Assembly (NCBI RefSeq): GCF_039649665.1 | Contig: NZ_JBDJAW010000040.1 | Location: forward strand, 1-64,000 | Origin: Microbispora sp. ZYX-F-249 | GTDB lineage: Bacteria; Actinomycetota; Actinomycetes; Streptosporangiales; Streptosporangiaceae | Reading direction: 5' to 3' | DNA: 64,000 nucleotides | Shown here: positions 1 to 64,000 of the stretch, one piece after another | Position numbering within the stretch: the stretch's first letter is position 1 | How the letters are laid out: every line of letters starts with the position of its first letter | Translations under genes and position numbers: made by a program | Notes under the pieces: model-generated | The model's database searches: none | What the model was told of the DNA's origin: nothing | The model's input: only the letters and a program-made list of their open reading frames with translations

Positions 1-435
1 GTGAAGACCAACAACCTCACGCAGGCGCCCGACTTCACCGCCAAGCTCGGCGAGCGGGTGGAGTTCGTCGTGATCACTCACGGGAACTTTTTCCACACCT
101 TCCACATCCACGGACACCGCTGGGCCGACAACCGCACCGGCCTGCTGCAAGGTCCGCAGGACCAGAGCCGGGTCATCGACACCAAAACCACGGGACCCGC
201 CGAGTCGTTCGGCTTCCAGGTGATCGCCGGCGAGCGCGTCGGCCCCGGCATGTGGATGTACCACTGCCACGTGCAGAGCCACTCCGACATGGGGATGGCC
301 GGCACGTTCTGGGTGACCGACGAGGACGGGCACGTGCCCGGCCACTCCATGGACGAGATGCAGGCTCACTCGACGAGCGGCACCCCGAGCCCCTCCGCGG
401 GCGACATGCAGGGCCACTCCATGCACGGCATGTGA
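1..435 (+). CDS. Multicopper oxidase, C-terminal cupredoxin domain (5' part outside window)
   Basis: This is the last cupredoxin domain of a multicopper oxidase, an enzyme that couples one-electron oxidation of a substrate or of Cu(I) to reduction of O2 to water. The copper ligands are visible: HTFHIHGH near residue 32 and [14 protein letters not shown] near residue 88, the latter supplying the Cys and His of the type 1/type 3 sites. After the domain comes a His/Met-rich tail (HSMDEM, GHSMHGM), which in this family often loads or buffers copper. Complete enzymes have two or three domains of 300-500 residues, so the first base of the window lies inside the gene and the GTG at position 1 need not be the true start. 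The gene is followed by a convergent terminator. Confidence 0.85.
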
Positions 436-565
436 CGGCGACGCCGTCGTACGTCCGAACCGAGGTTCCGGCGCCTGCCATGGCCGGGACGAACGACGCC
501 GTGCGGGCGCGGAGAACATGCCTCGCCGACGGCCGCGGAGGCGAGATCGACCGGATGTCACCCGT

Positions 566-606
566 CCGGATAGGACCTGCGGGCTCTCACCGCCGGTCCT
601 ATCCGG
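566..606. terminator. Bidirectional hairpin between convergent genes
   Basis: A perfect 12-bp inverted repeat, CCGGATAGGACC at 566-577 and its complement at 595-606, with a 17-nt loop. It lies between the stop of the copper oxidase and the stop of the oppositely oriented ROK gene, so it can end both transcripts. No T-run follows, as is usual for actinomycete terminators. Confidence 0.6.
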
Positions 607-709
607 CGCTCCGCCGGTAGGCGGTGTCACCGGCATCGCCCTCGCGGGCCACGGGACATGACGGATCGCAGGCGCTGCGATCGCCGAGGCGTGGACGGGG
701 AGACACTCC

Positions 710-1903
710 CTATGCCAGGAAGATCTCCTCGCGGGCCTGCTCGAGTGCGGCGAGCACGGCGCCGCGCAGCACCGGGTTGCCCTCCACCCCGCTCGTGACG
801 ACCTGCGGCGGAACGGGGCAGATGCGCGCGACCGCGTCCTCCACGCGGGCGGTCAGCGCCACTCCGCCGGCCCGGCAGACCTCACCGGCCAGCACCACGA
901 GGCCGGGGTCGAGCACCACGCTCACCGACGCCACGCCGAGGGCGAGCCTGGAGGCGACCTCGTCGAGCAGCGGCTCGCCCGCGGCCCCGGCCGCGACGGC
1001 CGCGGTCACGCAGTCGGCGGCGGTGTCCCCGGCGAAGCCGTGCTGACGGGCCAGCTCGGTGACGGCCTCGGAGCTGACCAGCGACTGCAGGCCGCCTCCG
1101 AGCGACGGCAGGCGCCCGGGAACCGCCCTGACGTCGTCGGCGAGCGGCACCCCGGGCACCGGGAGATAGCCGATCTCCCCCGCGCTGCCCGACCTGCCGC
1201 GGTGCAGCCGCCCGCCCAGCACGACGGCGAGGCCGATGCCCCGGCCCACCCACACGAGCACGAAGTCGTCCGCCTCCCGGGCGGCGCCCTTCGCGCGTTC
1301 GGCGATCGCGGCGAGGTTGACGTCGTTCTCGATCGTGACGTCCCGGCGCAGGTCGCGCGCGAGCGCCTCGTGGATGCCCTCGTGCCACTGCGGCAGGTCG
1401 AAGGAGAACCGCACGTCCCCGGTGCGGGGATCCACGACGCCGGGCGTGCCGATCACGACGCCGCGCAGCCGCGACAGCGCCACCTTCGCGCTCCTGCAGG
1501 CCTTCACCACAGCCGTGTGCACGAGCGACACGGGGTCGTCCTGCCCCTCGGGAGAGGCCGTCACCTCGGCCACCACGTCGCCGTTGATGTCGGCGATCGC
1601 CGCCGACACCCGATCGGGGCCCACGTCGAGCCCGGCGACGTACGCGCAGGAGGCGATCACGCCGTACAACGCGGCGTTGGGACCCCGGTTGCCCGCCTGC
1701 TCCCCCACGACCTCCACCAGGCCGCGCTCCTCGAGACGTGCCAGCGTCTGGGACGCGGTGACCTTGGACAGGCCGGTGAGCTCGCCGATCTGGCCGCGCG
1801 TCAGGGGACCCGAGGCGAGCAGCAGTTCGAGGGCGGCCCGGTCGTTGATCTCCCGGAGCAGCCGGGGCACGCCAGGACGTCGCTCCATGCTCCTGCTTCC
1901 CAT
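710..1903 (-). CDS. ROK-family transcriptional regulator
   Basis: A winged-helix repressor fused to a sugar-kinase-like ROK domain; such proteins sense sugars or sugar phosphates and repress transport or catabolic genes. Residues about 15-70 hold the MarR-like HTH (LTRGQIGELTGLSKVTASQTLARLEERG). Residues about 90-390 hold the ROK fold, with GLDVGPDRVSAA as the phosphate-1 loop, IENDVNLAA, and a GSAGEIGYLPVPG segment at the position of the ROK signature. The typical CxCGxxGC zinc motif is not evident, as in many ROK regulators without metal. The ATG at 1903 follows GGAG with good spacing; an ATG five codons later is poorly spaced. It is divergent from the EEP-family gene, with a LacI/CebR-like operator between them. 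The ligand is unknown. Confidence 0.85.
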   Translation of the reverse strand: MGSRSMERRPGVPRLLREINDRAALELLLASGPLTRGQIGELTGLSKVTASQTLARLEERGLVEVVGEQAGNRGPNAALYGVIASCAYVAGLDVGPDRVSAAIADINGDVVAEVTASPEGQDDPVSLVHTAVVKACRSAKVALSRLRGVVIGTPGVVDPRTGDVRFSFDLPQWHEGIHEALARDLRRDVTIENDVNLAAIAERAKGAAREADDFVLVWVGRGIGLAVVLGGRLHRGRSGSAGEIGYLPVPGVPLADDVRAVPGRLPSLGGGLQSLVSSEAVTELARQHGFAGDTAADCVTAAVAAGAAGEPLLDEVASRLALGVASVSVVLDPGLVVLAGEVCRAGGVALTARVEDAVARICPVPPQVVTSGVEGNPVLRGAVLAALEQAREEIFLA

Positions 1904-2063
1904 CGTCTGAGTCTCCGGCTCGCCGTCGTGCGCCTGCCCACGCCCCGCCGGTTCGCTCGGCCCCCGGTGGCGCTTCGACCATGTGCGCCCGTGAATGAAC
2001 AACAAGGTTTCCAGCAAGCTTAGCGAGCCGGGGAGCGCGGGGAACGCCCCAGGTCGAACGTAT

Positions 2064-2077
2064 TGGTAACGCTCCCA
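2064..2077. promoter_or_regulatory. Candidate CebR/LacI-type operator
   Basis: The 14-mer TGGTAACGCTCCCA differs at two positions from the palindrome TGGGAGCGCTCCCA, the binding site known for the cellobiose regulator CebR of Streptomyces. It lies in the divergent region between the ROK regulator and the EEP-family gene, 43 bp upstream of the latter's ATG. No LacI-family gene is in the window, so the binding protein would be encoded elsewhere. A perfect 12-bp palindrome CCTCATATGAGG follows about 15 bp downstream. Confidence 0.35.
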
Positions 2078-2119
2078 CTGTTCATGAGGATGCCTCATAT
2101 GAGGCTCGGAGGGAGCGCC

Positions 2120-4039
2120 ATGACCGAGACGGCCCCGCAGACGCACGCCACGCCGCGCCGCGGACTGCCCGATCCCCGGTGGACGCCGGTCATGCTCGTG
2201 ACCGGTGTCGTGCTGCTGTTCGACGTGGTGCGGGTGTTCCTGCCGTCCCTCATCACCCTGTACGGCAGGGCGGGCGAGACCGCCCCCGCGAGCATGGGGG
2301 CGTACGCCGCGCTGTGGTTCGTCCTGCCGTTCGCCGCCGTCCCCGCGGCGCGGCTCGCGTCGCCCCGGCTGGTCAGGGCGGCGGGCGCGGTGGCGCTCGC
2401 CGCGGCCCGGCTCGGCCTGCAGGCCGCCGACGGGGGGACGCCCCAGCTGCTGCTCGCCTCCGCCGGCGTCACGGCGGGCCTGGTCTTCCTGTACGGCTGC
2501 GCGCGGACGGCGGCGGGCACGTGGGTGCCGGCGGGGCTGACCGGCGGCCTGGCCGGCGCGTCGATCGTCCATCTGGCCCTCGACCGGATGGACCTCGTCT
2601 GGCGGGACGGGCCGCTGCCCTGGCTCGCCGTCGCCGCGCTCTGCGTCGTCTTCCTGTGGTCCGTACGGCTCTCGCCCGCGTCGCCCGCCCCCGCACCGGC
2701 GGCCGTGTGGTTCGCCTTCGGCCCGACGCTCCTGCTCGCGGGCCTGTACTGCGGCGGACCGGCCATGCTCGCGCAGGACACCGGACAGCACACCGCCCCC
2801 TTCACGGCCCTGTCGGTCACGCTCCAGGCCGTCGCGCTGTGCATGGCCGTCGTGTACGCCTGGACGACGTCGTGGGGCTGGACGGCGGGGCTCTTCCTGG
2901 TCGCCGGGGTGGCGGCCGCGGAGGCCGGCGTGCAGGGCCTCCCGGCCCTCGTGGCGACCGTCGCCCTCGGCGCCTGCGCCGGCGCCGCCGGGCTGCGCAC
3001 GGCCGCCACCGCGGAGAGCGGGGGCGGACGCCAGGGCGTCGCGGTGCTGGGCGGGATGTTCGTGTTCCTGGTCGCGGCGTTCCTCTACTACGCGGCCTTC
3101 GACACCGACCTCGGGTTTCCCAACGCGCTGGTCCCGGTGGCGGTGGCCGCCCTGGTCGCCGCCGTCGCCACGCGGCGGGGCCGGCGGCACCGGTCCGCCC
3201 CCGCACGGCGGGCGCCACGCCGCTGGGGCTCGATCACCGTGTCACTGGCCCTGCTGACCGGCCTCCTCACCTGGCGGCCGCTCCCCGCCGAACGGCCGAT
3301 CGGCGGGAACGAGTTCACGCTGGTGGCGTACAACATCCGGATGGGCTTCGGGCTGAGCGGGCGGCTCGACCTCGACCGCGTCGCCGCCTGGGCCGCGACA
3401 CGGCGCCCCGACGTGGTGCTGCTCAGCGAGGTGGACCGGGGCTGGCTGCTGAACGGCGGGCACGACGACCTGGCGAGGATCGCCCGCGGCCTGGGCATGC
3501 GCTACTACTTCGCGCCCGCCGCGGACCGCCTCTGGGGCGACGCGCTGCTCACGAACCTCCCCGTCGCCGAGATCGGCTCGACCCGGCTGGGCCGGCACGG
3601 GTACCCGACCGGCGCACAGGCCCAGTCGATCGTGCTGGAGGTCGGCGACCACGAGGTGGGCATCGTGAACACCCACCTGCAGGAGCCGCGCGGGCAGGCG
3701 CCCGAGGTGGCGTCGATCGCCCGGCGGCTCGCCGCCGCCGCTCTCCCGCCCGGGGTCGGCGTGGCCGATCCGCGCCCGGTGATCGTGGCGGGAGACCTCA
3801 ACACGACGCCGTCCGACCCCCGGATGCGCGTGCTGGAGGCCGCGGGCCTGTCCGACCCGCTGCGGGCCTTCGGCGACCCGCCGACCTCGCCCGCCGACGC
3901 TCCCGTGCGGCGCATCGACCACGTCCTGATCTCGGCGGGGATCACGGCGGTGGCCGCGGAGGCGCCCCGCGTGCCGTTCTCCGACCACCTCCCCGTCGTC
4001 GTACGGCTGCGTCTGGATCAGGCCCGCCCGGCGCCGTAA
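2120..4039 (+). CDS. Membrane-anchored endonuclease/exonuclease/phosphatase-family protein
   Basis: A 639-residue protein in two parts. The first ~360 residues carry about ten hydrophobic segments (for example VMLVTGVVLLFDVVRVFLP and GVAVLGGMFVFLVAAFLYYAAF). The last ~230 residues form an EEP domain, with VAYNIRMGFG at its start, LLSEVDRGW (metal Glu), VAGDLNTTPSDPR (Asp/Asn pair) and FSDHLPVVV (catalytic Asp-His). Family members cut phosphodiesters or phosphomonoesters of nucleic acids, phosphoinositides or sphingolipids; with an integral membrane anchor a lipid or surface substrate is likelier than DNA. The catalytic domain orientation was not determined. The ATG at 2120 follows GGAGGGAG; earlier in-frame starts lack a ribosome site. 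Confidence 0.75.
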   Translation: MTETAPQTHATPRRGLPDPRWTPVMLVTGVVLLFDVVRVFLPSLITLYGRAGETAPASMGAYAALWFVLPFAAVPAARLASPRLVRAAGAVALAAARLGLQAADGGTPQLLLASAGVTAGLVFLYGCARTAAGTWVPAGLTGGLAGASIVHLALDRMDLVWRDGPLPWLAVAALCVVFLWSVRLSPASPAPAPAAVWFAFGPTLLLAGLYCGGPAMLAQDTGQHTAPFTALSVTLQAVALCMAVVYAWTTSWGWTAGLFLVAGVAAAEAGVQGLPALVATVALGACAGAAGLRTAATAESGGGRQGVAVLGGMFVFLVAAFLYYAAFDTDLGFPNALVPVAVAALVAAVATRRGRRHRSAPARRAPRRWGSITVSLALLTGLLTWRPLPAERPIGGNEFTLVAYNIRMGFGLSGRLDLDRVAAWAATRRPDVVLLSEVDRGWLLNGGHDDLARIARGLGMRYYFAPAADRLWGDALLTNLPVAEIGSTRLGRHGYPTGAQAQSIVLEVGDHEVGIVNTHLQEPRGQAPEVASIARRLAAAALPPGVGVADPRPVIVAGDLNTTPSDPRMRVLEAAGLSDPLRAFGDPPTSPADAPVRRIDHVLISAGITAVAAEAPRVPFSDHLPVVVRLRLDQARPAP

Positions 4040-4088
4040 TGGTGGGCGGGCGTCCTACCGAGGTCAACCAGGCGGGATAATCGACTAC

Positions 4089-4553
4089 ATGCGACTTTCT
4101 GCCCGTGTCGACTACGCCCTCCGTGCCGCCGCCGAACTCGCCGCGGCGGGTGAGGGACCCACCACGGTGGGCGAGCTGGCCAAGGAGCAGGAGATGCCCC
4201 CCAAATACCTGGAGAACATCCTGCTGCAGATGCGGCGCGCCGGGCTGGTGCGCGGTCAGCGGGGCCCAGAGGGGGGCTATGTCCTGGCACGGCCGGCCAG
4301 TCAGATCTCGCTCGCCGACGTCATCCGCGCGGTGGACGGACCACTGGCCAACGTGCGGGGCGAGCGGCCCGAGCACGTCGGCTACCAGGGCGCCGCGCAG
4401 GCGCTCCAGCAGGTGTGGATCGCGCTGCGGGCGAGCGAGCGGGCCATCCTCGAGGAGGTCACCCTGGAGCAGATCGCCAAGGGCGAGCTGCCGCCGCGGG
4501 TGACCGAGCTGGCCGCCGACCCGGCGGCGTGGGACTCGCACATGCCCGTGTGA
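4089..4553 (+). CDS. Rrf2-family transcriptional regulator
   Basis: A 154-residue winged-helix regulator of the Rrf2/IscR/NsrR group. The N-terminus MRLSARVDYALRAAAELA and the motif MPPKYLENILLQMRRAGLVRG mark the family DNA-binding helices, and GPEGGYVLARP is the wing. The protein has no cysteine, so it cannot hold the Fe-S cluster of IscR or NsrR; it belongs with the cluster-less members such as CymR, which respond to other signals. It lies 49 bp after the EEP-family gene and 34 bp before the DNA glycosylase, all on the same strand, so the three may be co-transcribed. The target genes are unknown. Confidence 0.85.
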   Translation: MRLSARVDYALRAAAELAAAGEGPTTVGELAKEQEMPPKYLENILLQMRRAGLVRGQRGPEGGYVLARPASQISLADVIRAVDGPLANVRGERPEHVGYQGAAQALQQVWIALRASERAILEEVTLEQIAKGELPPRVTELAADPAAWDSHMPV

Positions 4554-4587
4554 GCCGCCCGTCCCCGATCCTCACGGGAGGAGAGCC

Positions 4588-5373
4588 GTGCCGGAGGGTG
4601 ACGCCGTCTACCGGACCGCCAAGCGGCTCAGGCAGGCCCTCGACGGCCGGAGGCTGACCCGCAGCGACTTCCGGGTGCCCCGTTACGCCACCGCCGACCT
4701 GCGCGGCCGGACCGTGATGACGACGATCTCGCGCGGCAAGCACCTCCTGACCCGGGTGGAGGGCGGGCTCACCGTCCACACCCACCTGCGCATGGAGGGA
4801 AGCTGGCGGGTGGACCCGGCGGGCCGGCCCACACCCCGGGGGGACGTGGTCCGGCTGATCCTCGCCAACAGCGAGTGGCAGGCGGTCGGCACGCGGCTGG
4901 GGATGGTCGATCTCGTGCCCACCGACCGCGAGGAGCGGGTCGTCGGGCACCTCGGCCCGGACCTGCTCGGTTCGGACTGGGACGCCGCCCTGGCCGTACG
5001 GAACCTGCTGCGCGCCCCTGCGCGGACGATCGGGGAGGCGCTGCTCGACCAGCGCGACCTGGCGGGCATCGGGACGATCTGGCGGGCCGAGACGCTGTAC
5101 GCCGCGCGGGTGTCGCCGTGGCGTCCGGTGGGGTCGATCCCGCAGGACGAGCTGGAGGCGCTGGTCTCGACCGCCCACCGCCTGATGGACGCGAGCAAGG
5201 ACGCGCCGCTCCCGGTGACGACGGGCGACCCGCGCCCGGGGCGGTCGCTGCTCGTGTACGGCAGGGCGCGCCGCCCCTGCCGCCGCTGCGGCACGCCGAT
5301 CGGCCGCGGGGAGATGGGACCTCAGCCGTCCGAGCGGCTGATCTACTGGTGCCCCGCCTGCCAGCGGGACTGA
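4588..5373 (+). CDS. Formamidopyrimidine-DNA glycosylase / endonuclease VIII family (Nei2-like)
   Basis: A bifunctional DNA glycosylase/AP lyase that removes oxidised bases in base-excision repair. The mature N-terminus P2-E3 of MPEGD is the catalytic pair, the proline forming the Schiff base. The middle H2TH region (LLDQRDLAGIGTIWRAETLY) binds the abasic strand. The C-terminus carries a four-Cys zinc finger, CRRCGTP...CPACQ. The 261-residue length is standard. MPEGDAVYRTA is closer to actinobacterial Nei2/Nei1 proteins than to MutM, which usually starts MPELPEVE. The ATG follows GGGAGGAGAGCCGTG. Confidence 0.88.
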   Translation: MPEGDAVYRTAKRLRQALDGRRLTRSDFRVPRYATADLRGRTVMTTISRGKHLLTRVEGGLTVHTHLRMEGSWRVDPAGRPTPRGDVVRLILANSEWQAVGTRLGMVDLVPTDREERVVGHLGPDLLGSDWDAALAVRNLLRAPARTIGEALLDQRDLAGIGTIWRAETLYAARVSPWRPVGSIPQDELEALVSTAHRLMDASKDAPLPVTTGDPRPGRSLLVYGRARRPCRRCGTPIGRGEMGPQPSERLIYWCPACQRD

Positions 5374-5688
5374 CCGGCCCACGGCGCGGACCCCGAACAC
5401 CGGGAAACGCCGACAACGGGACCGTGAACACTTGAGCCGCGAACACTGGGCCGCGGGCGGGGAGACATCGGGCCGGACGGACGCGGCCGGCGGAAACAAT
5501 GCGACGGGGAACGGAAAAGGGCCTGCGTGGGCCAGGCACCCGCCCATGGGATCGGGACAGGCGCCCGGGTCCGGGACGATCCGGACTGCGAGCACGGGCC
5601 ACGCCTTACCATCGGCCGACCCGGGCGGACCGGCCAGGCGAAGTTGCGGGGACGCCTCCGCCGGTGCGGCGGGGCGGAAACACGCCGC
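5374..5688. other. 315-bp intergenic stretch
   Basis: It lies between the convergent nei2-like and clgR genes. The only structure I see is a 14-bp palindrome GCCGCCTAGGCGGC overlapping the clgR stop codon. Short open frames on both strands have no convincing ribosome site or recognisable sequence. Confidence 0.5.
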
Positions 5689-6045
5689 CTAGGCGGCGAC
5701 CATGTCCTTGACCTCGGGGAAGCCCTCGAACTCCGGCCCCGCGGGCACGGTCTCGGGGATGGGCAGGCGCTCGTGCTCGGGCACTTCCGCAAGCACGGGG
5801 GCGGCCTGCAGCTCGGCCAGCGCGAACTGGTCGGACACCTCACGCAACACCTGGGACAGCGGGACCCCGAGCGCGCCACAGATCGAGGCGAGCAACTCGG
5901 AGGAGGCTTCCTTCTGACCGCGCTCGACCTCGGACAGGTAGCCGAGTGAGACACGCGCCAACGTGGAGACCTCGCGAAGGGTGCGATTCTGCCGCACCCT
6001 CAGCCGCCGCAGCACGTCACCGAGCAGCTGACGCAGCAGGATCAT
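5689..6045 (-). CDS. clgR: ClgR/PopR-type XRE-family regulator of Clp protease genes
   Basis: A 118-residue activator with an XRE helix-turn-helix ([26 protein letters not shown], residues about 22-48), closely resembling actinobacterial ClgR, which turns on clpP/clpC operons and is itself degraded by ClpP through its C-terminal tail. The tail here ends VAA, like the AA-ending degrons recognised by Clp. The start at 6045 is set by GGAGGGAG seven bases upstream; the frame stays open to 6318 but has no ribosome site there. It follows cinA, the gene order known in Streptomyces and mycobacteria. A ClgR-like box in the upstream gap suggests autoregulation. Confidence 0.85.
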
Positions 6046-6273
6046 CTGTCGCTCCCTCCCCAGGGGGGGCGCCTTCACGACGCCTCGCGCGGTGGGCTCA
6101 TGCCGCCCCTTCTTCATCTGCCCTTCGTACATACGCCTCGCCGTCATCATCGGTTCGCTCGGCCCCTTCGCCGGGCGTGTGCCTGTCTTGCTCCTCGCCG
6201 ATGGCTCACGGACCTCACTCACAGCTCCACCGTACCTGTAGAGGGCGACACCGCGGCAGACCGAGGCGAGCAT

Positions 6274-6287
6274 GTTCGCTGGGGACG
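6274..6287 (+). promoter_or_regulatory. Candidate ClgR box
   Basis: GTTCGC-TGGGG-ACG matches the reported Streptomyces ClgR site GTTCGC-N5-GCG except for one base. It lies in the gap between the cinA stop and the clgR start, the place expected for autoregulation. Confidence 0.4.
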
Positions 6288-6304
6288 TAACGCGGTAATC
6301 ACCC

Positions 6305-6793
6305 TCAATGTTCCCCAAGATTTGCCTTCAGCACACCTTCCAGCAGCTTCAACGCCTCCTGACAAGTGGTGTTTCTGATCGAGTCCCTGTCCCCGGTCAA
6401 GCGCAGGTCGCGGTGCCAGATGCGCTCACCCGGTCCCGACAGCGCGATGTGGACCGTGCCGACCGGCTTGCCGTCCTGCGGGTCGGGGCCCGCGACCCCG
6501 GTCACCGCCAGGCCGTAGTCGGCGTCGGTGAGTTTCCGCACTCCGGCGGCCATGGCCGCGGCCACCTCGGGATGCACCGCCCCCTCCCTGTCGAGGAGGC
6601 CGGAGGGGACGTCGAGGAGGCTCGCCTTGAGGTCCGTGGCATAGGCGATCACCCCGCCCCGGAACGCGGCCGAGGCCCCCATCGGGCCGGTCATCGTGGC
6701 CCCGATCAGGCCGCCCGTGAGCGACTCCGCCACGGCGGCCGTCACGCCCTGCCGGACCAGCAGGGACAGCACCTCGCTCGCCAGGCCCATCAT
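6305..6793 (-). CDS. cinA: CinA C-terminal domain protein (nicotinamide-nucleotide amidohydrolase, PncC-type)
   Basis: A 162-residue stand-alone CinA C-terminal domain, the enzyme that deamidates NMN to nicotinate mononucleotide for NAD recycling. Family signatures are visible: [24 protein letters not shown] near the start, [13 protein letters not shown], and [12 protein letters not shown] with the substrate-binding GVAGP loop. The N-terminal molybdopterin-binding domain of full-length CinA is absent, the usual state in actinobacteria. Its ATG overlaps the pgsA stop as ATGA (6790-6793), so translation is coupled. Confidence 0.88.
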
Positions 6794-7629
6794 GAGGTCC
6801 GCGCGCTCCTCGCCACCTGCCGCAGCCGCACCGCCCGCACCACGTAGTCGGCCCCGGTCCCCACCGTGACCAGCAGGGCGAGGCCCATGACCGCCCACCT
6901 GACCAGGTCGGGCACGCCCGGCACGATGTAGAGGGCGATGGCCACGATCTGCAACACGGTCTTCACCTTGCCCCCGTAACTGGCCGGGATAACCCCGTGC
7001 CTGATCACGAGGAAGCGCAGCAGCGTCACCCCCGCCTCACGGGCGATGATCACCAGGGTGACCCACCACGGGATCTCGCCGAGGTAGGAGAGGCTGAGCA
7101 GGGCGGCGCCGATGAGCGCCTTGTCCGCGATCGGGTCGGCGATCTTGCCGAAGTCCGTGATCAACGCGTACTTCCTGGCGAGCCAGCCGTCGAGCTGGTC
7201 GGTGAGGGACGCGAGCAGGAAGACGCCGAGGGCCGCCAGGCGCCAGGCCTGCCCCTCGACGAACAGGAAGACGGTGAAGACGGGGACGATCGCCAGCCGG
7301 GCGATGGTCAGGGCGTTCGCGATGTTCCAGGTGCTGACACGGTGCGCCGGGGCCTCTCCGGCGACGCCCGCGGACGGCGGCTCCGGCGCGGTGCGGCCGT
7401 CGGCCCGCGGGCCTCCCGCCTGCTCCCCCGCGCCCGCCGGCCCGCCGACGGGCACGGCGTCAGGCTCCTGGGAAAGGCCGGACCCGGCCTGCGGGGCGGG
7501 CGCCGGGGTCGCCACCGGCGCGGCGGCGGGCACGGCGGGGGGCACGGCGGCGACCGGCGGCGCCGCGGGCTCAGGTGTCACCTCTCCCGGGCCCGCCACG
7601 TCCACCGGCGGCTCACCGCGCTCCGTCAT
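6790..7629 (-). CDS. pgsA: CDP-diacylglycerol-glycerol-3-phosphate 3-phosphatidyltransferase
   Basis: An integral membrane enzyme that makes phosphatidylglycerol phosphate (or a related phosphatidyl product) from CDP-diacylglycerol. The CDP-alcohol phosphotransferase signature is complete: [20 protein letters not shown] and then ADPIADK, holding the DxxDGxxAR-x8-GxxxDxxxD metal site. About five or six hydrophobic segments follow. The first ~85 residues are Pro/Ala/Gly-rich low-complexity sequence, an N-terminal extension common in high-GC actinomycetes and probably cytosolic and unstructured. The start overlaps the rimO stop (ATGA, 7626-7629). The exact acceptor alcohol cannot be read from sequence; PgsA is inferred from context. 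Confidence 0.85.
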
Positions 7630-9038
7630 GTGCCTGCCTTGATCCGGGCGATGAGGTCGACCCCCTCGGAGTCGACGGCGACCGCCTGGACGATCTGGCC
7701 GGGGACCAGGCCGATGCCCTGGACCGTGACCGCCCCGTCCACCTCGGGCCCCTGGTGCGCCGCACGGCCCTCGTAGCCGCCGTCGCCGAGGTCCTCCTCG
7801 ATCAGGACCTCCAGCTCGGTGCCGATGCGCTCCTCGGCCCGCTGGGCGGTCAGCTCCTCGGCGAGCTCGGTCAGCGTCGCGACGCGCTCGTCGACCACGT
7901 CCTGGTCGAGCTTGCCCTCGAAGCCGTACGCCTCGGTGCCTTCTTCGTCGGAGTAGCCGAAGACGCCGATGACGTCCAGCCTGGCCTCCTCGAGGAAGCT
8001 CACCAGCTCGTCGAACTCCTCCTGGGTCTCCCCGGGGAACCCCACGATGAAGTTCGACCTGACGCCCGCCTCGGGCGCGCGGTCGCGGATCTGCGCGAGC
8101 AGGTCGAGGAACCTCTTCGGGTCGCCGAAGCGCCGCATCCGCCGCAGCACGGTGCCGCTCGCGTGCTGGAAGGACAGATCGAAGTAGGGCGCGATCCCCT
8201 CGGTGGAGGCGATCACGTCGAGCAGCCCGGGCCGCAGCTCGGCGGGCTGCAGGTAGCTGACGCGGACCCGCTCGATGCCCTCGGTCGCGGCCAGCGGGGG
8301 CAGCAGCTTCTCGAGGGCGCGCAGATCGCCCAGGTCCTTGCCGTACGACGTGGAGTTCTCGCTGACCAGCACGAGCTCCTTGACGCCCTGTCCGGCCAGC
8401 CAGGCGGCCTCGGCCAGCAGGTCCTCCGGCCGGCGCGAGACGTACGAGCCGCGGAAGGCCGGGATCGCGCAGAACGTGCAGCGCCGGTCGCAGCCCGACG
8501 CGAGCTTGAGGGACGCGACCGGGCCGCCGGTGAGCCGTTTGCGCAGCGTGCGCGGGCCGCTGGCGGGGGCCACGCCCGCCGGGAGCGCGTCGTCCTGGCC
8601 GTGGCCGGGGATGTGCGCCCGGGCGGCCGAGCGCTCCACGGGCGTGATCGGCAGGAGCGTGCGGCGGTCCCGGGGCGAGTGCGGGACCAGCGGCCTGCCC
8701 GCGAGCACGTCGTCGAGACGCTCCCCGATCTCCGCGTAGTCGTCGAAGGAGATGACGGTCGCCTCGGGCAGGGCGTCGGCGAGCTGCGCGCCGTATCGCT
8801 CGGCCATGCAGCCCGCCGCCACCACCTTCGCGCCCGAGTCGGCCGCGGCGAGCAGGGTGTCGATGGAGTCCTTCTTCGCCGAATCGATGAAGCCGCACGT
8901 GTTGACGACGACGACGTCGGGATCGTCGTCGCCGGTGTGCCAGCCGGCGGCCTCCAGGCGCGCGGCCAGCTCCTCGGAGTCGACCTCGTTGCGGGCGCAG
9001 CCCAGCGTGATCAGCGATACGGTTCGGCGAGAAGACAT
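7626..9038 (-). CDS. rimO: Ribosomal protein S12 methylthiotransferase
   Basis: A 470-residue radical-SAM enzyme that methylthiolates an aspartate of ribosomal protein S12. The UPF0004 domain holds the auxiliary-cluster cysteines ([11 protein letters not shown] at ~14, [13 protein letters not shown] at ~48, [10 protein letters not shown] at ~77). The radical-SAM motif is [11 protein letters not shown] near residue 180, and a TRAM domain closes the protein. [11 protein letters not shown] and the [12 protein letters not shown] region separate RimO from the related tRNA enzyme MiaB. It lies 30 bp downstream of the rodZ-like gene and its stop overlaps pgsA. Confidence 0.92.
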
Positions 9039-9068
9039 GATGCGAACTACGGTATCGGCAGTCGGCGA

Positions 9069-9806
9069 TTAACGGGGACTCGGGCCGCCCGCCTCGAAGG
9101 TGCGGCGGATCATCTGGCCGTCCCTGCCCGGGGTTCCCAGGTCCCTTCCGTTGACCTCCAGGCGGACCGCCCCGGCGTCGCCGATGACCATCCGCACCTT
9201 GTCCTTGGCCGAATAGGTCGTGGTCTTCCCCTCGGGCAGCGTCCCCCGGAAGATCTCCTTGCCCTTGGCGTCCTTGACGTCGACGTAGGCCGGCTTGCGC
9301 GTGGTGACCTTCACCACGACGCGGCCGGGCCCGAAGGCCTCCTCGAGGGTCTTCCTGTCGTGGCCCTTCTCCTGCCGCTCGTGCGCGTGCGGCGCGGTCA
9401 CCGGAAGCTGGGCGGCCGTCGGGCCCGCTTTCTCGCCGGAGCCTCCGAGCATCCGCGCGACGACGACGACCACGACGACGGCCAGGGCGACCGCGGCGGC
9501 CTTCGTCCAGCCGGGGGCCCTGCGGGCCCGCTCGCCCACGTCGCCCCTGAACACGGCCGACGCCCTGACCGGTGACGCGCCGTCGGCGTTCTCCTGCTCG
9601 TACTGCCGCAGGACCTCGTCCGGGTCCAGGCCGAGATCGGAGGCGATGGTCCGGATGTGCCCGCGCGCGTAGAAGTCACCCACCGAGAAGTCGTCCCGCT
9701 CGAAGCGTTCGATGACGGTCTCGCGGATCCGCGTGCGCTCGCCGAGCTGACGCACGGTCAGCCCGGCGCGCTCACGGGCTTCGGCCAAAACAGCACCTAC
9801 GCTCAT
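9069..9806 (-). CDS. RodZ-like HTH membrane protein
   Basis: A 245-residue single-pass membrane protein. Residues about 5-60 form an XRE-like HTH (AGLTVRQLGERTRIRETVIERFERDDF, then ARGHIRTIASDLGLD). A transmembrane segment follows around residue 120 (AAAVALAVVVVVVVARML), and the extracellular end is a DUF4115 beta domain. This is the layout of RodZ, which links MreB to the cell-wall machinery in rod-shaped bacteria; in actinobacteria without a typical rod complex its role is less clear. The start at 9806 has GGGGGGCGG upstream. It leads the rodZ-rimO-pgsA-cinA unit. Confidence 0.8.
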   Translation of the reverse strand: MSVGAVLAEARERAGLTVRQLGERTRIRETVIERFERDDFSVGDFYARGHIRTIASDLGLDPDEVLRQYEQENADGASPVRASAVFRGDVGERARRAPGWTKAAAVALAVVVVVVVARMLGGSGEKAGPTAAQLPVTAPHAHERQEKGHDRKTLEEAFGPGRVVVKVTTRKPAYVDVKDAKGKEIFRGTLPEGKTTTYSAKDKVRMVIGDAGAVRLEVNGRDLGTPGRDGQMIRRTFEAGGPSPR

Positions 9807-9922
9807 CGTTCCGCCCCCCTGTCTGCAAGCGCACCGTCGTCCAGCTCGCCCCACGATGCGTAGTTAGTCACATTCAATCAGTAACTGACTACGGAGGGTA
9901 CCCATGGCGGGACTCGGAGCAA

Positions 9923-10315
9923 CTACCCTGTCACCTCCATAGCGGTTTCGGGGGCGGGACGGGAGACGACGATCTCCAGACGGGAGATCCGCCCCGCGGC
10001 GTCGAGGTCGAAGCGATAGTCGAGGTCCACGGGACTGCCCGGGAACGCGCCCTCCAGCCTGCACGTCACGACCGTACGGCCGGCCACGGCGTCCACGGTG
10101 CGGGCGGACAGCGGTGTCGTGGTGTAGGTGTACCGGCCCGCGACACGGTCGAGCCACCCCCTGATGTCCTCCGTGCCCCGGTAGTCGCGCCCGTCGTCGA
10201 CGACGTGCGCGGTCTCGGCGAAGCACACCACGGCGGCGGCGCGGTCGCCGGCGGCGGTCAGGCTCAGATAGGCGCGCACGGCGTCGGGGCATCCGGCGAG
10301 CGGCGAGTTCGTCAT
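9923..10315 (-). CDS. SnoaL/NTF2-like protein
   Basis: A 130-residue protein of the NTF2/SnoaL-like superfamily. The N-terminal helices (AVRAYLSLTAAGDRAAAVVCFAETAHVVDDG) lead into RGTEDIRGWLDRV and then a beta sheet, the usual cone-shaped fold. Members range from ketosteroid isomerases and polyketide cyclases to non-catalytic binding proteins; no catalytic residue can be named here. It is divergent from the HxlR regulator and shares a perfect operator with it, so it is probably the regulator's target. The pair interrupts the ftsK-rodZ neighbourhood. Confidence 0.75.
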   Translation of the reverse strand: MTNSPLAGCPDAVRAYLSLTAAGDRAAAVVCFAETAHVVDDGRDYRGTEDIRGWLDRVAGRYTYTTTPLSARTVDAVAGRTVVTCRLEGAFPGSPVDLDYRFDLDAAGRISRLEIVVSRPAPETAMEVTG

Positions 10316-10342
10316 GGCGGGCTCCTACGAGTGACTTCGGTC

Positions 10343-10366
10343 TTAGCAGTTACCAGTAACTGCTAA
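10343..10366. promoter_or_regulatory. Perfect palindromic operator, HxlR type
   Basis: Two 11-bp arms, TTAGCAGTTAC (10343-10353) and GTAACTGCTAA (10356-10366), separated by CA, are exact inverted repeats. The site lies in the 76-bp gap between the NTF2-like gene and the divergent HxlR gene, 26 bp before the latter's ATG. It is the natural site for autoregulation. Confidence 0.75.
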
Positions 10367-10391
10367 CATAGCAGTCAATCGACCGAAGGGG

Positions 10392-10919
10392 ATGGACATG
10401 GTCAGCAAGATCCGGCTTGAAGATCGTGAGTGTCCCCTGTCCGCGACGATGGGCGTCGTGGGCGAGTGGTGGACCGTGCTGATCCTGCACGACTGCTTCG
10501 ACGGGTACACCCGCTTCGACGAGTTCCAGGCCAACATCGGCCTGTCGTCGAGCATGCTCACCACGCGCCTGAAGAGCCTCGTCGATCGCGGCATCCTGGA
10601 GCGCAGGCCCTACCAGGAACGGCCGGTCCGGTACGAGTACGTGCTCACCGACCTCGGGCGGTCGCTGCGGCCGGTGCTCGTCGCGCTCGCGGCCTGGCGG
10701 AACGCGCAGCTGGCCCCGGAAGAGCGGGCGATGATCCTCGTGGACGCGCGGACCGGCCGGGAGGCCGAGCCCGTGGTCGTCGACGCCCACACGGGCGAGC
10801 GCGTCGACGGTCCCGGCCATGTCTTCGCCGCCGGGCCCGCCGCCGGGCCGCTCATGCGGCAGCGGTACGAGGGCGTGGCGCGCCGGCCGGCCCCCGCGCC
10901 GGGGGCCGGACCGGCCTGA
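10392..10919 (+). CDS. HxlR-family transcriptional regulator
   Basis: A 175-residue winged-helix regulator. The family core is clear: ECPLSATMGVVGEWWTVLILHDCFDGYTRFDEF, then IGLSSSMLTTRLKSLVDRGILERRPYQERPVRYEYVLTDLGRSL. The Cys near residue 14 is conserved in HxlR proteins that sense quinones or reactive electrophiles (HypR, YodB). The C-terminal ~60 residues extend beyond the core and are Ala/Pro-rich. Starts at codon 1 or codon 3 (MVSK) are both possible. It is divergent from the NTF2-like gene over a perfect palindrome and ends 15 bp before the convergent ftsK stop. Confidence 0.9.
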   Translation: MDMVSKIRLEDRECPLSATMGVVGEWWTVLILHDCFDGYTRFDEFQANIGLSSSMLTTRLKSLVDRGILERRPYQERPVRYEYVLTDLGRSLRPVLVALAAWRNAQLAPEERAMILVDARTGREAEPVVVDAHTGERVDGPGHVFAAGPAAGPLMRQRYEGVARRPAPAPGAGPA

Positions 10920-10934
10920 CAGCGGGCGGCGGCC

Positions 10935-13478
10935 TTACGACTCCCCGCGCAGCTCGGCGAGCAGGCCGGGCAGCTCGTCGGGCTTGACCAGCACCTCCCT
11001 GGCCTTGGACCCCTCGCTCGGGCCGACCACGTTGCGGCTCTCCAGCAGGTCCATCAGGCGGCCTGCCTTGGCGAAGCCGACCCGCAGCTTGCGCTGGAGC
11101 ATGGACGTGGAGCCGAACTGGGTCGACACGATCAGCTCGGCCGCCTGGACCAGCAGGTCGAGGTCGTCGCCGATCTCCTCGTCGATCTCCCGCTTCGCGG
11201 CGGCGGGCGCGGCGACGTCCTCCCGGTACTCGGCCTGCATCTGGGCCTTGCAGTGGGTGACGACCTCCGCGATCTCCTTCTCGGAGATGAAGGCGTTCTG
11301 CAGCCGCATCGGCTTGCTCGCGCCCATCGGCAGGAACAGCGCGTCGCCCTGCCCGACGAGCTTCTCGGCGCCGGGCTGGTCGAGGATGACCCGCGAGTCG
11401 GCGAGCGAGGAGGTCGCGAACGCCAGCCGCGAGGGCACGTTCGCCTTGATCAACCCGGTGACGACGTCCACGGACGGCCGCTGGGTGGCGATGACCAGGT
11501 GGATGCCGGCGGCACGGGCCAGCTGCGTGATGCGGACGATCGAGTCCTCCACGTCGCGCGGCGCCACCATCATCAGGTCGGCCAGCTCGTCCACGATCAC
11601 CAGCAGATAGGGGTACGGCTGGTAGACGCGCTCGCTGCCCGGCGGCGGCACCAGCTTGCCCGCGCGCACGGCCTTGTTGAAGTCGTCCACGTGCCGGAAG
11701 CCGCTGGCCGCGAGGTCGTCGTACCTCCGGTCCATCTCGCCCACCACCCATTCGAGGGCCTCGGCGGCCTTCTTCGGGTTGGTGATGATGGGCGTGATGA
11801 GGTGCGGGATGCCCTCGTACGCGCTGAGCTCCACCCGTTTGGGGTCGACCAGCACCATGCGGACCTCGTCGGGCGTGGCCCGCAGCAGGATCGAGGAGAT
11901 CAGCCCGTTGATGCACGTCGACTTTCCCGCGCCGGTGGCGCCCGCGATGAGGATGTGCGGCATCTTGGCCAGGTTGGCCACGATGGTGCGGCCCTCGACG
12001 TCCTTGCCGAGCCCGACGATCATCGGGTGGTGGTCGGCCTGGGCCACCTGCGAGCGCAGCACGTCGCCGAGGGACACGAGGTCCTTGTCGACGTTGGGGA
12101 TCTCCACGCCGATCGCCGACTTGCCGGGGATCGGCGACAGGATCCGCACGTCGGCGGACTTGACGGCGTAGGCGATGTTCTTGGTGAGCGCGGTGACCTT
12201 CTCGACCTTGACGGCCGGGCCCAGCTCGATCTCGTACCGGGTCACCGTCGGGCCCCGGGTGAACCCGACGACCTGCGCGTCGATGGAGAACTGCTCCAGC
12301 ACGCTGGTCAGCGCGTTCACGACCGTCCGGTTGGCCTTGGTCTCCTGCTTGGGGGCGCTGCCCGGCCGCAGCATCGCCAGGTCCGGCAGCGTGTAGGGCC
12401 CCTCCTGGCTGGACAGGACGAGCTGCTCCACCTTGCGCGGCGCGGGCGTCGGCAGCGGAGGCTGCGGCGCCGGCTTGGGGAGCCGCATCTCCGGCTCGGT
12501 CGGCTCGGCCGACTCCGTGACCTCGTCCACCAGGCCGGGGACGATCTCCGGTGCGTGGTCCTTCTCCGCCAGCACGGGCGTGTCGTACGGCTTGACGCCG
12601 TCGCCGCCCTCGACCGCGTCGCGCCCGCCGCCCTGCTGCTTGCGCGTGCGCTTCCTGGCCGGCGCCGGGCCCTTGCGGGGCTCCCCGGTCTCCTCCGGCC
12701 GCTGGAAGAGCATGTGCTGGATCTCGGCGAGGCGCTCGGGGATGCGGTGGACCGGCGTCGCGGTGATCACCAGCAGGCCGAAGCCGGACAGCATCAGCAG
12801 CAGCGGGATCGTGATGAACGCCGGCAGGATGCTCGACGGCGGAGCCGAGACGATGAAACCGATCATGCCGCCCGCCGCCGACACGTTGTCCATGCCGTCC
12901 TCGGGCCCGCCCGAGGGGTACGGCGTGCCGTGCGCGACGTGCACGATACCGAGGATCCCGGCCAGCAGCGCGGTCCAGCCGATGCCCATCCTGCCGGTCT
13001 CGGCGTTCTGGTCGGGGTGGCGCAGCAGCCGCCAGGCGAGCAGCGCGAGCAGCACGGGCACCCCCCAGGCGAGCGCCCCCACCGTCCCGCGCACCACGGC
13101 GTCGACGAAGGCGGCGAAACCCGTCTTGGTGTCCCGCCAGGTCAGGGCGGCGAGCACGATGGCGCCCGCGAGCACCGACAGGCCCTGCCCGTCGCGGCGG
13201 TGCACGGGATCGAGGTCGCGGGCGCCCTGGCCGAGCCCCCGCGCGGCCTTGCCGACGCCGTTCGCCACCAGCATCCACATGCTGATGAAGATCTTGCCGA
13301 TGATGAGGAAGAACCAGCTGACCGGGTCCTGGCCGGTGGCGACCGGCCGCTTGGGCGCGGGCCTGGGCGCGGCCCTGCCTCGGGAACCCGCCGGGGATCG
13401 CTTCGGGGAAGCCGTACGGGATCCGGAGCGCGACGCGGGGCGCTTGCCGGACCCCTGTCCGGACGTACGGGTGGCCAT
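10935..13478 (-). CDS. ftsK: DNA translocase FtsK/SpoIIIE
   Basis: An 847-residue septal DNA pump that moves chromosome ends across the division plane. Residues ~1-55 are basic and disordered. Four hydrophobic segments follow (~55-260), then an acidic/Pro linker, then the motor domain with Walker A GATGAGKST and Walker B LLVIVDELADLMM. The C-terminal gamma winged helix (STSMLQRKLRVGFAKAGRLMDLLESRNVVGPSEGSKAREVL) reads the orientation sequences. Length is normal for actinobacteria. It is the last housekeeping gene before the biosynthetic cluster. Confidence 0.95.
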   Translation of the reverse strand: MATRTSGQGSGKRPASRSGSRTASPKRSPAGSRGRAAPRPAPKRPVATGQDPVSWFFLIIGKIFISMWMLVANGVGKAARGLGQGARDLDPVHRRDGQGLSVLAGAIVLAALTWRDTKTGFAAFVDAVVRGTVGALAWGVPVLLALLAWRLLRHPDQNAETGRMGIGWTALLAGILGIVHVAHGTPYPSGGPEDGMDNVSAAGGMIGFIVSAPPSSILPAFITIPLLLMLSGFGLLVITATPVHRIPERLAEIQHMLFQRPEETGEPRKGPAPARKRTRKQQGGGRDAVEGGDGVKPYDTPVLAEKDHAPEIVPGLVDEVTESAEPTEPEMRLPKPAPQPPLPTPAPRKVEQLVLSSQEGPYTLPDLAMLRPGSAPKQETKANRTVVNALTSVLEQFSIDAQVVGFTRGPTVTRYEIELGPAVKVEKVTALTKNIAYAVKSADVRILSPIPGKSAIGVEIPNVDKDLVSLGDVLRSQVAQADHHPMIVGLGKDVEGRTIVANLAKMPHILIAGATGAGKSTCINGLISSILLRATPDEVRMVLVDPKRVELSAYEGIPHLITPIITNPKKAAEALEWVVGEMDRRYDDLAASGFRHVDDFNKAVRAGKLVPPPGSERVYQPYPYLLVIVDELADLMMVAPRDVEDSIVRITQLARAAGIHLVIATQRPSVDVVTGLIKANVPSRLAFATSSLADSRVILDQPGAEKLVGQGDALFLPMGASKPMRLQNAFISEKEIAEVVTHCKAQMQAEYREDVAAPAAAKREIDEEIGDDLDLLVQAAELIVSTQFGSTSMLQRKLRVGFAKAGRLMDLLESRNVVGPSEGSKAREVLVKPDELPGLLAELRGES

Positions 13479-13562
13479 GATGCCGAAGTTACCCCGGATG
13501 AGGGCGATTACCGGGGCGGCGCGCCGGACGGGGGCCGGACGGGGAGCCGGGTGCCGGGCCGG

Positions 13563-14282
13563 TCACCGGTCGGCGGCGACCCGGTGCAGCAGCCCCGCGA
13601 GCCGTCCGGGCGTCGAGATCATCGGCCAGTGCCCGGTGTCGAGGGTCTCGAACCGCCAGTTCGGCAGGCCGCGCATGGCGCGCACGTCCTCGGAGACGCT
13701 GCCGTCGAAGTGTTCCTTGGCGCACACGACGTAAGTCGCCCGCTGGTGCGCCAGCGGCCGGGTCAGCACGGCGGGCTCGGCGATGGTGCGCCCCGGGTGA
13801 CCGACGAAACGCTCGGTCAGCCGGCGCGCCTGCCGCAGCGACAGTCCCTGGCCCTCCGCCACGATCTGGGCGTCGGGCGCCGGCCAGCGCCCGTTGTTGT
13901 CCGCGATGAGCCGCAGTTCCGCGGCGTGCTGGCGCTCCGGGAAGGCGTGCAGCATCGACTTGCCGTCGTGCGGCAGGAACCCCTCGACGAACACCGTCTG
14001 CGCCACCCGGTCGAACGCCCGGTCGGCCACCTGGCCGGCCACGATGCCCGAGTAGCTGTGGCCCACGACGATCACGTCGTGGAGGTCCCGGGCCTCCAGG
14101 AGCGACAGGACGGTCTCGACGTGCGTCTCCAGGCCGACGTTCGAGACGTCCGTGTCCGCGCTCGACAGGCCGGGCAGCGTGACGGGAAGGGCGTGGTGGC
14201 CGAGGCCGCGCAGGCGCCGCGCCACCGGCTCCCACGCCCACGCCCCCATCCAGGGACCGGGGATCAGAACGAAGGTCTTCAC
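13563..14282 (-). CDS. Alpha/beta hydrolase (esterase/methylesterase-like)
   Basis: A 239-residue single-domain alpha/beta hydrolase. FVLIPGPWMGAWAWEPVARRL gives the oxyanion-hole region, VVGHSYSGIV is the nucleophile elbow with Ser near residue 82, and TGHWPMISTP holds the catalytic His. The HGxWxGxWxW-like opening resembles plant-type methylesterases/hydroxynitrile lyases and their bacterial salicylate-esterase-like relatives. It is the first gene past ftsK and is followed on the same strand by the phosphopantetheinyl transferase and its small partner upstream. Substrate unknown; a hydrolytic step or product release in the cluster is possible. Confidence 0.75.
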   Translation of the reverse strand: MKTFVLIPGPWMGAWAWEPVARRLRGLGHHALPVTLPGLSSADTDVSNVGLETHVETVLSLLEARDLHDVIVVGHSYSGIVAGQVADRAFDRVAQTVFVEGFLPHDGKSMLHAFPERQHAAELRLIADNNGRWPAPDAQIVAEGQGLSLRQARRLTERFVGHPGRTIAEPAVLTRPLAHQRATYVVCAKEHFDGSVSEDVRAMRGLPNWRFETLDTGHWPMISTPGRLAGLLHRVAADR

Positions 14283-14353
14283 GGTGACTCATATCCTCTT
14301 CTTCTCGCACGACTGCTTCTCATGCCGCCGGTCCTCATGCGGCTCTCATGGGG

Positions 14354-14373
14354 CGGGCCCTTCACGGGGCCCG
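14354..14373 (-). terminator. Possible terminator after the phosphopantetheinyl transferase
   Basis: CGGGCCC and GGGCCCG form a 7-bp stem with a 6-nt loop, 15 bp past the phosphopantetheinyl transferase stop on the minus strand. It is short and not followed by T residues, so the call is weak. Confidence 0.3.
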
Positions 14374-14387
14374 TTGTCATGCCGTTG

Positions 14388-15149
14388 TCACGCGGCCGCG
14401 GGCAGCGGGACGACGGACAGCTGCTCGCGGCGGACCTGGCGCGTCTCCACGACCTCGACGTCGCGGTCCCCGGTGAGCAGGGCGACGACTCCGAGGTATC
14501 CGGGACCGGGGTCGAGCCGGTGGATGCGCACCGTCTCGGGAGGGATGTCCAGCGGCCAGCGCAGCAGCGTCGGGGGGTCCCCCGTGAGGTCGAACTCGAC
14601 GAGGTCCGGCGAGATGCGCAGGCCGTGCCCGGTGGCCTTGAGCGCCGCCTCCTTACACACCCAAATGCGGACGAAAGCCTCGTACTGCTCGTGCTCCGGC
14701 AGGGCCAGCACGACATCCCGCTCGCGCGGGGTGAGCGCGCACTGCACCAGGTCCTCCACCGAGCCCGCGGGCACCAGCTCCTCCACGTCGACCCCGAGGG
14801 GCGCCTCCGAGGTCAGGGCCACCGCGACGCGGTCCCCGGAGTGGGAGACGGAAGCGTGCAGGACGGTCCCGCCCGCCCGGATGCTCGGCCGGCCGTGGTG
14901 CTTGTCGCAGTCCGGGCACGTCCGGTCGACCACCACGTTCCCCGGGCTGATGCCGAGCCGGGCCCCCGCCGCCAGCCGCAGCAGGCGGGCGCCGGTCAGG
15001 AACCGGCGGCGGTCCTGGTCGCGCCGGAAACGCGCGGCCCGCTCCAGCTCGGCGACGCTGAGCGGCTCGGTCAGGGTGTCGATCGTCTCGTGCCGCGGAT
15101 CGGCCCACCACACGTGACACTCGCCCGTACGCAAGACGGAGACAACCAT
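14388..15149 (-). CDS. Sfp-type 4'-phosphopantetheinyl transferase
   Basis: A 253-residue enzyme that moves phosphopantetheine from CoA to the conserved serine of carrier proteins, making them active. Both catalytic motifs are seen: LGVDVEEL (Mg-binding Asp and Glu) and WVCKEAALKATGHGL. An N-terminal ARFRRDQDRRRFLTGARLLR region matches the CoA-binding half. The double-size, pseudo-dimeric length marks the Sfp class rather than AcpS. The ATG at 15149 follows GAGGAG. It likely primes the carrier domain of the NRPS at 40.8-42.5 kb. A 23-bp gap links it to the small gene upstream. Confidence 0.92.
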   Translation of the reverse strand: MVVSVLRTGECHVWWADPRHETIDTLTEPLSVAELERAARFRRDQDRRRFLTGARLLRLAAGARLGISPGNVVVDRTCPDCDKHHGRPSIRAGGTVLHASVSHSGDRVAVALTSEAPLGVDVEELVPAGSVEDLVQCALTPRERDVVLALPEHEQYEAFVRIWVCKEAALKATGHGLRISPDLVEFDLTGDPPTLLRWPLDIPPETVRIHRLDPGPGYLGVVALLTGDRDVEVVETRQVRREQLSVVPLPAAA

Positions 15150-15172
15150 CGAATCTTCTCCTCTCGTAGCCG

Positions 15173-15442
15173 TTACTCCGGAAGGCCGGCCGCCACGGGG
15201 CGGCAGGCCACCAGTTCCAGATGACTGAGCTCCGAACTGGCGAGGGCCCGCTCCACCTCGGCGTGGACCTCCTCGCTCGTCGTCTCCTCGCCGGCGCGGA
15301 TCCGGATGACGATCTCGCCGGCCACCTGACTCAGATCCTTTTGCCATTGCCGCGGCAGTAGAGCCAGCACCCGGATTCCGTCGACCGGTGAAGTCGGCGC
15401 GGACCACGGTGCGCTCCGCCGCATCGTCAGTTGATAGAGCAT
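15173..15442 (-). CDS. Small conserved-looking protein of unknown function (89 aa)
   Basis: I do not recognise this 89-residue protein. It has no signal peptide and no membrane segment. The middle (VAGEIVIRIRAGEETTSEEVHAEVERALASS) reads as a beta strand followed by a long amphipathic helix. The start at 15442 has GAGAAGG about ten bases upstream. It is 23 bp before the phosphopantetheinyl transferase on the same strand and probably translated with it. Two motif-B copies lie 97-135 bp upstream, arguing that this is the first gene of the unit. Codon use is high-GC like its neighbours. Confidence 0.55.
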   Translation of the reverse strand: MLYQLTMRRSAPWSAPTSPVDGIRVLALLPRQWQKDLSQVAGEIVIRIRAGEETTSEEVHAEVERALASSELSHLELVACRPVAAGLPE

Positions 15443-15538
15443 GACCTACGAACCTTCTCTCGCCTCCAGCCGCTCTGACCTGCGATCCTCACACCATCAC
15501 TGTGCTCCGGGGGACCGCCGGTTACCAGGCTCGGGGAA

Positions 15539-15577
15539 GGCAGCAAGCTGCACGCGGGTAACCGCAAGCTGCCAACG
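15539..15577. promoter_or_regulatory. Two motif-B copies upstream of the small gene/PPTase unit
   Basis: GGCAGCAAGCTGCA at 15539-15552 and CCGCAAGCTGCC at 15563-15574 resemble the palindromic element GGCAG-(G/C)AAG-CTGCC found at 17591, 22378, 26403 and 26950. An 8-bp inverted repeat CGGTTACC/GGTAACCG brackets the first copy. The site would control transcription of the minus-strand unit starting at 15442. Confidence 0.4.
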
Positions 15578-15654
15578 GGAGGTGCGGCGAGGGCACGCCG
15601 AAACGCCCGGCCCGCCGAGGGCGGGGTCCGGGCGTCAGGAGACGGCCGTACGGC

Positions 15655-17322
15655 TTACAGAGGCACGTTCCCGTGCTTGCGCTGCGCGGCGGGCGCGCGC
15701 TTGTCGCGCAGCATGGCCAGGCCGCGGGCGACCGCCGAACGGGTGTGCACCGGGTCGATGACGTCGTCGACCAGCCCCCGCTCCGCGGCGTAGTAGGGGT
15801 GGACGAGCTCCTCGGTGTAGTCGTCGAGCAGCTCCGCCCGCCGCCCGGCGGGATCGGCGGCGGCGGCCAGTTCCTTGCGGTAGACGACGTTGACCGCGCC
15901 CTCGGCGCCCATCACCGCGATCTCGTTCGTGGGCCACGCCAGGGACAGGTCGGCCCCGATGGACCTGGAATCCATCACGATGTACGCGCCGCCGTACGCC
16001 TTGCGCAGGATGACCTGGATGCGGGGAACGGTCGCCTCGCAGTAGGCGTACAGCAGCTTGGCGCCGTGCCGGATGATGCCGGCGTACTCCTGGTCGGCGC
16101 CCGGGAGGAAGCCCGGCACGTCGACCAGCGTCACCAGCGGGATGCTGAACGCGTCGCAGAACCGCACGAACCGGGCGGCCTTCTGCGAGGCGGCGACGTC
16201 CAGCACGCCGGCCAGCACCAGCGGCTGGTTGGCGACGACGCCGACCACCTCACCGTCGATCCTGGCCAGCGCGCAGATGACGTTGCCCGCCCAGTTCTCG
16301 TGCAGTTCCAGGAATTCACCGTCGTCCACCACCTCGGCGACGACGTCGCGCATGTCGTACGGCTTGTTCGGCTCGGGCGGGACGATCTCGGCCAGCCGGG
16401 GCCTGGGGTCGTCGGCCGCGCCGCGCGAGGGCGCCCGCGGGGGCAGCTCCAGGTTGTTGCCGGGCAGCATCGACACCAGGTAGCGGACGTCCTCCAGGCA
16501 GCTCTCCTCGTCGTCGTGCACGAACGTCGCCACGCCCGACCGGGTCCCGTGGACCTGCGCGCCGCCGAGCTCGGCGTGGCTGATGCGCTGCCCGGTCACC
16601 GCCTCCACGACGTCGGGCCCGGTGAGGTAGAGCTGGGCCGGGCCGTCGACCATGAAGGTGAAGTCGGCCAGCGCGGTGGAGTAGGCCGCGCCGCCGGCGC
16701 AGGGGCCGAGCACGACGCTGATCTGCGGGATCACGCCCGATGCCTGGACGTTGCGCCGGAAGATGCCGCCGTAGCCGTTGAGGGACAGCGCGCCCTCCTG
16801 GATCCGGGCGCCGCCGCTGTCGTTGAGCCCGATGAAGGGCGAGCCGGTGGAGATGGCCAGATCCATCACCTTGTGGATCTTCCGTGCGTGGGCCTCGCCG
16901 AGTGAGCCGCCGAAGATGGTGAAGTCCTGCGCGTACACGAAGACGCGGCGGCCGTGGATCGTCCCCGAGCCGGTGACCACGCCGTCGGTGGCCGGGCGGC
17001 GCTTCTCCATGCCCAGCCCGTGGGCCTGGTGCCGCCGGAACATGTCGATCTCCACGAACGAGCCCTCGTCGAGCAGCAGGTCGAGCCGTTCGCGGGCCGT
17101 GCGCTTGCCGAGGGCGTGCTGGCGGTCGACGGCCTTGCGGTCGCCGGCGAGGATCTCCTCGCGCCGGTTCTCGTGCTCTTCGCGCAGCAGGCGCATGGAC
17201 CTCCGCCGCGGCGGCTCCTGTCCGCGCGGCTGGGGGGCGGGCTGCAGGATCCTGCCACGTCCGCCGGGCCCGCCGGGTTCGGGCAGGGACACCAGGACGA
17301 AATCGAGCTCCGAGGCGGTCAC
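15655..17322 (-). CDS. Acyl-CoA carboxylase beta (carboxyltransferase) subunit
   Basis: A 555-residue biotin-dependent carboxyltransferase of the PccB/AccD5 type, which carboxylates acetyl-, propionyl- or longer acyl-CoA to give malonyl- or methylmalonyl-type extender units. ALGKRTARERLDLLLDEGSFVEID is the family N-terminus. The two oxyanion holes are seen as GPCAGGAAYSTALADF and YGGAYIVMDSRSIGADLSLAWP, with AVMGAEGAVNVVYR near the end. The first ~42 residues are a Pro/Gly/Arg-rich extension that PccB proteins normally lack; the GTG at 17322 has a strong GGGAGGAG, while the alternative ATG at 17196 does not. No biotin carboxylase alpha subunit is in the window, so it must borrow a genomic one. 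The start overlaps a truncated epimerase frame. Confidence 0.88.
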   Translation of the reverse strand: MTASELDFVLVSLPEPGGPGGRGRILQPAPQPRGQEPPRRRSMRLLREEHENRREEILAGDRKAVDRQHALGKRTARERLDLLLDEGSFVEIDMFRRHQAHGLGMEKRRPATDGVVTGSGTIHGRRVFVYAQDFTIFGGSLGEAHARKIHKVMDLAISTGSPFIGLNDSGGARIQEGALSLNGYGGIFRRNVQASGVIPQISVVLGPCAGGAAYSTALADFTFMVDGPAQLYLTGPDVVEAVTGQRISHAELGGAQVHGTRSGVATFVHDDEESCLEDVRYLVSMLPGNNLELPPRAPSRGAADDPRPRLAEIVPPEPNKPYDMRDVVAEVVDDGEFLELHENWAGNVICALARIDGEVVGVVANQPLVLAGVLDVAASQKAARFVRFCDAFSIPLVTLVDVPGFLPGADQEYAGIIRHGAKLLYAYCEATVPRIQVILRKAYGGAYIVMDSRSIGADLSLAWPTNEIAVMGAEGAVNVVYRKELAAAADPAGRRAELLDDYTEELVHPYYAAERGLVDDVIDPVHTRSAVARGLAMLRDKRAPAAQRKHGNVPL

Positions 17323-17507
17323 GTGCGCTCCTCCCCCACCGTGGCGGTGCAGGCTTCGGCATTCAGGGGCCGGACCGGGCCGGCCTGGCGGTCGGGCAAG
17401 CGGCCGCGCCCGCGGACCGGCGCCCGCGTCCGGTGACCCGCCGCCGCGATCGCCGCGACCGGGTGACCTCCGGCGAATCCGGTGCCGCCGGTGACGCTGA
17501 CCAGCAT
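17319..17507 (-). pseudogene. Truncated N-terminus of an NAD-dependent epimerase/dehydratase
   Basis: A 62-codon frame beginning MLVSVTGGTGFAGGHPVAAIAAAGHRTRAPVRG, the Rossmann start (TGGTGFxGxH) of an extended short-chain epimerase. The dinucleotide motif is intact but the remaining ~250 residues are missing; after residue ~33 the sequence becomes Arg/Pro-rich and stops. The stop overlaps the carboxylase start as GTGA (17319-17322), so it may now serve as a translational leader for that gene. The ATG at 17507 has GGGAAGAG upstream. I read it as a decayed or deleted gene, though expression as a small leader protein is possible. Confidence 0.55.
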
Positions 17508-17590
17508 CGCCGCATCTCTTCCCACGTCATCCAGTCAAGGTCGGGGCGTCGTCCGCTGTCACCTTCCCGAGTGCTTTCACCCCTCGCCGA

Positions 17591-17606
17591 TGGCAGGAAG
17601 CTGCCA
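17591..17606. promoter_or_regulatory. Motif-B palindrome between carboxylase unit and repeat-protein gene
   Basis: TGGCAG-GAAG-CTGCCA is a perfect 6+6 bp inverted repeat. It lies in the divergent gap, 84 bp upstream of the minus-strand epimerase remnant/carboxylase and 98 bp upstream of the plus-strand repeat-protein gene. The same spacer GAAG occurs at 26950-26965. Confidence 0.5.
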
Positions 17607-17703
17607 CGGGCCTGCAGCATGCTGACGCCGTTTTGCCTGGTCACAGCCCTGCGGCCAGCGCAGAGTTGGTTGTGCGAGCTTAACCCGACGAAACGAAGGA
17701 AGC

Positions 17704-18102
17704 GTGAGTGACATGAAGAAGACGACCTCCCTCCGGGCCCGGATCACCGTCGCCGCCAAGTGGTCGACCGCCGTCGCCGCCGGCGTCCTCGCCTGCGGGC
17801 TCATGGCCGGGCCCGCCGCCGCCGGCACCACCTGGGACACGGCGTCCGCGGCCGGGTCCACGAACTCGAACTCCGCCCCGCTGCCCAGCCCGTCCCCCAC
17901 CACCTCGAACGGCACCACCTGGGACGCGCCCTCCGCCACCGGGTCCACGAACTCGAACTCCGCCCCCCTGCCCAGCCCGTCCCCCACCACCTCGAACGGC
18001 ACCACCTGGGACACGGCGTCCGCGGCCGGGTCCACGAACTCGAACTCCGCCCCGCTGCCCAGCCCGTCCCCCACCACCTCGAACGGCACCACCTGGGACT
18101 GA
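17704..18102 (+). CDS. Secreted protein of three 29-residue TWD repeats
   Basis: A 132-residue protein not matching any family I know. Residues ~4-40 form a signal peptide (KK start, then VAAGVLACGLMAGPAAA). The mature part is only three near-identical 29-residue units, each starting GTTWD and rich in Ser/Thr/Asn with a PLPSPSP stretch, plus a final GTTWD. GTG 17704 and ATG 17713 are both possible starts for the AAGGA site. The proline/Ser/Thr composition suggests an extended, possibly glycosylated surface or wall peptide; repeated peptide release is another option. The GxTWDxA element recurs in the 39-residue peptide at 19450-19569. Confidence 0.7.
   Translation: MSDMKKTTSLRARITVAAKWSTAVAAGVLACGLMAGPAAAGTTWDTASAAGSTNSNSAPLPSPSPTTSNGTTWDAPSATGSTNSNSAPLPSPSPTTSNGTTWDTASAAGSTNSNSAPLPSPSPTTSNGTTWD
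17824..18084 (+). repeat. Three tandem 87-bp repeats
   Basis: Units at 17824-17910, 17911-17997 and 17998-18084 are in frame within the secreted protein gene and end in a partial fourth copy. Units one and three encode identical peptides; unit two has a few changes (APSAT for TASAA). Near identity at the nucleotide level indicates recent duplication or gene conversion. Confidence 0.9.
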
Positions 18103-18260
18103 CGCGGCCCCGGGCGGGTGAGCGCCCGGCCCCGGCCGTACGCCCCTGCGGGGCACGGTTCGGCGAAACGCGGCTCAGCGAGACGCGACGGAGACGGGCA
18201 CGCAGGCGACGGCCCGCGGCCACCGAGCGGCCGAGCCCTCGGCCTGCCGCGGCTCCGGCC

Positions 18261-19247
18261 TCAGATCCAGTTCTCCTCTTTGGCCCGCAGCGCCGCCTGG
18301 AACCGGTTGACCGCTCCGAGGCGCGCCATGAGATCAGCCACGTATCGGCGGTAGGTCCGTACGGAGACGTCGATTTCGCGGGCGGCTATCTCGTCCTTGT
18401 CGGCGGTCGCCATGACGGCGAGCACCCGCCTTTCCAGATCGGACAGCAGCGGTGGTTCCTTGGACGGCTCCGTGTACTCCCGGAAATCCGTCGCCGCATC
18501 CCAGACGCCGTCGAAATAGGTGACGAGCTGGGAGACCAGTCCCGGCTCCCGCACCAGGAGCGCACCCCGCGCCGACTCCTTGGGATGGATCGGCACGACG
18601 GCCACACTCCGGTCGAAGACGACCATGCGGTCCATCGGCTCCTCGGTGATGCGCACCTGACCGCCCAGGGCGACGATGTCGCGGAGGTAGGCGGCCATCA
18701 GGGAGTCGTCCAGCGCCTTGGGATGGTAGACGGCCTTGACCGCGAGGCCGCGCCGGAGGGATCGGGTGTCGAGCGGCATCGCCGTCTGGATGGCGCCACG
18801 CGACAGCGGCCCGCCGGGATGCAGGCAGAGAGTCTCCTTGTAGCAGAAGAAGCCCAGGTCGTCGAGGCGCTCCCGGACGCGTTCCAGACCTTCCACGCGC
18901 TCGATGTCGAGCGCGGACGCCGAGCGGTCCCCCTGCTGCTGGTCCTCCATGAAGACGGCGATGGCGTCCCGGGCCGCGAGGACGCGCCGGATCTCCGCGT
19001 TGAGCTCGTTGAGGCGCTGTTCCACGAGGCGTTCGATGCCCACCCTCGGCTCGGTGGCGACCACCCTGTGCCGGTCCCTCAGGTCGAGCAGGGACAGCCT
19101 CTCCAACTCCTCGACGGCGGCCTCGACGGTGTCGGGATCCAGCCCGAGCGCCTGGCGCGCGTCGCTGACCCCCTCGCCACGGTGCCGAAGGAAGTATCGG
19201 TAGAGCTCCACCCCCTCGGGCGAGACACCGATGACGGAAATGTCCAT
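18261..19247 (-). CDS. LuxR-family regulator with N-terminal TrmB-like region
   Basis: A 328-residue regulator. The N-terminal ~70 residues (GVELYRYFLRHRGEGVSDARQALGLDPDTVEAAVEELERLSLLD) read as a TrmB-like winged helix. A middle domain carries no recognisable ligand motif but has the length of the phospholipase-D-like sensor domains of such proteins. The C-terminus is a LuxR HTH (LSDLERRVLAVMATADKDEIAAREIDVSVRTYRRYVADLMARLG). This layout is frequent in actinomycete specialised-metabolite clusters and makes it the best candidate for the cluster-wide activator reading motif A. The ATG at 19247 follows GGAGGTGTG. Confidence 0.8.
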   Translation of the reverse strand: MDISVIGVSPEGVELYRYFLRHRGEGVSDARQALGLDPDTVEAAVEELERLSLLDLRDRHRVVATEPRVGIERLVEQRLNELNAEIRRVLAARDAIAVFMEDQQQGDRSASALDIERVEGLERVRERLDDLGFFCYKETLCLHPGGPLSRGAIQTAMPLDTRSLRRGLAVKAVYHPKALDDSLMAAYLRDIVALGGQVRITEEPMDRMVVFDRSVAVVPIHPKESARGALLVREPGLVSQLVTYFDGVWDAATDFREYTEPSKEPPLLSDLERRVLAVMATADKDEIAAREIDVSVRTYRRYVADLMARLGAVNRFQAALRAKEENWI

Positions 19248-19449
19248 GACACACCTCCGGCATGCACTCAGCCCCGCCCGCCGACAGGGGTGGTGGGACG
19301 CCGGCCCCACTGGATGAACGGCAGTATGCGCATCTACAAACTATCAAGAGGTAGATAGTCCGCTTTTATCGCAAATTGCCGCCCAGGGATGGCGTGACAA
19401 ACTGCGCAAGAACGCGGTTGAGCGTTCTTCTTCCGCGCCCGCCTCCGGT

Positions 19450-19569
19450 TCAGCCCCGGCGTTCGTCCGGCGCGCCCGCCTCGTCCGAGACGACCGGGGA
19501 CTCCTGCGCCTCGTCCCAGGTGATGCCGCCGTCCGGTCCGGATCTCCCCGTCGGCCTCGACATGGCCAT
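19450..19569 (-). CDS. Small peptide gene, 39 residues, with GITWDEA motif
   Basis: A short frame, MAMSRPTGRSGPDGGITWDEA followed by an acidic Pro/Ser/Glu segment ending DERRG. The start at 19569 has a strong GAGGAGA five bases upstream, better than many large genes here. The segment GITWDEA shares G-x-T-W-D-x-A with the repeats of the secreted protein 1.5 kb away. The basic N-terminus and acidic Ser-containing C-terminus could be a leader/core peptide, but no modification enzyme adjoins it directly. Two MarR-type operators lie in its upstream region. Function unknown; it may be a RiPP-like precursor or a regulatory peptide. Confidence 0.5.
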   Translation of the reverse strand: MAMSRPTGRSGPDGGITWDEAQESPVVSDEAGAPDERRG

Positions 19570-19622
19570 GGTGTCTCTCCTCACCGGAGTGGGCGCACGT
19601 GCACTCCCCACTCCACCAATCA

Positions 19623-19666
19623 TCAGTATTACTGACGATCAGGATGCGGTCAATCAGCCTAACTGA
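19623..19666. promoter_or_regulatory. Pair of MarR-type operators
   Basis: ATCAGTATTACTGAC (19622-19636) and ATCAGCCTAACTGAC (19653-19667) share ATCAG-N5-CTGAC and are spaced 31 bp apart, three helical turns. The first contains a perfect 6-1-6 palindrome, TCAGTA-T-TACTGA. They lie between the 39-residue peptide gene and the divergent MarR gene, so the MarR protein very likely binds here. Confidence 0.6.
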
Positions 19667-19789
19667 CGGTTTTCACCTCGCCGTTGCGCAAGGCAAAGAA
19701 CACATGTGACACTCTCTCGATATATAGGCACCGCTTGATATGGACGCTTCGCGCACAGCCTCTGCCGATTGGCGATCGAAGGGACATAT

Positions 19790-20290
19790 GTGAGCACTGA
19801 TTCCCCACGCATCGATCTTTCCGCGCCCGGCGGCCCGCCTGCTCTCCTCTCCAGTTCGACCAGCGTCCTGATGAGCAGGGCCGGCACTCTGTTCGCCGAG
19901 ATCTTCGAGTCCGCCATGGAGCCCTTCGGGCTGAAGTCGAAGGACTTCATCGTGCTCACCGCCATCGACGCGATGGGGCCGCAGTCACAGCAACAGCTCG
20001 CCCGCGCCCACGGCATCGACCGGACGACGATGGTCAGCGTGGTCGACGGGCTGGAGCGGCTGGGTCTCGTACGGCGCTCCCGGGACCCCGGCGACCGGCG
20101 CAAATACGCGATCGTGCTCACGGGCGAAGGCGAGTCGCTGTTGCGGCACGAACTCGGTCCGGCCATGCTCGGCGCCCTCGACGACTTCCTCACGCCCCTG
20201 ACCCCCGACGAGCGCGAGCAGTTCAACAGGATGTTGTGGTGCCTGGTGTACGGACGCGACCGCGCCCCCGCGGGCAACCGGGGGAACTGA
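19790..20290 (+). CDS. MarR-family transcriptional regulator
   Basis: A 166-residue winged-helix regulator. The HTH and wing are clear: IDAMGPQSQQQLARAHGIDRTTMVSVVDGLERLGLVRRSRDPGDRRKYAIVLTGEGE, with the DPGDRR-type basic wing typical of MarR. The GTG at 19790 is placed six bases after GAAGGG; a TTG seven codons upstream lacks a site. It is divergent from the 39-residue peptide gene, with two matching operators between them, and convergent with the formamidase-like gene. MarR proteins usually sense phenolic ligands, which would suit an aromatic pathway. Confidence 0.88.
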   Translation: MSTDSPRIDLSAPGGPPALLSSSTSVLMSRAGTLFAEIFESAMEPFGLKSKDFIVLTAIDAMGPQSQQQLARAHGIDRTTMVSVVDGLERLGLVRRSRDPGDRRKYAIVLTGEGESLLRHELGPAMLGALDDFLTPLTPDEREQFNRMLWCLVYGRDRAPAGNRGN

Positions 20291-20317
20291 GACGTCCGGA
20301 GGGATCGACCGGCCGGG

Positions 20318-21142
20318 TCAGCGGGACGGTCGCGCGACCGAGCCGATGGCGTCCACGACGCTCGGCCACGACCGGGAAAGCGGGTCGATCAGCCCGAAAT
20401 GCCCGGTGTCCCGTAACTCGACGAATGTCGTGGACGGCTCCCGCGCCGCGAAGCGCCGGGCGATATCGACCGGCACCACCCGGTCCTCGGCGCCGTGCAC
20501 GATGACGAGCCGGCCGCGACCGTAGGGCAGCAGGCGCATCGGATCGGTCTCGGCGAGCCGATCGAGGCGGCCGCCGATCAGGTCGCGACAGGCGCCGTCG
20601 CCCAGTCCCGCCGCTATCGCGCCGCCGAGGTCGGCCACCGGGGCCAGCGCGACGCACCCGAGCACGTGCCCCCGGGCACCCTCTCGGGCGGGCGGCCCGG
20701 CGTACCAGCGCGACGCGACGGGCAGCCGGTGCCGCAGAGCCGCCCACATCGCCAGGTGCCCCCCGGCCGAGTGACCGGCGAGCACGACGGGACCGCCGGC
20801 CGGGGGGTCCGCCAGCACGGCGTCGACCGCGGCGGCGACGTCGTCGAAGGTCCCCGGGTAGCCGCCGCCCGGCTGCCCGACCCTCCGATACTCCGGCGTG
20901 CACACGACGTAGCCCCGGCGCGCCAGATCGTCGGCCATCGGCCGGGTGTGGCACCGGTCGTACGCCGCCTGCCAGAAGCCGCCGTGCAGCAGGACGACGA
21001 CGGGCGCGTCAGGACGGGCTCCCTCCCGTCGCACGTCGATGACCTGGTCCGCGTGATCGCCGTAGCGGATCACGTGATCCGGCGGCGCGGCCGGACGGGT
21101 GAACACGCCGGGCAGGGACCGGTTCGGCGAGTGGGGTGACAC
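20318..21142 (-). CDS. Alpha/beta hydrolase, probable kynurenine formamidase
   Basis: A 274-residue hydrolase. VVVLLHGGFWQAAY is the HGGxW oxyanion motif characteristic of eukaryotic-type kynurenine formamidases, VLAGHSAGGHLAMWAAL is the nucleophile elbow, and VIVHGAEDRVVPVD and LRDTGHFGLIDP give Asp and His. Such enzymes release formate from N-formylkynurenine, the product of tryptophan 2,3-dioxygenase, which is encoded at 27.2-28.0 kb together with a kynureninase at 24.1 kb. The assignment rests on the motif and this context; a general carbamoyl/ester hydrolase is the alternative. The GTG at 21142 lies ten bases after the stop of the upstream YcaO-like gene. Confidence 0.72.
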   Translation of the reverse strand: MSPHSPNRSLPGVFTRPAAPPDHVIRYGDHADQVIDVRREGARPDAPVVVLLHGGFWQAAYDRCHTRPMADDLARRGYVVCTPEYRRVGQPGGGYPGTFDDVAAAVDAVLADPPAGGPVVLAGHSAGGHLAMWAALRHRLPVASRWYAGPPAREGARGHVLGCVALAPVADLGGAIAAGLGDGACRDLIGGRLDRLAETDPMRLLPYGRGRLVIVHGAEDRVVPVDIARRFAAREPSTTFVELRDTGHFGLIDPLSRSWPSVVDAIGSVARPSR

Positions 21143-21152
21143 GGCACGCTCT

Positions 21153-22175
21153 CTAGGGCACGGGGCAGGGCAACATGGGACCGGGCGGCGCCGCGCGGTA
21201 GCAGGCCGCGCCGGGGCACACCACCTTGACCGGCCCGCCCGGCGTTCCCCGCCCGACGACGACCGGCTCGTGGCCGAACCGGCGGCAGGCGATGTCCGGC
21301 CAGCCGGGCGCGCCCTCACCCGGCGCCGGGTCGTCGAGGGCCGCGGGGTCGGCGTCGACGGCCGAGCGCTCCAGATAAGTCAGGTAGTCGGTCTCCCGGT
21401 GCCAGACGGTGAGCCGCCGCAGGGAGTCCGTCACCGGCAGCGTGGCCCACGGCTGGGCCCGGGCCGCCATCGCCCGCAGGAAGGCCTCGCCGATCGCGGC
21501 CTCCACGGTGCGGCCCGCCGCCGCCGCCACCGTCGTCCCGTCGCCGCTCACGCCGACCAGGCCGATGCGGAAGCCGGCGCCGGGAAGCACGAACCCCGAC
21601 ACCCGCAGGCCGAGGGCGCTCGCGGCGGGCAGGACGCCCGGCGGGAGCAGGCCGCCCAGGTGCTCCGACACCCGCAGGAGCGGGGTCCGCGGGCTCTCCC
21701 ACCAGCGGATGACCACGTCGTGCGCCAGGAGGTCGGCCACGGCCGCGCCGACGTCCTTCTCCACCACCCCCACGAGCGTGGGCTCGACCCCGCGGTCCCG
21801 CCCGCCGATCCGTACGATCTCGGCGGGCAGCAGGTAGCGGTCGCGGCTGAGCAGGCCGACACCGGGCACGGGGGCCGAGACGTCCACGGCCGGCCGCTCC
21901 GCCACGAAGTCGGCCAGGGTCAGCCGCCGTGCGCCCGCCGGGGAGGGGGGCGCGACCGGCGGCGTCTCGTAGAGGGCCTCCAGGGCCGCGGCCCGTGTCC
22001 GCGCGTGAGCGAGGGCGGCCTCTTCGGAGAAGGCGGCGACGACGGTGACGGCGCCGGACTCCGGCCCTTCGGCGTACGCGAGATACACCCCGCGCAGGCA
22101 CTCGGCGACCTCGCCGGCACGCCCCGGCCGGTCGCCCGCGGTCGCGGACCGGGAGCCTACAGGGGTAGTGGCCAT
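21153..22175 (-). CDS. Divergent YcaO-like protein with C-terminal PxPxP
   Basis: A 340-residue protein that I match to the YcaO fold by pattern only. AAFSEEAALAHARTRAAALEALYE resembles the first ATP-binding helix, AVADLLAHDVVIRWWES the second, and VSGDGTTVAAAAGRTVEAAIGEAF the third; several of the usual Glu/Arg ligands are changed (EALYE for EAxER, AHD for ERD). The protein ends PCPVP, exactly the PxPxP tail typical of azoline-forming YcaO cyclodehydratases. YcaO enzymes activate peptide amides with ATP to make azolines, thioamides or amidines. It may be a degenerate or new-function member. Start at 22175 after GAGGAGGG; co-transcribed with the formamidase-like gene. Confidence 0.5.
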   Translation of the reverse strand: MATTPVGSRSATAGDRPGRAGEVAECLRGVYLAYAEGPESGAVTVVAAFSEEAALAHARTRAAALEALYETPPVAPPSPAGARRLTLADFVAERPAVDVSAPVPGVGLLSRDRYLLPAEIVRIGGRDRGVEPTLVGVVEKDVGAAVADLLAHDVVIRWWESPRTPLLRVSEHLGGLLPPGVLPAASALGLRVSGFVLPGAGFRIGLVGVSGDGTTVAAAAGRTVEAAIGEAFLRAMAARAQPWATLPVTDSLRRLTVWHRETDYLTYLERSAVDADPAALDDPAPGEGAPGWPDIACRRFGHEPVVVGRGTPGGPVKVVCPGAACYRAAPPGPMLPCPVP

Positions 22176-22501
22176 CCGTCCCTCCTCGTCACGGACCCCG
22201 GACGTGACGGCCGGAACCGCCGGTGGCGGGGCCGCCCCCGGTTTCCGGCACCTGGCTCGTATCCGCGGACCGCACATACCGGTGCAAACCCAGTGAAGCC
22301 ACCGATAGAGGGACCCGTCAACGCGGGCCGGAAGGTCCAGCAATCTGCGAGAACACACCCCGGCCGCCTATTCGGGATGGCAGGAAGGTGACGGCCGCGG
22401 GCATCTTGCTGCCGCCGATTCTCCTGGTCGCCGGGGCCGGCGCGGAGCACCGTGAATGGTGCAGGACAAACGACGCCGGTTCGAGGAAAGGTGTGCTGGA
22501 A
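22176..22501. promoter_or_regulatory. Divergent promoter region with motif A and B copies
   Basis: This 326-bp gap separates the YcaO-like gene from the ligase gene. It holds a weak motif-A copy GCAATCTGCGAGAACA (22340-22355, plus strand), and motif-B-like elements TGGCAGGAAGGTGAC (22378-22392) and the reverse of GGCAGCAAGATGCC (22403-22416). No coding sequence is seen here. Confidence 0.45.
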
Positions 22502-24112
22502 ATGACGGTCCTGGACAACCCGCCCCTCGCGTCAATTATCGGAGAAGGATCCTTCCCCGCCGAATTCAATATCTCCGCGCATTTCCTGGACCGCAATGAT
22601 CCGACGCGTACGGCGTTGGTCACCGCGGCAGGCCCGGTCACCTACGACCGGCTGCGGACCCTGGCGTGCCAGGTGGGCAACGCGCTGCGGAGCCTCGGCG
22701 TGCGGCGGGGCGACCGGGTGCTCCTGGCGCTGGGCGACGGAATGGAGTTCGTGGCGGCGTGGTACGGAGCGCAGCGCATCGGCGCGATCACCGCGGAGGT
22801 CTACACCTACCTCCAGCCGAAGGACTACCGGTACTACGCGGAGTACGCCGAGCCGGCGGTGGTGATCGCCGACGGGCAGACGCTGGAGCGGCTGCGGGCG
22901 GCGGGAGTGCGCGGCCTGCTGGTGACCGGGGTGCGCCCGGAGGAACTGCGGGAGGGCGAGCACCACTTCGAGACGCTCGTGGCGGCCCAGCCCGGCGAAC
23001 TCGACCCCGTCCCGGTCGCCCCCGACGACGTCGCGATCTGGAAGTTCACCACCGGCAGCACGGGTGCGCCCAAGGCGTGCCTGCTCCCGGCGCGCGCTCC
23101 GCTGCTGAGTTACGAGTGGTACGCGCGAGACGTGCTGGGCCTGGGCCCTGACGACCTCGTGCTGCCGGTGCCCAAGCTCTTCTTCGGCTACGCCAGGGAC
23201 CTCGCCGCGCTGTTCCCCTTCGGCGCGGGCGCGGCCGGAATAGCCTTCCCCGAGCGCAGCACACCCGAGCTGATCTTCGAGCTGATCGCGAAGTATCGTC
23301 CCACGATCCTGGTCAACGTCCCGACGATGATGGCGGCCATGGTCGCCCATCCCGCGGCCGCCGAGCAGGACCTCAGCTGCCTGCGGCTGTGCACGTCCGC
23401 CGGCGAGGAACTGCCCGCCGACCTGCACCGCAGGTGGCTGGACACGTTCGGCGTGGAGGTCGTCGACGGCATCGGCTCCTCCGAGGCGTACCACATCTTC
23501 CTGTCGAACCGCCCGGGCCGTTCGCGGCCCGGCAGTCTGGGGCAGGTCGTCCCCGGGTACAGCGCGCGTGTGGTGGACGGTGACGGCAGGGAGGTCCCCG
23601 ACGGCGAGGTCGGCCGGCTGGAGATCACCGGCGCGCCGGTGGCGCTCGGCTACTGGCGTGAGCCGGGCAAGACCGCCGCCACGTTCGTCGGCGAGCGCAC
23701 CGTCCGGTCCAGCGACCTGGTCGTCCGGAACGCCGACGGCACCTTCGAATACCGTGGGCGGATCGACGACCTGCTGAAGGTCGGCGGTGTCTACGTGGCG
23801 CCCGCCGAGATCGAAGGCTGCCTGCGCACCCACCCCGCGGTGCGGGAGTGCGCGGTGGTGGGCTACCGGGAGGGCGGCCTGACCCGGCCGAGGGCGTACG
23901 TGGTCCGCCGCGGCCCGGTCACGGCGACGGAGCTCCAGGACTTCGTCCGCGCCCGGCTCGCACCGCGCAAGTACCCCCGCGACGTCCGCTTCGTCGACGC
24001 GCTGCCCCACACCGCCTCGGGCAAGGTGGACCGCCGTGCCCTGCGGGACCTCGGCGAGATCGACCCGGCCTCGCCGGAATCGACCCCGGCCGCCGTCGCG
24101 CGGCCCCGGTGA
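22502..24112 (+). CDS. Benzoate/anthranilate-type acyl-CoA (or acyl-AMP) ligase
   Basis: A 536-residue adenylate-forming enzyme of the benzoate-CoA ligase group. FTTGSTGAPKACLLP is the P-loop A3 motif, GIGSSEAYHIFLSNRPGRSRPGSLG is A5 with the benzoate-ligase-like SNRPG, YRGRIDDLLKVGGVYVAP is A8 and TASGKVDRR supplies the catalytic Lys near the end. It activates an aryl carboxylate as AMP ester and passes it to CoA or a carrier. Next to kynureninase (13 bp downstream) the likely substrate is anthranilate or a hydroxylated anthranilate; benzoate or salicylate types cannot be excluded. The ATG at 22502 follows GAGGAAAGG; an upstream in-frame GTG is too close to that site. Confidence 0.82.
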   Translation: MTVLDNPPLASIIGEGSFPAEFNISAHFLDRNDPTRTALVTAAGPVTYDRLRTLACQVGNALRSLGVRRGDRVLLALGDGMEFVAAWYGAQRIGAITAEVYTYLQPKDYRYYAEYAEPAVVIADGQTLERLRAAGVRGLLVTGVRPEELREGEHHFETLVAAQPGELDPVPVAPDDVAIWKFTTGSTGAPKACLLPARAPLLSYEWYARDVLGLGPDDLVLPVPKLFFGYARDLAALFPFGAGAAGIAFPERSTPELIFELIAKYRPTILVNVPTMMAAMVAHPAAAEQDLSCLRLCTSAGEELPADLHRRWLDTFGVEVVDGIGSSEAYHIFLSNRPGRSRPGSLGQVVPGYSARVVDGDGREVPDGEVGRLEITGAPVALGYWREPGKTAATFVGERTVRSSDLVVRNADGTFEYRGRIDDLLKVGGVYVAPAEIEGCLRTHPAVRECAVVGYREGGLTRPRAYVVRRGPVTATELQDFVRARLAPRKYPRDVRFVDALPHTASGKVDRRALRDLGEIDPASPESTPAAVARPR

Positions 24113-24125
24113 AAGGAGACGCCGG

Positions 24126-25346
24126 ATGAACCGCACGGCGAACGACGACCAGTCCGCACGGCTCGCCCCCCACTACTCGATGTTCGGGGTCGAGCGGCGC
24201 CTCCTGCTGACCGGCCACTCGCATCAGGCGTGGCCCGACGTGGCGCTGGAAGGCCAGATAGAGGCCTTCCACGACGCCGCCGGGGACGCGGACGCCAAGT
24301 GGGGCCGCGCCATGGAGAAGGCGGAGCAGGTGAGGCGGGGCTTGCGGGGGTTCCTGCACGATTCGTCGGCCGAGCTCGCCCTCGGCGGCTCCACGCACGA
24401 GCTCCTGCTGCGCTTCCTGTCCGCGCTGGACCTGTGCGGCCGCCCGCGGCTGGTGACCAGCGACGGGGAGTTCCACACGATGCGCCGGCAGCTCGGCCGG
24501 CTGGCGGAGGAGGGCGTCGAGGTCGTCCGGGTCCCGGCCGAGCCCGTGGACGCCCTCGCCGAGCGGATGGCCGACGCCGTGGACGACCGGACCGCCGCCG
24601 TCCTGGTGTCGGCGGTCCTCTTCGAGACCGCGCGCGTCGTGCCCGGGCTCGCCCGGCTCGCCGCGGAGTGCCGCCGGCGGGGGGTTGAGCTGCTCGTCGA
24701 CGCCTACCACGCCCTCGGCGCCGTGCCGTTCTCCTCGGCCGAGCTCGAGTCCGCCTGGGTGGTCGGCGGCGGGTACAAGTATCTCCAGCTCGGCGAGGGC
24801 AACTGCTTCCTGCGGATCCCCCCGCACGCCGCCACGCTGCGGCCCGTGATCACCGGCTGGTTCGCCGAGTTCGCCGAGCTGGACGCCGCGCCACGCGGCG
24901 GCGAGGTGGGCTATCCGGCCGGCGCGGCCCGCTTCGCGGGCTCGACGTACGACCCGGTGAGCCACTACCGCGCGGCCCGGGTGTTCCGGTTCTTCGCCGA
25001 GCAGGGGCTCACCCCGCGGTTCCTCCGGGAGGTCTCGCTGCGTCAGGTCGGGCTGCTGGCCGAGCGTTTCGACGCGCTCGACGCCCCGGAGGACCTGATC
25101 AGCCGCGACCGCCGCGGCGCCCCGGAGGACTTCGGGGGCTTCCTCGCGCTCCGCTCGCCGTACGCCGCCCGGCTGCGCGAGGGCCTGGCGGCCCGGGGCG
25201 TGCTGACCGACAGCCGCGGCGAGTACCTGCGGCTCGGCCCCGCGCCGTACCTGTCGGACGCGCAGTTGACCGCCGCCGTCGACGCGCTCGGCGCCGAGCT
25301 CCGTACCCTCCGGGCGGCGGAAAAGACCGTGGTCCCGTCGCGGTAG
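24126..25346 (+). CDS. Kynureninase-like PLP enzyme
   Basis: A 406-residue fold-type I PLP enzyme of the kynureninase branch of class V aminotransferases. ELALGGSTHELLLRFLSAL forms the phosphate-binding part, LLVDAYHALGAVPF has the Asp-x-x-His pair that holds the pyridine ring, and VVGGGYKYLQLGEGNCF carries the Schiff-base Lys. Kynureninase cleaves kynurenine to anthranilate and alanine. The HSHQAW opening and the moderate similarity suggest a divergent member, possibly for a substituted kynurenine. It follows the ligase by 13 bp and ends in a strong bidirectional terminator. Confidence 0.82.
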   Translation: MNRTANDDQSARLAPHYSMFGVERRLLLTGHSHQAWPDVALEGQIEAFHDAAGDADAKWGRAMEKAEQVRRGLRGFLHDSSAELALGGSTHELLLRFLSALDLCGRPRLVTSDGEFHTMRRQLGRLAEEGVEVVRVPAEPVDALAERMADAVDDRTAAVLVSAVLFETARVVPGLARLAAECRRRGVELLVDAYHALGAVPFSSAELESAWVVGGGYKYLQLGEGNCFLRIPPHAATLRPVITGWFAEFAELDAAPRGGEVGYPAGAARFAGSTYDPVSHYRAARVFRFFAEQGLTPRFLREVSLRQVGLLAERFDALDAPEDLISRDRRGAPEDFGGFLALRSPYAARLREGLAARGVLTDSRGEYLRLGPAPYLSDAQLTAAVDALGAELRTLRAAEKTVVPSR

Positions 25347-25360
25347 CGGCGGGACCACGG
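25327..25360. terminator. Bidirectional terminator
   Basis: CCGTGGTCCCG (25327-25337) pairs perfectly with CGGGACCACGG (25350-25360), an 11-bp stem overlapping the kynureninase stop and ending 12 bp before the convergent tyrA stop. Confidence 0.75.
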
Positions 25361-25371
25361 AATCGGAACCG

Positions 25372-26250
25372 TCATGCGGCGAGCCGCCGCGGCGCGGACA
25401 GGTCGCCGCCGGCGATGAGGTCACGACCGCGGTTGCCCCTGACGAGCAGATCCGCGAGCGGGCCGTCCACGTGGCCGCCCTGACTGCGCAGCGCGGCCGC
25501 GGCCTTCGCGAGGTCCTCCACGACCGCCTCCAGGACGGTCGCGACGGCCTCCGCGTTCTGGCCGAGGATGTCGCACCACAGCCCGGGCGCGCCGGCCGCG
25601 ATCCTGGTCACGTCGCGCAGGCCCTGGCCTACCAGGGAAAGCGTGGTTCCGTCGGCGTCCGCGAGCCTGGCCGCGATCGCGGCGGACACCAGATGAGGCG
25701 CGTGCGAGACCACGGCGGCGATCCGGTCGTGCCTGCCCGCGGTCAGCACGACGCGCTCCGCCCCGCACAGCCGCACCAGTTCGCCGACCGCGGCCAGCGC
25801 CTTCGGCGCCGTGGCCGGATGCGGGCACAGGGCCCAGCTCCGCCCGGCGAACAGATTCGCCCGGGCCGCACCGGGGCCGGAGGACTCGCCGCCGGCCATC
25901 GGATGGCCGGGGACGTACGTCGCGAGGTCGCACCCGGCCGCCTCCACCTCGGCGAGGACCCGCCCCTTGGTGCTGGCCACATCGGTGTACACGGCGCCGA
26001 GCCCGCGGTCCTGGGCCTCGCGCAGCACGGCGGGCACCGCGGACGGCGGGGTGGCGACGACCACGACGTCGGCGGCGGGGTCGCCGGGGCGGTACGGCAG
26101 TCCCGCGCCCATACGCTCGGCGAGACGCAGGGCGCGGGCGTCCCGGTCGGCCAGACGGACGCGGACTCCGGCGTCGCGCAGCGCGAGCGCGACGGAGGTG
26201 CCGATCAGGCCGCAGCCGAGCACGAGAACGCGGCGAAGTGAAGCAGACAT
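25372..26250 (-). CDS. Prephenate dehydrogenase
   Basis: A 292-residue NAD-dependent enzyme converting prephenate to 4-hydroxyphenylpyruvate. VLVLGCGLIGTSVALALRDAG is the dinucleotide motif; TDVASTKG, PGHPMAGGESSG and HDRIAAVVSHAPHLVSAAIA are TyrA signatures, the last two containing the substrate-binding His residues. In glycopeptide and related clusters such a dedicated copy feeds hydroxymandelate synthase, which is present at 39.5 kb. No regulatory ACT domain is appended, so it may escape tyrosine feedback. The ATG at 26250 follows AAGGGA. A motif-B half-palindrome lies 150 bp upstream. Confidence 0.9.
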   Translation of the reverse strand: MSASLRRVLVLGCGLIGTSVALALRDAGVRVRLADRDARALRLAERMGAGLPYRPGDPAADVVVVATPPSAVPAVLREAQDRGLGAVYTDVASTKGRVLAEVEAAGCDLATYVPGHPMAGGESSGPGAARANLFAGRSWALCPHPATAPKALAAVGELVRLCGAERVVLTAGRHDRIAAVVSHAPHLVSAAIAARLADADGTTLSLVGQGLRDVTRIAAGAPGLWCDILGQNAEAVATVLEAVVEDLAKAAAALRSQGGHVDGPLADLLVRGNRGRDLIAGGDLSAPRRLAA

Positions 26251-26402
26251 GGCTAATCCCTTGTCGAGGTGCCCTTTCGCGGGGGCACGGCCGGCGGGGC
26301 GGCACGGGCCCGGCACGACGGCGGGGCCCTGTTCACCGGCAATCGTGCCGCCGGCGCGGCCCTCGGGGCCAGGGATGACGGCGGCATCAAGGTGACAGCG
26401 GA

Positions 26403-26417
26403 TGCCGCTTCCTGTCA
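26403..26417 (-). promoter_or_regulatory. Motif-B copy upstream of prephenate dehydrogenase
   Basis: On the minus strand the sequence is TGACAGGAAGCGGCA, matching the left arm and GAAG spacer of the perfect palindrome at 26950. A second GTGACAG 12 bp away forms a wider inverted repeat with it (26392-26418). Confidence 0.4.
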
Positions 26418-26441
26418 CGCGCCCGGGGGCGGGAAGCGCTG

Positions 26442-26804
26442 TCAGAGTCCGGCGGGCACCGCCCGCGCGCCTCCGGTCAGGACGTGGCGCACGAACGACC
26501 GCAGGTCCTGGTGCTCGGCGACGGCGCCGGGCTCGACCCGGAGGCCGAGCTCGCGCCGGACACGCCCGGCGATCCGGAGCGCGGCCATGGCGTCGCCGCC
26601 CAGGTCGGCGAAGGTCGCGTCCTCCTCGCCCTCGCCGACGCGCAGGACGCTCCTCCATATCTCCGCGACGCGGCTCTCCACCGCGAACACGGCGGCCGCC
26701 CGGAAGGGATCGGCCAGGGGGAGTTCGTCCGCGAACGCGGGCGACGGCGGCGGGGCGGGCACGACGTCGAGACCCGACGCGCAGGCGAGCGAGGGCAGGC
26801 ACAT
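26442..26804 (-). CDS. Carrier-protein-like gene lacking the phosphopantetheine serine
   Basis: A 120-residue protein whose C-terminal ~75 residues look like a peptidyl/acyl carrier domain: VAEIWRSVLRVGEGEEDATFADLGGDAMAALRIAGRVRRELGLRV, then LRSFVRHVL. The attachment motif that should read LGGDS is LGGDA; I read the codon as GCC (Ala), so the domain cannot be phosphopantetheinylated by the normal route. The first ~40 residues are a Pro-rich leader. The ATG at 26804 is fixed by AGGAGG seven bases upstream. It lies upstream of prephenate dehydrogenase on the same strand, with a motif-A box 66 bp before the start. It may be a structural or docking partner, or decayed. Confidence 0.7.
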   Translation of the reverse strand: MCLPSLACASGLDVVPAPPPSPAFADELPLADPFRAAAVFAVESRVAEIWRSVLRVGEGEEDATFADLGGDAMAALRIAGRVRRELGLRVEPGAVAEHQDLRSFVRHVLTGGARAVPAGL

Positions 26805-27184
26805 CAGCGACCTCCTGCGGAAAAACAGGCGCACCGGTCCGGCAACCGTACGCCGGAAGACGGCGCCGGCCATCTTCCATCGTGCTTTTCTCGTGCTTCC
26901 GCCGTTGGCGGCGAGGACTGCGTAAAAAGCGGAACCGCATTTCCCCGGCTGACAGGAAGCTGTCATTTCCCGCCAGCTTGATGTCTTTGTCCGGCCTGTT
27001 CGCGGAGGCGGGCGCGGCGCACCCTGGAGAGTGCGAGAACAAATCGCGGTCCGGTGCGGAAGCACCGAAAAATGCGACTCGAATTCGCGCCGCCGGCCGT
27101 TTCCCGGATTCGGCCGCGCTCCGCCGCCCGCGGTTCACGGCGCGCGGATCGCGGCCCGTCAACCACTCCCGGAGGTCGTTCACC
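26805..27184. promoter_or_regulatory. Divergent control region with motif A (two) and motif B
   Basis: This 380-bp gap separates the carrier-like gene from the dioxygenase. It holds motif A on the minus strand (GCACGATGGAAGATGG, 26870-26885), the perfect motif-B palindrome TGACAG-GAAG-CTGTCA (26950-26965), and motif A on the plus strand (GCACCCTGGAGAGTGC, 27019-27034). No gene is seen in it. Confidence 0.55.
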
Positions 27185-27979
27185 ATGATCCTCGACCACA
27201 CAACCGTGCTGACCTACTCCTCGTACCTCGCGCTGGACGAGGTCCTGACGGCGCAGCGCCCCCGCACGCGCGAGCACGACGAGGTGCTGTTCATCGTGAT
27301 CCACCAGGTGCACGAGCTGTGGTTCAAGCAGCTCCTGCACGAGTTCGCCGAGCTGCAGCAGCGGCTCGCCCTCGGCGACAGCGGACGCGTGCTCCACACC
27401 CTGCGCCGGTCGCTGGGGATACTCAAGCTGGTGGTCGCGCAGGTCGACGTGCTCGAGACCATGACACCTCCCCAGTTCACCGCCTTCAGGGACGCCCTCG
27501 GCAGCGCCAGCGGCTTCCAGTCGGCGCAGTTCCGGGAGGTCGAGGCCGTCCTGGGCCGGCGTGACCGGCAGGTGCTCGGCCGCTACGACGAAGGCAGCGC
27601 GGAGCGGTACCGCATCGAGGCCGCCATGAACCGGCCGTCCCTGTTCGACTCCCTGCTCGGCTACCTGGCGATCCACGGCTACCCGATCCCGGGCGAGCTG
27701 CTGCGCCGGGACGTGTCGCTGCCGATCGAGCAGTCGGAGGCGGTGCGGGAGGCCCTGCGGGCGGTCTACACGGACGACGGCCTGCCCGCACAGGTCTGCG
27801 AGGGCCTGATCGAGCTCGACGAGCGCCTGCAGGAGTGGCGGTACCGGCACGTGAAGATGGTCGAGCGGATCATCGGGTTCAAGACGGGCACCGGTGGCTC
27901 CTCCGGCGCCCCCCACCTCCGCGCCGGCGTGTTCACGCCGATGTTCCCCGACCTGTGGGCCGTGCGATGTGACTTGTGA
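27185..27979 (+). CDS. Tryptophan 2,3-dioxygenase
   Basis: A 264-residue heme enzyme that opens the indole ring of L-tryptophan to N-formylkynurenine, the first step of the kynurenine route. Signature segments are IHQVHELWFKQLLHE near residue 37 (substrate-contact His), FRDALGSASGFQSAQFREVEA (substrate Arg region), and WRYRHVKMVERIIGFKTGTGGSS, in which the His is the proximal heme ligand. Length is normal for bacterial TDO. The ATG at 27185 follows GGAGGTCG. With the formamidase-like gene and kynureninase nearby it supplies anthranilate to the cluster, and it is separated from them by the minus-strand tyrA/carrier pair. Confidence 0.92.
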   Translation: MILDHTTVLTYSSYLALDEVLTAQRPRTREHDEVLFIVIHQVHELWFKQLLHEFAELQQRLALGDSGRVLHTLRRSLGILKLVVAQVDVLETMTPPQFTAFRDALGSASGFQSAQFREVEAVLGRRDRQVLGRYDEGSAERYRIEAAMNRPSLFDSLLGYLAIHGYPIPGELLRRDVSLPIEQSEAVREALRAVYTDDGLPAQVCEGLIELDERLQEWRYRHVKMVERIIGFKTGTGGSSGAPHLRAGVFTPMFPDLWAVRCDL

Positions 27980-28009
27980 TGACGGGCAGTCCCGGCAAGC
28001 CAGGAGTAA

Positions 28010-28025
28010 GCAATCTAAAGGATGC
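28010..28025 (+). promoter_or_regulatory. Motif A upstream of the acyltransferase
   Basis: GCAATCTAAAGGATGC, 59 bp before the acyltransferase start, in the 105-bp gap after the dioxygenase. Confidence 0.5.
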
Positions 28026-28084
28026 CCAGTCGTATCTGTCGGGACAAAGTGGGCCTCATCCGTTACTAAAGAAGGGATGGCGCT

Positions 28085-29395
28085 ATGGTGGCACCTCCAA
28101 CCGCCGGCGTAGCGGCCCGCGACAAGACACGCGTCCGCACACTGGACGGGATACGCGGAATCTGCGCGATGGCGGTCGTCTTCACGCACGTCGCGTTCGC
28201 AACGTTCGTGCTCAGCTCCGCGGCCGGACCGCCACGCGAGGGCATCTGGTCGATCCTGGCGGCCGGTCAGCTGTCCATCGGACCGTTCTTCATCATGTCG
28301 GGCCTGTTCCTCTACAAGCCCTTCGTCCGCCGGGCCTTCCTCGGCACGGCCAAGCCCGACCTCGGCCGGTTCTTCGTCCGGCGGGGCGCGCGACTGCTGC
28401 CCGCCTTCTGGCTGATGACCGCGTTCTGCCTGCTGGTCCTGAACCTCGACGCGCTGCAGGGCGTCTGGGACGTGCTGCGCCCGTTCCTGCTCCTGCACAT
28501 CTACGACTTCCACTACTACGCCGGGCTCGACGTGGCGTGGACCGTTCCGGCCGAGACGCAGTTCTACCTGGCCCTGCCGGTGCTCGCGTGGTTCATCCAC
28601 CGGCTCGGGCGCGGCGTCGACGACCCGGCGCGCAAGGCCCGGCGGATGCTGGTCCCGCTCGGCGTGCTCGTGGTGCTCCAGTTCGCCTGGACCGCCTACG
28701 TCCACTCGGCGTACGAGGCGTGGCCGCCGCAGTACTTCTGGCCGTTCGGCATCACCGGCCTGTTCGCGATCGGCATGGCCATGGCGATCTGGTCCGTCCT
28801 CGCCGAGGTCTCCCCCGGGTCGGAGCCGGCCTTCTGGCGGCTCGCGGTCCGCAGGCCGCACCTGTTCTGGCTCGGCGCGCTGGTCGCCTACGCCATCAAC
28901 TGCGCCCAGCCGTTCGGCGTCCCAGGCACGGCGGACTGGCAGACGACCCCCGCGGCGCTCGTGCGGGACGCGATGCTGCTGTCCTTCTCGTTCCTGCTCA
29001 TGGTCCCGCTGGTGGTGCCGGGCGCGGCCTCGCGGTTCATGGAGGTGACGCTCGGCAACGGCGTGATGCGTTACCTCGGGCGCATCTCGTACGGCATCTA
29101 CCTCTGGCACTTCCCGATGATGTACCTGCGGTTCGGCAGCGGGAGCATCTTCGGCGAGACCGTCCCCGTCCAGATGCTGCTGGGCAAGTTCGGCTTCTGG
29201 GCCCTGGTGATCCCCGTGGCGCTCTCGACGATCGCGGTCGCCTCGGTGAGCTACTGGGTCCTCGAACGTCCCGTCATCCGCCTCGCGGACCGGTGGGCCG
29301 CGGCGCGCAAGGCGAAGGAGGCGGCCGCCCGGCCGGTCGCGCCGGCCGCCGAGGAGCCCCTGCGCCAGGAGGAGAGGAGCCCCGCGGCGATCTGA
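28085..29395 (+). CDS. Acyltransferase family 3 (OafA/YrhL-like) membrane protein
   Basis: A 436-residue integral membrane O-acyltransferase with about ten hydrophobic segments. RTLDGIRGICAMAVVFTHVAF at the N-terminus carries the family Arg and catalytic-type His, and YLGRISYGIYLWHFPMMY and VLERPVI near the end complete the acyltransferase-3 pattern. Members acetylate or acylate sugars on surface polymers, macrolides or antibiotics (for example midecamycin 3-O-acyltransferase). Here a tailoring step on an exported product is likely. The C-terminal ~45 residues are Ala/Arg/Glu-rich. Ribosome site GAAGGGA before the ATG; own motif-A box upstream; ends at a hairpin terminator. Confidence 0.82.
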   Translation: MVAPPTAGVAARDKTRVRTLDGIRGICAMAVVFTHVAFATFVLSSAAGPPREGIWSILAAGQLSIGPFFIMSGLFLYKPFVRRAFLGTAKPDLGRFFVRRGARLLPAFWLMTAFCLLVLNLDALQGVWDVLRPFLLLHIYDFHYYAGLDVAWTVPAETQFYLALPVLAWFIHRLGRGVDDPARKARRMLVPLGVLVVLQFAWTAYVHSAYEAWPPQYFWPFGITGLFAIGMAMAIWSVLAEVSPGSEPAFWRLAVRRPHLFWLGALVAYAINCAQPFGVPGTADWQTTPAALVRDAMLLSFSFLLMVPLVVPGAASRFMEVTLGNGVMRYLGRISYGIYLWHFPMMYLRFGSGSIFGETVPVQMLLGKFGFWALVIPVALSTIAVASVSYWVLERPVIRLADRWAAARKAKEAAARPVAPAAEEPLRQEERSPAAI

Positions 29396-29412
29396 CGACC
29401 CGCCACACAGAG

Positions 29413-29443
29413 GCGCCGTACCGGCTCGGACCCGGTACGGCGC
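29413..29443. terminator. Hairpin between convergent genes
   Basis: GCGCCGTACCGG (29413-29424) and CCGGTACGGCGC (29432-29443) form a perfect 12-bp stem with a 7-nt loop, between the acyltransferase and the DUF1905 gene. Confidence 0.75.
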
Positions 29444-29468
29444 TTCGCTGTGCAGGTGACTTCGGATG

Positions 29469-29921
29469 TCAGGGGCGGTTGCGGCCCTCGCGCAACGCGG
29501 CGAGCGACTTGACCACGCGCTGCTCGCGCGTCTCGGCCTTCTTGGCCTGCTCGATCCAGGTCACGAAGCCCTTCTTCTGGCTGTGGGTCAGGCCCTCGAA
29601 GAACGTCTTGGCCGCGGGCTCGTCCGCCAGCGCCTTCGCCAGGTCCTCCGGCACGGTCACCACGCGGGGCTCGGTGTCGAGCTCGATGTCGACGTCGACC
29701 TCGTCGCCCGCGGCGACGCCGGCGCCCTTGCGGTTCTCCGCGCTGACCGGCACCAGGAATTCCGGCCCGTAAACGCCGATCGTGGTGCGATAGCTGTAAT
29801 CGCCGATCGTCACTTTGACCGGCGGGCGCTTACCGGAGCCGAGCGCCTCAATGACCTCCACCGGAACCCGGATGCCGGTGGCCGTCTTGCCGTCGAGCTG
29901 GATTTTGGCGCGAAATCTCAT
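29469..29921 (-). CDS. DUF1905/YdeI (OmpD-associated-like) domain protein
   Basis: A 150-residue protein. The N-terminal ~90 residues are a DUF1905 beta barrel (KIQLDGKTATGIRVPVEVIEAL, then KVTIGDYSYRTTIGVYGPEFLVPVSAENR), and the C-terminal helices (ALADEPAAKTFFEGLTHSQKKGFVTWIEQAKKAETREQRV) are the YdeI/OmpD-associated domain. The role of this family is poorly known; some members are linked to peptide resistance in enterobacteria. It has no motif-A box and its GC pattern is housekeeping-like, so it may be an unrelated chromosomal gene caught within the cluster. Confidence 0.75.
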   Translation of the reverse strand: MRFRAKIQLDGKTATGIRVPVEVIEALGSGKRPPVKVTIGDYSYRTTIGVYGPEFLVPVSAENRKGAGVAAGDEVDVDIELDTEPRVVTVPEDLAKALADEPAAKTFFEGLTHSQKKGFVTWIEQAKKAETREQRVVKSLAALREGRNRP

Positions 29922-30113
29922 GGCGCGATCTTACCTCTCTGATAGGGCCCGTGCTGGGCTTTTCCTTTGCCTGTCCGGCGCCTCCCGCGTCCGGCGGAAG
30001 GGCACGGAAGCGCGAATGCCGTCCCGGAATGAACTCATCCCGGGACGGAATGGCGCGGAAATGACCGCTGCGGCGGAATACGCCCGGCCGGCGCACGAAA
30101 TGGCGGCCACGGC

Positions 30114-31676
30114 TCAGGGGCGGAAGAGCTCGGGGTCCATCGTGCGCACCCGGTCGGCCAGCCGTACGGGGAAGGCGACCCGGTCGAGCACGTCGCGGCG
30201 CAGGTCGACGCCGGGCGCCGTCTCGGTCAGGACCAGGCCCGCGGGCGTGACCTCGAAGACGGCGCGCTCGGTGACGATCAGAGCCTCCTGGCCGCGGCGC
30301 ACGCCCTCGCCCGCGCGATAGGTGACGTGGTCGACGGCGGGCACGAACTTCGCCACGCGGCCCTCCCGCAGGATCGTCAGCCTGCCGTCCCGGCACTCGG
30401 CGTCGAGGCCGCCGGTGGTCAGGGTGCCGGCGAAGACCAGCCGGCGGGCCGAGGCGGCGATGTCGACGAAGCCGCCGGCACCGGGGTTGGCCGCGCCGAA
30501 GCGGCTGACGTTCACGTTGCCGGCCGCGTCGATCTGGGCGAACGCGAGCGCCGCGAACGGGCAGCCGCCCCCGTCGATGAAGTCGAACTGGGAAGGGCCG
30601 TCGAGCAGGGCCTCCGGAGCGTAGTTGGCCGAGAACTGCCAGCCGCTCATGACGACGCCGCCGAAGGAGCCGTGCTCGGTGGTGAAGGTGTGGTCGTACA
30701 GCCGGCCGTCGTCGAGCAGCCCGTCCTCGGCCATCGACAGCACGGCGTCGGAGGAGCCGCCGAACCCGAAGATGGAGGTCTCGCCCGGGCGGATCTCCCT
30801 GGCCACCCGCCGCGCCACCACCTTGTCCGGCCCGGGAGCCAGCGTGGGCAGCCGCTTCAGGGCGTCCGGGACGGCGCCGAGGTAGCCGGGATCGTCGCGC
30901 ACACCGGTGCCGGTCGGCGCGTCCGGCACGACGACGACCCGGTCGACGAGCGACCCGGGGATCCGCACCTCGCGGGCGGGCCGGGAACCGCGCGGCACGA
31001 TCCGGGAGACCTGCGCGATCACCGTGCCGCCGCACGCCTTGACCGCCAGGGCGAGGGCGAGCGCGCTGGAGGTGAGCGGCTGGTCCTCGAAGGACAGGTT
31101 GCCGTCCTCGTCGGCGCTGCCGGCCCGCACGATGCCGACGTCGAGCGGCCAGGCGGGGTAGAACAGGTGCTCCTCGCCGCGGAAGTCCACGAGCTCCACC
31201 AGGTCCTCGGTGGCCGGGGCGCTGAACTTCCCCCCGCCGTGCCGGGGGTCGATGTAGGTGCCGAGACCGATCCGGGTCAGGTAGCCGGGGCCCCGCCTGG
31301 CCACCTCGCGCAGCCAGTGCATCGCCGCGCCCATCGGCCAGTTGTACGCCTCGACGAGGTCGTTCTGGATCAGCTCGGTGAGCGCCGGCCGTGCCCCGGT
31401 GACGGGGTGCCTGGGGTTGATGTAGGAGCCCGACACGATCCGGCGCATCAGGCCCTTCTTCGCGACGTGGTCCATCCCTCGGATGCCCGCCGCGTCGCCC
31501 GTCGCGCAGGGGAAGTAGAACGTGAGGTCGCGCGGCCCCCCTGTCGCGTCGTACCGGGCGCCGAGGGCGGCCAGGACCGCGTCGGGTGTGAGCCAGCCGA
31601 TCACCCCGGTGCAGGCGACCGACTGCCCGTTCCCGATCAGCGCGACGGCGGCGTCCGCTCCGCACACCTTGCTCAC
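30114..31676 (-). CDS. Family I acyl-CoA:carboxylate CoA-transferase (fused subunits)
   Basis: A 520-residue protein with alpha and beta CoA-transferase halves fused. FYFPCATGDAAGIRGMDH lies in the first half; the second half contains IFGFGGSSDAVLSMAEDG and TTEHGSFGGVVMSGW, whose Glu is in the position of the glutamyl-CoA-forming residue. Such enzymes swap CoA between short-chain acids or beta-keto acids. The GTG start at 31676 overlaps the stop of the enoyl-CoA hydratase gene (GTGA), so the two are translationally coupled. In the cluster it could activate an acid without ATP or salvage CoA from released arms. Substrate unknown. Confidence 0.78.
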   Translation of the reverse strand: MSKVCGADAAVALIGNGQSVACTGVIGWLTPDAVLAALGARYDATGGPRDLTFYFPCATGDAAGIRGMDHVAKKGLMRRIVSGSYINPRHPVTGARPALTELIQNDLVEAYNWPMGAAMHWLREVARRGPGYLTRIGLGTYIDPRHGGGKFSAPATEDLVELVDFRGEEHLFYPAWPLDVGIVRAGSADEDGNLSFEDQPLTSSALALALAVKACGGTVIAQVSRIVPRGSRPAREVRIPGSLVDRVVVVPDAPTGTGVRDDPGYLGAVPDALKRLPTLAPGPDKVVARRVAREIRPGETSIFGFGGSSDAVLSMAEDGLLDDGRLYDHTFTTEHGSFGGVVMSGWQFSANYAPEALLDGPSQFDFIDGGGCPFAALAFAQIDAAGNVNVSRFGAANPGAGGFVDIAASARRLVFAGTLTTGGLDAECRDGRLTILREGRVAKFVPAVDHVTYRAGEGVRRGQEALIVTERAVFEVTPAGLVLTETAPGVDLRRDVLDRVAFPVRLADRVRTMDPELFRP

Positions 31677-32500
31677 GGCCGCGCCTCCCGAGCGAACGCG
31701 CGGAGGCTGTCGCGGGCGATGCCGCCGTGCGCGCAGTCCTCCCCGAACATCCACGTCGTCCGCGCGTCGAGCGCCTCTGCCGCGCCCGCCGTGGCGTCGC
31801 CCAGAGCGCGCTTGGCGGAGGCGACCGCGCGCGGAGGCAGGGCGGCGAGGTCCGCCGCGATCTCACGCGCCCGCTCCAGTGCCCGGCCCGGCTCGGCCAG
31901 TTCGTCGGCCACCCCCAGCCGGCACGCGTCGGCACCGGTCAGCGGCCGGGCGCCCCAGGTCAGGCGCTTGGCCGCGGCCGGTCCGACACGGGTGACGAGG
32001 GTCTCCAGCCCCCAGGGCGGCACCCAGCCGAGCCGCACCTCCGGCAGGTGCCAGCGCGCGTCGGCGGCCGTGACGACGACGTCACATGCGGTGGCGAGCA
32101 GGAACCCGCCGCCGAGTGCGAAGCCCTCCACCGCGGCGACGACCGGGATGCCGAGTCGCTGGACGGTCCGGGCGGCGTGCCCGGTCCTCGCCTCGTGGCG
32201 GACCATGTCGCCGATCTCCAGGCGGGCCAGCTCCTTGAGGTCCGACCCGGCGCAGAAGCCCGGCGGGCTGCCGGTCAGCACCGCGACCCGCACCTCGGGA
32301 TCCCGGTCGAGGGCCTCCAGCCGGGCGGCGAGCAGGTCGACCAACCGGGCGCCGAGCGCGTTGCGCACGCGGGGCCGGTTGAGCCGCAGCACCGCCACGT
32401 GCCCGTCACGCTCGCACACCAGGTCGGCGCCCGTACGGTCGTCTGGAACGGCGGCGCGTTCCACGCCGGCCCCGGCGGGGCCGAAGGTGTCGATGCGCAT
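31673..32500 (-). CDS. Enoyl-CoA hydratase/isomerase (crotonase) family protein
   Basis: A 275-residue crotonase. VLTGSPPGFCAGSDLKEL forms the first oxyanion-hole strand, IPVVAAVEGFALGGGFLLATACDVVV the second (GGG), and HLPEVRLGWVPPWG supplies the catalytic Glu seen in one-Glu members. Crotonases hydrate enoyl-CoAs, isomerise double bonds or cleave C-C bonds; the retained CoA-oxyanion motifs mean the substrate is an acyl-CoA. It is coupled with the CoA-transferase and follows the FkbM methyltransferase by 47 bp. A role in trimming or building a CoA-linked arm is the natural guess. Confidence 0.82.
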   Translation of the reverse strand: MRIDTFGPAGAGVERAAVPDDRTGADLVCERDGHVAVLRLNRPRVRNALGARLVDLLAARLEALDRDPEVRVAVLTGSPPGFCAGSDLKELARLEIGDMVRHEARTGHAARTVQRLGIPVVAAVEGFALGGGFLLATACDVVVTAADARWHLPEVRLGWVPPWGLETLVTRVGPAAAKRLTWGARPLTGADACRLGVADELAEPGRALERAREIAADLAALPPRAVASAKRALGDATAGAAEALDARTTWMFGEDCAHGGIARDSLRAFAREARP

Positions 32501-32547
32501 CTCTGGGCTGCCCTCCCTCTGGTCGTCGCCCGCCCCGGCGGGACGGG

Positions 32548-33375
32548 TCAGGTCCGGGGCGCGCGGCGGGTGCGGGGGGCCACCCAGGCGACGTCCACGA
32601 CGTACGGACGGGCGTGCGGCCACCGGGCCACCTCCCGCCAGCCCGCCGCGCGCATGTGGTCGGCGATGACGTCGAGCGTGGACCCGCCGTCGTAGCGCGC
32701 CCAGGTGCTGCCCTCGATCACCGCGAGCTCCAGGCGGTCGAGGTCGGCGCCGGCCAGCACCTCCAGCTCCGCGCCCTGCGCGTCCACGACCAGCACGTTG
32801 CAGCCCTGCTGCACCTCGCGCAGGGGAAGGACCGGGATGGTGTCCTGCCGTACGACGGCCATCGGCAGCAGCGGGGGCAGCATGCTGGCCTGCTGGTCGT
32901 ACTCGGTCACGTGCAGGACGGCCTCGCCACGCGTGCGCCCCGCGGCCGACACGACGATCTCCCTGGCCGGCAGGCCGCCGGCCGGCGCGGGCAGCCCGGC
33001 ACGCTCGTGGTACCGCAGCCGCCGGCGCAGCTCGGGGATGTGGTCCTGGTTGGGCTCCAGCAGCACCAGACGCCGGAACCCGCAGCGGGTGAACGCCTCG
33101 ATCTCCTGTCCGATGTGCGCACCCACCTGCACCAGCCCGTCGGCGGCGATCCTGAGCCGATCGAGCAGGGAGCCCAGGTGCTGCTCCCACCGCTGCGGCG
33201 CCTGCGGGGGCACGGCCGGCGCCGGGATGGCGGGCCCGGTGGGTTCGGCAATGGCGGGCGCTGTGTCGAGGTGCGCCGTGTCGAGGTGCGCCGTGTCAAG
33301 GTGCGCCGTGTCAAGGTCCGCTGTGCCGAGGTGCGCCACCGGCGGATCCATGACGGCTCGGGAACCCTCGTTCAT
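32548..33375 (-). CDS. FkbM-family methyltransferase
   Basis: A 275-residue SAM-dependent methyltransferase. GLVQVGAHIGQEIEAFTRCGFRRLVLLEPN is motif I with the acidic SAM-ribose end, and VLVVDAQGAELEVLAGADLDRLELAVIEG is the FkbM signature. The family usually O-methylates hydroxyls of natural products or sugars. The first ~65 residues are a low-complexity leader containing four or five HLDTA repeats and a Pro/Ala stretch, outside the fold. The ATG at 33375 is spaced correctly behind AGGAGG; another six bases upstream is too near. Motif A lies 126 bp upstream. It probably heads the unit with the hydratase and CoA-transferase. Confidence 0.8.
   Translation of the reverse strand: MNEGSRAVMDPPVAHLGTADLDTAHLDTAHLDTAHLDTAPAIAEPTGPAIPAPAVPPQAPQRWEQHLGSLLDRLRIAADGLVQVGAHIGQEIEAFTRCGFRRLVLLEPNQDHIPELRRRLRYHERAGLPAPAGGLPAREIVVSAAGRTRGEAVLHVTEYDQQASMLPPLLPMAVVRQDTIPVLPLREVQQGCNVLVVDAQGAELEVLAGADLDRLELAVIEGSTWARYDGGSTLDVIADHMRAAGWREVARWPHARPYVVDVAWVAPRTRRAPRT
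33259..33330 (-). repeat. 15-bp tandem repeat encoding HLDTA
   Basis: About five copies of a 15-bp unit encode LGTAD-LDTAH-LDTAH-LDTAH-LDTA in the leader of the FkbM protein. Copies differ by single bases. Copy number probably varies between strains. Confidence 0.85.
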
Positions 33376-33500
33376 GCTCATCTCCTCCTGACCGGGCCGC
33401 AGACACGGCCCGGAAGGCCCCGGGGTGCCCGCTGTGCCGTTCGGAACGGACATCGAATCGGAACGGTCATCGAAATCGTCGCCTCAGCCGCGCGGGCGGT

Positions 33501-33516
33501 GCATCTCCTCGATTGC
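33501..33516 (-). promoter_or_regulatory. Motif A upstream of the FkbM unit
   Basis: Minus-strand GCAATCGAGGAGATGC, identical over all 16 bases to the copy upstream of the halogenase at 45407-45422. Confidence 0.6.
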
Positions 33517-33548
33517 GAGGCGGACGGCGCGGGAGACGGGTGCGCCGC

Positions 33549-34457
33549 TCAGCGTGCCCGGGCCGCCCGCCACGCCTCGTGCGCCGTGCGCACCTTGGTC
33601 CACAGGGCCGCCCGCTCCGCGGGGTCCAGATCGGTCAGGTCGAGGCCGAAGACGTCCTCGAGCACGCCGAACCACTCGTCGGCCCCGGTCAGCTCGCGGA
33701 CGCTGCGGCCCGTGCCCTCGATGCGGCGCAGCACGCAGCCCGTCAGGCAGTCCGCCCCCACGGCGTCGCGCCGCATGACCACGGCGGCGCGCACCAGACG
33801 CGACTCGGGTGAGGTGCAGAGGTATCCGTGCCACCGGGCGAAGTCGTCCTCGTCCGCGGGCTCCGTCTCGATGTCCATGCCCGCGATCGCGCCCCGGGGG
33901 TCGTGGTCGAACCGCCAGCCGCCGGGCTCCACCTGAGAGGGCCCGAGCCGGAACGTGAACGGCCCCTGGGTGTGCTCTCCGGCGGTCAGCGGCACGGGCT
34001 CGTACAGCCCGTCGCCGAGGCCGACGTCGGTCAGCCAGACCTCGCCGTCGAGCGTCACGGTCGGCGCGAGGTGGGGGGCGTGGTCGGCGCTGGAGGGCGG
34101 GGCGGCGGCGCTGCCCTGCACGCCCGCCCTGTGCCAGGTGACGTCGTAGCCGAGTGCCGTCAGCAGCGCCGTGAAGGCGCCGTTGAGCTGCACGCAGTAC
34201 CCCCCGCGCCCGCGCAGGACGCGTTCGGCCGAGTCCAGCGGGTTCACCGTGGTCGGCCGCCCGAGCTGGACGTCCAGGGTCTCGTACGGCACGCGTTCCA
34301 CGTGGGCGCGGTGGAGGGCGCGCAGCGCCGGCAGCGTGGGCCGGGCCGGCCGTTCCACACCCAGCCGGCGCAGGTAGGCGGCCACCCTGTCCGGTGCGAG
34401 GGCCGTGGCGGATGTGCGGGCGGCGGGCGACGCGATGGGGGCGCCGGTTGAGGGCAT
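33549..34457 (-). CDS. Arylamine N-acetyltransferase family protein
   Basis: A 302-residue NAT. RVLRGRGGYCVQLNGAFTALLTALGYDV carries the catalytic Cys, HAPHLAPTVTLDGEVWLTDVGLGDG contains the His region, and VGLGD the Asp. NATs move an acyl group from CoA to an aromatic amine; relatives such as RifF instead close macrolactams by attacking a carrier-bound chain with an aryl amine. A cluster that makes anthranilate-type amines gives a clear reason for such an enzyme, either as amide synthase or as a protective N-acylase. It lies 30 bp after the P450 gene in the OMT-P450-NAT unit. Ribosome site GGGAGGAC. Confidence 0.85.
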   Translation of the reverse strand: MPSTGAPIASPAARTSATALAPDRVAAYLRRLGVERPARPTLPALRALHRAHVERVPYETLDVQLGRPTTVNPLDSAERVLRGRGGYCVQLNGAFTALLTALGYDVTWHRAGVQGSAAAPPSSADHAPHLAPTVTLDGEVWLTDVGLGDGLYEPVPLTAGEHTQGPFTFRLGPSQVEPGGWRFDHDPRGAIAGMDIETEPADEDDFARWHGYLCTSPESRLVRAAVVMRRDAVGADCLTGCVLRRIEGTGRSVRELTGADEWFGVLEDVFGLDLTDLDPAERAALWTKVRTAHEAWRAARAR

Positions 34458-34487
34458 GGCTGGTGTCCTCCCACTCGGGACGGCGGC

Positions 34488-35720
34488 TCATTCGAGCACG
34501 ATCGGAAAGCGTTCGAGACCGCGCCCCACCCACCGGTCCCGGCGGGTCGGGGGCTCGGCCGCGGCGATGCGCGGAAAGCGGCGCAGCAGGGTGGGCAGCG
34601 CGATCTGCGCCTCCATGCGCGACAGCGGCGCACCGAGACAGAAGTGGGCGCCGGCGCCGAAGCTCAGCGGCTGCACGTCGGGCCGGTCCGGGTCGAACCG
34701 GCCGGGGTCGGTGTAGCGCCGGGGATCGCGGTTGCCCGCGGCGAGGACGAGCACCAGCTTCGTGCCCGCGGGCACGGTGGTGCCCAGGACGTCCACGTCC
34801 GTCTCCGCCCACCTGCTGGTGGCCTGCACCGGCGACTCGAACCGCAGGACCTCCTCGACGTAGCCGGTGACGAAGCCGGGCTCGCCGCGCAGCCGGGCCG
34901 CGTGGCGCGGCTGTTCCAGCGCCAGCCGCAGCGCGTGACCGAGCAGGAAGCTCGTCGTCTCGAACCCGGCGGTCAGCAGCAGCATGAGGTTGCCCACCAG
35001 CTCGTCGTGGGTGAGCCGGTCGCCGTCGTCGTGCGCCCGCACCAGCGCGCCGACGATGTCGTCGCGGGGCTCCCGGCGGGAGCGTCCGATCAGCTCGTCG
35101 AAGTACGCCGACAGCTCGTCCATCGCCGCGTCGGCCACCCCGATCCTGGAGACGTTGGTGATGCCTTCCAGCGCGATGGTGAGGTCCTTGGCCACCCGGC
35201 GGAACCACGCCTGGTCGTCCTCGGGGACGCCGAGCAGCTCGCTGATGACGGCGATCGGCAGCCGGGAGGCGAACTCCGCGATGAAGTCGACCGGCGTCCC
35301 CCCGGCCGCGAGCCCGGCCATGCGGTCCAGCAGGCGGCCGGTCACCCGCTCGATCGCCGGCCGCAGGGCCGCCACCCGTGCGGGGCTGAAGCCCTTGCTC
35401 ACCAGCCGGCGCAGCCGCGCGTGATCGGGAGGGTTGGTGTAGAGCATCGAGTCGGTGTACCCGCGCAGCGACGCGTGCGAGCGCCAGCCGGGGTGGACGA
35501 CGTCGTAGCTTCTGGCGTCCTGGACCCGTAGCCGGGGTGAGCGGAGCGCGTGCGAGATCTCGGCGTACCCGAGAGCCATCATCAGGCCCGGCCTGATGTG
35601 CAGCAGGTCGCCGTGCGCGCGCAGTTCCTCGTACACGGGGTAGGGGTTCTGGCGCCCCTCGGGGGTCACCAGGGCGGCGACCAGCTCGCGCGGCCCCGCC
35701 AGCTGCTCGATCGGCGGCAT
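34488..35720 (-). CDS. Cytochrome P450 (first)
   Basis: A 410-residue soluble bacterial P450. LLTAGFETTSFLLG is the I-helix (the usual acidic residue before Thr is the Glu of GFETT), EEVLRFESPVQ is the ExxR helix, and LSFGAGAHFCLGAPLSRMEAQIAL is the heme loop with the thiolate Cys. It would hydroxylate, epoxidise or couple a cluster intermediate, using external ferredoxin and reductase, which are not encoded here. It sits between the O-methyltransferase (32 bp) and the NAT (30 bp), so hydroxylation followed by methylation is plausible. Start 35720 with GGAGAAGGAGA. Confidence 0.9.
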   Translation of the reverse strand: MPPIEQLAGPRELVAALVTPEGRQNPYPVYEELRAHGDLLHIRPGLMMALGYAEISHALRSPRLRVQDARSYDVVHPGWRSHASLRGYTDSMLYTNPPDHARLRRLVSKGFSPARVAALRPAIERVTGRLLDRMAGLAAGGTPVDFIAEFASRLPIAVISELLGVPEDDQAWFRRVAKDLTIALEGITNVSRIGVADAAMDELSAYFDELIGRSRREPRDDIVGALVRAHDDGDRLTHDELVGNLMLLLTAGFETTSFLLGHALRLALEQPRHAARLRGEPGFVTGYVEEVLRFESPVQATSRWAETDVDVLGTTVPAGTKLVLVLAAGNRDPRRYTDPGRFDPDRPDVQPLSFGAGAHFCLGAPLSRMEAQIALPTLLRRFPRIAAAEPPTRRDRWVGRGLERFPIVLE

Positions 35721-35752
35721 CGGCGTCTCCTTCTCCGGGGCGGCGGCGCTCG

Positions 35753-36757
35753 TCACGCCGCGGCCAGCTCGGTGATCGACAAAACGCCCGCCGGATGCAC
35801 CGCGACCACCCGCAGCCCCGCCTCCCCCGCCAGGCCGTCGAGCTCGGCGAGCCCGCGCTCCTTGCCTCCGATGAAGGTGAGCATGCGCAGGTCCATCCCC
35901 GTGTGCGGGGACCTGCCGTCCGGTCCGGTCTTCTCGATGACGAGGACCCGCCCGTGCGCGCCGGCCGCCTCGGCGCACCGGCGCAGGATCCGGCAGGCCG
36001 CGTCGTCGTTCCAGTTGTGCAGGATCCAGGACAGCACGTAGCCGCCCGCCCCGGCGGGCAGCGGCTCGAAGAAGTCGCCCGGCACGGCGTCGCCGCGGTC
36101 GTCCAGCCCCGCCTCCTCCAAGGCCTGCCGGGCGGCCCGCGCCGTCATCGGCTGGTCGACCACCGTGCCCCGCAGTTGGGGGTAGGCCCGGAGCAGCGCG
36201 ATGAGCAGCGAGCCGTCGCCGCCGCCGACGTCCACCAAAGTGCCGAGCGATGCCCAGTCGTACCCTCCGATGACGGCGGGCGACCGCGCGGGGACGAGGG
36301 CCGACATCGAGGAGTCGAAGGACGACTTGCGCGCCGGGTCGGCGACCAGGTCCTCCCAGAAGGACCGGCCGAACTGCAGGGGATAGCCCGCCTCGCCCGT
36401 CCGCACCGAGTGCAGGAGCTGGACGAACGCCAGCTCCGCCCGGCCCAGGGCGGTCTCGAGGTCCAGTTGGGCCCGCATGCCGTCGGGGTGGTCGTCGCGC
36501 AGCGGCTCGCCCAGGGGGGTCAGCCCGTACCGGCCGTCGTCCTCCCGGCTGAAGTAGCCCCGGACGGCCAGATAGCGCAACAGCCTGTCGAGCGCGTCCG
36601 CGTCCGCCCCGCACGCCTTCGCCAGTTCGGGTGCGGTCCCGGTGCCGGCCGCGATGTGGTCGGCGACCCGCAGGGTGGCCGCCACCCGCAGCGCCATCGG
36701 CGTACCAAGGTGCGCGGCCGCCCACAGCCCGGCGCCCGCCCCCTTCGCGTCCACCAT
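35753..36757 (-). CDS. O-methyltransferase, dimerisation-domain type
   Basis: A 334-residue SAM-dependent O-methyltransferase of the plant COMT/hydroxyneurosporene type. The N-terminal winged helix (PELAKACGADADALDRLLRYLAVRGYFSREDDGRYGLTPLG) makes the dimer. LVDVGGGDGSLLIALL binds SAM, VLSWILHNWNDDAACRILRRC holds the catalytic His, and DLRMLTFIGGKERGLAEL is the family end block. It methylates phenolic hydroxyls of natural products; a halogenated or hydroxylated mandelate or an anthranilate arm is the likely acceptor. Start 36757 with AAGGAGG. It leads the unit with the P450 and NAT and has motif A 86 bp upstream. Confidence 0.9.
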   Translation of the reverse strand: MVDAKGAGAGLWAAAHLGTPMALRVAATLRVADHIAAGTGTAPELAKACGADADALDRLLRYLAVRGYFSREDDGRYGLTPLGEPLRDDHPDGMRAQLDLETALGRAELAFVQLLHSVRTGEAGYPLQFGRSFWEDLVADPARKSSFDSSMSALVPARSPAVIGGYDWASLGTLVDVGGGDGSLLIALLRAYPQLRGTVVDQPMTARAARQALEEAGLDDRGDAVPGDFFEPLPAGAGGYVLSWILHNWNDDAACRILRRCAEAAGAHGRVLVIEKTGPDGRSPHTGMDLRMLTFIGGKERGLAELDGLAGEAGLRVVAVHPAGVLSITELAAA

Positions 36758-36842
36758 CACAGTCCTCCTTCTGCAGGGCACATGCGGCCGCCGCGCCGGC
36801 GGCGGATGTTTTCCCCATCGTCGGACCGCGCCGTTCCGTGGG

Positions 36843-36858
36843 GCACCTTCCGTATTGC
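36843..36858 (-). promoter_or_regulatory. Motif A upstream of the O-methyltransferase unit
   Basis: Minus-strand GCAATACGGAAGGTGC, with TCCGAC in the register where TGTGAC stands behind the halogenase copy. Confidence 0.55.
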
Positions 36859-36914
36859 GTTGGTGGTCCCGGACGCCCGTCCCCGCCGCCCCGATCACCT
36901 CCGGGAACGCCGAA

Positions 36915-36947
36915 GGGCACCACGGATCGCGGTGATCCGTGGTGCCC
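36915..36947 (-). terminator. Strong hairpin terminator
   Basis: GGGCACCACGGATC (36915-36928) pairs perfectly with GATCCGTGGTGCCC (36934-36947), a 14-bp stem with a 5-nt loop, 18 bp past the hydrolase stop on the minus strand. Confidence 0.85.
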
Positions 36948-36965
36948 TCGGAGTGTCCCGGCTCG

Positions 36966-37823
36966 TCAGCCGGCCAGCGCGCTGTGCACGGCCTCGGCGA
37001 ACTCGCCCGGGTGCATGGCGAAGCCCTGGTGGTCGCCGGGCACCTCGACCGGCGTGGTGCCGAGCCGGTCGGCGAGGGCGACGCCGGACTCGTGCGGCAT
37101 CTGCCCCTTGGAGTCACGGCCGACCGCCACGACGACCGACGACGGGGCGGCGCGCAGCGCGTCGACGTCGGGGGTGTGGCGGATGACGGGCTGGAGCAGG
37201 TGCGCGAAGAAGAACTCGAAGTTGGCCTGCATCCGGCCCATCGACTCGAGCATCTCGGGGGTCATCTGCGACATGTCAGGCATCTGCGGCGGCTCGGGCG
37301 CCTTGCCGCTCTCGGCCGCGTCGAGGCCCCCTTCGACGGTCGCGATGAACTTGCCGGCCGCGGCACCGCCGCCCGCGACGCGGTAGGTCTCGTACACGTC
37401 CTGGAACGCGGCCTCCCAGCGCTCCCGCTCGGGCAGCAGCTGGAGGGCGGGGGGCTCGTGCGCCACCAGGGTGCGGACGCTCTCGGGGTGACGGGCCGCC
37501 AGGTCGAGGCCGATCAGGGCCCCGCCGCTGCAGCCGAGGACGTACGCCGGCTCGCCGCCGACGGCGTCGAGCACCGCCTTGGCGTCATCCCCGTGGGTCT
37601 CGATGCGCTGCTCCTCCGCCGGCCCGTCGAGGGGGCTGCGCGAGGTGCCGCGGGTGTCGTAGGTGACGACGGTGTACCGGTCCGCGAGGGCCGCGGCGAT
37701 GGGAGCGAAGATGCTCGCGTCGGCGGGCGCGCCGGGGATCAGCAGCAGGACCGGTCCCGACCCGGACACCTCGTAGTGCAGGGTCGCTCCCGGCACCTTC
37801 AAGGTGTCGGTCTTCACAGTCAT
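36966..37823 (-). CDS. Alpha/beta hydrolase (proline-iminopeptidase/haloperoxidase-like fold)
   Basis: A 285-residue alpha/beta hydrolase. GSGPVLLLIPGAPADASIF forms the oxyanion region; VLGCSGGALIGLDLA is the nucleophile elbow GCSGG with Ser near residue 97; VAVGRDSKG and PGDHQGFAMHP supply Asp and His. The insert of ~60 residues between (including a Met/Pro-rich PEPPQMPDMSQMTPEMLESM) forms a lid. Relatives include hydrolases linked to antibiotic clusters and hydrolases that release thioester-bound products. It follows the condensation enzyme gene by 80 bp with a weak 6-bp hairpin between, and is closed by a strong terminator. Substrate unknown. Confidence 0.78.
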   Translation of the reverse strand: MTVKTDTLKVPGATLHYEVSGSGPVLLLIPGAPADASIFAPIAAALADRYTVVTYDTRGTSRSPLDGPAEEQRIETHGDDAKAVLDAVGGEPAYVLGCSGGALIGLDLAARHPESVRTLVAHEPPALQLLPERERWEAAFQDVYETYRVAGGGAAAGKFIATVEGGLDAAESGKAPEPPQMPDMSQMTPEMLESMGRMQANFEFFFAHLLQPVIRHTPDVDALRAAPSSVVVAVGRDSKGQMPHESGVALADRLGTTPVEVPGDHQGFAMHPGEFAEAVHSALAG

Positions 37824-37902
37824 CGATTCTCCTCCGTGTTGTTCGTATCGGGCTCAGGGAGATTGGCGAATCCCTGAATTCGTACGTTCTCCGCGCCGAT
37901 GG

Positions 37903-39282
37903 TCAGATTTCCGACAGGGGGAGGTCGGGACCGGCGACCGCCCTTTCCAGGACGCGCCGATACTCCGCCACCATATCGAGCATCGAGGCGTCGGCGAAGA
38001 GATTGGTGTTGTGTGAGATGTTCCCGAAGATTTCGCCGGACGGATCGAGGTCCAGCGTGATCAGAGCTCCGTCGGGAATGTCGGTTCCGTCCTCCTGCGA
38101 GAGCACGCGCTTGCGCACCTGGGTGTATTCCAGGTCGCCGACCCGTTCGCGCTCCATGACGGCCGGGAACTGCCACACCTGGAAGGCGCAGGCGGCGAGA
38201 CGGTCCTCCGCCATGGGGGCCATCAGCTCCGGCGCCTCCGCGAGGACCTGGGCGAACGGCAGGTCGTGGGTCATCGCCTCGAGGCAGGTCGCCCGCGTCC
38301 GGCCGACCACCTCGCGGAACGTCCCGCAACCGTCGATGTCGGTCCTGAGCGGGACGAAGTTGAAGAAGGGGCCGACCGTCTCGTGGAACTCCGGCTGGTT
38401 GCGGCCCGAGGCGAGGGTGGGCACGACGAGGTCGGTGGCGCCGGTCATCCTGTGCAGCTGGACGTTGTAGGCGGCGAGCAGCACCATGAAGGGCGAGCAG
38501 CGCATCTCGCGGGCGAGCGCCGTCGTGGCCGAGGTCACCTCCGCGGAGATCGTGAACCGGTGGACCGGATTCCTCTTGGCGAGCCCGGCCGACCGGGGGT
38601 GGTCGGTCGGGATCGCGAGCATCCGCGCACCCCTCAGCTTGTCCCGCCAGTAGCGCCGCGCGGCGTCGGTCGCGGGGTCGCCGGCCGACTCCTGCTGCCG
38701 GGTCGCGTACTCCGCGTACGGCCTCGCCTCGGGCAGCGCGACATCCGGGTGGCCCGAGCGGACGGCGTAGCGGGCCGCCACGTCCCGCATCAGCAGGTGC
38801 ATGGACCAGCCGTCGGAGGCCGTGTGATGGGCGATCAGCGCGATGACCGCGTCCTCGTCGTCGAACCGGCCCAGGACCGCGCTGAAGTGCGGCAGATCGG
38901 CGACGGCGTACGATCCCGCCTCCACCTCGCCGAGGAGTTCCTCCGCGAGGAGGTCACGCTCGCCGGGCTCGCTCGGCGGCAGGTCGCGGACCACCAGCCG
39001 GACGGGAGTGGGAGGGGCGACGTGCTGGTGCCCCGGGCCGTCGCCGCGGACGATCGTGGCGCGCAGCACGTCGTGCCGCGCCGCCACGTCGTCGAGGGCC
39101 TGCCGGAGGACGTCCACGTCGATGCGCCCTCCGATGCGCCACCCGACCACGAGGTTGTACCGGGGGCCGAACGGCCCGGCGTCGTCGCCCTGGTCGAACA
39201 GCCGCAGAAAACTCTGTGTGTGAGAAAGGGGGATATCTCCGGTTAAATCAATCGGCGCAGGCGAAATCTCGGAAATGCTCAC
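37903..39282 (-). CDS. Free-standing NRPS condensation enzyme
   Basis: A 459-residue single condensation domain. The catalytic motif is ALIAHHTASDGWSMHLLMRDVAARY (HHxxxDG), IPLSHTQSFLRLFDQ is the C1 motif, YWRDKLRGA is C4-like, and VGPFFNFVPLRTDI is C5. Stand-alone C enzymes of the SgcC5 kind join a carrier-bound acyl unit to a separate alcohol or amine, forming an ester or amide. The likely donor is the hydroxymandelyl unit loaded by the A-PCP protein encoded just upstream. The GTG at 39282 has GGAGGAGGA before it. Motif A lies 157 bp upstream, between this gene and hydroxymandelate synthase, so it has its own promoter. Confidence 0.9.
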   Translation of the reverse strand: MSISEISPAPIDLTGDIPLSHTQSFLRLFDQGDDAGPFGPRYNLVVGWRIGGRIDVDVLRQALDDVAARHDVLRATIVRGDGPGHQHVAPPTPVRLVVRDLPPSEPGERDLLAEELLGEVEAGSYAVADLPHFSAVLGRFDDEDAVIALIAHHTASDGWSMHLLMRDVAARYAVRSGHPDVALPEARPYAEYATRQQESAGDPATDAARRYWRDKLRGARMLAIPTDHPRSAGLAKRNPVHRFTISAEVTSATTALAREMRCSPFMVLLAAYNVQLHRMTGATDLVVPTLASGRNQPEFHETVGPFFNFVPLRTDIDGCGTFREVVGRTRATCLEAMTHDLPFAQVLAEAPELMAPMAEDRLAACAFQVWQFPAVMERERVGDLEYTQVRKRVLSQEDGTDIPDGALITLDLDPSGEIFGNISHNTNLFADASMLDMVAEYRRVLERAVAGPDLPLSEI

Positions 39283-39438
39283 AATTCCTCCTCCGGGTCC
39301 TGGCACGGGTCCGTTTCGCCGACGCGACGACCGGGCCGGCGCGCCGATGGACGGCGCTCCCGATTTCGCCTGCTCTTCTCCCCTGTCACGAGGTCTTTCC
39401 CGCACTTCGGGAGACGTTAGCAACGGCGGGGCCGCGCG

Positions 39439-39454
39439 GCTTCTTCCACATTGC
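39439..39454 (-). promoter_or_regulatory. Motif A upstream of the condensation enzyme
   Basis: Minus-strand GCAATGTGGAAGAAGC, ten bases past the hydroxymandelate synthase stop. GCTAAC stands at the position of TGTGAC in other copies. Confidence 0.5.
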
Positions 39455-39463
39455 TCTGGTCGC

Positions 39464-40513
39464 TCAGGCGGCCTCCTCGGCCTCTCCCGTCTCCCGCTGG
39501 AGCTCCACCGCGGTGTAGAGGGCCGCGATGTTGCCGGAGCCGAAGGTCTTCGCCCCGATCCGCTCGATCAGCTCGCTGAAATACGTGCCCCGGGGGTGGG
39601 TGGAGCGGGTGAAGATCTGGAAGAGCTGGCCGTCGTGGTCCTCGTCGACCAGGATGTTGAGCCTGCGCAGCTCCTCGACCCGGTGCCGCAGCGGTTCGAG
39701 CCGTTCGGGGAGCAGCCGGTAGTACGCGGCGGGAGTGGGCAGGAACTCCACCCCCCGGGACGCGAGAGTGCCGACGGCCGCCACGATGTCGGGCACCGTG
39801 AAGGCGATGTGCTGCACCCCGGCGCCGCCGTGGTCGCGCAGGAAGTCGTCGATGTGGCCGGACACGCGCGTCACGTCCGGCTCGATCAGCGTCAGCGTCA
39901 CCCCGCCGGATCCGCTCTGCACCACCTTGGTGGTCATCGCCTGCGAACCGACGACGACGTGCTCGGTGAACACCAGCTCGAAGCCGAGGACCCGCCGGTA
40001 GAACTCCACCGTGTCGTCGATCCGCCCGGGCTCGACGCACACGGCGAAGTGGTCCACCTCCGCAGGCGCCCCGCCCCGGCCCGGCAGCGCCGGCCCGGTG
40101 TCCGGCACGCCCTGCACGAACGTGTGCACCACGCCGCCGGAGCCCTCGATCCGCGCGGTCACGGCGTCACCGTCTCCCTCGGGCGGGGTCACCGCACGCG
40201 CGCCGCGCCGCGTGGCCTCGGCGAACGCCGCCGCGACGTCCGGCACCCGCAACGCGATGTCCGCCACGCCGTCCCCGTGCCGTTCCACGTACGCGGCGGC
40301 GGGGTGCTCCGGCGAGAGCGCCTCGGTCAGCACCAGCCGGATCCGGCCGCCGGTCAGCAGGAGCGACCTGCACCACCCCGGCCGGCCGGGAAGCGTGGTG
40401 CGCTCGAAGCCGAACCCGCCGAAGAGCCGGTCCGCCGCGGCGCCGGCGTCGTCCACGTAGAACTCGATGTGCCCGACGCTCATGTCGTCGTAAGCGTGCG
40501 TTGATGCGGCCAT
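39464..40513 (-). CDS. 4-hydroxymandelate synthase
   Basis: A 349-residue two-domain vicinal-oxygen-chelate Fe(II) dioxygenase that converts 4-hydroxyphenylpyruvate to 4-hydroxymandelate. The metal ligands lie in VDHFAVCVEP, VQHIAFTVPD and LFQIFTRSTHPRG region (His, His, Glu follows in FSELIER). It reads as HmaS rather than the catabolic enzyme HPPD: the segments EHPAAAYVERHGDGVADIAL, VVVGSQAMTTKVVQS and TFGSGNIAALYTAVELQRETG match HmaS of glycopeptide producers from memory. In those clusters hydroxymandelate goes on to hydroxyphenylglycine through Hmo and HpgT; neither gene is here, so the hydroxy acid itself may be used. Ribosome site GAGGAGAC; 13 bp after MbtH. Confidence 0.87.
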   Translation of the reverse strand: MAASTHAYDDMSVGHIEFYVDDAGAAADRLFGGFGFERTTLPGRPGWCRSLLLTGGRIRLVLTEALSPEHPAAAYVERHGDGVADIALRVPDVAAAFAEATRRGARAVTPPEGDGDAVTARIEGSGGVVHTFVQGVPDTGPALPGRGGAPAEVDHFAVCVEPGRIDDTVEFYRRVLGFELVFTEHVVVGSQAMTTKVVQSGSGGVTLTLIEPDVTRVSGHIDDFLRDHGGAGVQHIAFTVPDIVAAVGTLASRGVEFLPTPAAYYRLLPERLEPLRHRVEELRRLNILVDEDHDGQLFQIFTRSTHPRGTYFSELIERIGAKTFGSGNIAALYTAVELQRETGEAEEAA

Positions 40514-40526
40514 GCGTGGTGTCTCC

Positions 40527-40742
40527 TCAGGCTCGGGACGCGGCTGACGCCCGTTCCGTCCGTGGGCGGATGTCGGTCCAGTGCTCGGTCACGTGGCCCA
40601 GGCACGCGTCGCGCCCCTGCGGGCCGTACGCGACGGTCCAACCGGCCGGCACCGGCGTCGGGGCCGGCCAGAGGCAGTGCCGGCCCTCGTCGTTGACCAG
40701 CACCAGGAACGAGCCGTCCTGGGCGTCGAAGGGGTTGCTCAT
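40527..40742 (-). CDS. MbtH-like protein
   Basis: A 71-residue MbtH-family partner that binds adenylation domains and is needed for their folding or activity. The core is complete: FLVLVNDEGRHCLWP, VPAGWTVAYGPQGRDACLGHV and HWTDIRPRT, with the three family Trp residues. It is encoded 12 bp after the A-PCP gene, the usual place, and surely serves it. The C-terminal ERASAASRA tail is extra. Confidence 0.95.
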   Translation of the reverse strand: MSNPFDAQDGSFLVLVNDEGRHCLWPAPTPVPAGWTVAYGPQGRDACLGHVTEHWTDIRPRTERASAASRA

Positions 40743-40754
40743 CGTTCGCCTTTC

Positions 40755-42515
40755 TCAGTTGCGGGGCTGCGCGCCCTCGGTGAGCGTCTGCGCGAGGGCG
40801 GCCACGGTGGGGGCGTCGAACAGCTCGGTCAGCGTCAGCTCCACACCGAGGACGGCGCGGATCCGGTTGACCAGCCGCATCCCGAGCAGCGACTGGCCGC
40901 CCAGCTCGAAGAAGCTGTCGTCCACGCCGACCCTCGGCACCCCGAGCACCTCCGCGAAGACCGAGCAGAGGAGCACCTGGGTGGGATCGGCGGGAGCCCG
41001 GTACGCCGAGCCGCCGTCGAGGTCGGGCTCGGGCAGCGCGCGGCGGTCCAGCTTGCCGTTGGGAGTGAGCGGCAGCGTGGCCATCGGGACGAACGCCGAC
41101 GGCACCATGTAGTCGGGCAGCCACTCCTTCGCGTGCGCGCGCAGGGCCGCGACGTCGAGGTCTCCGGACTCCGGCACGGCGTAGGCGATCAGACGCGTGT
41201 CCCCCGTGTCCGTCCGCCTGGCCACCACCGCGACGTTGGCCAGGCTCCGGTGACGGGCCAGGACCGCCTCGACCTCGGCGGGCTCGACCCGGAAGCCCAT
41301 GATCTTGACCTGGTCGCCGGCCCGTCCCACGAACTCCAGCAGGCCGTCGGCGTTACGGCGGACGAGGTCCCCGGTGCGGTACATCCGCCCGCCCGCGGGG
41401 CCGAAGGGGTCGGCGACGAATCGCTCGGCCGTCAGGTCGGGGCGGCCGGCGTAGCCCCGTGCCACGCCGCGGCCGGCGATGTACAGCTCCCCCGCCTCGC
41501 CGTCGGGAACCGGGGTCAGGTGCTCGTCGAGAACGTGCAGCCGCACGCCGTCCATGGCCCCGCCGACCGGCACGACCGTGCCGTCGTACGGCGCCTCGAT
41601 CGGTGCGTGGGTGGAGAACAGCGTGACCTCGGTCGCGCCGTACATGGCCCGGACCACGATGCCGGGGCAGGCCTCCAGCACCCGCCGCACCGCGCTGGGC
41701 GCGATCACGTCGCCGCCGGTCAGCACCTCGCGGACGCCGGCGAGGCTCTCCGGCGCCTCCTCCGCGACGACGCGGAACAGGCCCGCGGTGAGATGCACGG
41801 CGGTGACGCCGTTGTCGGCGATCAGCCGGCCGAGCGCGCGCACGTCGAGGTCGCCCGGGGGCGCCAGGACGATCCGCCCGCCGTGCAGGAGCGGCACCCA
41901 CAGCTCGTACGTCGAGACGTTGAAGGCGTAGGGCGCCACCATCAGCACCCGCTCGTGCCGCCCGGTCTCCCAGATCGAGTCGAACGCCAGGCCGAGCACG
42001 TCCTTGTGCTCGACGGCGACGCCCTTGGGGTGACCGGTCGACCCGGAGGTGTAGATGGTGTAGGCGAGGTCCCCCGGGTGGTCCTGCGCGTCCGGGGCCG
42101 GCTCCGGCGGCAGGCCGTGCTCGCCCCGCAGGACGACGACCTCGGCGCCCTCGGGGAGGCCGCGGCGGCGCGTGGTCTCGTCGGTGAGCAGCACCGGCGC
42201 CCCCGAGGATTCGAGGATCCACTGCATGCGGTCGAGCGGGTAGGCGGCGTGCAACGGCAGGTAGGACGCGCCCGCCTTGAGGATCCCCAGGATGGCCACC
42301 ACAAGGTCGGCGGAGCGCTCCATCAGCACCGCCACCGGCGTCTCCCGCCCGGCTCCCGCGTCGAGGAGCAGGCGAGCGAGCCGGCCGGCGCGCTCGTCCA
42401 GCTCCCGGTAGGTCAGCCGGCCGTCGGTCCAGGACACCGCCACCGCGTCGGGCGTCCGTCGCGCCTGCTCGGCGAAGCGACCGTGAACAGAACCGTGAAC
42501 GGAAGAGGTGTCCAT
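40755..42515 (-). CDS. NRPS module: adenylation domain and peptidyl carrier (A-PCP)
   Basis: A 586-residue protein: adenylation domain (~10-500) and carrier (~505-580). A3 is [12 protein letters not shown]5 YGATEVT, A7 [11 protein letters not shown]8 [21 protein letters not shown]10 TPNGKLDRR; the carrier motif LGGQSLL keeps its Ser. By hand alignment to GrsA the ten pocket residues read N-V-Y-H-L-G-M-L-F-K. The Y-H-L-G core resembles hydroxyphenylglycine codes such as D-I-F-H-L-G-L-L-C-K, but Asp235, which binds the alpha-amino group, is Asn. This suggests a 4-hydroxyphenyl acid without an amino group, and hydroxymandelate synthase is encoded two genes downstream. The ATG at 42515 follows GGAGAG. 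Confidence 0.9.
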
Positions 42516-42572
42516 CACGTCTCTCCAATCGACTCGATTCCGGGCCAGAGTGACACTCGCCTGGTTTGTGGT

Positions 42573-42588
42573 GCATCTTCCGAATTGC
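42573..42588 (-). promoter_or_regulatory. Motif A upstream of the NRPS-MbtH-HmaS unit
   Basis: Minus-strand GCAATTCGGAAGATGC, 58 bp before the NRPS start. TGTCAC follows exactly 17 nt after it, within the palindrome GAGTGTCACTC. Confidence 0.65.
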
Positions 42589-42594
42589 GGCTAA

Positions 42595-43917
42595 TCACGG
42601 GAGCGGCTCCAGAGCCAGCTCCCTCTCCCGCTCCCGCTCCTCGGTGGTCGGGCCCTGCATCCGCCGTACGGCGAAGCGGAGCATCGGCGGTGCCACCAGC
42701 GACGTGACGATCGCGACGAGGACGACGATCGTGTACATCTCGCCGGACAGCACGCCGAGCCGGAGACCGGCCATCGCGATGACCACCTCGATGACCCCCC
42801 GGGCGTTGAGCCCCGCGCCCAGGGCGATCCCCTCCCAGTGCCCGAGCCTGCCGGCCCTCGCGCCGAGATAGGCGCCCGCGAACTTGCCCGCCACGGCGAC
42901 GGCGAGGACGGCCAGGGCCGCCGCCACGACCACCGGGCGGGCGAGCGCGGTCAGGTCGACGCGCAGGCCCGCCGTGGCGAAGAACAGCGGGGCGAAGACC
43001 GACATGACGACGGTGCGCAGCGACGCGAGCCGCATGCGGAGCTGCCGCCCGGACGCCGCGCCGAGAAGGATCCCGCCGAGGAACCCGCCGAAGACGGCTT
43101 CCATGCCGAGTGCCTGGGTGCCGGCCGCGCACAGGAAGACGACCAGGACGGCCACGGCGACGGTGACGCCCGACTCCGGCGACCGGGCCGACAGCCGCAG
43201 CAGCGCCGCGACGACGGGCCGTCCCACGAACGCCGCGATCGCGACCACCAGGGCGAGGTACAGCACCGACGACACCACGGAGCCGGCCCGCAGTCCGGTG
43301 GTGGCCATCGCGGAGACCACCGACAGCAGCAGCCAGCCCACGACGTCGTCGAGCGCCGACGCGTTGACGATGAGCTGGCCGACCCGCCGATGCAGCAGGC
43401 GCAGCTCCAGCAGCACCTTCGCGATGACGGGGATGGCGCTGACGCACATCGCCACGCCGAGGAACCACGCGAAGACCTGCCGGTCCCCGCCCGGCGCGAG
43501 CAGCGCCGCGGGCAGCCCGAACCCCAGCAGGACACCGCACGCGAGCGGCACCAGCAGCCCGCCCCCGCTCACGAGGAGCGACGTGGCGCCGGTGCGCCTC
43601 ATCAGGGCCAGGTCCATGCTCATCCCGGTCACCCCGACCAGGAGGAGCACGCCGATCTGGCCGACGGCGTCGAGCATGTGCGTCTGGGCCGGGTCGTGCG
43701 GCAGCAGCCATCCCGACAGGCCGGGGGCGACCTGCCCGAGCAGCGACGGTCCCAGCAGGACACCCGCGCCCAGCTCACCGATGACCGGGGGCAGGCCCAC
43801 CCGCCGCGCCGCCCGCCCGAGGGCGAGCGCGGTCCCCAGGAGCACGCCTATCTGCAGCAGCAGGAGCAGGAGCTGGTGAGCGCCGATGGGCGCCACGGGC
43901 ACTGGCGACGCATCCAT
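42595..43917 (-). CDS. Cation:proton antiporter, CPA2 family
   Basis: A 440-residue membrane protein with about 12-13 segments of the KefB/NapA type. LGRAARRVGLPPVIGELGAGVLLGPSLLG is the family opening helix pair, and NASALDDVVGWLLLSVV contains the ion-binding (N)D-D type site. It exchanges Na+ or K+ for protons. Such antiporters are regular members of glycopeptide and other antibiotic clusters, where a role in export or ion balance is presumed rather than shown. It follows the halogenase by 15 bp and shares its promoter. The C-terminus ends in a short RERERELALEPLP charged tail without a TrkA domain. Confidence 0.88.
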   Translation of the reverse strand: MDASPVPVAPIGAHQLLLLLLQIGVLLGTALALGRAARRVGLPPVIGELGAGVLLGPSLLGQVAPGLSGWLLPHDPAQTHMLDAVGQIGVLLLVGVTGMSMDLALMRRTGATSLLVSGGGLLVPLACGVLLGFGLPAALLAPGGDRQVFAWFLGVAMCVSAIPVIAKVLLELRLLHRRVGQLIVNASALDDVVGWLLLSVVSAMATTGLRAGSVVSSVLYLALVVAIAAFVGRPVVAALLRLSARSPESGVTVAVAVLVVFLCAAGTQALGMEAVFGGFLGGILLGAASGRQLRMRLASLRTVVMSVFAPLFFATAGLRVDLTALARPVVVAAALAVLAVAVAGKFAGAYLGARAGRLGHWEGIALGAGLNARGVIEVVIAMAGLRLGVLSGEMYTIVVLVAIVTSLVAPPMLRFAVRRMQGPTTEERERERELALEPLP

Positions 43918-43932
43918 GGCGGTGCGTCCGTC

Positions 43933-45324
43933 CTACGCCTCGGCGGCGGCGCCGGCCAGTTGCGGCTCCGGCTGTGGCTGCGGCTGCGGCTCCGTCTCCG
44001 TCTCCGGCTGCGTCTGCGTCTGCGGCTGCGTCTGCGTCTGCGTCTGCGGCTGCGTCTCCGGGGCGTCGAAGACGTCCGCCAGACCGGTCAGCCCGGACAG
44101 CATCGTCGCGAAGCTCATCGTCCGCGTCCGCCGCCCGTCCGGGTCCACCGCCCGATGGGCCTTGTCCCAGTACTCCTCCTTGGGACGGTTGCGGTTGTAG
44201 AAGAAGCGGATGAACTCCAGCAGCGAGCCGAGGAAGTCGCGGTAGTTGCTCTCGTACCGGTCGAGCAGGCGCTTTTCCGAGGCCGGGTCGCGCAGCACGG
44301 CGTCGAGGGTCCCCGCCAGACCGTGGGCCCCCCGGATGGCGAGGGTGACGCCCGTGGACAGGAGCGGGTCGACGAAGGCGGCGGCGTCGCCGGTCAGCGC
44401 CCACCCGGGCCCGTGGAACCGCCGGCAGGTGTACGACCAGTCGCGGGTGCTGCGGAAGCCGCTCGCACGGACCGCCCCCTCGGTGAGGGCCTTGACCTCC
44501 TGCGTGCGCTCCATCTCGGAGAAGTAGAGCTCTTCAAGGCTCTTGCCGGACTTCTTGTACTCCTCCACCGGAGTGACGTAGCCGACGCTGACCGTGCCGT
44601 CCGACAACGGGATGAACCAGAACCAGCCGTTCGGCCGGTTCTCGGTGAGGATGTCGCCCGCCCGGTCGCCCTCGTACGTGCGGCAGCCCTGGAAGTACGT
44701 CCAGACGGCGATGTTGCGCAGGTCCTCGTGCCACTCGATGAGGTCGAACCGGCGCGCCAGAACGTGCGCCTGGCCGGAGGCGTCGACCAGCATCCGGCAG
44801 CCGACCGTGCGCGGCTCGGTCTCGCCCTTCCGGGTGTAGGAGACGCCCACGACCCGGTCGCCGTCGAACACGGGCTCACGGAAGGTGGCCTCCTCCACGA
44901 CCTGGGCGCCCAGCTCCCGCGCCCGGGTGAGGAGCAGGGCGTCGAAGTCGGCCCGGCGCACCTGGTAGGAGTACTCGTAGCGGGACGCCTCGGAGAAGCG
45001 GAACCCCCAGATCGCCTGCCCGTCCTCGCCCTTGCTGCCGAGCGCCCGCCAGCCCTTGGGCACGGTGTCGTTCTTGCCCCACAGGAGCGTGCCGCCGTAC
45101 TTCTTGGTGAAGCCCAGCGCGTCGAGCCGCTCCCGCAGGCCCAGCTCCTCGATCGCGGGAAGCACGCCGGTGATCAGCGACTCACCGATGTGGTACCGGG
45201 GGAACTTCTCCCGCTCCAGAACCAGCACGCGGTGGCCCCGCCGCGCCAGCAGTCCCGCGGTGGTGGCCCCTCCGGGGCCGCCCCCGACAACGACCACGTC
45301 GAAATCGTCGGTGGGATCGATCAC
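43933..45324 (-). CDS. FADH2-dependent halogenase
   Basis: A 463-residue flavin halogenase. VVVVGGGPGGATTAGLLARRG binds FAD, NGWFWFIPL is the WxWxIP halogenase motif, and GDAAAFVDPLLSTGVTLAIRGA closes the FAD site. It resembles the group that chlorinates carrier-tethered phenols (SgcC3, CndH) rather than the free-tryptophan enzymes, which are longer. The obvious substrate is the hydroxymandelyl unit on the PCP. The last ~40 residues are a Gln/Pro/Thr/Glu hexanucleotide-repeat tail outside the fold. The GTG at 45324 follows GGAGGAA. A reduced-flavin supplier is not encoded in the window. Confidence 0.9.
   Translation of the reverse strand: MIDPTDDFDVVVVGGGPGGATTAGLLARRGHRVLVLEREKFPRYHIGESLITGVLPAIEELGLRERLDALGFTKKYGGTLLWGKNDTVPKGWRALGSKGEDGQAIWGFRFSEASRYEYSYQVRRADFDALLLTRARELGAQVVEEATFREPVFDGDRVVGVSYTRKGETEPRTVGCRMLVDASGQAHVLARRFDLIEWHEDLRNIAVWTYFQGCRTYEGDRAGDILTENRPNGWFWFIPLSDGTVSVGYVTPVEEYKKSGKSLEELYFSEMERTQEVKALTEGAVRASGFRSTRDWSYTCRRFHGPGWALTGDAAAFVDPLLSTGVTLAIRGAHGLAGTLDAVLRDPASEKRLLDRYESNYRDFLGSLLEFIRFFYNRNRPKEEYWDKAHRAVDPDGRRTRTMSFATMLSGLTGLADVFDAPETQPQTQTQTQPQTQTQPETETEPQPQPQPEPQLAGAAAEA
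43961..44060 (-). repeat. Hexanucleotide microsatellite at the 3' end of the halogenase gene
   Basis: About sixteen degenerate copies of 6-bp units of the GGCTGC/GTCTGC type. On the coding strand they encode alternating PQ, TQ, TE and PE dipeptides. The in-frame period makes copy-number slippage tolerable. Confidence 0.85.
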
Positions 45325-45406
45325 TGGTTTCCTCCGATCTAGCGAGTGACTGCCGGGCCCGGCCCGGCAGGTACGCTGCAAGGGTCACATTTGCCCTGGT
45401 CATCCC

Positions 45407-45422
45407 GCATCTCCTCGATTGC
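45407..45422 (-). promoter_or_regulatory. Motif A upstream of the halogenase-antiporter unit
   Basis: Minus-strand GCAATCGAGGAGATGC, 83 bp before the halogenase start, with TGTGAC exactly 17 nt after the box. It matches the FkbM copy in all 16 bases. Confidence 0.65.
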
Positions 45423-45514
45423 GGAACGCCCCGCGGACGCGACGACGCCGCTCCCGTCCCGCCGTGCGGCGGGGGGAAGCGGCGTCGAGAGGGGGCGGGG
45501 GGTGGTCCGGCCGT

Positions 45515-47128
45515 TCAGTCGAGCACCTTCTGCAGGGCGGGCTCCCCCGGGCCGCCGGGCGCCTCGGACGACTCCGCGGAGTCCGGCGTCCCGGCCTTGT
45601 CCTCCTGGCCCACCGGCGGCACGTGCCTGAGCACCGTCGCGATGAGCACGGCCACGGCGGCCAGCAGGACGGCGCCGATCGCCGCGATCGTGTGCAGGCC
45701 GCTGGTGAACGCCTCGCGCGCGGCGGTGAGCAGAGCCGAGCCGAGCTGCCCGGGAAGCGTCGCGGCCGCGGCGGCGGCGCCCGCGATGCTGTCGTCGGCG
45801 GCCTTGGCGGCCTGGGCCGGCAGACCGTCGGGCAGTGCGCCGGAGACCTGCGTCCGGTAGACGGCGGTGCCGATGGTGCCGAGCAGCGCCATGCCGAGCG
45901 TGCCGCCGAACTCGTTGCTCATCTGCGCCAGCGAGCCCGCGGACCCGGCCTTCTCCGGCGGGGCGGAGCCGACCACCAGGTTGGTGCCCAGCGCCACGAG
46001 CGCGGAGCCGCAGAAGGAGACGAGGGCGAAGCCGATGACCAGCGTCGCGGTCCCGGACTCCGCGCTGATCTGCGTGAAGGCCACGAGGACGGCCGCGACG
46101 ACGGCCATGCCCGCCGAGATGACGTACGCCGGACGGATCTTGGTCGCCAGCTTGGGCATCACCATGAAGCCGGCGGTGGCCCCGGCCATGCCGGGCAGCG
46201 TGGCGACGGCCGCCTGCAGCGTCGACATGCCCTGCACGACCTGGAAGTAGAGCATCATGAACAGCATCAGGCCGCCACCGGTCACGCTGTAGCTGAGCTG
46301 GCTGCCCAGCGCGGTGCTGAACGCGCGGTTGCGGAACAGGCCGAGGTCGAGCAGCGGGTCGGCCAGCTTGCGCTGACGGCGCCCGAACAGCACGCCGACG
46401 ACCAGGCCGGCCACGAGCGCCACGGTCGGCACCGTCTGCCACCCGTGCCGGGCCAGCTCCTTGATGCCGTACACGATCGGCAGCATGGTGCCCAGCGACA
46501 GCACGACGCTGAGCGGGTCCAGCCGGCCGGAGTTCCCGTCGCGGTATTCGGGCAGCAGGGTGGGGCCCACGATCAGCAGCAGCGCCATCAGCGGCACGGC
46601 CAGCAGGAACACCGATCCCCACCAGAAGTGCTCGAGCAGCACGCCGCTGATGATCGGGCCGACGATCGCGCCGAGGGTGAAGGTGCCGCCCCACAGGCCG
46701 AAGGCCGCGGCGCGCTGCTTGGCGTCCTGGAACATGTTGGTGATCAGCGCCAGGGTCGAGGGCATCAGGGTGGCGCCCGCGATGCCCAGCAGCGCCCGTG
46801 CGGCGATGAGCATGCCGGGGCTCGTCGAGTAGGCGGTGAGCACCGACGCGACGCCGAAGGTGGCGGCGCCGGTCAGCAGCAGCCGGCGCCGGCCGATGCG
46901 GTCGCCCAGGGTTCCCATCGTGACCAGGAAGCCGGCGAGCATGAAGCCGTAGACGTCCATGATCCACAGCTGCTGGACGCCGTCGGCGCCGAGGTCCGCG
47001 CTGAGCTTCGGCAGCGCCAGCAGCAGCACGAACAGGTCGATGGAGACGATGAAGGTGGGCAGGGTGAGCACCGCCAGCCCGGCCCATTCGCGCCGCCCGG
47101 CCTTGGGGGGCGCTTCGGTCACAGTCAC
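45515..47128 (-). CDS. DHA2-family (EmrB/QacA-type) MFS efflux transporter
   Basis: A 537-residue transporter with about 14 hydrophobic segments. FIVSIDLFVLLLALPKLSADLG is helix 1, LWIMDVYGFMLAGFLVTMGTLGDRIGRRRLLLTGA contains motif A (GxLGDRIGRRR), and a proline/glycine helix 5 (GIAGATLMPSTLALI) carries motif C. It exports drugs by proton antiport and is a likely self-resistance pump for the product. The GTG start at 47128 lies 67 bp after the solute-binding protein gene, so the two are probably co-transcribed from the motif-A box at 48713. The cytosolic C-terminus is acidic. Confidence 0.9.
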   Translation of the reverse strand: MTVTEAPPKAGRREWAGLAVLTLPTFIVSIDLFVLLLALPKLSADLGADGVQQLWIMDVYGFMLAGFLVTMGTLGDRIGRRRLLLTGAATFGVASVLTAYSTSPGMLIAARALLGIAGATLMPSTLALITNMFQDAKQRAAAFGLWGGTFTLGAIVGPIISGVLLEHFWWGSVFLLAVPLMALLLIVGPTLLPEYRDGNSGRLDPLSVVLSLGTMLPIVYGIKELARHGWQTVPTVALVAGLVVGVLFGRRQRKLADPLLDLGLFRNRAFSTALGSQLSYSVTGGGLMLFMMLYFQVVQGMSTLQAAVATLPGMAGATAGFMVMPKLATKIRPAYVISAGMAVVAAVLVAFTQISAESGTATLVIGFALVSFCGSALVALGTNLVVGSAPPEKAGSAGSLAQMSNEFGGTLGMALLGTIGTAVYRTQVSGALPDGLPAQAAKAADDSIAGAAAAAATLPGQLGSALLTAAREAFTSGLHTIAAIGAVLLAAVAVLIATVLRHVPPVGQEDKAGTPDSAESSEAPGGPGEPALQKVLD

Positions 47129-47195
47129 GTTGTCCGTCCTTTCCTTCTGCTCGCGGCCGGCGGTCCGACCGTCGTCGCTGGCGGCGGCGCCGCCC

Positions 47196-48614
47196 TTACC
47201 CGCGGCTGAGCTGGACCACGTTCTCCAGGTCCGCGCCGGAGTACGGCTCGGCGTCCCGGAAGTACTCGACCCGCACGCTCTCGGGGCGGCGCGGACCGGT
47301 CCCCCGCGCGTCGGCGCGGTAGGCGTCCAGGAGCTCCTGCGCCTCGGCCGTGGCCTGCGTGAACCTCGCGACCGGGTCCGCGTCGTGGAGCAGCACGTCG
47401 GCCATGGCCCGGGTCATGACGTCCTGGACCCCCGCGAAGTCCCCGAACAACGGCCCCCAGACGGGAGGCGCCCCCGCCGCCCCGGCGGGCGCCGCCCCGG
47501 GCGGGTAGGACCTGAGCTGGTCGCCGGCCACCCGGTGGTAGGGATGCCTGTCGTACCAGCCCTCCTGCTCCAGCAGCGCCGTGGACGCGCCGGTGACGGG
47601 GATGAAGCTGTTGATCTTGTGCTGGTCGGCGGCGTTGCGCGCGTTGTGCATGTACTGCAGGAACGCCAGCGCGCCGTCCCGGGTCCTCTCGTCGAGGCCG
47701 TCGGCCAGCCACAGCGAGGTGCCGGCGATCGCGTTGGCGGCGTAGGGGACCTCGTCGTTGACCGGGAACCGGCCCACCTCGATCTCGAAGCCGGCGTTCT
47801 CCGCCGCCTGGACCATGTAGTTGAGGTCGTTGGAGGACGTGATGCGGAAGGCGACCTCCTGGGTGGCGAACGCCTTGAGGTTGCCCTCCCAGTCCGGGAT
47901 CTTCCCGGTGTAGAGGTAGTGGCCCTTGCGGTGCAGCCGCCGCCACCACTCGACCCAGGCCAGCATCTCGGGGGTGGCCAGGTCGACCGTCGTGGCGGGC
48001 GCCGACCGCCCGTTGTCGTTGTCCACCAGCCGGCCGCCCTGCACCGCGAGGGCCTGCTGGAAGAACAGGCCGTGGTTGGCCCACGTGATGGTGTGCGACG
48101 GCCCGCCGGGCAGTGCCGCGACCGCGTCGCACGCGGCCTCCACCTCCGCCCAGGTGGCCGGGAGTCTGGTGACGCCGGCCCGGTCGAGCAGGGTGCGGTT
48201 CGCGTACAGGAGCATCGTGGTCGCGACCGAGGGCATCGAGGTCAGGTCGCCCTGGTAGGTGTAGTAGCCGCGCACGGCCGGGATGAGGTCGTCGATCACG
48301 ACCGGCTCCCCCAGGATCTCCGTGCGCCCGCCGATGGCCTTCTCCACCGAGGTGAACACGGGCCTGCCGTCGGGGCCCACCAGGTCCCTGATGGCCCGGC
48401 TGACGTAGAAGTAGCACTCGGCGACGGCGGGCGGCCGGCCGTGCGCGGCGGCCCGGGCGATCTCCAGCGGGAGCTCGCGGAAGTCGTGTCCCTTGATCTC
48501 CACCGCGTACTCGGGGTGCGCCTCGCCGAACTCGCGCGCCATCCGCCTCATCCGGTCCATGTAGCCGGGAAAGGTGAGGTCGGCGACCCAGACGTCGATG
48601 ACCGTTCTGCTCAT
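47196..48614 (-). CDS. Family 1 extracellular solute-binding-type protein without signal peptide
   Basis: A 472-residue protein with the fold of sugar ABC solute-binding proteins: VIDVWVADLTFPGYMDRMRRMAREFGEAHPEYAVEIKG, SMPSVATTMLLYANRTLLDRAGV (family block) and FPVNDEVPYAANAIAGTSLWLADG. Normal members have a lipoprotein or Sec signal; this one starts MSRTVIDVWV directly at the first strand, with GGAAGAG before the ATG, and no upstream in-frame signal sequence. No permease or ATPase is nearby. A cytosolic binding role, for example sequestering the product or an intermediate, is my inference. It is encoded upstream of the efflux gene. Confidence 0.78.
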   Translation of the reverse strand: MSRTVIDVWVADLTFPGYMDRMRRMAREFGEAHPEYAVEIKGHDFRELPLEIARAAAHGRPPAVAECYFYVSRAIRDLVGPDGRPVFTSVEKAIGGRTEILGEPVVIDDLIPAVRGYYTYQGDLTSMPSVATTMLLYANRTLLDRAGVTRLPATWAEVEAACDAVAALPGGPSHTITWANHGLFFQQALAVQGGRLVDNDNGRSAPATTVDLATPEMLAWVEWWRRLHRKGHYLYTGKIPDWEGNLKAFATQEVAFRITSSNDLNYMVQAAENAGFEIEVGRFPVNDEVPYAANAIAGTSLWLADGLDERTRDGALAFLQYMHNARNAADQHKINSFIPVTGASTALLEQEGWYDRHPYHRVAGDQLRSYPPGAAPAGAAGAPPVWGPLFGDFAGVQDVMTRAMADVLLHDADPVARFTQATAEAQELLDAYRADARGTGPRRPESVRVEYFRDAEPYSGADLENVVQLSRG

Positions 48615-48712
48615 CGCTTGCTCTCTTCCTGCTCGTGGGAATGACAGGCCCGAGGAGCCCGAGCAGCCGCGGGGCGACTCGAGCACCACGATGGCCCTCC
48701 GGGCGGCGCCGC

Positions 48713-48728
48713 GCTTCCTCTCGATTGC
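48713..48728 (-). promoter_or_regulatory. Motif A upstream of the binding protein-transporter unit
   Basis: Minus-strand GCAATCGAGAGGAAGC, 99 bp before the start and 13 bp past the epoxide hydrolase stop. Confidence 0.5.
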
Positions 48729-48741
48729 TCTGTCCGGCCCG

Positions 48742-49896
48742 TCATCGCAGCGTCCGGCAGAAGACCCTGATGTCCTCCACCAGAAGGTCCGGCTGCTCCA
48801 GTGCGGCGAAGTGGCCGCCGCGGTCGAACTCGGTCCAGTGGCTGATGCTCGGGTAGTCCCGCTCCGCGAAGGACCGGATCGGGACGAAGAGGTCGTGGGG
48901 GAAGACCGCCACGCCGACCGGCGCGTTCACCGGCGGCGGCGGCGTCCCCGCGACGGCCTGCCGTACCCCCTCGGCGCCCTCGTAGTAGAACTGGGCGGAG
49001 GAGCCCGCGGTCGCGGTGAGCCAGTAGATCGAGACGATCGTGAGGAGCGCGTCCCTGTCGATCGCGTCCTCGGGCGACTTGACCGAGTCGGTCCACTCCC
49101 AGAACTTCTCCGTGATCCAGGCGAGCTGCCCGGCCGGGGAGTCGGTCAGCGCGTAGGCGAGCGTCTGCGGCCGGGTCGCCATGATCTTCATGTAGCCGGA
49201 CTGGTCCTGGTCGAAGCGGGCCAGCCGGCCGAGGCGCTCCCGGTCGCCCTCGTCGAGCGCGGCGATCTCGGCGGGGTCCCCCGAGGGGAACGTCATGAGC
49301 ATGTTGACGTGCACCCCCGCCACGCTCCCCGGGTCGATCGCGCCCAGGACGAGCGAGATCGGCGAACCGGCGTCGCCGCCCTGCGCGACGTACCGGTCGT
49401 ACCCGAGTCGCCGCATCAGCTCGGCCCACGCGTTCGCGATGCGCGGCACGTCCCATCCGGTCTGGGTCAGCGGCCGGGAGAAGCCGTAGCCGGGGATCGA
49501 CGGGATGACGACGTGAAAGGCGTCGGCCGGGTCCCCGCCGTGGGCGCGGGGATCGGTCAGCGGCCCGATGACGTCGAGGAACTCGGCGACCGAGCCGGGC
49601 CAGCCGTGCGTGATCAGCAGCGGGAGCGCGTCCGGCTCCGGCGACCTGACGTGCAGGAAGTGCACGGTCGCGCCGTCGATCTCGGTGACGAACTGCGGAT
49701 ACCGGTTCAGCCGGGCCTCCGCGGCCCGCCAGTCGAATTCCGTTCTCCAGTACTCGGCGAGTTCCTTCAGGTGGGCCAGCGGCACACCCCGCTCCCAGCC
49801 GACGCCGGGCAGCTCGTCCGGCCAGCGGGTGTCGGCGAGCCGGCGCCGCAGATCGTCGAGGTCGGCTTGCGGGATGTCGATGCGGAAGGGGCGCAT
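48742..49896 (-). CDS. Epoxide hydrolase with EHN domain
   Basis: A 384-residue alpha/beta epoxide hydrolase. The N-terminal EHN domain ([23 protein letters not shown]) lies over the active site. [14 protein letters not shown] is the HGWPG oxyanion motif, [17 protein letters not shown] contains the nucleophilic Asp, and [16 protein letters not shown] the catalytic His. Homologues in enediyne clusters (SgcF, NcsF, KedF) open core epoxides to diols. This is one of several genes tying the cluster to that group, although an arene or alkene epoxide made by a P450 would also do. Start 49896; motif A 99 bp upstream. Confidence 0.88.
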
Positions 49897-49994
49897 AGGT
49901 GCTCCGATCACTGCGGGCGGGTCGGAAGCGCACGCCGGAAAGGCGCCGTTTCGCGGAGATGCACTGGCATGGTGCGCCGGGCCCGACCCGCCGG

Positions 49995-50010
49995 GCATCT
50001 CCTGAATTGC
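49995..50010 (-). promoter_or_regulatory. Motif A, minus strand, for epoxide hydrolase
   Basis: GCAATTCAGGAGATGC, 99 bp before the epoxide hydrolase ATG; GCGCAC occupies the second-box register. Confidence 0.55.
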
Positions 50011-50022
50011 CCCAGGCGGGAG

Positions 50023-50038
50023 CGCAAAGGGGAAGATG
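50023..50038 (+). promoter_or_regulatory. Motif A, plus strand, for the methyltransferase unit
   Basis: GCAAAGGGGAAGATGC, 12 bp from its back-to-back partner on the other strand; GTGAC stands in the second-box register. The methyltransferase ATG is 64 bp away. Confidence 0.55.
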
Positions 50039-50101
50039 CCCGCCCGAGACCGCGACGGTGACGATGGCGTTCCGGCGCCTTTTCCCCGAAGGGACGCGCA
50101 C

Positions 50102-51649
50102 ATGACTGTTTCCACCATCCAGCCGCCGGTCACCGAGCTGATCGGCGCGTTCGCCGCCGCACCGCCCGACCGCATCGGCCAGGAGTACCTGCGGCTGGCC
50201 GAGGCCGTGTGGAATGGCGGCACGCCGCCCCGGGACGTGGCCCTCGCGGCCGTTCCCGCTCTGGTGGCCCTGCTGGACGAGCCCGGCGACCGCCGCAAGG
50301 CGTACGTGGCCGTCCTGCTCGGGCTGCTGGCCGAGAGCGAGTACCCCGAGTACGGCGAACTGCAGGCGGCGGTCGGGCAGGGCCTGGACCGCTGTCTCGA
50401 TCTGCTGCGGAGAACCCCGGCGGACCGGCCGCTCTCCTACGCCCTGCGCTATCTCGTGGCCCATTTCCCCGCCGACCGGGACAGGGTGCTCGCGGCGGCC
50501 GAGGGCCTGGACATCGGCTCCGACGATCTGGCGCGGCTCGACCGGGCGCTGCAGCGCCTGGACCCGGACGCGCCGGTGCTCGGCCGCGTCTTCCCCTCCC
50601 CCTCGGTGTGGACCCTCGACGAGGCCGAGCGCGAGTTCGACCAGGCGTGGATCGCCGCGCTCACCCCCGAGCAGGTGCGCCACAACTGGGACTGCGACAC
50701 CCGGACGGTGCTGGGGCACGCGGGCGCCAAGGCGTACTGGGCGGCGGGCAACGGCGCCCCGGAGCGCACCGACCCCGGTCCCGCCCCGTCCCGTGACGCG
50801 GTCCGCGCCCCCGCCGTCGACCTCGGCGCGGAGGTCTTCCGGCCGCACGCCGCCGCGTTCCGCTGCCCGCGCTGCGGCGGCGGCCTGGAGTTCGAGACCG
50901 GCGCGGCGCGATGCGGCGGCTGCGGGACCGTCCACCCGCTGGCCGGCGGCGTCCTCGACCTGACCGCCCCCGAGGAGGGCAAGGACACCGAGGACTTCCT
51001 GCGCAGGCTCTCGGAGATCCCGACCATGGGACTGTTCTACGAGGCCCTCGCCCGGCCCGCCTTCCTGCGGATCTCCGGCTCGAACTGGGGCGGCGAGGTG
51101 TCGCGGGCCGCCGAGGACGCGTACATCGCCTCGCACGTGCGCCCGGTGGAGGGACCGGTGCTCGACCTCGGGGCCGGGGCCGGGAGCTGGACCGCGGTGC
51201 TGGCCGAGGCCGTCGGCCCGGAGCGCGTCATCGCGCTCGACGTGAACCCCGCGATGCTGGCCCTGCTGCACAGCCGGCTGCCGAAGGTGGCCTCGGTGCT
51301 CGCCGGCGCGGACGACCTGCCGTTCGACGACGCGTCGCTCGGCGCCGTGATGTGCTGGAACGCCCTCCAGGCGTTCCCCGACGACGCGCCCGCCGCGATC
51401 GCCGAGGTGGGCCGGTGCCTGCGCCCGGGCGGCACCTTCACGATCATGACGTTCCGGATGTCGGAGGACCCCGTCGCCCGCTACTTCCAGCGGTGCCACC
51501 ACCTGCCGCAGCACACCGAGGGGCTGCGCCTGTTCGACGTCGCCGAGCTCCGGCGGTGGCTGAGCGCGGCGGGCCTGGTGGTGCGCGAGGAGTGGTCCCC
51601 GGGCACCTTCGTCTTCCTCACCGCCGAGAAGGCCGGAGGACCGGCGTGA
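50102..51649 (+). CDS. Three-part methyltransferase: helical domain, zinc ribbon, SAM domain
   Basis: A 515-residue protein of unusual build. Residues ~1-235 are Ala/Leu-rich helices ([32 protein letters not shown]) that look HEAT-like and match no family I know. Residues ~255-290 form a zinc ribbon, [13 protein letters not shown]...RCGGCG. Residues ~340-510 are a class I methyltransferase with [17 protein letters not shown] (motif I), [10 protein letters not shown] and [17 protein letters not shown]. The ribbon plus SAM domain resembles RlmA-type and UbiE-like enzymes. The substrate is unknown; a large carrier-bound or rRNA substrate, the latter as self-resistance, is possible. Its stop overlaps the next gene (GTGA). 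Confidence 0.75.
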
Positions 51650-53025
51650 CCACGGTGAACGTGCGCGACCCCGGTCTCGCCCTGCCCGGGTCGCCCGCCT
51701 ACGACGCCGCGACGGCCGTCTTCAACCTGGCCGCCCCGGCCGAGCCGGCCGCCGCGCTGACCGCGCGGACGGTCGACGAGGTACGCGGCGCGATCGGCCA
51801 CGCGGCCGCGACCGGGCGGCGGGTACGGGTGCACGCCACCGGGCACGCGTCCGCCGCCGTCCGCCCGATGCGCGGGTCGGTGCTGATCAGGACGCGCCTG
51901 GACGGCGGCGTGGAGGTCGACGTACGGCGGCGGGTGGCCCGGGTCCCCGCGGGGACTCTGTGGGGCGAGGTGGTCGAGGCCGCGGCCCGGCACGGACTGG
52001 CGGCGCCGCACGGCTCGTCGGCGACCGTGGGGGTGGTCGGCTACCTGCTCAGGGGAGGCCTCAGCTTCTACGGCCGCGCCGTCGGGCTGGCGGTCAACCG
52101 CGTCCGCGCGATCGAACTCGTCACGGCGGACGGCGAGCACCGCCGGACCGACGCCACGCTCGACCCCGAGCTGTTCTGGGCGCTGCGGGGCGGCGGCGGC
52201 GGTTTCGGCGTCGTCACCGCGGTCGAGGTCGAGCTCTTCCCCGCCGACCTGGTGATCACGGGTGCGGCGTTCTGGCCCGCCGCCCACGCCCGGCGCGTCC
52301 TCGACCTGTGGCGGCGGTGGACGCTCGACGCGCCGCCGGAGGCGACGACGTCGCTGCGGGTGATGAACCTGCCGCCGCTGCCCGGGGTCCCGCCCGCCCT
52401 GGCCGCCGGCCCGGTGGTCTGCGTGGACGGCGCGATCCTCGCCGCGCGGGGCCCGGCGGCCGCGCGGAGCGTGGCCGAGGACCTGCTCGGGCCCCTGCGG
52501 TCGGTGGCCGAGCCGGTGCTCGACACCTGGCAGGAGGCCACTCCCGCCGCGGTGCCCGGGGTCCACATGGACCCGGCCGACCCGGTCCCGGTCGTCGGCG
52601 ACCACATGCTGCTGGACGAGCTCGGCGACGACGGCGCCGAGGCGTTCCTCGGCGCCGTCGGGCCGGGCAGCGGCTCCCCCCTGGTCGTCGCGGGGCTGCG
52701 GCAGCTCGGCGGCGCGTTCGCGGTCCCCGATCCGGCCGGCGGCGCGCTGAACCACCTGCCCGCCCGCTACTCCTACGCGGGCTCGGGCCCGCCGCTCGGG
52801 CCGGTGACGCCGCAGGCGCTGAGGGACCACTGCGCGAAGGTGCGCGCCGCGCTGTCCCCGTGGGACACCGGCACGACCGTCCCGTCGTTCGTGGAGAGCT
52901 TCGACCAGCCCCAGGGCCACCTCGGCCACGACGAGGTGCGGCGGGCCGACCTGGTGCGCCTGCGGGTCGACCCGGACGGCCTGTTCCGCGACGACATCGC
53001 GCCGGGCGCCACCACCCTGCGCTGA
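51646..53025 (+). CDS. FAD-linked oxidase of the BBE/PCMH type
   Basis: A 459-residue flavoprotein oxidase. RVRVHATGHASAA contains the His that binds FAD 8-alpha covalently in this family, and WALRGGGGGFGVVTAVEVELFP is the second FAD segment. In bicovalent BBE enzymes a Cys stands in the GxCPTVGVAG loop; here it is GSSATVGVVG, so only the His link is possible. The usual C-terminal BBE end (NYxD) is not evident. Such enzymes oxidise alcohols, amines or phenols; one is found in many enediyne and anthracycline clusters. GTG start 51646 coupled to the methyltransferase; ends at a strong terminator. Confidence 0.8.
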   Translation: MTTVNVRDPGLALPGSPAYDAATAVFNLAAPAEPAAALTARTVDEVRGAIGHAAATGRRVRVHATGHASAAVRPMRGSVLIRTRLDGGVEVDVRRRVARVPAGTLWGEVVEAAARHGLAAPHGSSATVGVVGYLLRGGLSFYGRAVGLAVNRVRAIELVTADGEHRRTDATLDPELFWALRGGGGGFGVVTAVEVELFPADLVITGAAFWPAAHARRVLDLWRRWTLDAPPEATTSLRVMNLPPLPGVPPALAAGPVVCVDGAILAARGPAAARSVAEDLLGPLRSVAEPVLDTWQEATPAAVPGVHMDPADPVPVVGDHMLLDELGDDGAEAFLGAVGPGSGSPLVVAGLRQLGGAFAVPDPAGGALNHLPARYSYAGSGPPLGPVTPQALRDHCAKVRAALSPWDTGTTVPSFVESFDQPQGHLGHDEVRRADLVRLRVDPDGLFRDDIAPGATTLR

Positions 53026-53050
53026 GACCCGGGCGCACGCGGCCCGCGAC

Positions 53051-53082
53051 GAAGGCGGCCGGACCTCGGTCCGGCCGCCTTC
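53051..53082. terminator. Strong bidirectional terminator
   Basis: A near-perfect hairpin, GAAGGCGGCCGGACC (53051-53065) against GGTCCGGCCGCCTTC (53068-53082), between the convergent FAD oxidase and HpaB-type genes. Confidence 0.88.
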
Positions 53083-53097
53083 CGTTCGCGCCTTTTC

Positions 53098-54654
53098 TCA
53101 GCCGTTGAGCAGGCCGTTCCTGGGGAAGCGCAGCTCCTCGAAGCCGCTGAGGTCGGGGGTGGTCCAGCCGTCCAGGTCGTACTCGGACAGGCACTCGTCG
53201 ACGAACGCCTTGTAGCCGTCCACCTGACCGTTGGCGAGCTGGCCGAGCAGCAGCTCCACCCGCGTGTTCTCGTGGTTGCCCGCGTAGTTGCGCTCGTACA
53301 GCTCGTGCCGGCCGCCGAACTCGGTGCCGACCGCGTCCCACAACAGCTTCATGACCTTGGCCCGCTCGACCGCGTCGGCGCCGTTGGAGCCGCGCAGATA
53401 CCTGTCGAGGTACGGCCGGACGTCGGGGTTCTTGAAGTCGTCCGCGCTCGAGTTGATGTAGATGAGCCCGCTGGCGACGTCCTGCTGCACGATCTCCTTC
53501 ACCCGCGGGTACCCGACCTGCATGAACCAGCGGTAGGCCAGGCCGTACTGGGGGTTGGGCAGCAGCGCGCCGTTCTTCCACGGCACGGGGTTGCGCGCGG
53601 CGGCGTCCGACAGGGCCCAGAACAGGTTGCGCCAGGCGAGGACCTCCCCCAGCCTGCTCTGCACCCCCCGGAAGTCGGCCGTTCCGGTGATCTCCAGGGC
53701 CTTGGCGAGCAGGCCCGCGATGAACTCCAGCTTGACGGCCAGGCGGGTGCAGCCGTGGAAGGTGAACCGCTCGATGAACCCGGAGTGCCCGCTGAACATC
53801 TGGACCTTGGCCAGGTCCCCGTAGATGAACACGTTCTCCCAGGGGATGAGCACCTTGTCCAGCACGAGGATCGTGTCGTTCTCGTCGAGCCGGGACGACA
53901 GCGGATAGTCGAACGGGCTGCCCATCACGGCGGCGGTGGCCGAGTAGGACGGCCGGCAGATGAGCTTCATGCCGGGGGCGCCCATGGGCACGGTGGCGAC
54001 CAGGGCGAACTTGCGGTCCTTGATGGGCAGGCCGTAGTGGGCGATGAAGTTGTAGTGGGTCAGGGCCGAGGCGGTCGCGACGACCTTGGCGCCGCTGACC
54101 ACGACGCCCGCGTCGGTCTCCCGCTCCACGTGGACGAAGACGTCCGCGACCTCGTCGACCGAGCGGCTGCGGTCCACCGGGGGATGCACGATCGCGTGGT
54201 TCCAGTAGAGGACCTTCTCCTGGGACTCCCGGTACCAGCGCCTGGCGTTGTCGGCGAACGGCTCGTAGAAGTCCGCGTTGGCGCCGAGCGTGCCGAGGAA
54301 GGACGCCTTGTAGTCCGGGCTGCGCCCCATCCAGCCGTAGCTCAGCCGGGCCCAGGTCGCGATCGCCCGCTGGTCGGCGACGAGGTCGTCCACGCTGCGC
54401 GGGGTGGTGAAGAACCGGTGGGTGTAGCCGTCGCCGCCGGCGTCGCAGGGGGCGGTCAGCGCCTCGCGGCGGTCCGGGTCGTGCAGGGCGTCGTACAGTC
54501 GCGCCGTCATCCGTACCGGGTTGCGGAAGGCGGGGTGCGTGGTGACGTCCTTGACGCGGTCGCCGTAGAGGTAGATCTCGCGGTCGTCGCGCAGGCTTTC
54601 CACGTACTCGTCGCCGGTCAGCGGCCGGGAACCGGCGGGCTGGCTGTCGGTCAT
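53098..54654 (-). CDS. HpaB/SgcC-type FADH2-dependent phenol hydroxylase
   Basis: A 518-residue two-component monooxygenase of the 4-hydroxyphenylacetate 3-hydroxylase group. [25 protein letters not shown] is the family opening, [32 protein letters not shown] and [10 protein letters not shown] are typical blocks, and [15 protein letters not shown] lies near the end. In C-1027 the homologue SgcC hydroxylates carrier-bound chloro-beta-tyrosine ortho to its phenol. Here the hydroxymandelyl-PCP is the likely substrate. It needs a flavin reductase, not present in the window. Start 54654; a motif-A-like box lies 220 bp upstream. Confidence 0.9.
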
Positions 54655-55030
54655 CGGGCTTCTCCCTCTTCTCGCAACTCGACTCCTGGGTGGGTCCTGC
54701 TTGAGGTGGCGGCGCCGCGTCGCGGGGACGCGGGGAAGGAGCCGGGAGCGCCCGCGCGTCAGCGGAACGGGAACCGGAAGCCGGAGCGCTCGGTGGACGG
54801 CGCCTCCCCCGGCCGGGGGCGGGCGTTGCGCATTCCGCTGTGCGACCGATGCTGTCACCGCCCGGCGCGCGGGGCTTCTTCCAGGCTGCGGTCCTGCCGC
54901 TCATCACCCCGCTGACGAGGCACGACGACGCCCGGTGGGCAATCGAGAAGGTGCACGACGCAACCGCGGGTGCGACCTTCGGGATGGGGTGGCACGGCAT
55001 GCGCCGCCCGAGATTCCACGGGAGGAAGAG
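54655..55030. promoter_or_regulatory. Divergent region with two motif-A boxes
   Basis: This 376-bp gap holds GCAGCCTGGAAGAAGC on the minus strand (54874-54889) for the HpaB-type gene and GCAATCGAGAAGGTGC on the plus strand (54939-54954) for the flavoenzyme at 55031. Apart from these I see no gene; short frames here lack ribosome sites. Confidence 0.55.
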
Positions 55031-56212
55031 TTGCTGACGACCGAGGTTCCGACGCGGGAACAGCTTGTTCGCCGCGCCAGCGACATCGCTCCGGTTCTGC
55101 GCGGCCACGCGGCCTGGGCGGAGGAGCACCGCCGCATCCACGACGAGTCGATCGAGGCGCTCGCCGACGCCGGCGTGTTCAAGCTGCGGGTGCCGGCCCG
55201 GTACGGCGGTTACGAGGCCGACACGCGCACCCTGGCCGACGTGGCCGCCGAGCTCGGCAGGGCCGACGGCTCGACGTCCTGGGTGGCCTCCGTCTACTGG
55301 ATCCCCACCTGGATGACCTGCCTGTTCCCCGACGAGGTGCAAGACGAGGTCTTCTCCACCCCCGACGTCCGGGTGTGCGGCACGCTGAGCCCGACGGGCA
55401 CGGCCGTCCCCACCGACGGCGGCGTCGTGCTCAACGGCAGGTGGGGGTTCATCAGCGGCGCCCTGCACAGCCACTGGCAGGAGATCGTCGCCATCCACAT
55501 CCCGCAGGACGGCGAGCCGTACCCGGTCATGACGCTGGTCCCGATGTCGGACCTGCAGGTGGTGGACGACTGGCACACCTCCGGGCTCCGGGGGACGGGC
55601 AGCGTCACCACGGTGGCCGAGAACGTGTTCGTCCCCTCGTCGCGGGTGCTGCCCCTGCCGGCGATCCTGGAGGGCCAGGGCGCCTCGGTGAGCAACGCCG
55701 GCAGGCCCGCCTACCGCGCGCCGCTGCTGCCGGTCGCCTCCGCGTCCTCGGTCGGCACGGTCCTCGGCCTGGCGAGGGCGGCGCAGGACGCGTTCTTCCA
55801 GCGGCTGCCGCAGCGGAAGATCACCTACACCGGGTACGCGAGCCAGGCCGAGGCGCCGCTGACCCACCTGCAGACGGCCGACGCGGCCATGAAGATCGAC
55901 GAGGCCTTCTTCCACGCCCACCGGCTGACCGGCCTGGTCGACGGCAAGGGCGCGGACGGGACGCCGTGGTCGCTGGAGGAGCGGGTCAGGGCCCGCGCCG
56001 ACATGGGCGCCGTGTGCCGGCTCGGCAAGGAGGCCGTCGACATCCTGGCCCTCGCCAGCGGCGGCTCGTCCGTCTACACCGACCAGCCGATCCAGCGGAT
56101 CGCCCGTGACGTCCAGGCGATCAACCTGCACGCCCTGATGCACCCCGACACCAACGCCGAGCTGTACGGGCGGATCCTGTGCGGCCTCGGGCCGGACACC
56201 CTCTACGTCTGA
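55031..56212 (+). CDS. Acyl-CoA dehydrogenase-fold flavin monooxygenase (first)
   Basis: A 393-residue group D flavoenzyme: acyl-CoA dehydrogenase fold used as a flavin monooxygenase. [50 protein letters not shown] is the standard N-terminal block, [22 protein letters not shown] the central one, and the C-terminal helices end [25 protein letters not shown]. It lacks a clear catalytic Glu base. Relatives hydroxylate phenols (HsaA, HpaC2-type) or N-oxidise amino sugars (KijD3). A TTG start at 55031 is fixed by GGAGG five bases upstream. First of three co-directed genes to 58091. Confidence 0.8.
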
Positions 56213-56253
56213 CCGGCCGGCCCCCCGTTCCCCCTCCGACGAAGGATCGTGAC

Positions 56254-56685
56254 ATGACCATCACCGAAACCTCCCCGACCACCGCCGGCCCCACCGCCGA
56301 GGACAGGGCCGCGGTCGCCGCCGTTCCCCAGCGCATCGTGGCGGCGTGGGCCGCCCACGACGGCGACGCCTTCGCCGGCGTCTTCGCCGAGGACGGCACG
56401 ATGATCCTCCCCGGCGTCTACCGCAAGGGCCGCGCCGAGATCGCCGCCTTCATGAGCGCCGCCTTCAGCGGCCCCTACAAGGGCACCCAGGTGACCGGCA
56501 CGCCTCTCGACGTCGTCTTCCACGGCCCCGACACCGCCGTACTGATCACCACGGGCGGCGTGCTCGGCCCCGGGGAGACCGAGGTCGCCGACGAGCGGGC
56601 CATCCGGGCCTCGTGGATCGTCGTCAGGCGGGACGGGCAGTGGAGCCTCGCCGCCTACCAGAACAGCCCCCGCGACGCGGCCTGA
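56254..56685 (+). CDS. SgcJ-like NTF2-superfamily protein
   Basis: A 143-residue protein of the SgcJ/EcaC group of the NTF2 fold. [48 protein letters not shown] is the family N-terminal block; the beta sheet follows to [20 protein letters not shown]. SgcJ and its homologues are conserved next to enediyne PKS genes, with a role in processing the core polyene that is not settled; EcaC-type relatives occur in aromatic clusters too. The ATG at 56254 follows GAAGGA. It stands between two flavoenzyme genes with 30-40 bp gaps. Confidence 0.82.
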
Positions 56686-56717
56686 CCGGCGCGGTGGAGA
56701 GCGAGGAGGTGACCGCC

Positions 56718-58091
56718 ATGGGCGGCAATGTCGGTGACCGCGCGGTGGTGCTCGGCGGGAGCATGGCGGGCCTGCTGGCCGCGCGCGTGCTCTCGGAGTC
56801 GTACGGCGAGGTTCTGGTGGTGGACCGGGACGAGCTGGGCGAATCGACCGCCGCCCGGCGCGGCGTCCCGCAGGGACGTCACGTGCACGGGCTGCTCGCC
56901 CGGGGCCAGCAGATCCTGGAGGAGCTGTTCCCCGGGTTCACCGGGGACGCGGTCGCGGCCGGCATCCCCACGGGCGACCTCGGCGAGCTCCGGTGGTACT
57001 TCAACGGAGTACGGCTGGAGCCCGCCCCGACCGGGCTCGTGTGCGTGTCGGCGGCCCGGCCCGTGCTGGAGAGCCGCGTGCGGGCCCGGGTGGCCGCCCT
57101 GCCGGGCGTGCGGTTCGTGGATCGGTGCGACATCACCGGGCTGACCACGACTCCCGACCGCCGGCGGGTCACCGGGGTCCGGGTGCACCACCACGGCGGC
57201 TCCCCGGAGACGCTGGAGGCCGACCTCGTCGTCGACGCGACCGGCCGCGGTTCCCGCACGCCGGTGTGGCTGGAGGAGTTCGGTTACCGCCGCCCGGAGG
57301 AGGAGCGGATCAGGATCGACCTCACCTACACGACCCGGCACTACCGCCTGCCGGACGAGGGCGTGCTGAACGGCGACCTGTCCATCAACCCCGTCTCCTC
57401 CCCCTCGCACCCCCGCGGCGCGTTCTTCTCCCGCATCGAGGACGGCCGGTGCGTGCTGTCGCTCACCGGCGTCCTCGGCGACGCGGCGCCGGCCGAGCCC
57501 GAGGGTTTCCTCGACTTCGTCCGGTCGCTCCCGGTTCCGGACGTCTACGAGGTCATCAAGGACGCCGAGCCGCTCGACGACCCGGTCTCCTTCCGCTACC
57601 CCGCCAGCGTGCGGCGCCACTACGAGAGGCTGCCGGACTTCCCCGACCGGCTGCTCGTGCTCGGCGACGCGGCGTGCAGCTTCAACCCGGTGTACGGCCA
57701 GGGCATGACCGTCGCCGCCCTCGAGGCGCTGACGCTGCGCTCCCACCTGGCCGAGGGGGCGCCGCCCCGCCCGCAGCGCTTCCTCAAGGACATCGCCGCC
57801 GTCATCGACGTGCCGTGGAACATCTCGGCCGGCGGGGACCTCGCGTTCCCCCAGATCGAGGCCCCCCGGCCGCTGATGGTGCGGATGATGAACGCGTACA
57901 TGGCCCGGCTGCAGGCGGCGGCGACCCGCGACGGCGCGGTCACCCGGACCTTCATGCGGGTGGCCGGGCTGGTGGACCCGCCGCAGGCGCTGATGGCCCC
58001 CGGCATGATGCTGCGGGTGCTGAAGTCGGGCGGCAGTCCCGCGGCTCCGGCGGCGTCCCGGCCTGCGGTGCCCGCCGCGGCGCGGCGCTGA
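56718..58091 (+). CDS. FAD-dependent monooxygenase/oxidoreductase
   Basis: A 457-residue flavoprotein of the aromatic-hydroxylase superfamily. VVLGGSMAGLLAARVLSESYGEVLVVDRDEL is the Rossmann FAD motif (GGSMAG rather than GAGxGG), LVVDATGRGSRTP is the DG-type motif, and LLVLGDAACSFNPVYGQGMTVAALEAL the second FAD segment (GDAxxxxxPxxGxG). It lacks WxWxIP, so it is not a halogenase. It is closest in pattern to hydroxylases and epoxidases of polyketide and terpenoid clusters. The C-terminal ~25 residues are Ala/Pro-rich. ATG at 56718 after GAGGAGGTG; ends in a 16-bp hairpin. Confidence 0.82.
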   Translation: MGGNVGDRAVVLGGSMAGLLAARVLSESYGEVLVVDRDELGESTAARRGVPQGRHVHGLLARGQQILEELFPGFTGDAVAAGIPTGDLGELRWYFNGVRLEPAPTGLVCVSAARPVLESRVRARVAALPGVRFVDRCDITGLTTTPDRRRVTGVRVHHHGGSPETLEADLVVDATGRGSRTPVWLEEFGYRRPEEERIRIDLTYTTRHYRLPDEGVLNGDLSINPVSSPSHPRGAFFSRIEDGRCVLSLTGVLGDAAPAEPEGFLDFVRSLPVPDVYEVIKDAEPLDDPVSFRYPASVRRHYERLPDFPDRLLVLGDAACSFNPVYGQGMTVAALEALTLRSHLAEGAPPRPQRFLKDIAAVIDVPWNISAGGDLAFPQIEAPRPLMVRMMNAYMARLQAAATRDGAVTRTFMRVAGLVDPPQALMAPGMMLRVLKSGGSPAAPAASRPAVPAAARR

Positions 58092-58107
58092 CCGGATCCC
58101 GGCGCCG

Positions 58108-58142
58108 AAGAGCCGCTCCCGCCGACGGCGGGAGCGGCTCTT
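58108..58142. terminator. Strong hairpin terminator ending in TT
   Basis: AAGAGCCGCTCCCGCC (58108-58123) pairs perfectly with GGCGGGAGCGGCTCTT (58127-58142), a 16-bp stem with a 3-nt loop, between convergent genes. Confidence 0.9.
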
Positions 58143-58152
58143 GTGTTCGCCC

Positions 58153-58236
58153 CATCAGGCTCGTGTGGTGGCCGATCAGGCTCTTGCGCCGCCCGATCGG
58201 GCTCTTGCGCCGCCCGATCGGGCTCTTGCGCCGCCC
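58153..58236. repeat. 21-bp minisatellite, four copies
   Basis: Three near-identical units of GATCGGGCTCTTGCGCCGCCC (58174-58236) and one degenerate unit before them (58153-58173). It ends two bases before the stop codon of the minus-strand flavoenzyme gene, between that stop and the terminator. Confidence 0.88.
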
Positions 58237-58238
58237 GA

Positions 58239-59474
58239 TCAGCCGACGCCGAACCTCGCGCGGGCGAGCTCGCGGTTGGCGAGACTCGACAGGAAGACGG
58301 CCAGGCCCGCGTGGCTGTGCAGCGTGGACATGTCGCGCCACACCCGCTCGATGCGCTCGCCCTGCCGCACGGAGCTCGATCCCGCCGTGGGGAACAGGTG
58401 GCCCTCCACGGCCCGCCAGCAGAGCCGGACGACCTCGCGGCTGATCGTCGCCAGCCGCAGCTCGCGTTCCCGGGTGAACGCGGAGGGCCCGCGCTCGCAG
58501 GTCTCCCGCCACTGGCGTACGGCGTCGGTCATGGCCGCCTCCGCCGTGGCGATCATCGCGCTGGCCTCGCCGTACCGGAACTGGTAGTCGGGGTCCTCGG
58601 TCCTGCTGACGATCGGGAAGAACGTCGTCGTCCTGCTCCGCATCAGGTCCTCGTACGCGTCGAGGGCGCCCTGGGCCATGCCGACGGCCAGCGCGCCCAG
58701 CTCGAGCAGCATGAAGCTGAGCGGGCCGCCGCCGTACTGCGGGTTGGCGTGCAGGGCGAGACCCGGCGTGCCGCCGGTGACCGTCACCTGGCTGAGATGG
58801 GCGCCGAGCGTGAGGTGGTCGGGGACGAAGGCGTTCTCGATGGAGATGCTGTGCGAGCCGCTCCCCCGCAGCCCGAGCTGCTGCCCCCAGTCGTCCAGGC
58901 GCCGCCACTGGTCGCGGGACACGACGAACAGCATGGGCGCCGGCGGCTCCCCCTCCCGGGCGGGGACGAGGGTGTGGCCGAGGAAGTGGGTGGCGTAGGG
59001 CGCTCCGGAGCAGTAGTTCCAGACGCCGTCGAGCACCCAGCCGCCCTCGGTGCGCTCGGCCTTGCCGGCGGGCGCGACCGTGGCGGGGCAGATGAAGTCG
59101 CCGCCGGCGAACAACTCGGCCTGGGCCGGCTCGGGGAACAGCGTGGCCACCGCGAGCGCGTGCGCGGCGCCGAACAGGTACATCCAGCCGGTCGAGGGGC
59201 AGCCGCGGGCCAGCGCGGTCGAGACCCGCATGAAGGTGTCGACCCCGAACTCGTAACCGCCGTACCGCCGGGGAACCAGCAGCCGGTAGAAGCCGGCCTC
59301 GGCGAACCGCCGGTGCGTGTCCTCCGCGTAGTAGGTGCGCTCCTCGGTCTCGGCCTGGCGCGCGACCAGGGCCGAGGCGATCGCCTCGGCCCTGGCTACG
59401 ACGTCCTCGGGCGTGAGACCGGGCTCGGGCGGGCTGGCCGGGGCCCGATCTGCGACACGAGTGACAACTGTCAT
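58239..59474 (-). CDS. Acyl-CoA dehydrogenase-fold flavin monooxygenase (second)
   Basis: A 411-residue relative of the enzyme at 55031, about equally long but clearly distinct in sequence. FAEAGFYRLLVPRRYGGYEFGVDTFMRVSTALARGCPSTGWMYLFGAAHA is the N-terminal block, LGLRGSGSHSISIENAFVPDHLTLGA the central one, and AVEGHLFPTAGSSSVRQGERIERVWRDMSTLHSHAG the C-terminal end with the His typical of phenol-hydroxylating group D enzymes (HsaA-like). It should use FADH2 or FMNH2 from a reductase. The ATG at 59474 follows GGAGGG. Motif A with the exact TGTGAC second box lies 72 bp upstream. Confidence 0.82.
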   Translation of the reverse strand: MTVVTRVADRAPASPPEPGLTPEDVVARAEAIASALVARQAETEERTYYAEDTHRRFAEAGFYRLLVPRRYGGYEFGVDTFMRVSTALARGCPSTGWMYLFGAAHALAVATLFPEPAQAELFAGGDFICPATVAPAGKAERTEGGWVLDGVWNYCSGAPYATHFLGHTLVPAREGEPPAPMLFVVSRDQWRRLDDWGQQLGLRGSGSHSISIENAFVPDHLTLGAHLSQVTVTGGTPGLALHANPQYGGGPLSFMLLELGALAVGMAQGALDAYEDLMRSRTTTFFPIVSRTEDPDYQFRYGEASAMIATAEAAMTDAVRQWRETCERGPSAFTRERELRLATISREVVRLCWRAVEGHLFPTAGSSSVRQGERIERVWRDMSTLHSHAGLAVFLSSLANRELARARFGVG

Positions 59475-59545
59475 TGGTTGCGGCCCTCCGTCTCGGATGA
59501 TGGGCTGGGGGACACCTCCAGCGTCACACCCGTCGTCGTGGCCGC

Positions 59546-59561
59546 GCATCTCTCCGATTGC
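59546..59561 (-). promoter_or_regulatory. Motif A upstream of the second flavin monooxygenase
   Basis: Minus-strand GCAATCGGAGAGATGC; TGTGAC begins exactly 17 nt after the box, as behind the halogenase copy. Confidence 0.65.
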
Positions 59562-59588
59562 CGGGTCTGACGCGCGCGCGGACGCACG

Positions 59589-61706
59589 TCAGGGGACCAG
59601 CGCGGGGGTCTCGCTCCTCTCCTCGGGTCCGGCGGCCGCCGCGCCGTCCTCGGCCGCGAGCCTGCTCGGCCACCAGATGCGCCGCCCGAAGTCCAGGTTG
59701 AGCGCGGTGACGAGCACCGAGCGCACGACGAGGGTGTCCAGCAGCACGCCCAGGGCCACCGCGAAGCCCAGCTCGACGAAGAACACCAGGGGCAGGCTCG
59801 CCAGCACCGCGAACGTGCCGGCGAGCACCACGCCCGCCGACGTGATGACGCCGCCGGTCGCCGCCAGCCCGGTGAGCGCCCCCTGGCGGGTCCCCCGCAG
59901 CCGGGCCTCCTCACGCACGCGGTGCATGAGGAAGATGTTGTAGTCGATGCCGAGCGCCACCAGGAAGACGAACACCAGCAGCGTGAACCCGCCGCCCTCG
60001 CCGTTGAAGCCCAGCAGGTGCTCGAACACCAGGACGCTGACCCCGAGCGCGGCCGAGAACGACAGGACGACGGTGGCCATGAGCAGGATCGGCGCCACGA
60101 CCGCCCGCAGCAGCAGGCCGAGGATCACCAGGACGACCAGCAGGACCAGCGGGATGACGAGCCTGTCGTCGTGGCTGTAGGCCTCGCTCATGTCCAGCGC
60201 GAGCGCCGTCTGGCCGCCGACCTTCGCCTCCGCGCCCGGAACCGCGCGCACCGCCTCCCGGACCCGCTCGACGGTCGCCTGGGCGGCGTCGCTGTCGGGC
60301 TGGTCCCTGAGAGTGCCCTCCAGGCGTACCAGTCCGTCCTTCACCACCGGCTCGCCGACCTCGGCGATGCCGTCCGCGCCGGCGACGGCCGTCCGCAGCG
60401 CGGAGGCGGCCTCGGCCTTCCCGATCACCACGACCGGCTGGCCCACGCCCGCCGTGTAGTGCCTCCCCAGCGCCTCCTGCCCGGCGACGGAGTCCGGCCG
60501 GTTGACGAACGAGTCCTCGGCCGACAGCCCGCCCGCGTCCAGCCAGGTGAGCCCGAGCGACATGGCGCCGAGGACGAGCACGGTCGCGATCCAGACGGGA
60601 CGGGGCCTGCGGCCGATGGCGCGGCCCAGGCGGGCCCAAAGTCCGGCGGCGGACGGCTCGGCCGAGCCGAGACGCGGCTTGACCGGCCAGAAGATCCAGC
60701 GCCCGAAGATCACGAGCAGGGCCGGCAGCAATGTGATCATCACGATCAGGGCGACGACGACGCCGATGGCGGTCACCGGGCCGAGCCCCGCCGTGGAGTT
60801 CATCTGCGCGAACAGCAGGCACAGCATGCCGATCGCCACGGTGGCCGCGCTCGCGACGATCGCCGGGACGGCCCTGCGCAGGGCGACGGCCATGGCCTGG
60901 TGCCGGTCGGCGTGCCGGCGCAGTTCCTCGCGGTAGCGGGCGACGAGCAGCAACGCGTAGTCGGTGCCCGCCCCGAACACCAGCACGGTCAGGATCCCGG
61001 CGCTCTGCCCGTTCACGGTGAGGCCGGTGTTCTCGGCGACGAGGTAGATCACGCCCTGGGCGGCCGTCAGCGCCAGGCCCGCGGCCATGACCGGCAGCAG
61101 CCACAGCACCGGGCTGCGGTAGGTGAACAGCAGGATCAGGATCACGACGACGATCGTCGCCATCAGCAGCCTGCCGTCGATGCTGGCGAACGCCGCGTTG
61201 TTGTCGGCCGTGACGCCCGCCGGGCCGGCGACGTGCACGCTGAGCCCGCCGCTCCCGCTCCCGACGACGTCGCGGATCGCGTCGACCCTGGTGCCGATCT
61301 TGTCCCAGCCGTCGCCGGCCATGTCCAGCGGGACGACCACCTGCAGCGCCTGGCCGTCGGCCGCGGGAATCGGGCCGGCCACCTGTCCGGTCACCCCGTC
61401 GACCCGGGACAGGCCGCCCAGGTCGGCGGCCGCCTTCGCCCGGTCGGCCTCGGTGATGCCCGACGTGCGTTCGTACACGACGACCGCGGGGCTGACCTCG
61501 GCCGTCTGGAATCTCCGCTGCAGTTCGATCACCTGCGTGGCCTCGGCGTCGCCGGGGAGCCACTGGGCCGCGTCGTTCTGCTGGATGCCGCTCAGTTTCC
61601 CGGCCAGCGGCCCGGCCGATGCGACGATCGCCAGCCATACGATGACGACCGCCCATTTCGTCCAGCGTCCGCATACCAGGCGTGCGGCGCCGCTCACCCC
61701 ACTCAT
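59589..61706 (-). CDS. MmpL/RND-family membrane transporter
   Basis: A 705-residue transporter with two repeats, each a transmembrane helix, a periplasmic domain of ~130-150 residues and five further helices. WTKWAVVIVWLAIVASAGPLAGKL is helix 1; VFGAGTDYALLLVARYREELRRH and VFLVALGIDYNIFLMHRVREEARLRG are the paired MmpL motifs with proton-relay Asp-Tyr residues. MmpL proteins export lipids and lipophilic antibiotics and occur in many actinomycete clusters as resistance pumps. Ribosome site GGGAGGA. A weak motif-A copy lies 73 bp upstream. Confidence 0.92.
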   Translation of the reverse strand: MSGVSGAARLVCGRWTKWAVVIVWLAIVASAGPLAGKLSGIQQNDAAQWLPGDAEATQVIELQRRFQTAEVSPAVVVYERTSGITEADRAKAAADLGGLSRVDGVTGQVAGPIPAADGQALQVVVPLDMAGDGWDKIGTRVDAIRDVVGSGSGGLSVHVAGPAGVTADNNAAFASIDGRLLMATIVVVILILLFTYRSPVLWLLPVMAAGLALTAAQGVIYLVAENTGLTVNGQSAGILTVLVFGAGTDYALLLVARYREELRRHADRHQAMAVALRRAVPAIVASAATVAIGMLCLLFAQMNSTAGLGPVTAIGVVVALIVMITLLPALLVIFGRWIFWPVKPRLGSAEPSAAGLWARLGRAIGRRPRPVWIATVLVLGAMSLGLTWLDAGGLSAEDSFVNRPDSVAGQEALGRHYTAGVGQPVVVIGKAEAASALRTAVAGADGIAEVGEPVVKDGLVRLEGTLRDQPDSDAAQATVERVREAVRAVPGAEAKVGGQTALALDMSEAYSHDDRLVIPLVLLVVLVILGLLLRAVVAPILLMATVVLSFSAALGVSVLVFEHLLGFNGEGGGFTLLVFVFLVALGIDYNIFLMHRVREEARLRGTRQGALTGLAATGGVITSAGVVLAGTFAVLASLPLVFFVELGFAVALGVLLDTLVVRSVLVTALNLDFGRRIWWPSRLAAEDGAAAAGPEERSETPALVP

Positions 61707-61778
61707 TGGATTCCTCCCGGATGTGAAATAGCCGCTTGCGGCAGTGCCTGCAAACGCTAATGGAATTCACCCGGGCGC

Positions 61779-61794
61779 GGTTCTCGGAAATTGC
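61779..61794 (-). promoter_or_regulatory. Weak motif-A copy upstream of the MmpL gene
   Basis: Minus-strand GCAATTTCCGAGAACC; it deviates at the 3' end but resembles the ligase copy GCAATCTGCGAGAACA. Confidence 0.35.
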
Positions 61795-61878
61795 TTTTCT
61801 TGTTTCGGGGAACCGCGCGCCGGATGAATGCGTATCCCCGTGTGAGCGGTGCCTGCCGCGGACGGATCCGCGGCGCTC

Positions 61879-63126
61879 TCAGTGGGCGGCGCCCACCGCG
61901 ACGGCCGCGGTCAGCCGGACCGGAAGCGCGCGATGACCGTTCATGATGAAGGTCGGCAGCGGCTGGAGGTCCTCGGCGGCCACGGCGAGGCTCAGGTCGG
62001 GGAACCGCTCGAACAGGCTCGACAGGCCGATCTTCGCCACCAGCCGGGCCACGGACGCCCCCAGGCAGTAGTGCGGGCCGTAGCCGAAGGAGAGGTGCTC
62101 CTTGTCGGACCGCAGGACGTCGAAGCGGTCCGCGCCGGCCCCGTGCAGGGCCGGGTCCCGCCCCACGGCGCTGTAGTTGACCAGGATGGGGTCGCCCTTG
62201 GGGATGGTCACGTCGTCGAACTCGATGTCCTCGACCGCGTACCGCAGCGGCAGGTGCGCCAGCGGCGACTCCACGCGCAGGACCTCGTCGATGACGTCGT
62301 CCCAGGTGGCCGCGCCGGACCTGACGAGCTCGAGCTGCTCCGGGTGGCGGAGCAGCGCGGTGATTGCGTTGTCGAAGAAGTTGATCGTCGTCTCCGACCC
62401 CGCGCCGAGAATGGCGAAGATCGTGTCGGTCAGCTCCTGCTCGGACAGGCGCGAGCCGTCCTCGTCCCGGGCCGCGATCAGGTCGCTGGTGATGTCCTCC
62501 CCCGGCTCACGCCGCTTGGCGGCGATGAGCTCGGCCATCGCGCCACGCCATCCCTGCAGCACGGCCTGCGCCTGCTCCGGGGTGACGGTGGTGTCCACCA
62601 TCATGTCGATGACCTTCGCCGTCTTGGCCCGGGCGTCCTCGGACATGCCGATCAGGTCGGCCACCAGCCGGGCCGGCAGGGGGTAGGCGAACCGCTCGCG
62701 CAGGTCGACCACCTCGCCCGGCCCGGCGGCCGCCAGCCCGTCGAGCAGTTCCTCGGTCAGCTGCACGATGCGGGGCCGGATGGCCTCGGTGCGCCGCGGC
62801 GTGAACGCCTTGCCGACCAGCCTCCGCAGCCGGACGTGGTCCTTGCCGTACGCGGTGACCATGTTGTCCATGGCCACCCAGCTGATCATCTCCCAGTCCG
62901 GCGGGATCTCGCCGTTGATGAACGCCGGCCAGTGGTTGCGGGCGCTCTTGGTCACGTTGGGGTCGGTCAGCACCCTCCTGATCGCGGCGTGGCTGTTGAT
63001 CGACCACGCGACGATCCCGCCCGGCAGCTCGACCTGCACGGCCGAACCCTGCGCCCGCAGGACGTCGGCCTCGGCGTGGATGTCGCGTCCGGTGGTGTCG
63101 AGTGCGAAGGGGCAGCGTTTGTCCAT
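61879..63126 (-). CDS. Cytochrome P450 (second)
   Basis: A 415-residue P450. ILGAGSETTINFFDNAI is the I helix with the acid-Thr pair shifted to S-E-T-T, DEVLRVESPLAHLPLRYAVEDI contains the ExxR helix, and LSFGYGPHYCLGASVARLVAKI is the heme loop with its Cys. FGYGPHYCLGA is typical of actinomycete macrolide/aromatic hydroxylases such as the CYP105/107 groups. It would act as a late oxidation enzyme. The ATG at 63126 follows TGGAGA. A motif-A copy lies 176 bp upstream, past the stop of the next gene. Confidence 0.9.
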   Translation of the reverse strand: MDKRCPFALDTTGRDIHAEADVLRAQGSAVQVELPGGIVAWSINSHAAIRRVLTDPNVTKSARNHWPAFINGEIPPDWEMISWVAMDNMVTAYGKDHVRLRRLVGKAFTPRRTEAIRPRIVQLTEELLDGLAAAGPGEVVDLRERFAYPLPARLVADLIGMSEDARAKTAKVIDMMVDTTVTPEQAQAVLQGWRGAMAELIAAKRREPGEDITSDLIAARDEDGSRLSEQELTDTIFAILGAGSETTINFFDNAITALLRHPEQLELVRSGAATWDDVIDEVLRVESPLAHLPLRYAVEDIEFDDVTIPKGDPILVNYSAVGRDPALHGAGADRFDVLRSDKEHLSFGYGPHYCLGASVARLVAKIGLSSLFERFPDLSLAVAAEDLQPLPTFIMNGHRALPVRLTAAVAVGAAH

Positions 63127-63301
63127 TGATATCTCCAGGATCGCTTGACCTGCCGGGCATGCCGACGCCGGCGCGGGACTGACAGAAGGAAAACGGCGAG
63201 GTCGGGCATAAGACCGTGAGCCGCCGACCACCGGATGAGAAGGACGTTTTTTCGGCGACAACTCTTATGCGGTTAATAGTGCGTTTTATTTGTCAGATCG
63301 G

Positions 63302-63317
63302 GCATCTTCCCGCGTGC
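63302..63317 (-). promoter_or_regulatory. Motif A upstream of the second P450
   Basis: Minus-strand GCACGCGGGAAGATGC; ACGCAC is in the second-box register. This is the rightmost copy seen. Confidence 0.5.
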
Positions 63318-63330
63318 GCTCGCGACGGAG

Positions 63331-64000
63331 TCAGCGGGCCAGGGCCGCGAACTGACCGGGGGCGCGTCCGGCCCCGGCCGGTCCCCGGTACGCCTGGGCG
63401 ATGTCCAGCCAGCGGTCCGCCTCGTCGCCGACCGCGGTGACCGCCACGTCGTCCCTGTGCCGCCGCCGGGTCACCAGCAGGCAGAAGTCGAGCGCGGGCC
63501 CGCTGACGCGGTTCTCGGCGTCCTGCGGCCCGTACGCCCAGAGCTCGCCGGAAGGGGCGGTGATCTCGAAACGGAACTCGGCCGCCGGCGGCGTCAGACC
63601 ACGGCTGAGATAGCCGAAGTCCCGCGTGAGCACCGCGAAGACGACGAGGTGGGCGAGGCCCTCGGACCACTGCGGGTCCACCCCCAGCGCGTCGGCGATG
63701 TCCTGCCCGTGGGCGAACTGCTCCATGACGCCCGCGCACGCCAGCACGACCGGCGGCAGCGGATTGACCAGCCAGGGCACGGTCTGTCCCGCGGGCACCG
63801 CGGCCAGGGCCCTGTTCACCCACTCGCGCTCGGCCCGCCAGCGGCCCAGCAGCACCTCGGGCGTGTCGTTCTCGTACTGCTTGAGCGCGGCGTTCACCGC
63901 GCCGTCGAAGTCGTTCTTCGCCGCCGCGGTCATCGCCTCGAAGGCCGCCGCGTCACTCGCGGCGGTGGCGGCCAGCCGGAAGATGAAGGCGAGGTGGGCG
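63331..64000 (-). CDS. TIGR03084-type DinB-like metal-binding protein (5' end outside window)
   Basis: The frame is open to the right edge. The upstream codons continue AHLAFIFRLAATAASDAAAFEAM, which is the expected helix with the metal His of the DinB/mycothiol-maleylpyruvate-isomerase-like group, so the ATG at 63933 is internal. The next block WVNRALAAVPAGQTVPWL and MEQFAHGQDIADALG (second metal His) fits the TIGR03084 family. These proteins are often mycothiol-linked transferases or binding proteins; the reaction is not known. About 223 residues are visible. Confidence 0.65.
   Translation of the reverse strand, partial: AHLAFIFRLAATAASDAAAFEAMTAAAKNDFDGAVNAALKQYENDTPEVLLGRWRAEREWVNRALAAVPAGQTVPWLVNPLPPVVLACAGVMEQFAHGQDIADALGVDPQWSEGLAHLVVFAVLTRDFGYLSRGLTPPAAEFRFEITAPSGELWAYGPQDAENRVSGPALDFCLLVTRRRHRDDVAVTAVGDEADRWLDIAQAYRGPAGAGRAPGQFAALAR

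Follow-up and report, generated by a model that had tools for sequence, protein, structure and literature searches.

What is the 16-base box that recurs upstream of genes in this Microbispora locus, and which regulator would read it? The window (the whole stretch of 64,000 nucleotides analysed here, part of contig C40) contains part of an enediyne gene cluster in a host genome of 8.78 Mb. The enediyne PKS of this genome is encoded on another contig, C17 (4850-10648; 79% identity to a Planotetraspora PKS), the start of which also carries an AraC-type regulator gene; C40 and C17 are separate contigs in the assembly and, judging by gene order in M. corallina, probably adjoin one another. The PKS occurs with the associated enediyne E genes that mark an enediyne biosynthetic gene cluster, several gene families are common to this cluster and 11 relatives, and, with regard to a possible nine-membered core, the accessory genes are like the annotated C-1027 set, as judged by family names alone. 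The box-bearing part of the cluster on this contig covers 28010..64000 and continues to 67737, with a box at 67538 beyond the window. Gene starts were taken from a simple purpose-made gene caller; within the window, Rfam returned nothing at the gathering score, and there are no tRNAs.

The repeated box is real and marks promoters of the enediyne cluster. The pattern GCAATNNRRRRGRTGC has eight exact matches in the whole genome, all inside the window (28010-59546), compared with a mean of 0.00 in 20 order-3 Markov simulations and with 0 for the reversed pattern used as a whole-genome control. When up to one mismatch is allowed, 12 matches are observed versus 0.05 in order-3 Markov simulations; the genome total at this setting is 33 (13 on the window contig and 20 elsewhere), and the reversed control yields 18 across the genome. 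Among the 13 contig matches, that at 67538 lies outside the window and that at 62970 falls within the P450 gene. A de novo ZOOPS search of the 27 upstream regions of the window cluster recovered the box blind, as gCaatcnngAaGATGc (LLR of 101, versus 45 to 50 in five shuffles); the 14 regions from the left part of the window produced a different motif (LLR of 57, versus 43 to 48 in shuffles). Motif search with shuffled controls and genome scan alike support the original reading of one cluster-wide regulon, with enrichment limited to the cluster.

Individual sites were scored with a PWM that leaves the window out, built from 59 sites in 11 other genomes that had been gathered by the pattern with at most one mismatch. 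At ≥12 bits, 12 of the 17 copies first listed are retained, and the copies at 54874, 26870, 27019, 22340, and 61779 fall short. Sites of this strength occur in 12 of the 27 upstream regions tested (19.5 to 67.7 kb), or 13 if the box at 39439 is assigned to a distant gene, so the statement that the box precedes almost every transcription unit was too strong. None of the 14 upstream regions in the left part of the window has a ≥12-bit site, nor does the PKS operon of this genome have such a box on C17:1-40000. It is hardly credible that the copies arose by chance in GC-rich upstream DNA and were selected by eye: 5 of the 17 listed copies do score <8 bits, but the cluster contains all eight exact matches of the genome, and the box was independently recovered de novo in two clusters. 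For the main 12 copies, this explanation is already refuted.

Binding sites of the AraC/XylS family are asymmetric, span about 16 to 20 bp, and consist of two blocks one helical turn apart. The box has the same form: column frequencies from 231 sites place its conserved blocks at positions 1 to 5 and 10 to 16, one helical turn apart, and it is asymmetric. An earlier description as a GCA/TGC dyad holds for the conserved ends, but a true dyad is rejected because the interior is not symmetric; the outer GCA and TGC alone match, and the 3′ part of the box drifts in the Micromonosporaceae.

A second element does follow the box at a fixed distance, as had been proposed, although not in the form proposed. 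TGTSAC begins exactly 17 nt after the box in three copies; the general form is AnnnT, in a hexamer that begins 20 or 19 nt after the box. In 231 unique sites, which were picked by the box alone and many of which come from related clusters and are non-independent even after near-duplicates were merged, AnnnT is present at either of these two adjacent spacings in 208, compared with 0 to 18 sites for 13 control offset pairs. Outside the 12 training clusters, it is present in 100 of 108 sites. The hexamer has the consensus GACSAT, with T at its first position in 2% of sites, as opposed to the usual TAnnnT. The second element resembles a −10 hexamer that has part of a TG extension; the box would then span roughly −48 to −33, the position of a class II activator. 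In the class II mode of MarA, SoxS, Rob, and RamA, the site overlaps the −35 at a fixed distance from the −10; judged from sequence alone, the box likewise overlaps the predicted −35 position and keeps a fixed distance to the −10.

The 15 strings originally spelled out all exist, 11 of them on the minus strand. Three of the 12 boxes that hold are on the plus strand: GCAATCTAAAGGATGC at 28010..28025 (17.0 bits; −10-like hexamer CAAAGT at 28045-28050) precedes an acyltransferase gene (start 28085 or 28169, end 29395); GCAAAGGGGAAGATGC, given before as 50023 but lying at 50024..50039 (14.9 bits; GACGAT at 50060-50065), precedes a methyltransferase gene (50102-51649) and is divergent from the box at 49995; and GCAATCGAGAAGGTGC at 54939..54954 (22.0 bits; GACCTT at 54974-54979) precedes an acyl-CoA-dehydrogenase-type gene (55031-56212). 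On the minus strand, GCAATCGAGGAGATGC occurs twice, at 33501..33516 (26.5 bits; GACGAT at 33475-33480), before an FkbM-type methyltransferase gene (32548-33375 or -33453), and at 45407..45422 (28.6 bits; GACCCT at 45381-45386), before a halogenase-type flavoprotein gene (43933-45324). Also on this strand, GCAATACGGAAGGTGC at 36843..36858 (20.7 bits; GACGAT at 36817-36822) precedes an O-methyltransferase gene (35753-36760), GCAATGTGGAAGAAGC at 39439..39454 (16.9 bits; TAACGT at 39414-39419) a condensation-domain gene (37903-39117 or a longer start), GCAATTCGGAAGATGC at 42573..42588 (28.9 bits; CACTCT at 42547-42552) an adenylation-carrier gene (40755-42443 or -42518), and GCAATCGAGAGGAAGC at 48713..48728 (15.9 bits; CATCGT at 48688-48693) a solute-binding-protein gene (47196-48614). 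The remaining minus-strand boxes are GCAATTCAGGAGATGC at 49995..50010 (26.5 bits; CACCAT at 49969-49974), before an epoxide hydrolase gene (48742-49896); GCAATCGGAGAGATGC at 59546..59561 (24.6 bits; GACGCT at 59520-59525), before another acyl-CoA-dehydrogenase-type gene (58239-59474); and GCACGCGGGAAGATGC at 63302..63317 (12.9 bits; CACTAT at 63276-63281), before the cytochrome P450 gene (61879-63126).

Of the five low-scoring copies, three, all on the minus strand, are nonetheless followed at the correct spacing by a −10-like hexamer and are kept as weak candidates: GCACGATGGAAGATGG at 26870..26885 (4.6 bits; TACGGT), before 26442-26804; GCAGCCTGGAAGAAGC at 54874..54889 (7.7 bits; CAGCAT), before an HpaB-type hydroxylase gene (53098-54654); and GCAATTTCCGAGAACC at 61779..61794 (6.5 bits; TAGCGT), before an MMPL transporter gene (59589-61706). 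The copies at 27019 (1.4 bits) and 22340 (6.1 bits) were taken as chance because they combine a low score with no −10.

Enediyne clusters throughout the family carry the box, and those of other actinobacterial families have it in a more or less drifted form. In a set of 12 such clusters, 71 of the 86 sites found at up to one mismatch are intergenic and ≤250 bp from a called start; the other 15 comprise eight intergenic sites >250 bp from a start, six that fall inside a called gene although a start is near, and one both inside a gene and far from a start. In the C-1027 cluster, de novo ZOOPS search of 37 regions returned GCActnnnGgAGATGc (LLR of 118, versus 47 to 53 in five shuffles), and 14 of the 37 upstream regions have a ≥12-bit site. 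Scanning this cluster with the PWM gave 22 sites at ≥9 bits, versus a permuted mean of 6.6 (1 of 30 permuted matrices reached 26), and 16 sites at 12 bits, versus a permuted mean of 1.2 and maximum of 5 (50 permutations). The 141 regions of Micromonosporaceae loci with AraC, from which orthologous regions were removed in part only, yielded nGCAcnncngAAGAag (LLR of 199, versus 50 to 60 in three shuffles). Across 80 PKS loci, 137 sites score ≥13 bits, compared with 4 to 54 for eight column-permuted matrices; near-duplicate merging in the analysis scanning these loci reduced 71 sites to 70. In the Streptomyces loci, the top motif of the de novo search is a different palindrome.

The box is probably the operator of an AraC/XylS activator of the SgcR2 type, set in a two-part promoter of the enediyne operons. 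The candidate gene of this genome (C17:1475-2251) lies beside the PKS, its product has 53% identity to SgcR2, and it is the single match at E ≤1e-40 in an AraC profile search of the genome (matched at C17:1475-2224); if C17 adjoins C40 as gene order suggests, the cluster carries its own AraC-type regulator, one with two helix-turn-helix motifs. In Pfam, two orthologues hit HTH_AraC and HTH_18, and AlphaFold models the M. corallina orthologue with seven N-terminal helices (mean pLDDT of 86.9), a predicted fold in which an N-terminal helical DNA-binding domain is followed by a beta-rich domain. RamA, Rob, SoxS, and MarA are among the relatives of solved structure retrieved by profile search. Recognition-helix residues are almost invariant. 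Among 341 genomes, at least three exact boxes occur in 35 of the 76 with an AraC match of ≥300 bits, 2 of the 47 with a weaker AraC, and 0 of the 218 without one; that is, all 37 genomes with ≥3 boxes have an AraC relative, at ≥300 bits in 35. These counts were compared with the totals of the underlying searches (126 and 123). Against this reading, of the 76 genomes with a close AraC, 6 have no exact box and 26 others only one. Among the 64 of the 80 PKS loci that are of sufficient length (25 kb), 15 of 55 with AraC have no ≥16-bit site before a start ≤10 kb from the PKS, and such a site is present in 1 of the 9 that lack AraC. Since AraC is carried along with the cluster, co-occurrence by itself does not identify it as the regulator.

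Of the four regulator types tested, the AraC/XylS (SgcR2) type alone is present in every cluster sampled to its PKS end; of the 80 PKS loci, 65 have an SgcR2-like gene ≤10 kb from the PKS, 25 a StrR-like gene, and none an SgcR3-like or a TrmB/LuxR gene. We consider it unlikely that the box is the operator of some other cluster regulator, such as the TrmB/LuxR protein or a StrR- or TylR-type protein of the kind found with C-1027. The TrmB/LuxR gene (18261..19247, minus strand; Pfam DUF6879 and TrmB matches, with a GerE match just below cut-off), whose product was originally proposed to read the box, is located within the present cluster or next to it, and a close orthologue (E <1e-90) occurs in 24 of the 37 genomes with ≥3 boxes, some relative (E ≤1e-20) in 34. 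However, the close orthologue is absent from the other 13, it is missing from two genomes of the family that carry 9 and 7 exact boxes, and the protein has no match (E ≤1e-3) in 130 kb of the C-1027 plasmid (5001-135000); it was dropped as first choice on co-occurrence. StrR-type genes are present in the G026 and G065 stretches as well as the 25 PKS loci, but none occurs in the sampled stretches of five genomes that have boxes and AraC (G058, G068, G142, G159, and G211), and this type was also rejected on co-occurrence, as was the SgcR3 type, absent from all 13 stretches and 80 loci. LuxR and StrR sites are, moreover, palindromic, whereas the box is asymmetric.

It is more improbable still that box and GACSAT together form an alternative-sigma promoter that works without an activator, the box being an unusually long −35. 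The strict two-value spacing and the non-standard hexamer, in which T so rarely comes first, would suit such a promoter, the second of the two options (operator or sigma promoter) raised at the outset. Against it, a conserved upstream element of 16 bp is long for sigma region 4, its blocks are one helical turn apart, as for an AraC-type double helix-turn-helix, and none of the 74 sigma-70 region-2 (Sigma70_r2) matches in the genome falls on C40 or C17:1-67 kb, although the gene could lie elsewhere in the genome; of the two options, the operator is the more likely. Very improbable, finally, is that the same AraC-type protein represses through the box, or that the box is an RNA element of the 5′ leader. 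Operators overlapping the −35 can repress, but TnmR7 is proposed as a positive regulator (PMC9464397) and sgcR1R2 support C-1027 production (PMC2657911); the hexamer downstream of the box argues against a leader element.

Under the preferred reading, an SgcR2-type AraC/XylS activator whose gene neighbours the enediyne PKS would recognise the asymmetric 16-bp site, its two helix-turn-helix motifs contacting GCAAT and, one turn on, RGATGC. Since the box covers the place of the missing −35, the bound activator would recruit RNA polymerase to the weak −10, and the dispersed operons of the cluster would be turned on together; binding, activation, transcription start, and choice of sigma factor are all predictions from the DNA sequence. 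A broader proposal is possible but doubtful, namely, that one dedicated promoter class (SgcR2-type box plus GACSAT, with T avoided first) is common to the enediyne clusters found in several actinobacterial families; it would be an ancestral leak-proof switch, kept as the chemistry diversified, and may use a non-primary sigma besides AraC.

Few natural products are as potently cytotoxic as the enediynes, which are a source of antibody-drug payloads. We recognised no account of this box in the published literature searched, where sequences given only in figures would escape, and searchable papers give no binding site for an AraC-type regulator of enediyne clusters, C-1027 included. One box would delimit the regulon in dozens of clusters and would show the operon membership of uncharacterised clusters, even across broken contigs; it would also make the role of SgcR2 testable.

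Among known systems, the promoters of MarA, SoxS, Rob, and RamA offer a likeness in their asymmetric two-block site, overlapping the −35 at a fixed distance to the −10; the present box differs in its sequence, in serving a dedicated actinobacterial pathway regulon, and in its GACSAT in place of TAnnnT. In the microbisporicin system, cluster-situated ECF sigma promoters pair two elements at a set distance ahead of the operons of a single biosynthetic cluster, but no sigma-70 region-2 gene lies on C40 or C17:1-67 kb, and the box differs in length and sequence. The tiancimycin TnmR7/TnmR1 network is similar by type, in that an AraC-type regulator, TnmR7, is proposed to act positively on an enediyne cluster, although tiancimycin is a ten-membered enediyne; TnmR7 itself was not assayed for binding because the protein was insoluble (PMC9464397). 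The C-1027 (lidamycin) cluster of Streptomyces globisporus differs in also having the StrR-type SgcR1 and the TylR-like SgcR3. According to the accessible part of PMC2657911, which gives no binding site for SgcR2, SgcR3 bound the sgcR1R2 promoter alone among eight regions, and sgcR1R2 partly restored production in an sgcR3 mutant. The likeness to C-1027 lies in its AraC/XylS regulator, SgcR2, and in the box itself, recovered blind from that cluster.

Judged from sequence, the 16-bp box is a real promoter element, present in about half of the cluster's units and in enediyne clusters of several families. All 15 strings spelled out in the original prediction are present in the sequence, one of them a single base away from its stated position. 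In its strict form, GCAATNNRRRRGRTGC, the box is found eight times in the window, whereas twenty order-3 simulations gave 0.00 on average, and a scan of the whole genome (8.775 Mb) returned exactly these eight matches and none to the reversed pattern. With one mismatch allowed, the genome holds 33 matches, 13 of them on the window's contig, C40 (including an intragenic one at 62970), and the 20 lying elsewhere are at background level (reversed control: 18 genome-wide). The shuffled-control search likewise bore the box out: a ZOOPS run to which the motif was not supplied recovered gCaatcnngAaGATGc from 27 upstream regions (19.5 to 67.7 kb) with a log-likelihood ratio (LLR) of 101, versus 45 to 50 in five shuffles. 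The 14 regions in the left part of the window yielded an unrelated motif with an LLR of 57, slightly over its own shuffles (43 to 48).

A matrix trained on 59 sites from other genomes, themselves collected using the pattern, scores 13 sites at ≥12 bits in 67.7 kb (50 column-permuted matrices: mean, 0.72; maximum, 6). By this matrix, five of the 17 copies originally listed fall below 8 bits and the rest do not. The box had been placed before almost every transcription unit, which proved too broad: a good site was found in only 12 or 13 of the 27 upstream regions, roughly half. An additional copy lies just past the window end, at C40 67538, upstream of an operon that includes a gene resembling a GMC oxidoreductase (so named from likeness to the C-1027 annotation).

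Site anatomy was derived from 231 unique sites selected by the box alone (123 belonging to the 12 clusters used to train the box matrix, the remaining 108 from outside them), whose consensus is GCAATNCRGRAGATGC. Blocks 1 to 5 and 10 to 16 are conserved and separated by one helical turn, and the box interior is asymmetric. Downstream, an A-nnn-T element at either of two adjacent spacings accompanies 208 of the 231 sites (0 to 18 at 13 control offset pairs); its hexamer consensus is GACSAT, 20 or 19 nt downstream of the box, and it is found in 100 of the 108 sites outside the training clusters. By sequence and spacing, this element behaves as a putative −10 hexamer, examples of which in the window lie at 33475–33480, 36817–36822, and 50060–50065. 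The TGTSAC second box noted in three copies is indeed there, and it can be refined to TG plus the first half of the GACSAT hexamer. Among the 27 cluster regions, the hexamer accompanies all 12 good box sites and 3 of the other 15 regions, and it occurs in 1 of the 14 regions in the left part of the window; box and hexamer agree independently of each other. If transcription started about 7 nt past the hexamer, the box would occupy −48 to −33; the predicted starts fall about 33 nt beyond the end of the box, for example at 45374, 42540, 59513, and 50072. Unlike TAnnnT, the hexamer seldom begins with T (2% of sites versus a background of about 14%); candidate explanations are a promoter that stays silent unless its activator is present and the use of a different sigma factor.

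The window encodes an SgcJ-family protein, an HpaB-type hydroxylase, a P450, stand-alone adenylation-carrier and condensation proteins, a halogenase-type flavoprotein, an epoxide hydrolase, two acyl-CoA-dehydrogenase-type proteins, and MMPL and MFS transporters; the C-1027 cluster annotation carries proteins with the same names. Clusters of eleven relatives were chosen by the box alone, and gene families were compared in the fetched stretches (12 clusters, including that of the window). The FAD oxidoreductase family (window 56718) is present in all 12, P450 and MFS families in 11, and an SgcJ-like family in 10. Nine clusters have HpaB and both acyl-CoA dehydrogenases, and eight have the condensation and adenylation families. 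The window's halogenase, antiporter, MMPL, and HPPD-like genes were found in none of the eleven relatives' fetched stretches; the last of these, at 39464–40513 (−), is a 4-hydroxyphenylpyruvate dioxygenase-type gene, perhaps a 4-hydroxymandelate synthase. Beside the cluster edge, an open frame at 17577–18092 (−), which may not be a gene, contains three near-identical 29-residue tandem repeats (PFEVVGDGLGSGAEFEFVDP...).

Among the eleven relatives, seven clusters contain the GMC gene, and six contain one PKS family of ~1,930 residues. This family is identifiable as the enediyne PKS by similarity, since its close relatives adjoin annotated enediyne-biosynthesis genes on the C-1027 plasmid as well as on Streptomyces plasmids. 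In the Microbispora genome, the PKS (C17:4850–10648) and an AraC-type gene (C17:1475–2251) reside on a second contig, C17. C40 and C17, separate contigs in the assembly, are probably adjacent, since the GMC operon at the end of C40 comes after the AraC gene in M. corallina. Large open frames adjoining the PKS operon (C17:16382–19159, 22333–25383, and 27888–30599; loci L183 and L184) resemble, by eye, ATP-binding LuxR-type and SARP-type regulators.

At least one exact box match occurs in 126 of 341 Streptosporangiaceae genomes, many of which have 3 to 10 among the matches listed. A variant, GCAATCTGAGAGGTGC, found as one copy in each of at least 12 genomes from a single genus (g39), is probably an unrelated conserved site inflating single-match counts. 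On the S. globisporus plasmid with the C-1027 cluster (NZ_CP013739.1), 37 upstream regions searched without a supplied motif returned GCActnnnGgAGATGc (LLR of 118, versus 47 to 53 in shuffles), and a matrix trained on the other family places a site of ≥12 bits in 14 of the 37 regions, 12 of the 14 with the hexamer. These box regions include those before the halogenase, sgcJ, an AMP-binding gene, and the E-operon DUF1702 gene, as well as those before an MFS transporter gene and a sugar nucleotidyltransferase gene. Across 130 kb of the plasmid, 16 sites reach 12 bits, versus a permuted mean of 1.2 and maximum of 5; a cutoff of 9 bits leaves little margin (22 versus a mean of 6.6, with 26 in 1 of 30 permutations). 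Micromonosporaceae loci have a drifted form, nGCAcnncngAAGAag (LLR of 199 versus 50 to 60, with orthologous regions removed only in part), and the box is also found in two Lentzea loci.

A different 16-bp palindrome, like AGTTGCTTCACGCAAC, was recovered de novo from Streptomyces enediyne loci (L123, L126, L129, L130, L132, L137, L140, L145, L162, L163, L165, L167, L170, L172, L173, and L177), with copies on the C-1027 plasmid at NZ_CP013739.1 72348 and 90388. A pattern derived from these hits is found in 16 of 18 Streptomyces loci, in 0 of 62 others, and not in the window. In 7 of the 18, a copy lies exactly 23 bp upstream of a ~147-aa gene; the gene at the corresponding position in C-1027 carries a helix-turn-helix annotation, and the palindrome may thus be the operator of that regulator.

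As a protein to test for binding to the box, the original prediction named the LuxR-type protein at 18261–19247 (−), here classed as TrmB/LuxR-type, a candidate that the distribution of regulators disfavors: a close orthologue exists in 24 of 37 box-rich genomes (any relative in 34), and no match was found in the examined C-1027 plasmid stretch. Among 80 named PKS loci, none had a TrmB/LuxR or SgcR3-like gene at a distance of up to 10 kb from the PKS, whereas 65 had an SgcR2-like gene and 25 a StrR-type gene at that distance. Of the four regulator types compared, the SgcR2-type AraC/XylS regulator alone is in every box cluster whose PKS end is available (this genome, C-1027, and seven relatives). 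Of the genomes with a close AraC homologue, 35 of 76 have at least three exact boxes, compared with 2 of 47 genomes whose homologue is weaker and 0 of 218 that have none, and the 64 full-length loci divide into 40 with AraC and box, 15 with AraC and no box, 1 with box and no AraC, and 8 with neither.

AraC travels with the cluster, so co-occurrence is no proof of binding. Against the AraC reading, the exact box is absent from 6 of the 76 close-AraC genomes and single in 26 more, and several AraC-bearing Streptomyces and Nonomuraea loci have no site of ≥13 bits near the PKS. Moreover, the PKS operon of this genome (C17:14893–15879 and upstream, L183) has no box of ≥12 bits, whereas many relatives carry one about 5 kb before the PKS. 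In favor of the AraC reading, the recognition-helix residues of the protein are nearly invariant, and RamA, Rob, SoxS, and MarA are among its structurally characterized relatives; its structural model consists of N-terminal helices followed by a beta-rich domain, the helices fitting, as expected, a predicted double helix-turn-helix.

The box is most likely the class II site at which an AraC activator of the SgcR2 type would act. In published work, sgcR1R2 restored C-1027 production in part in an sgcR3 mutant background (PMC2657911), and the AraC-type TnmR7 is a proposed positive regulator of tiancimycin (PMC9464397). Within the reach of our literature search, the box is new as a described site, and its predicted mechanism is of a known kind.
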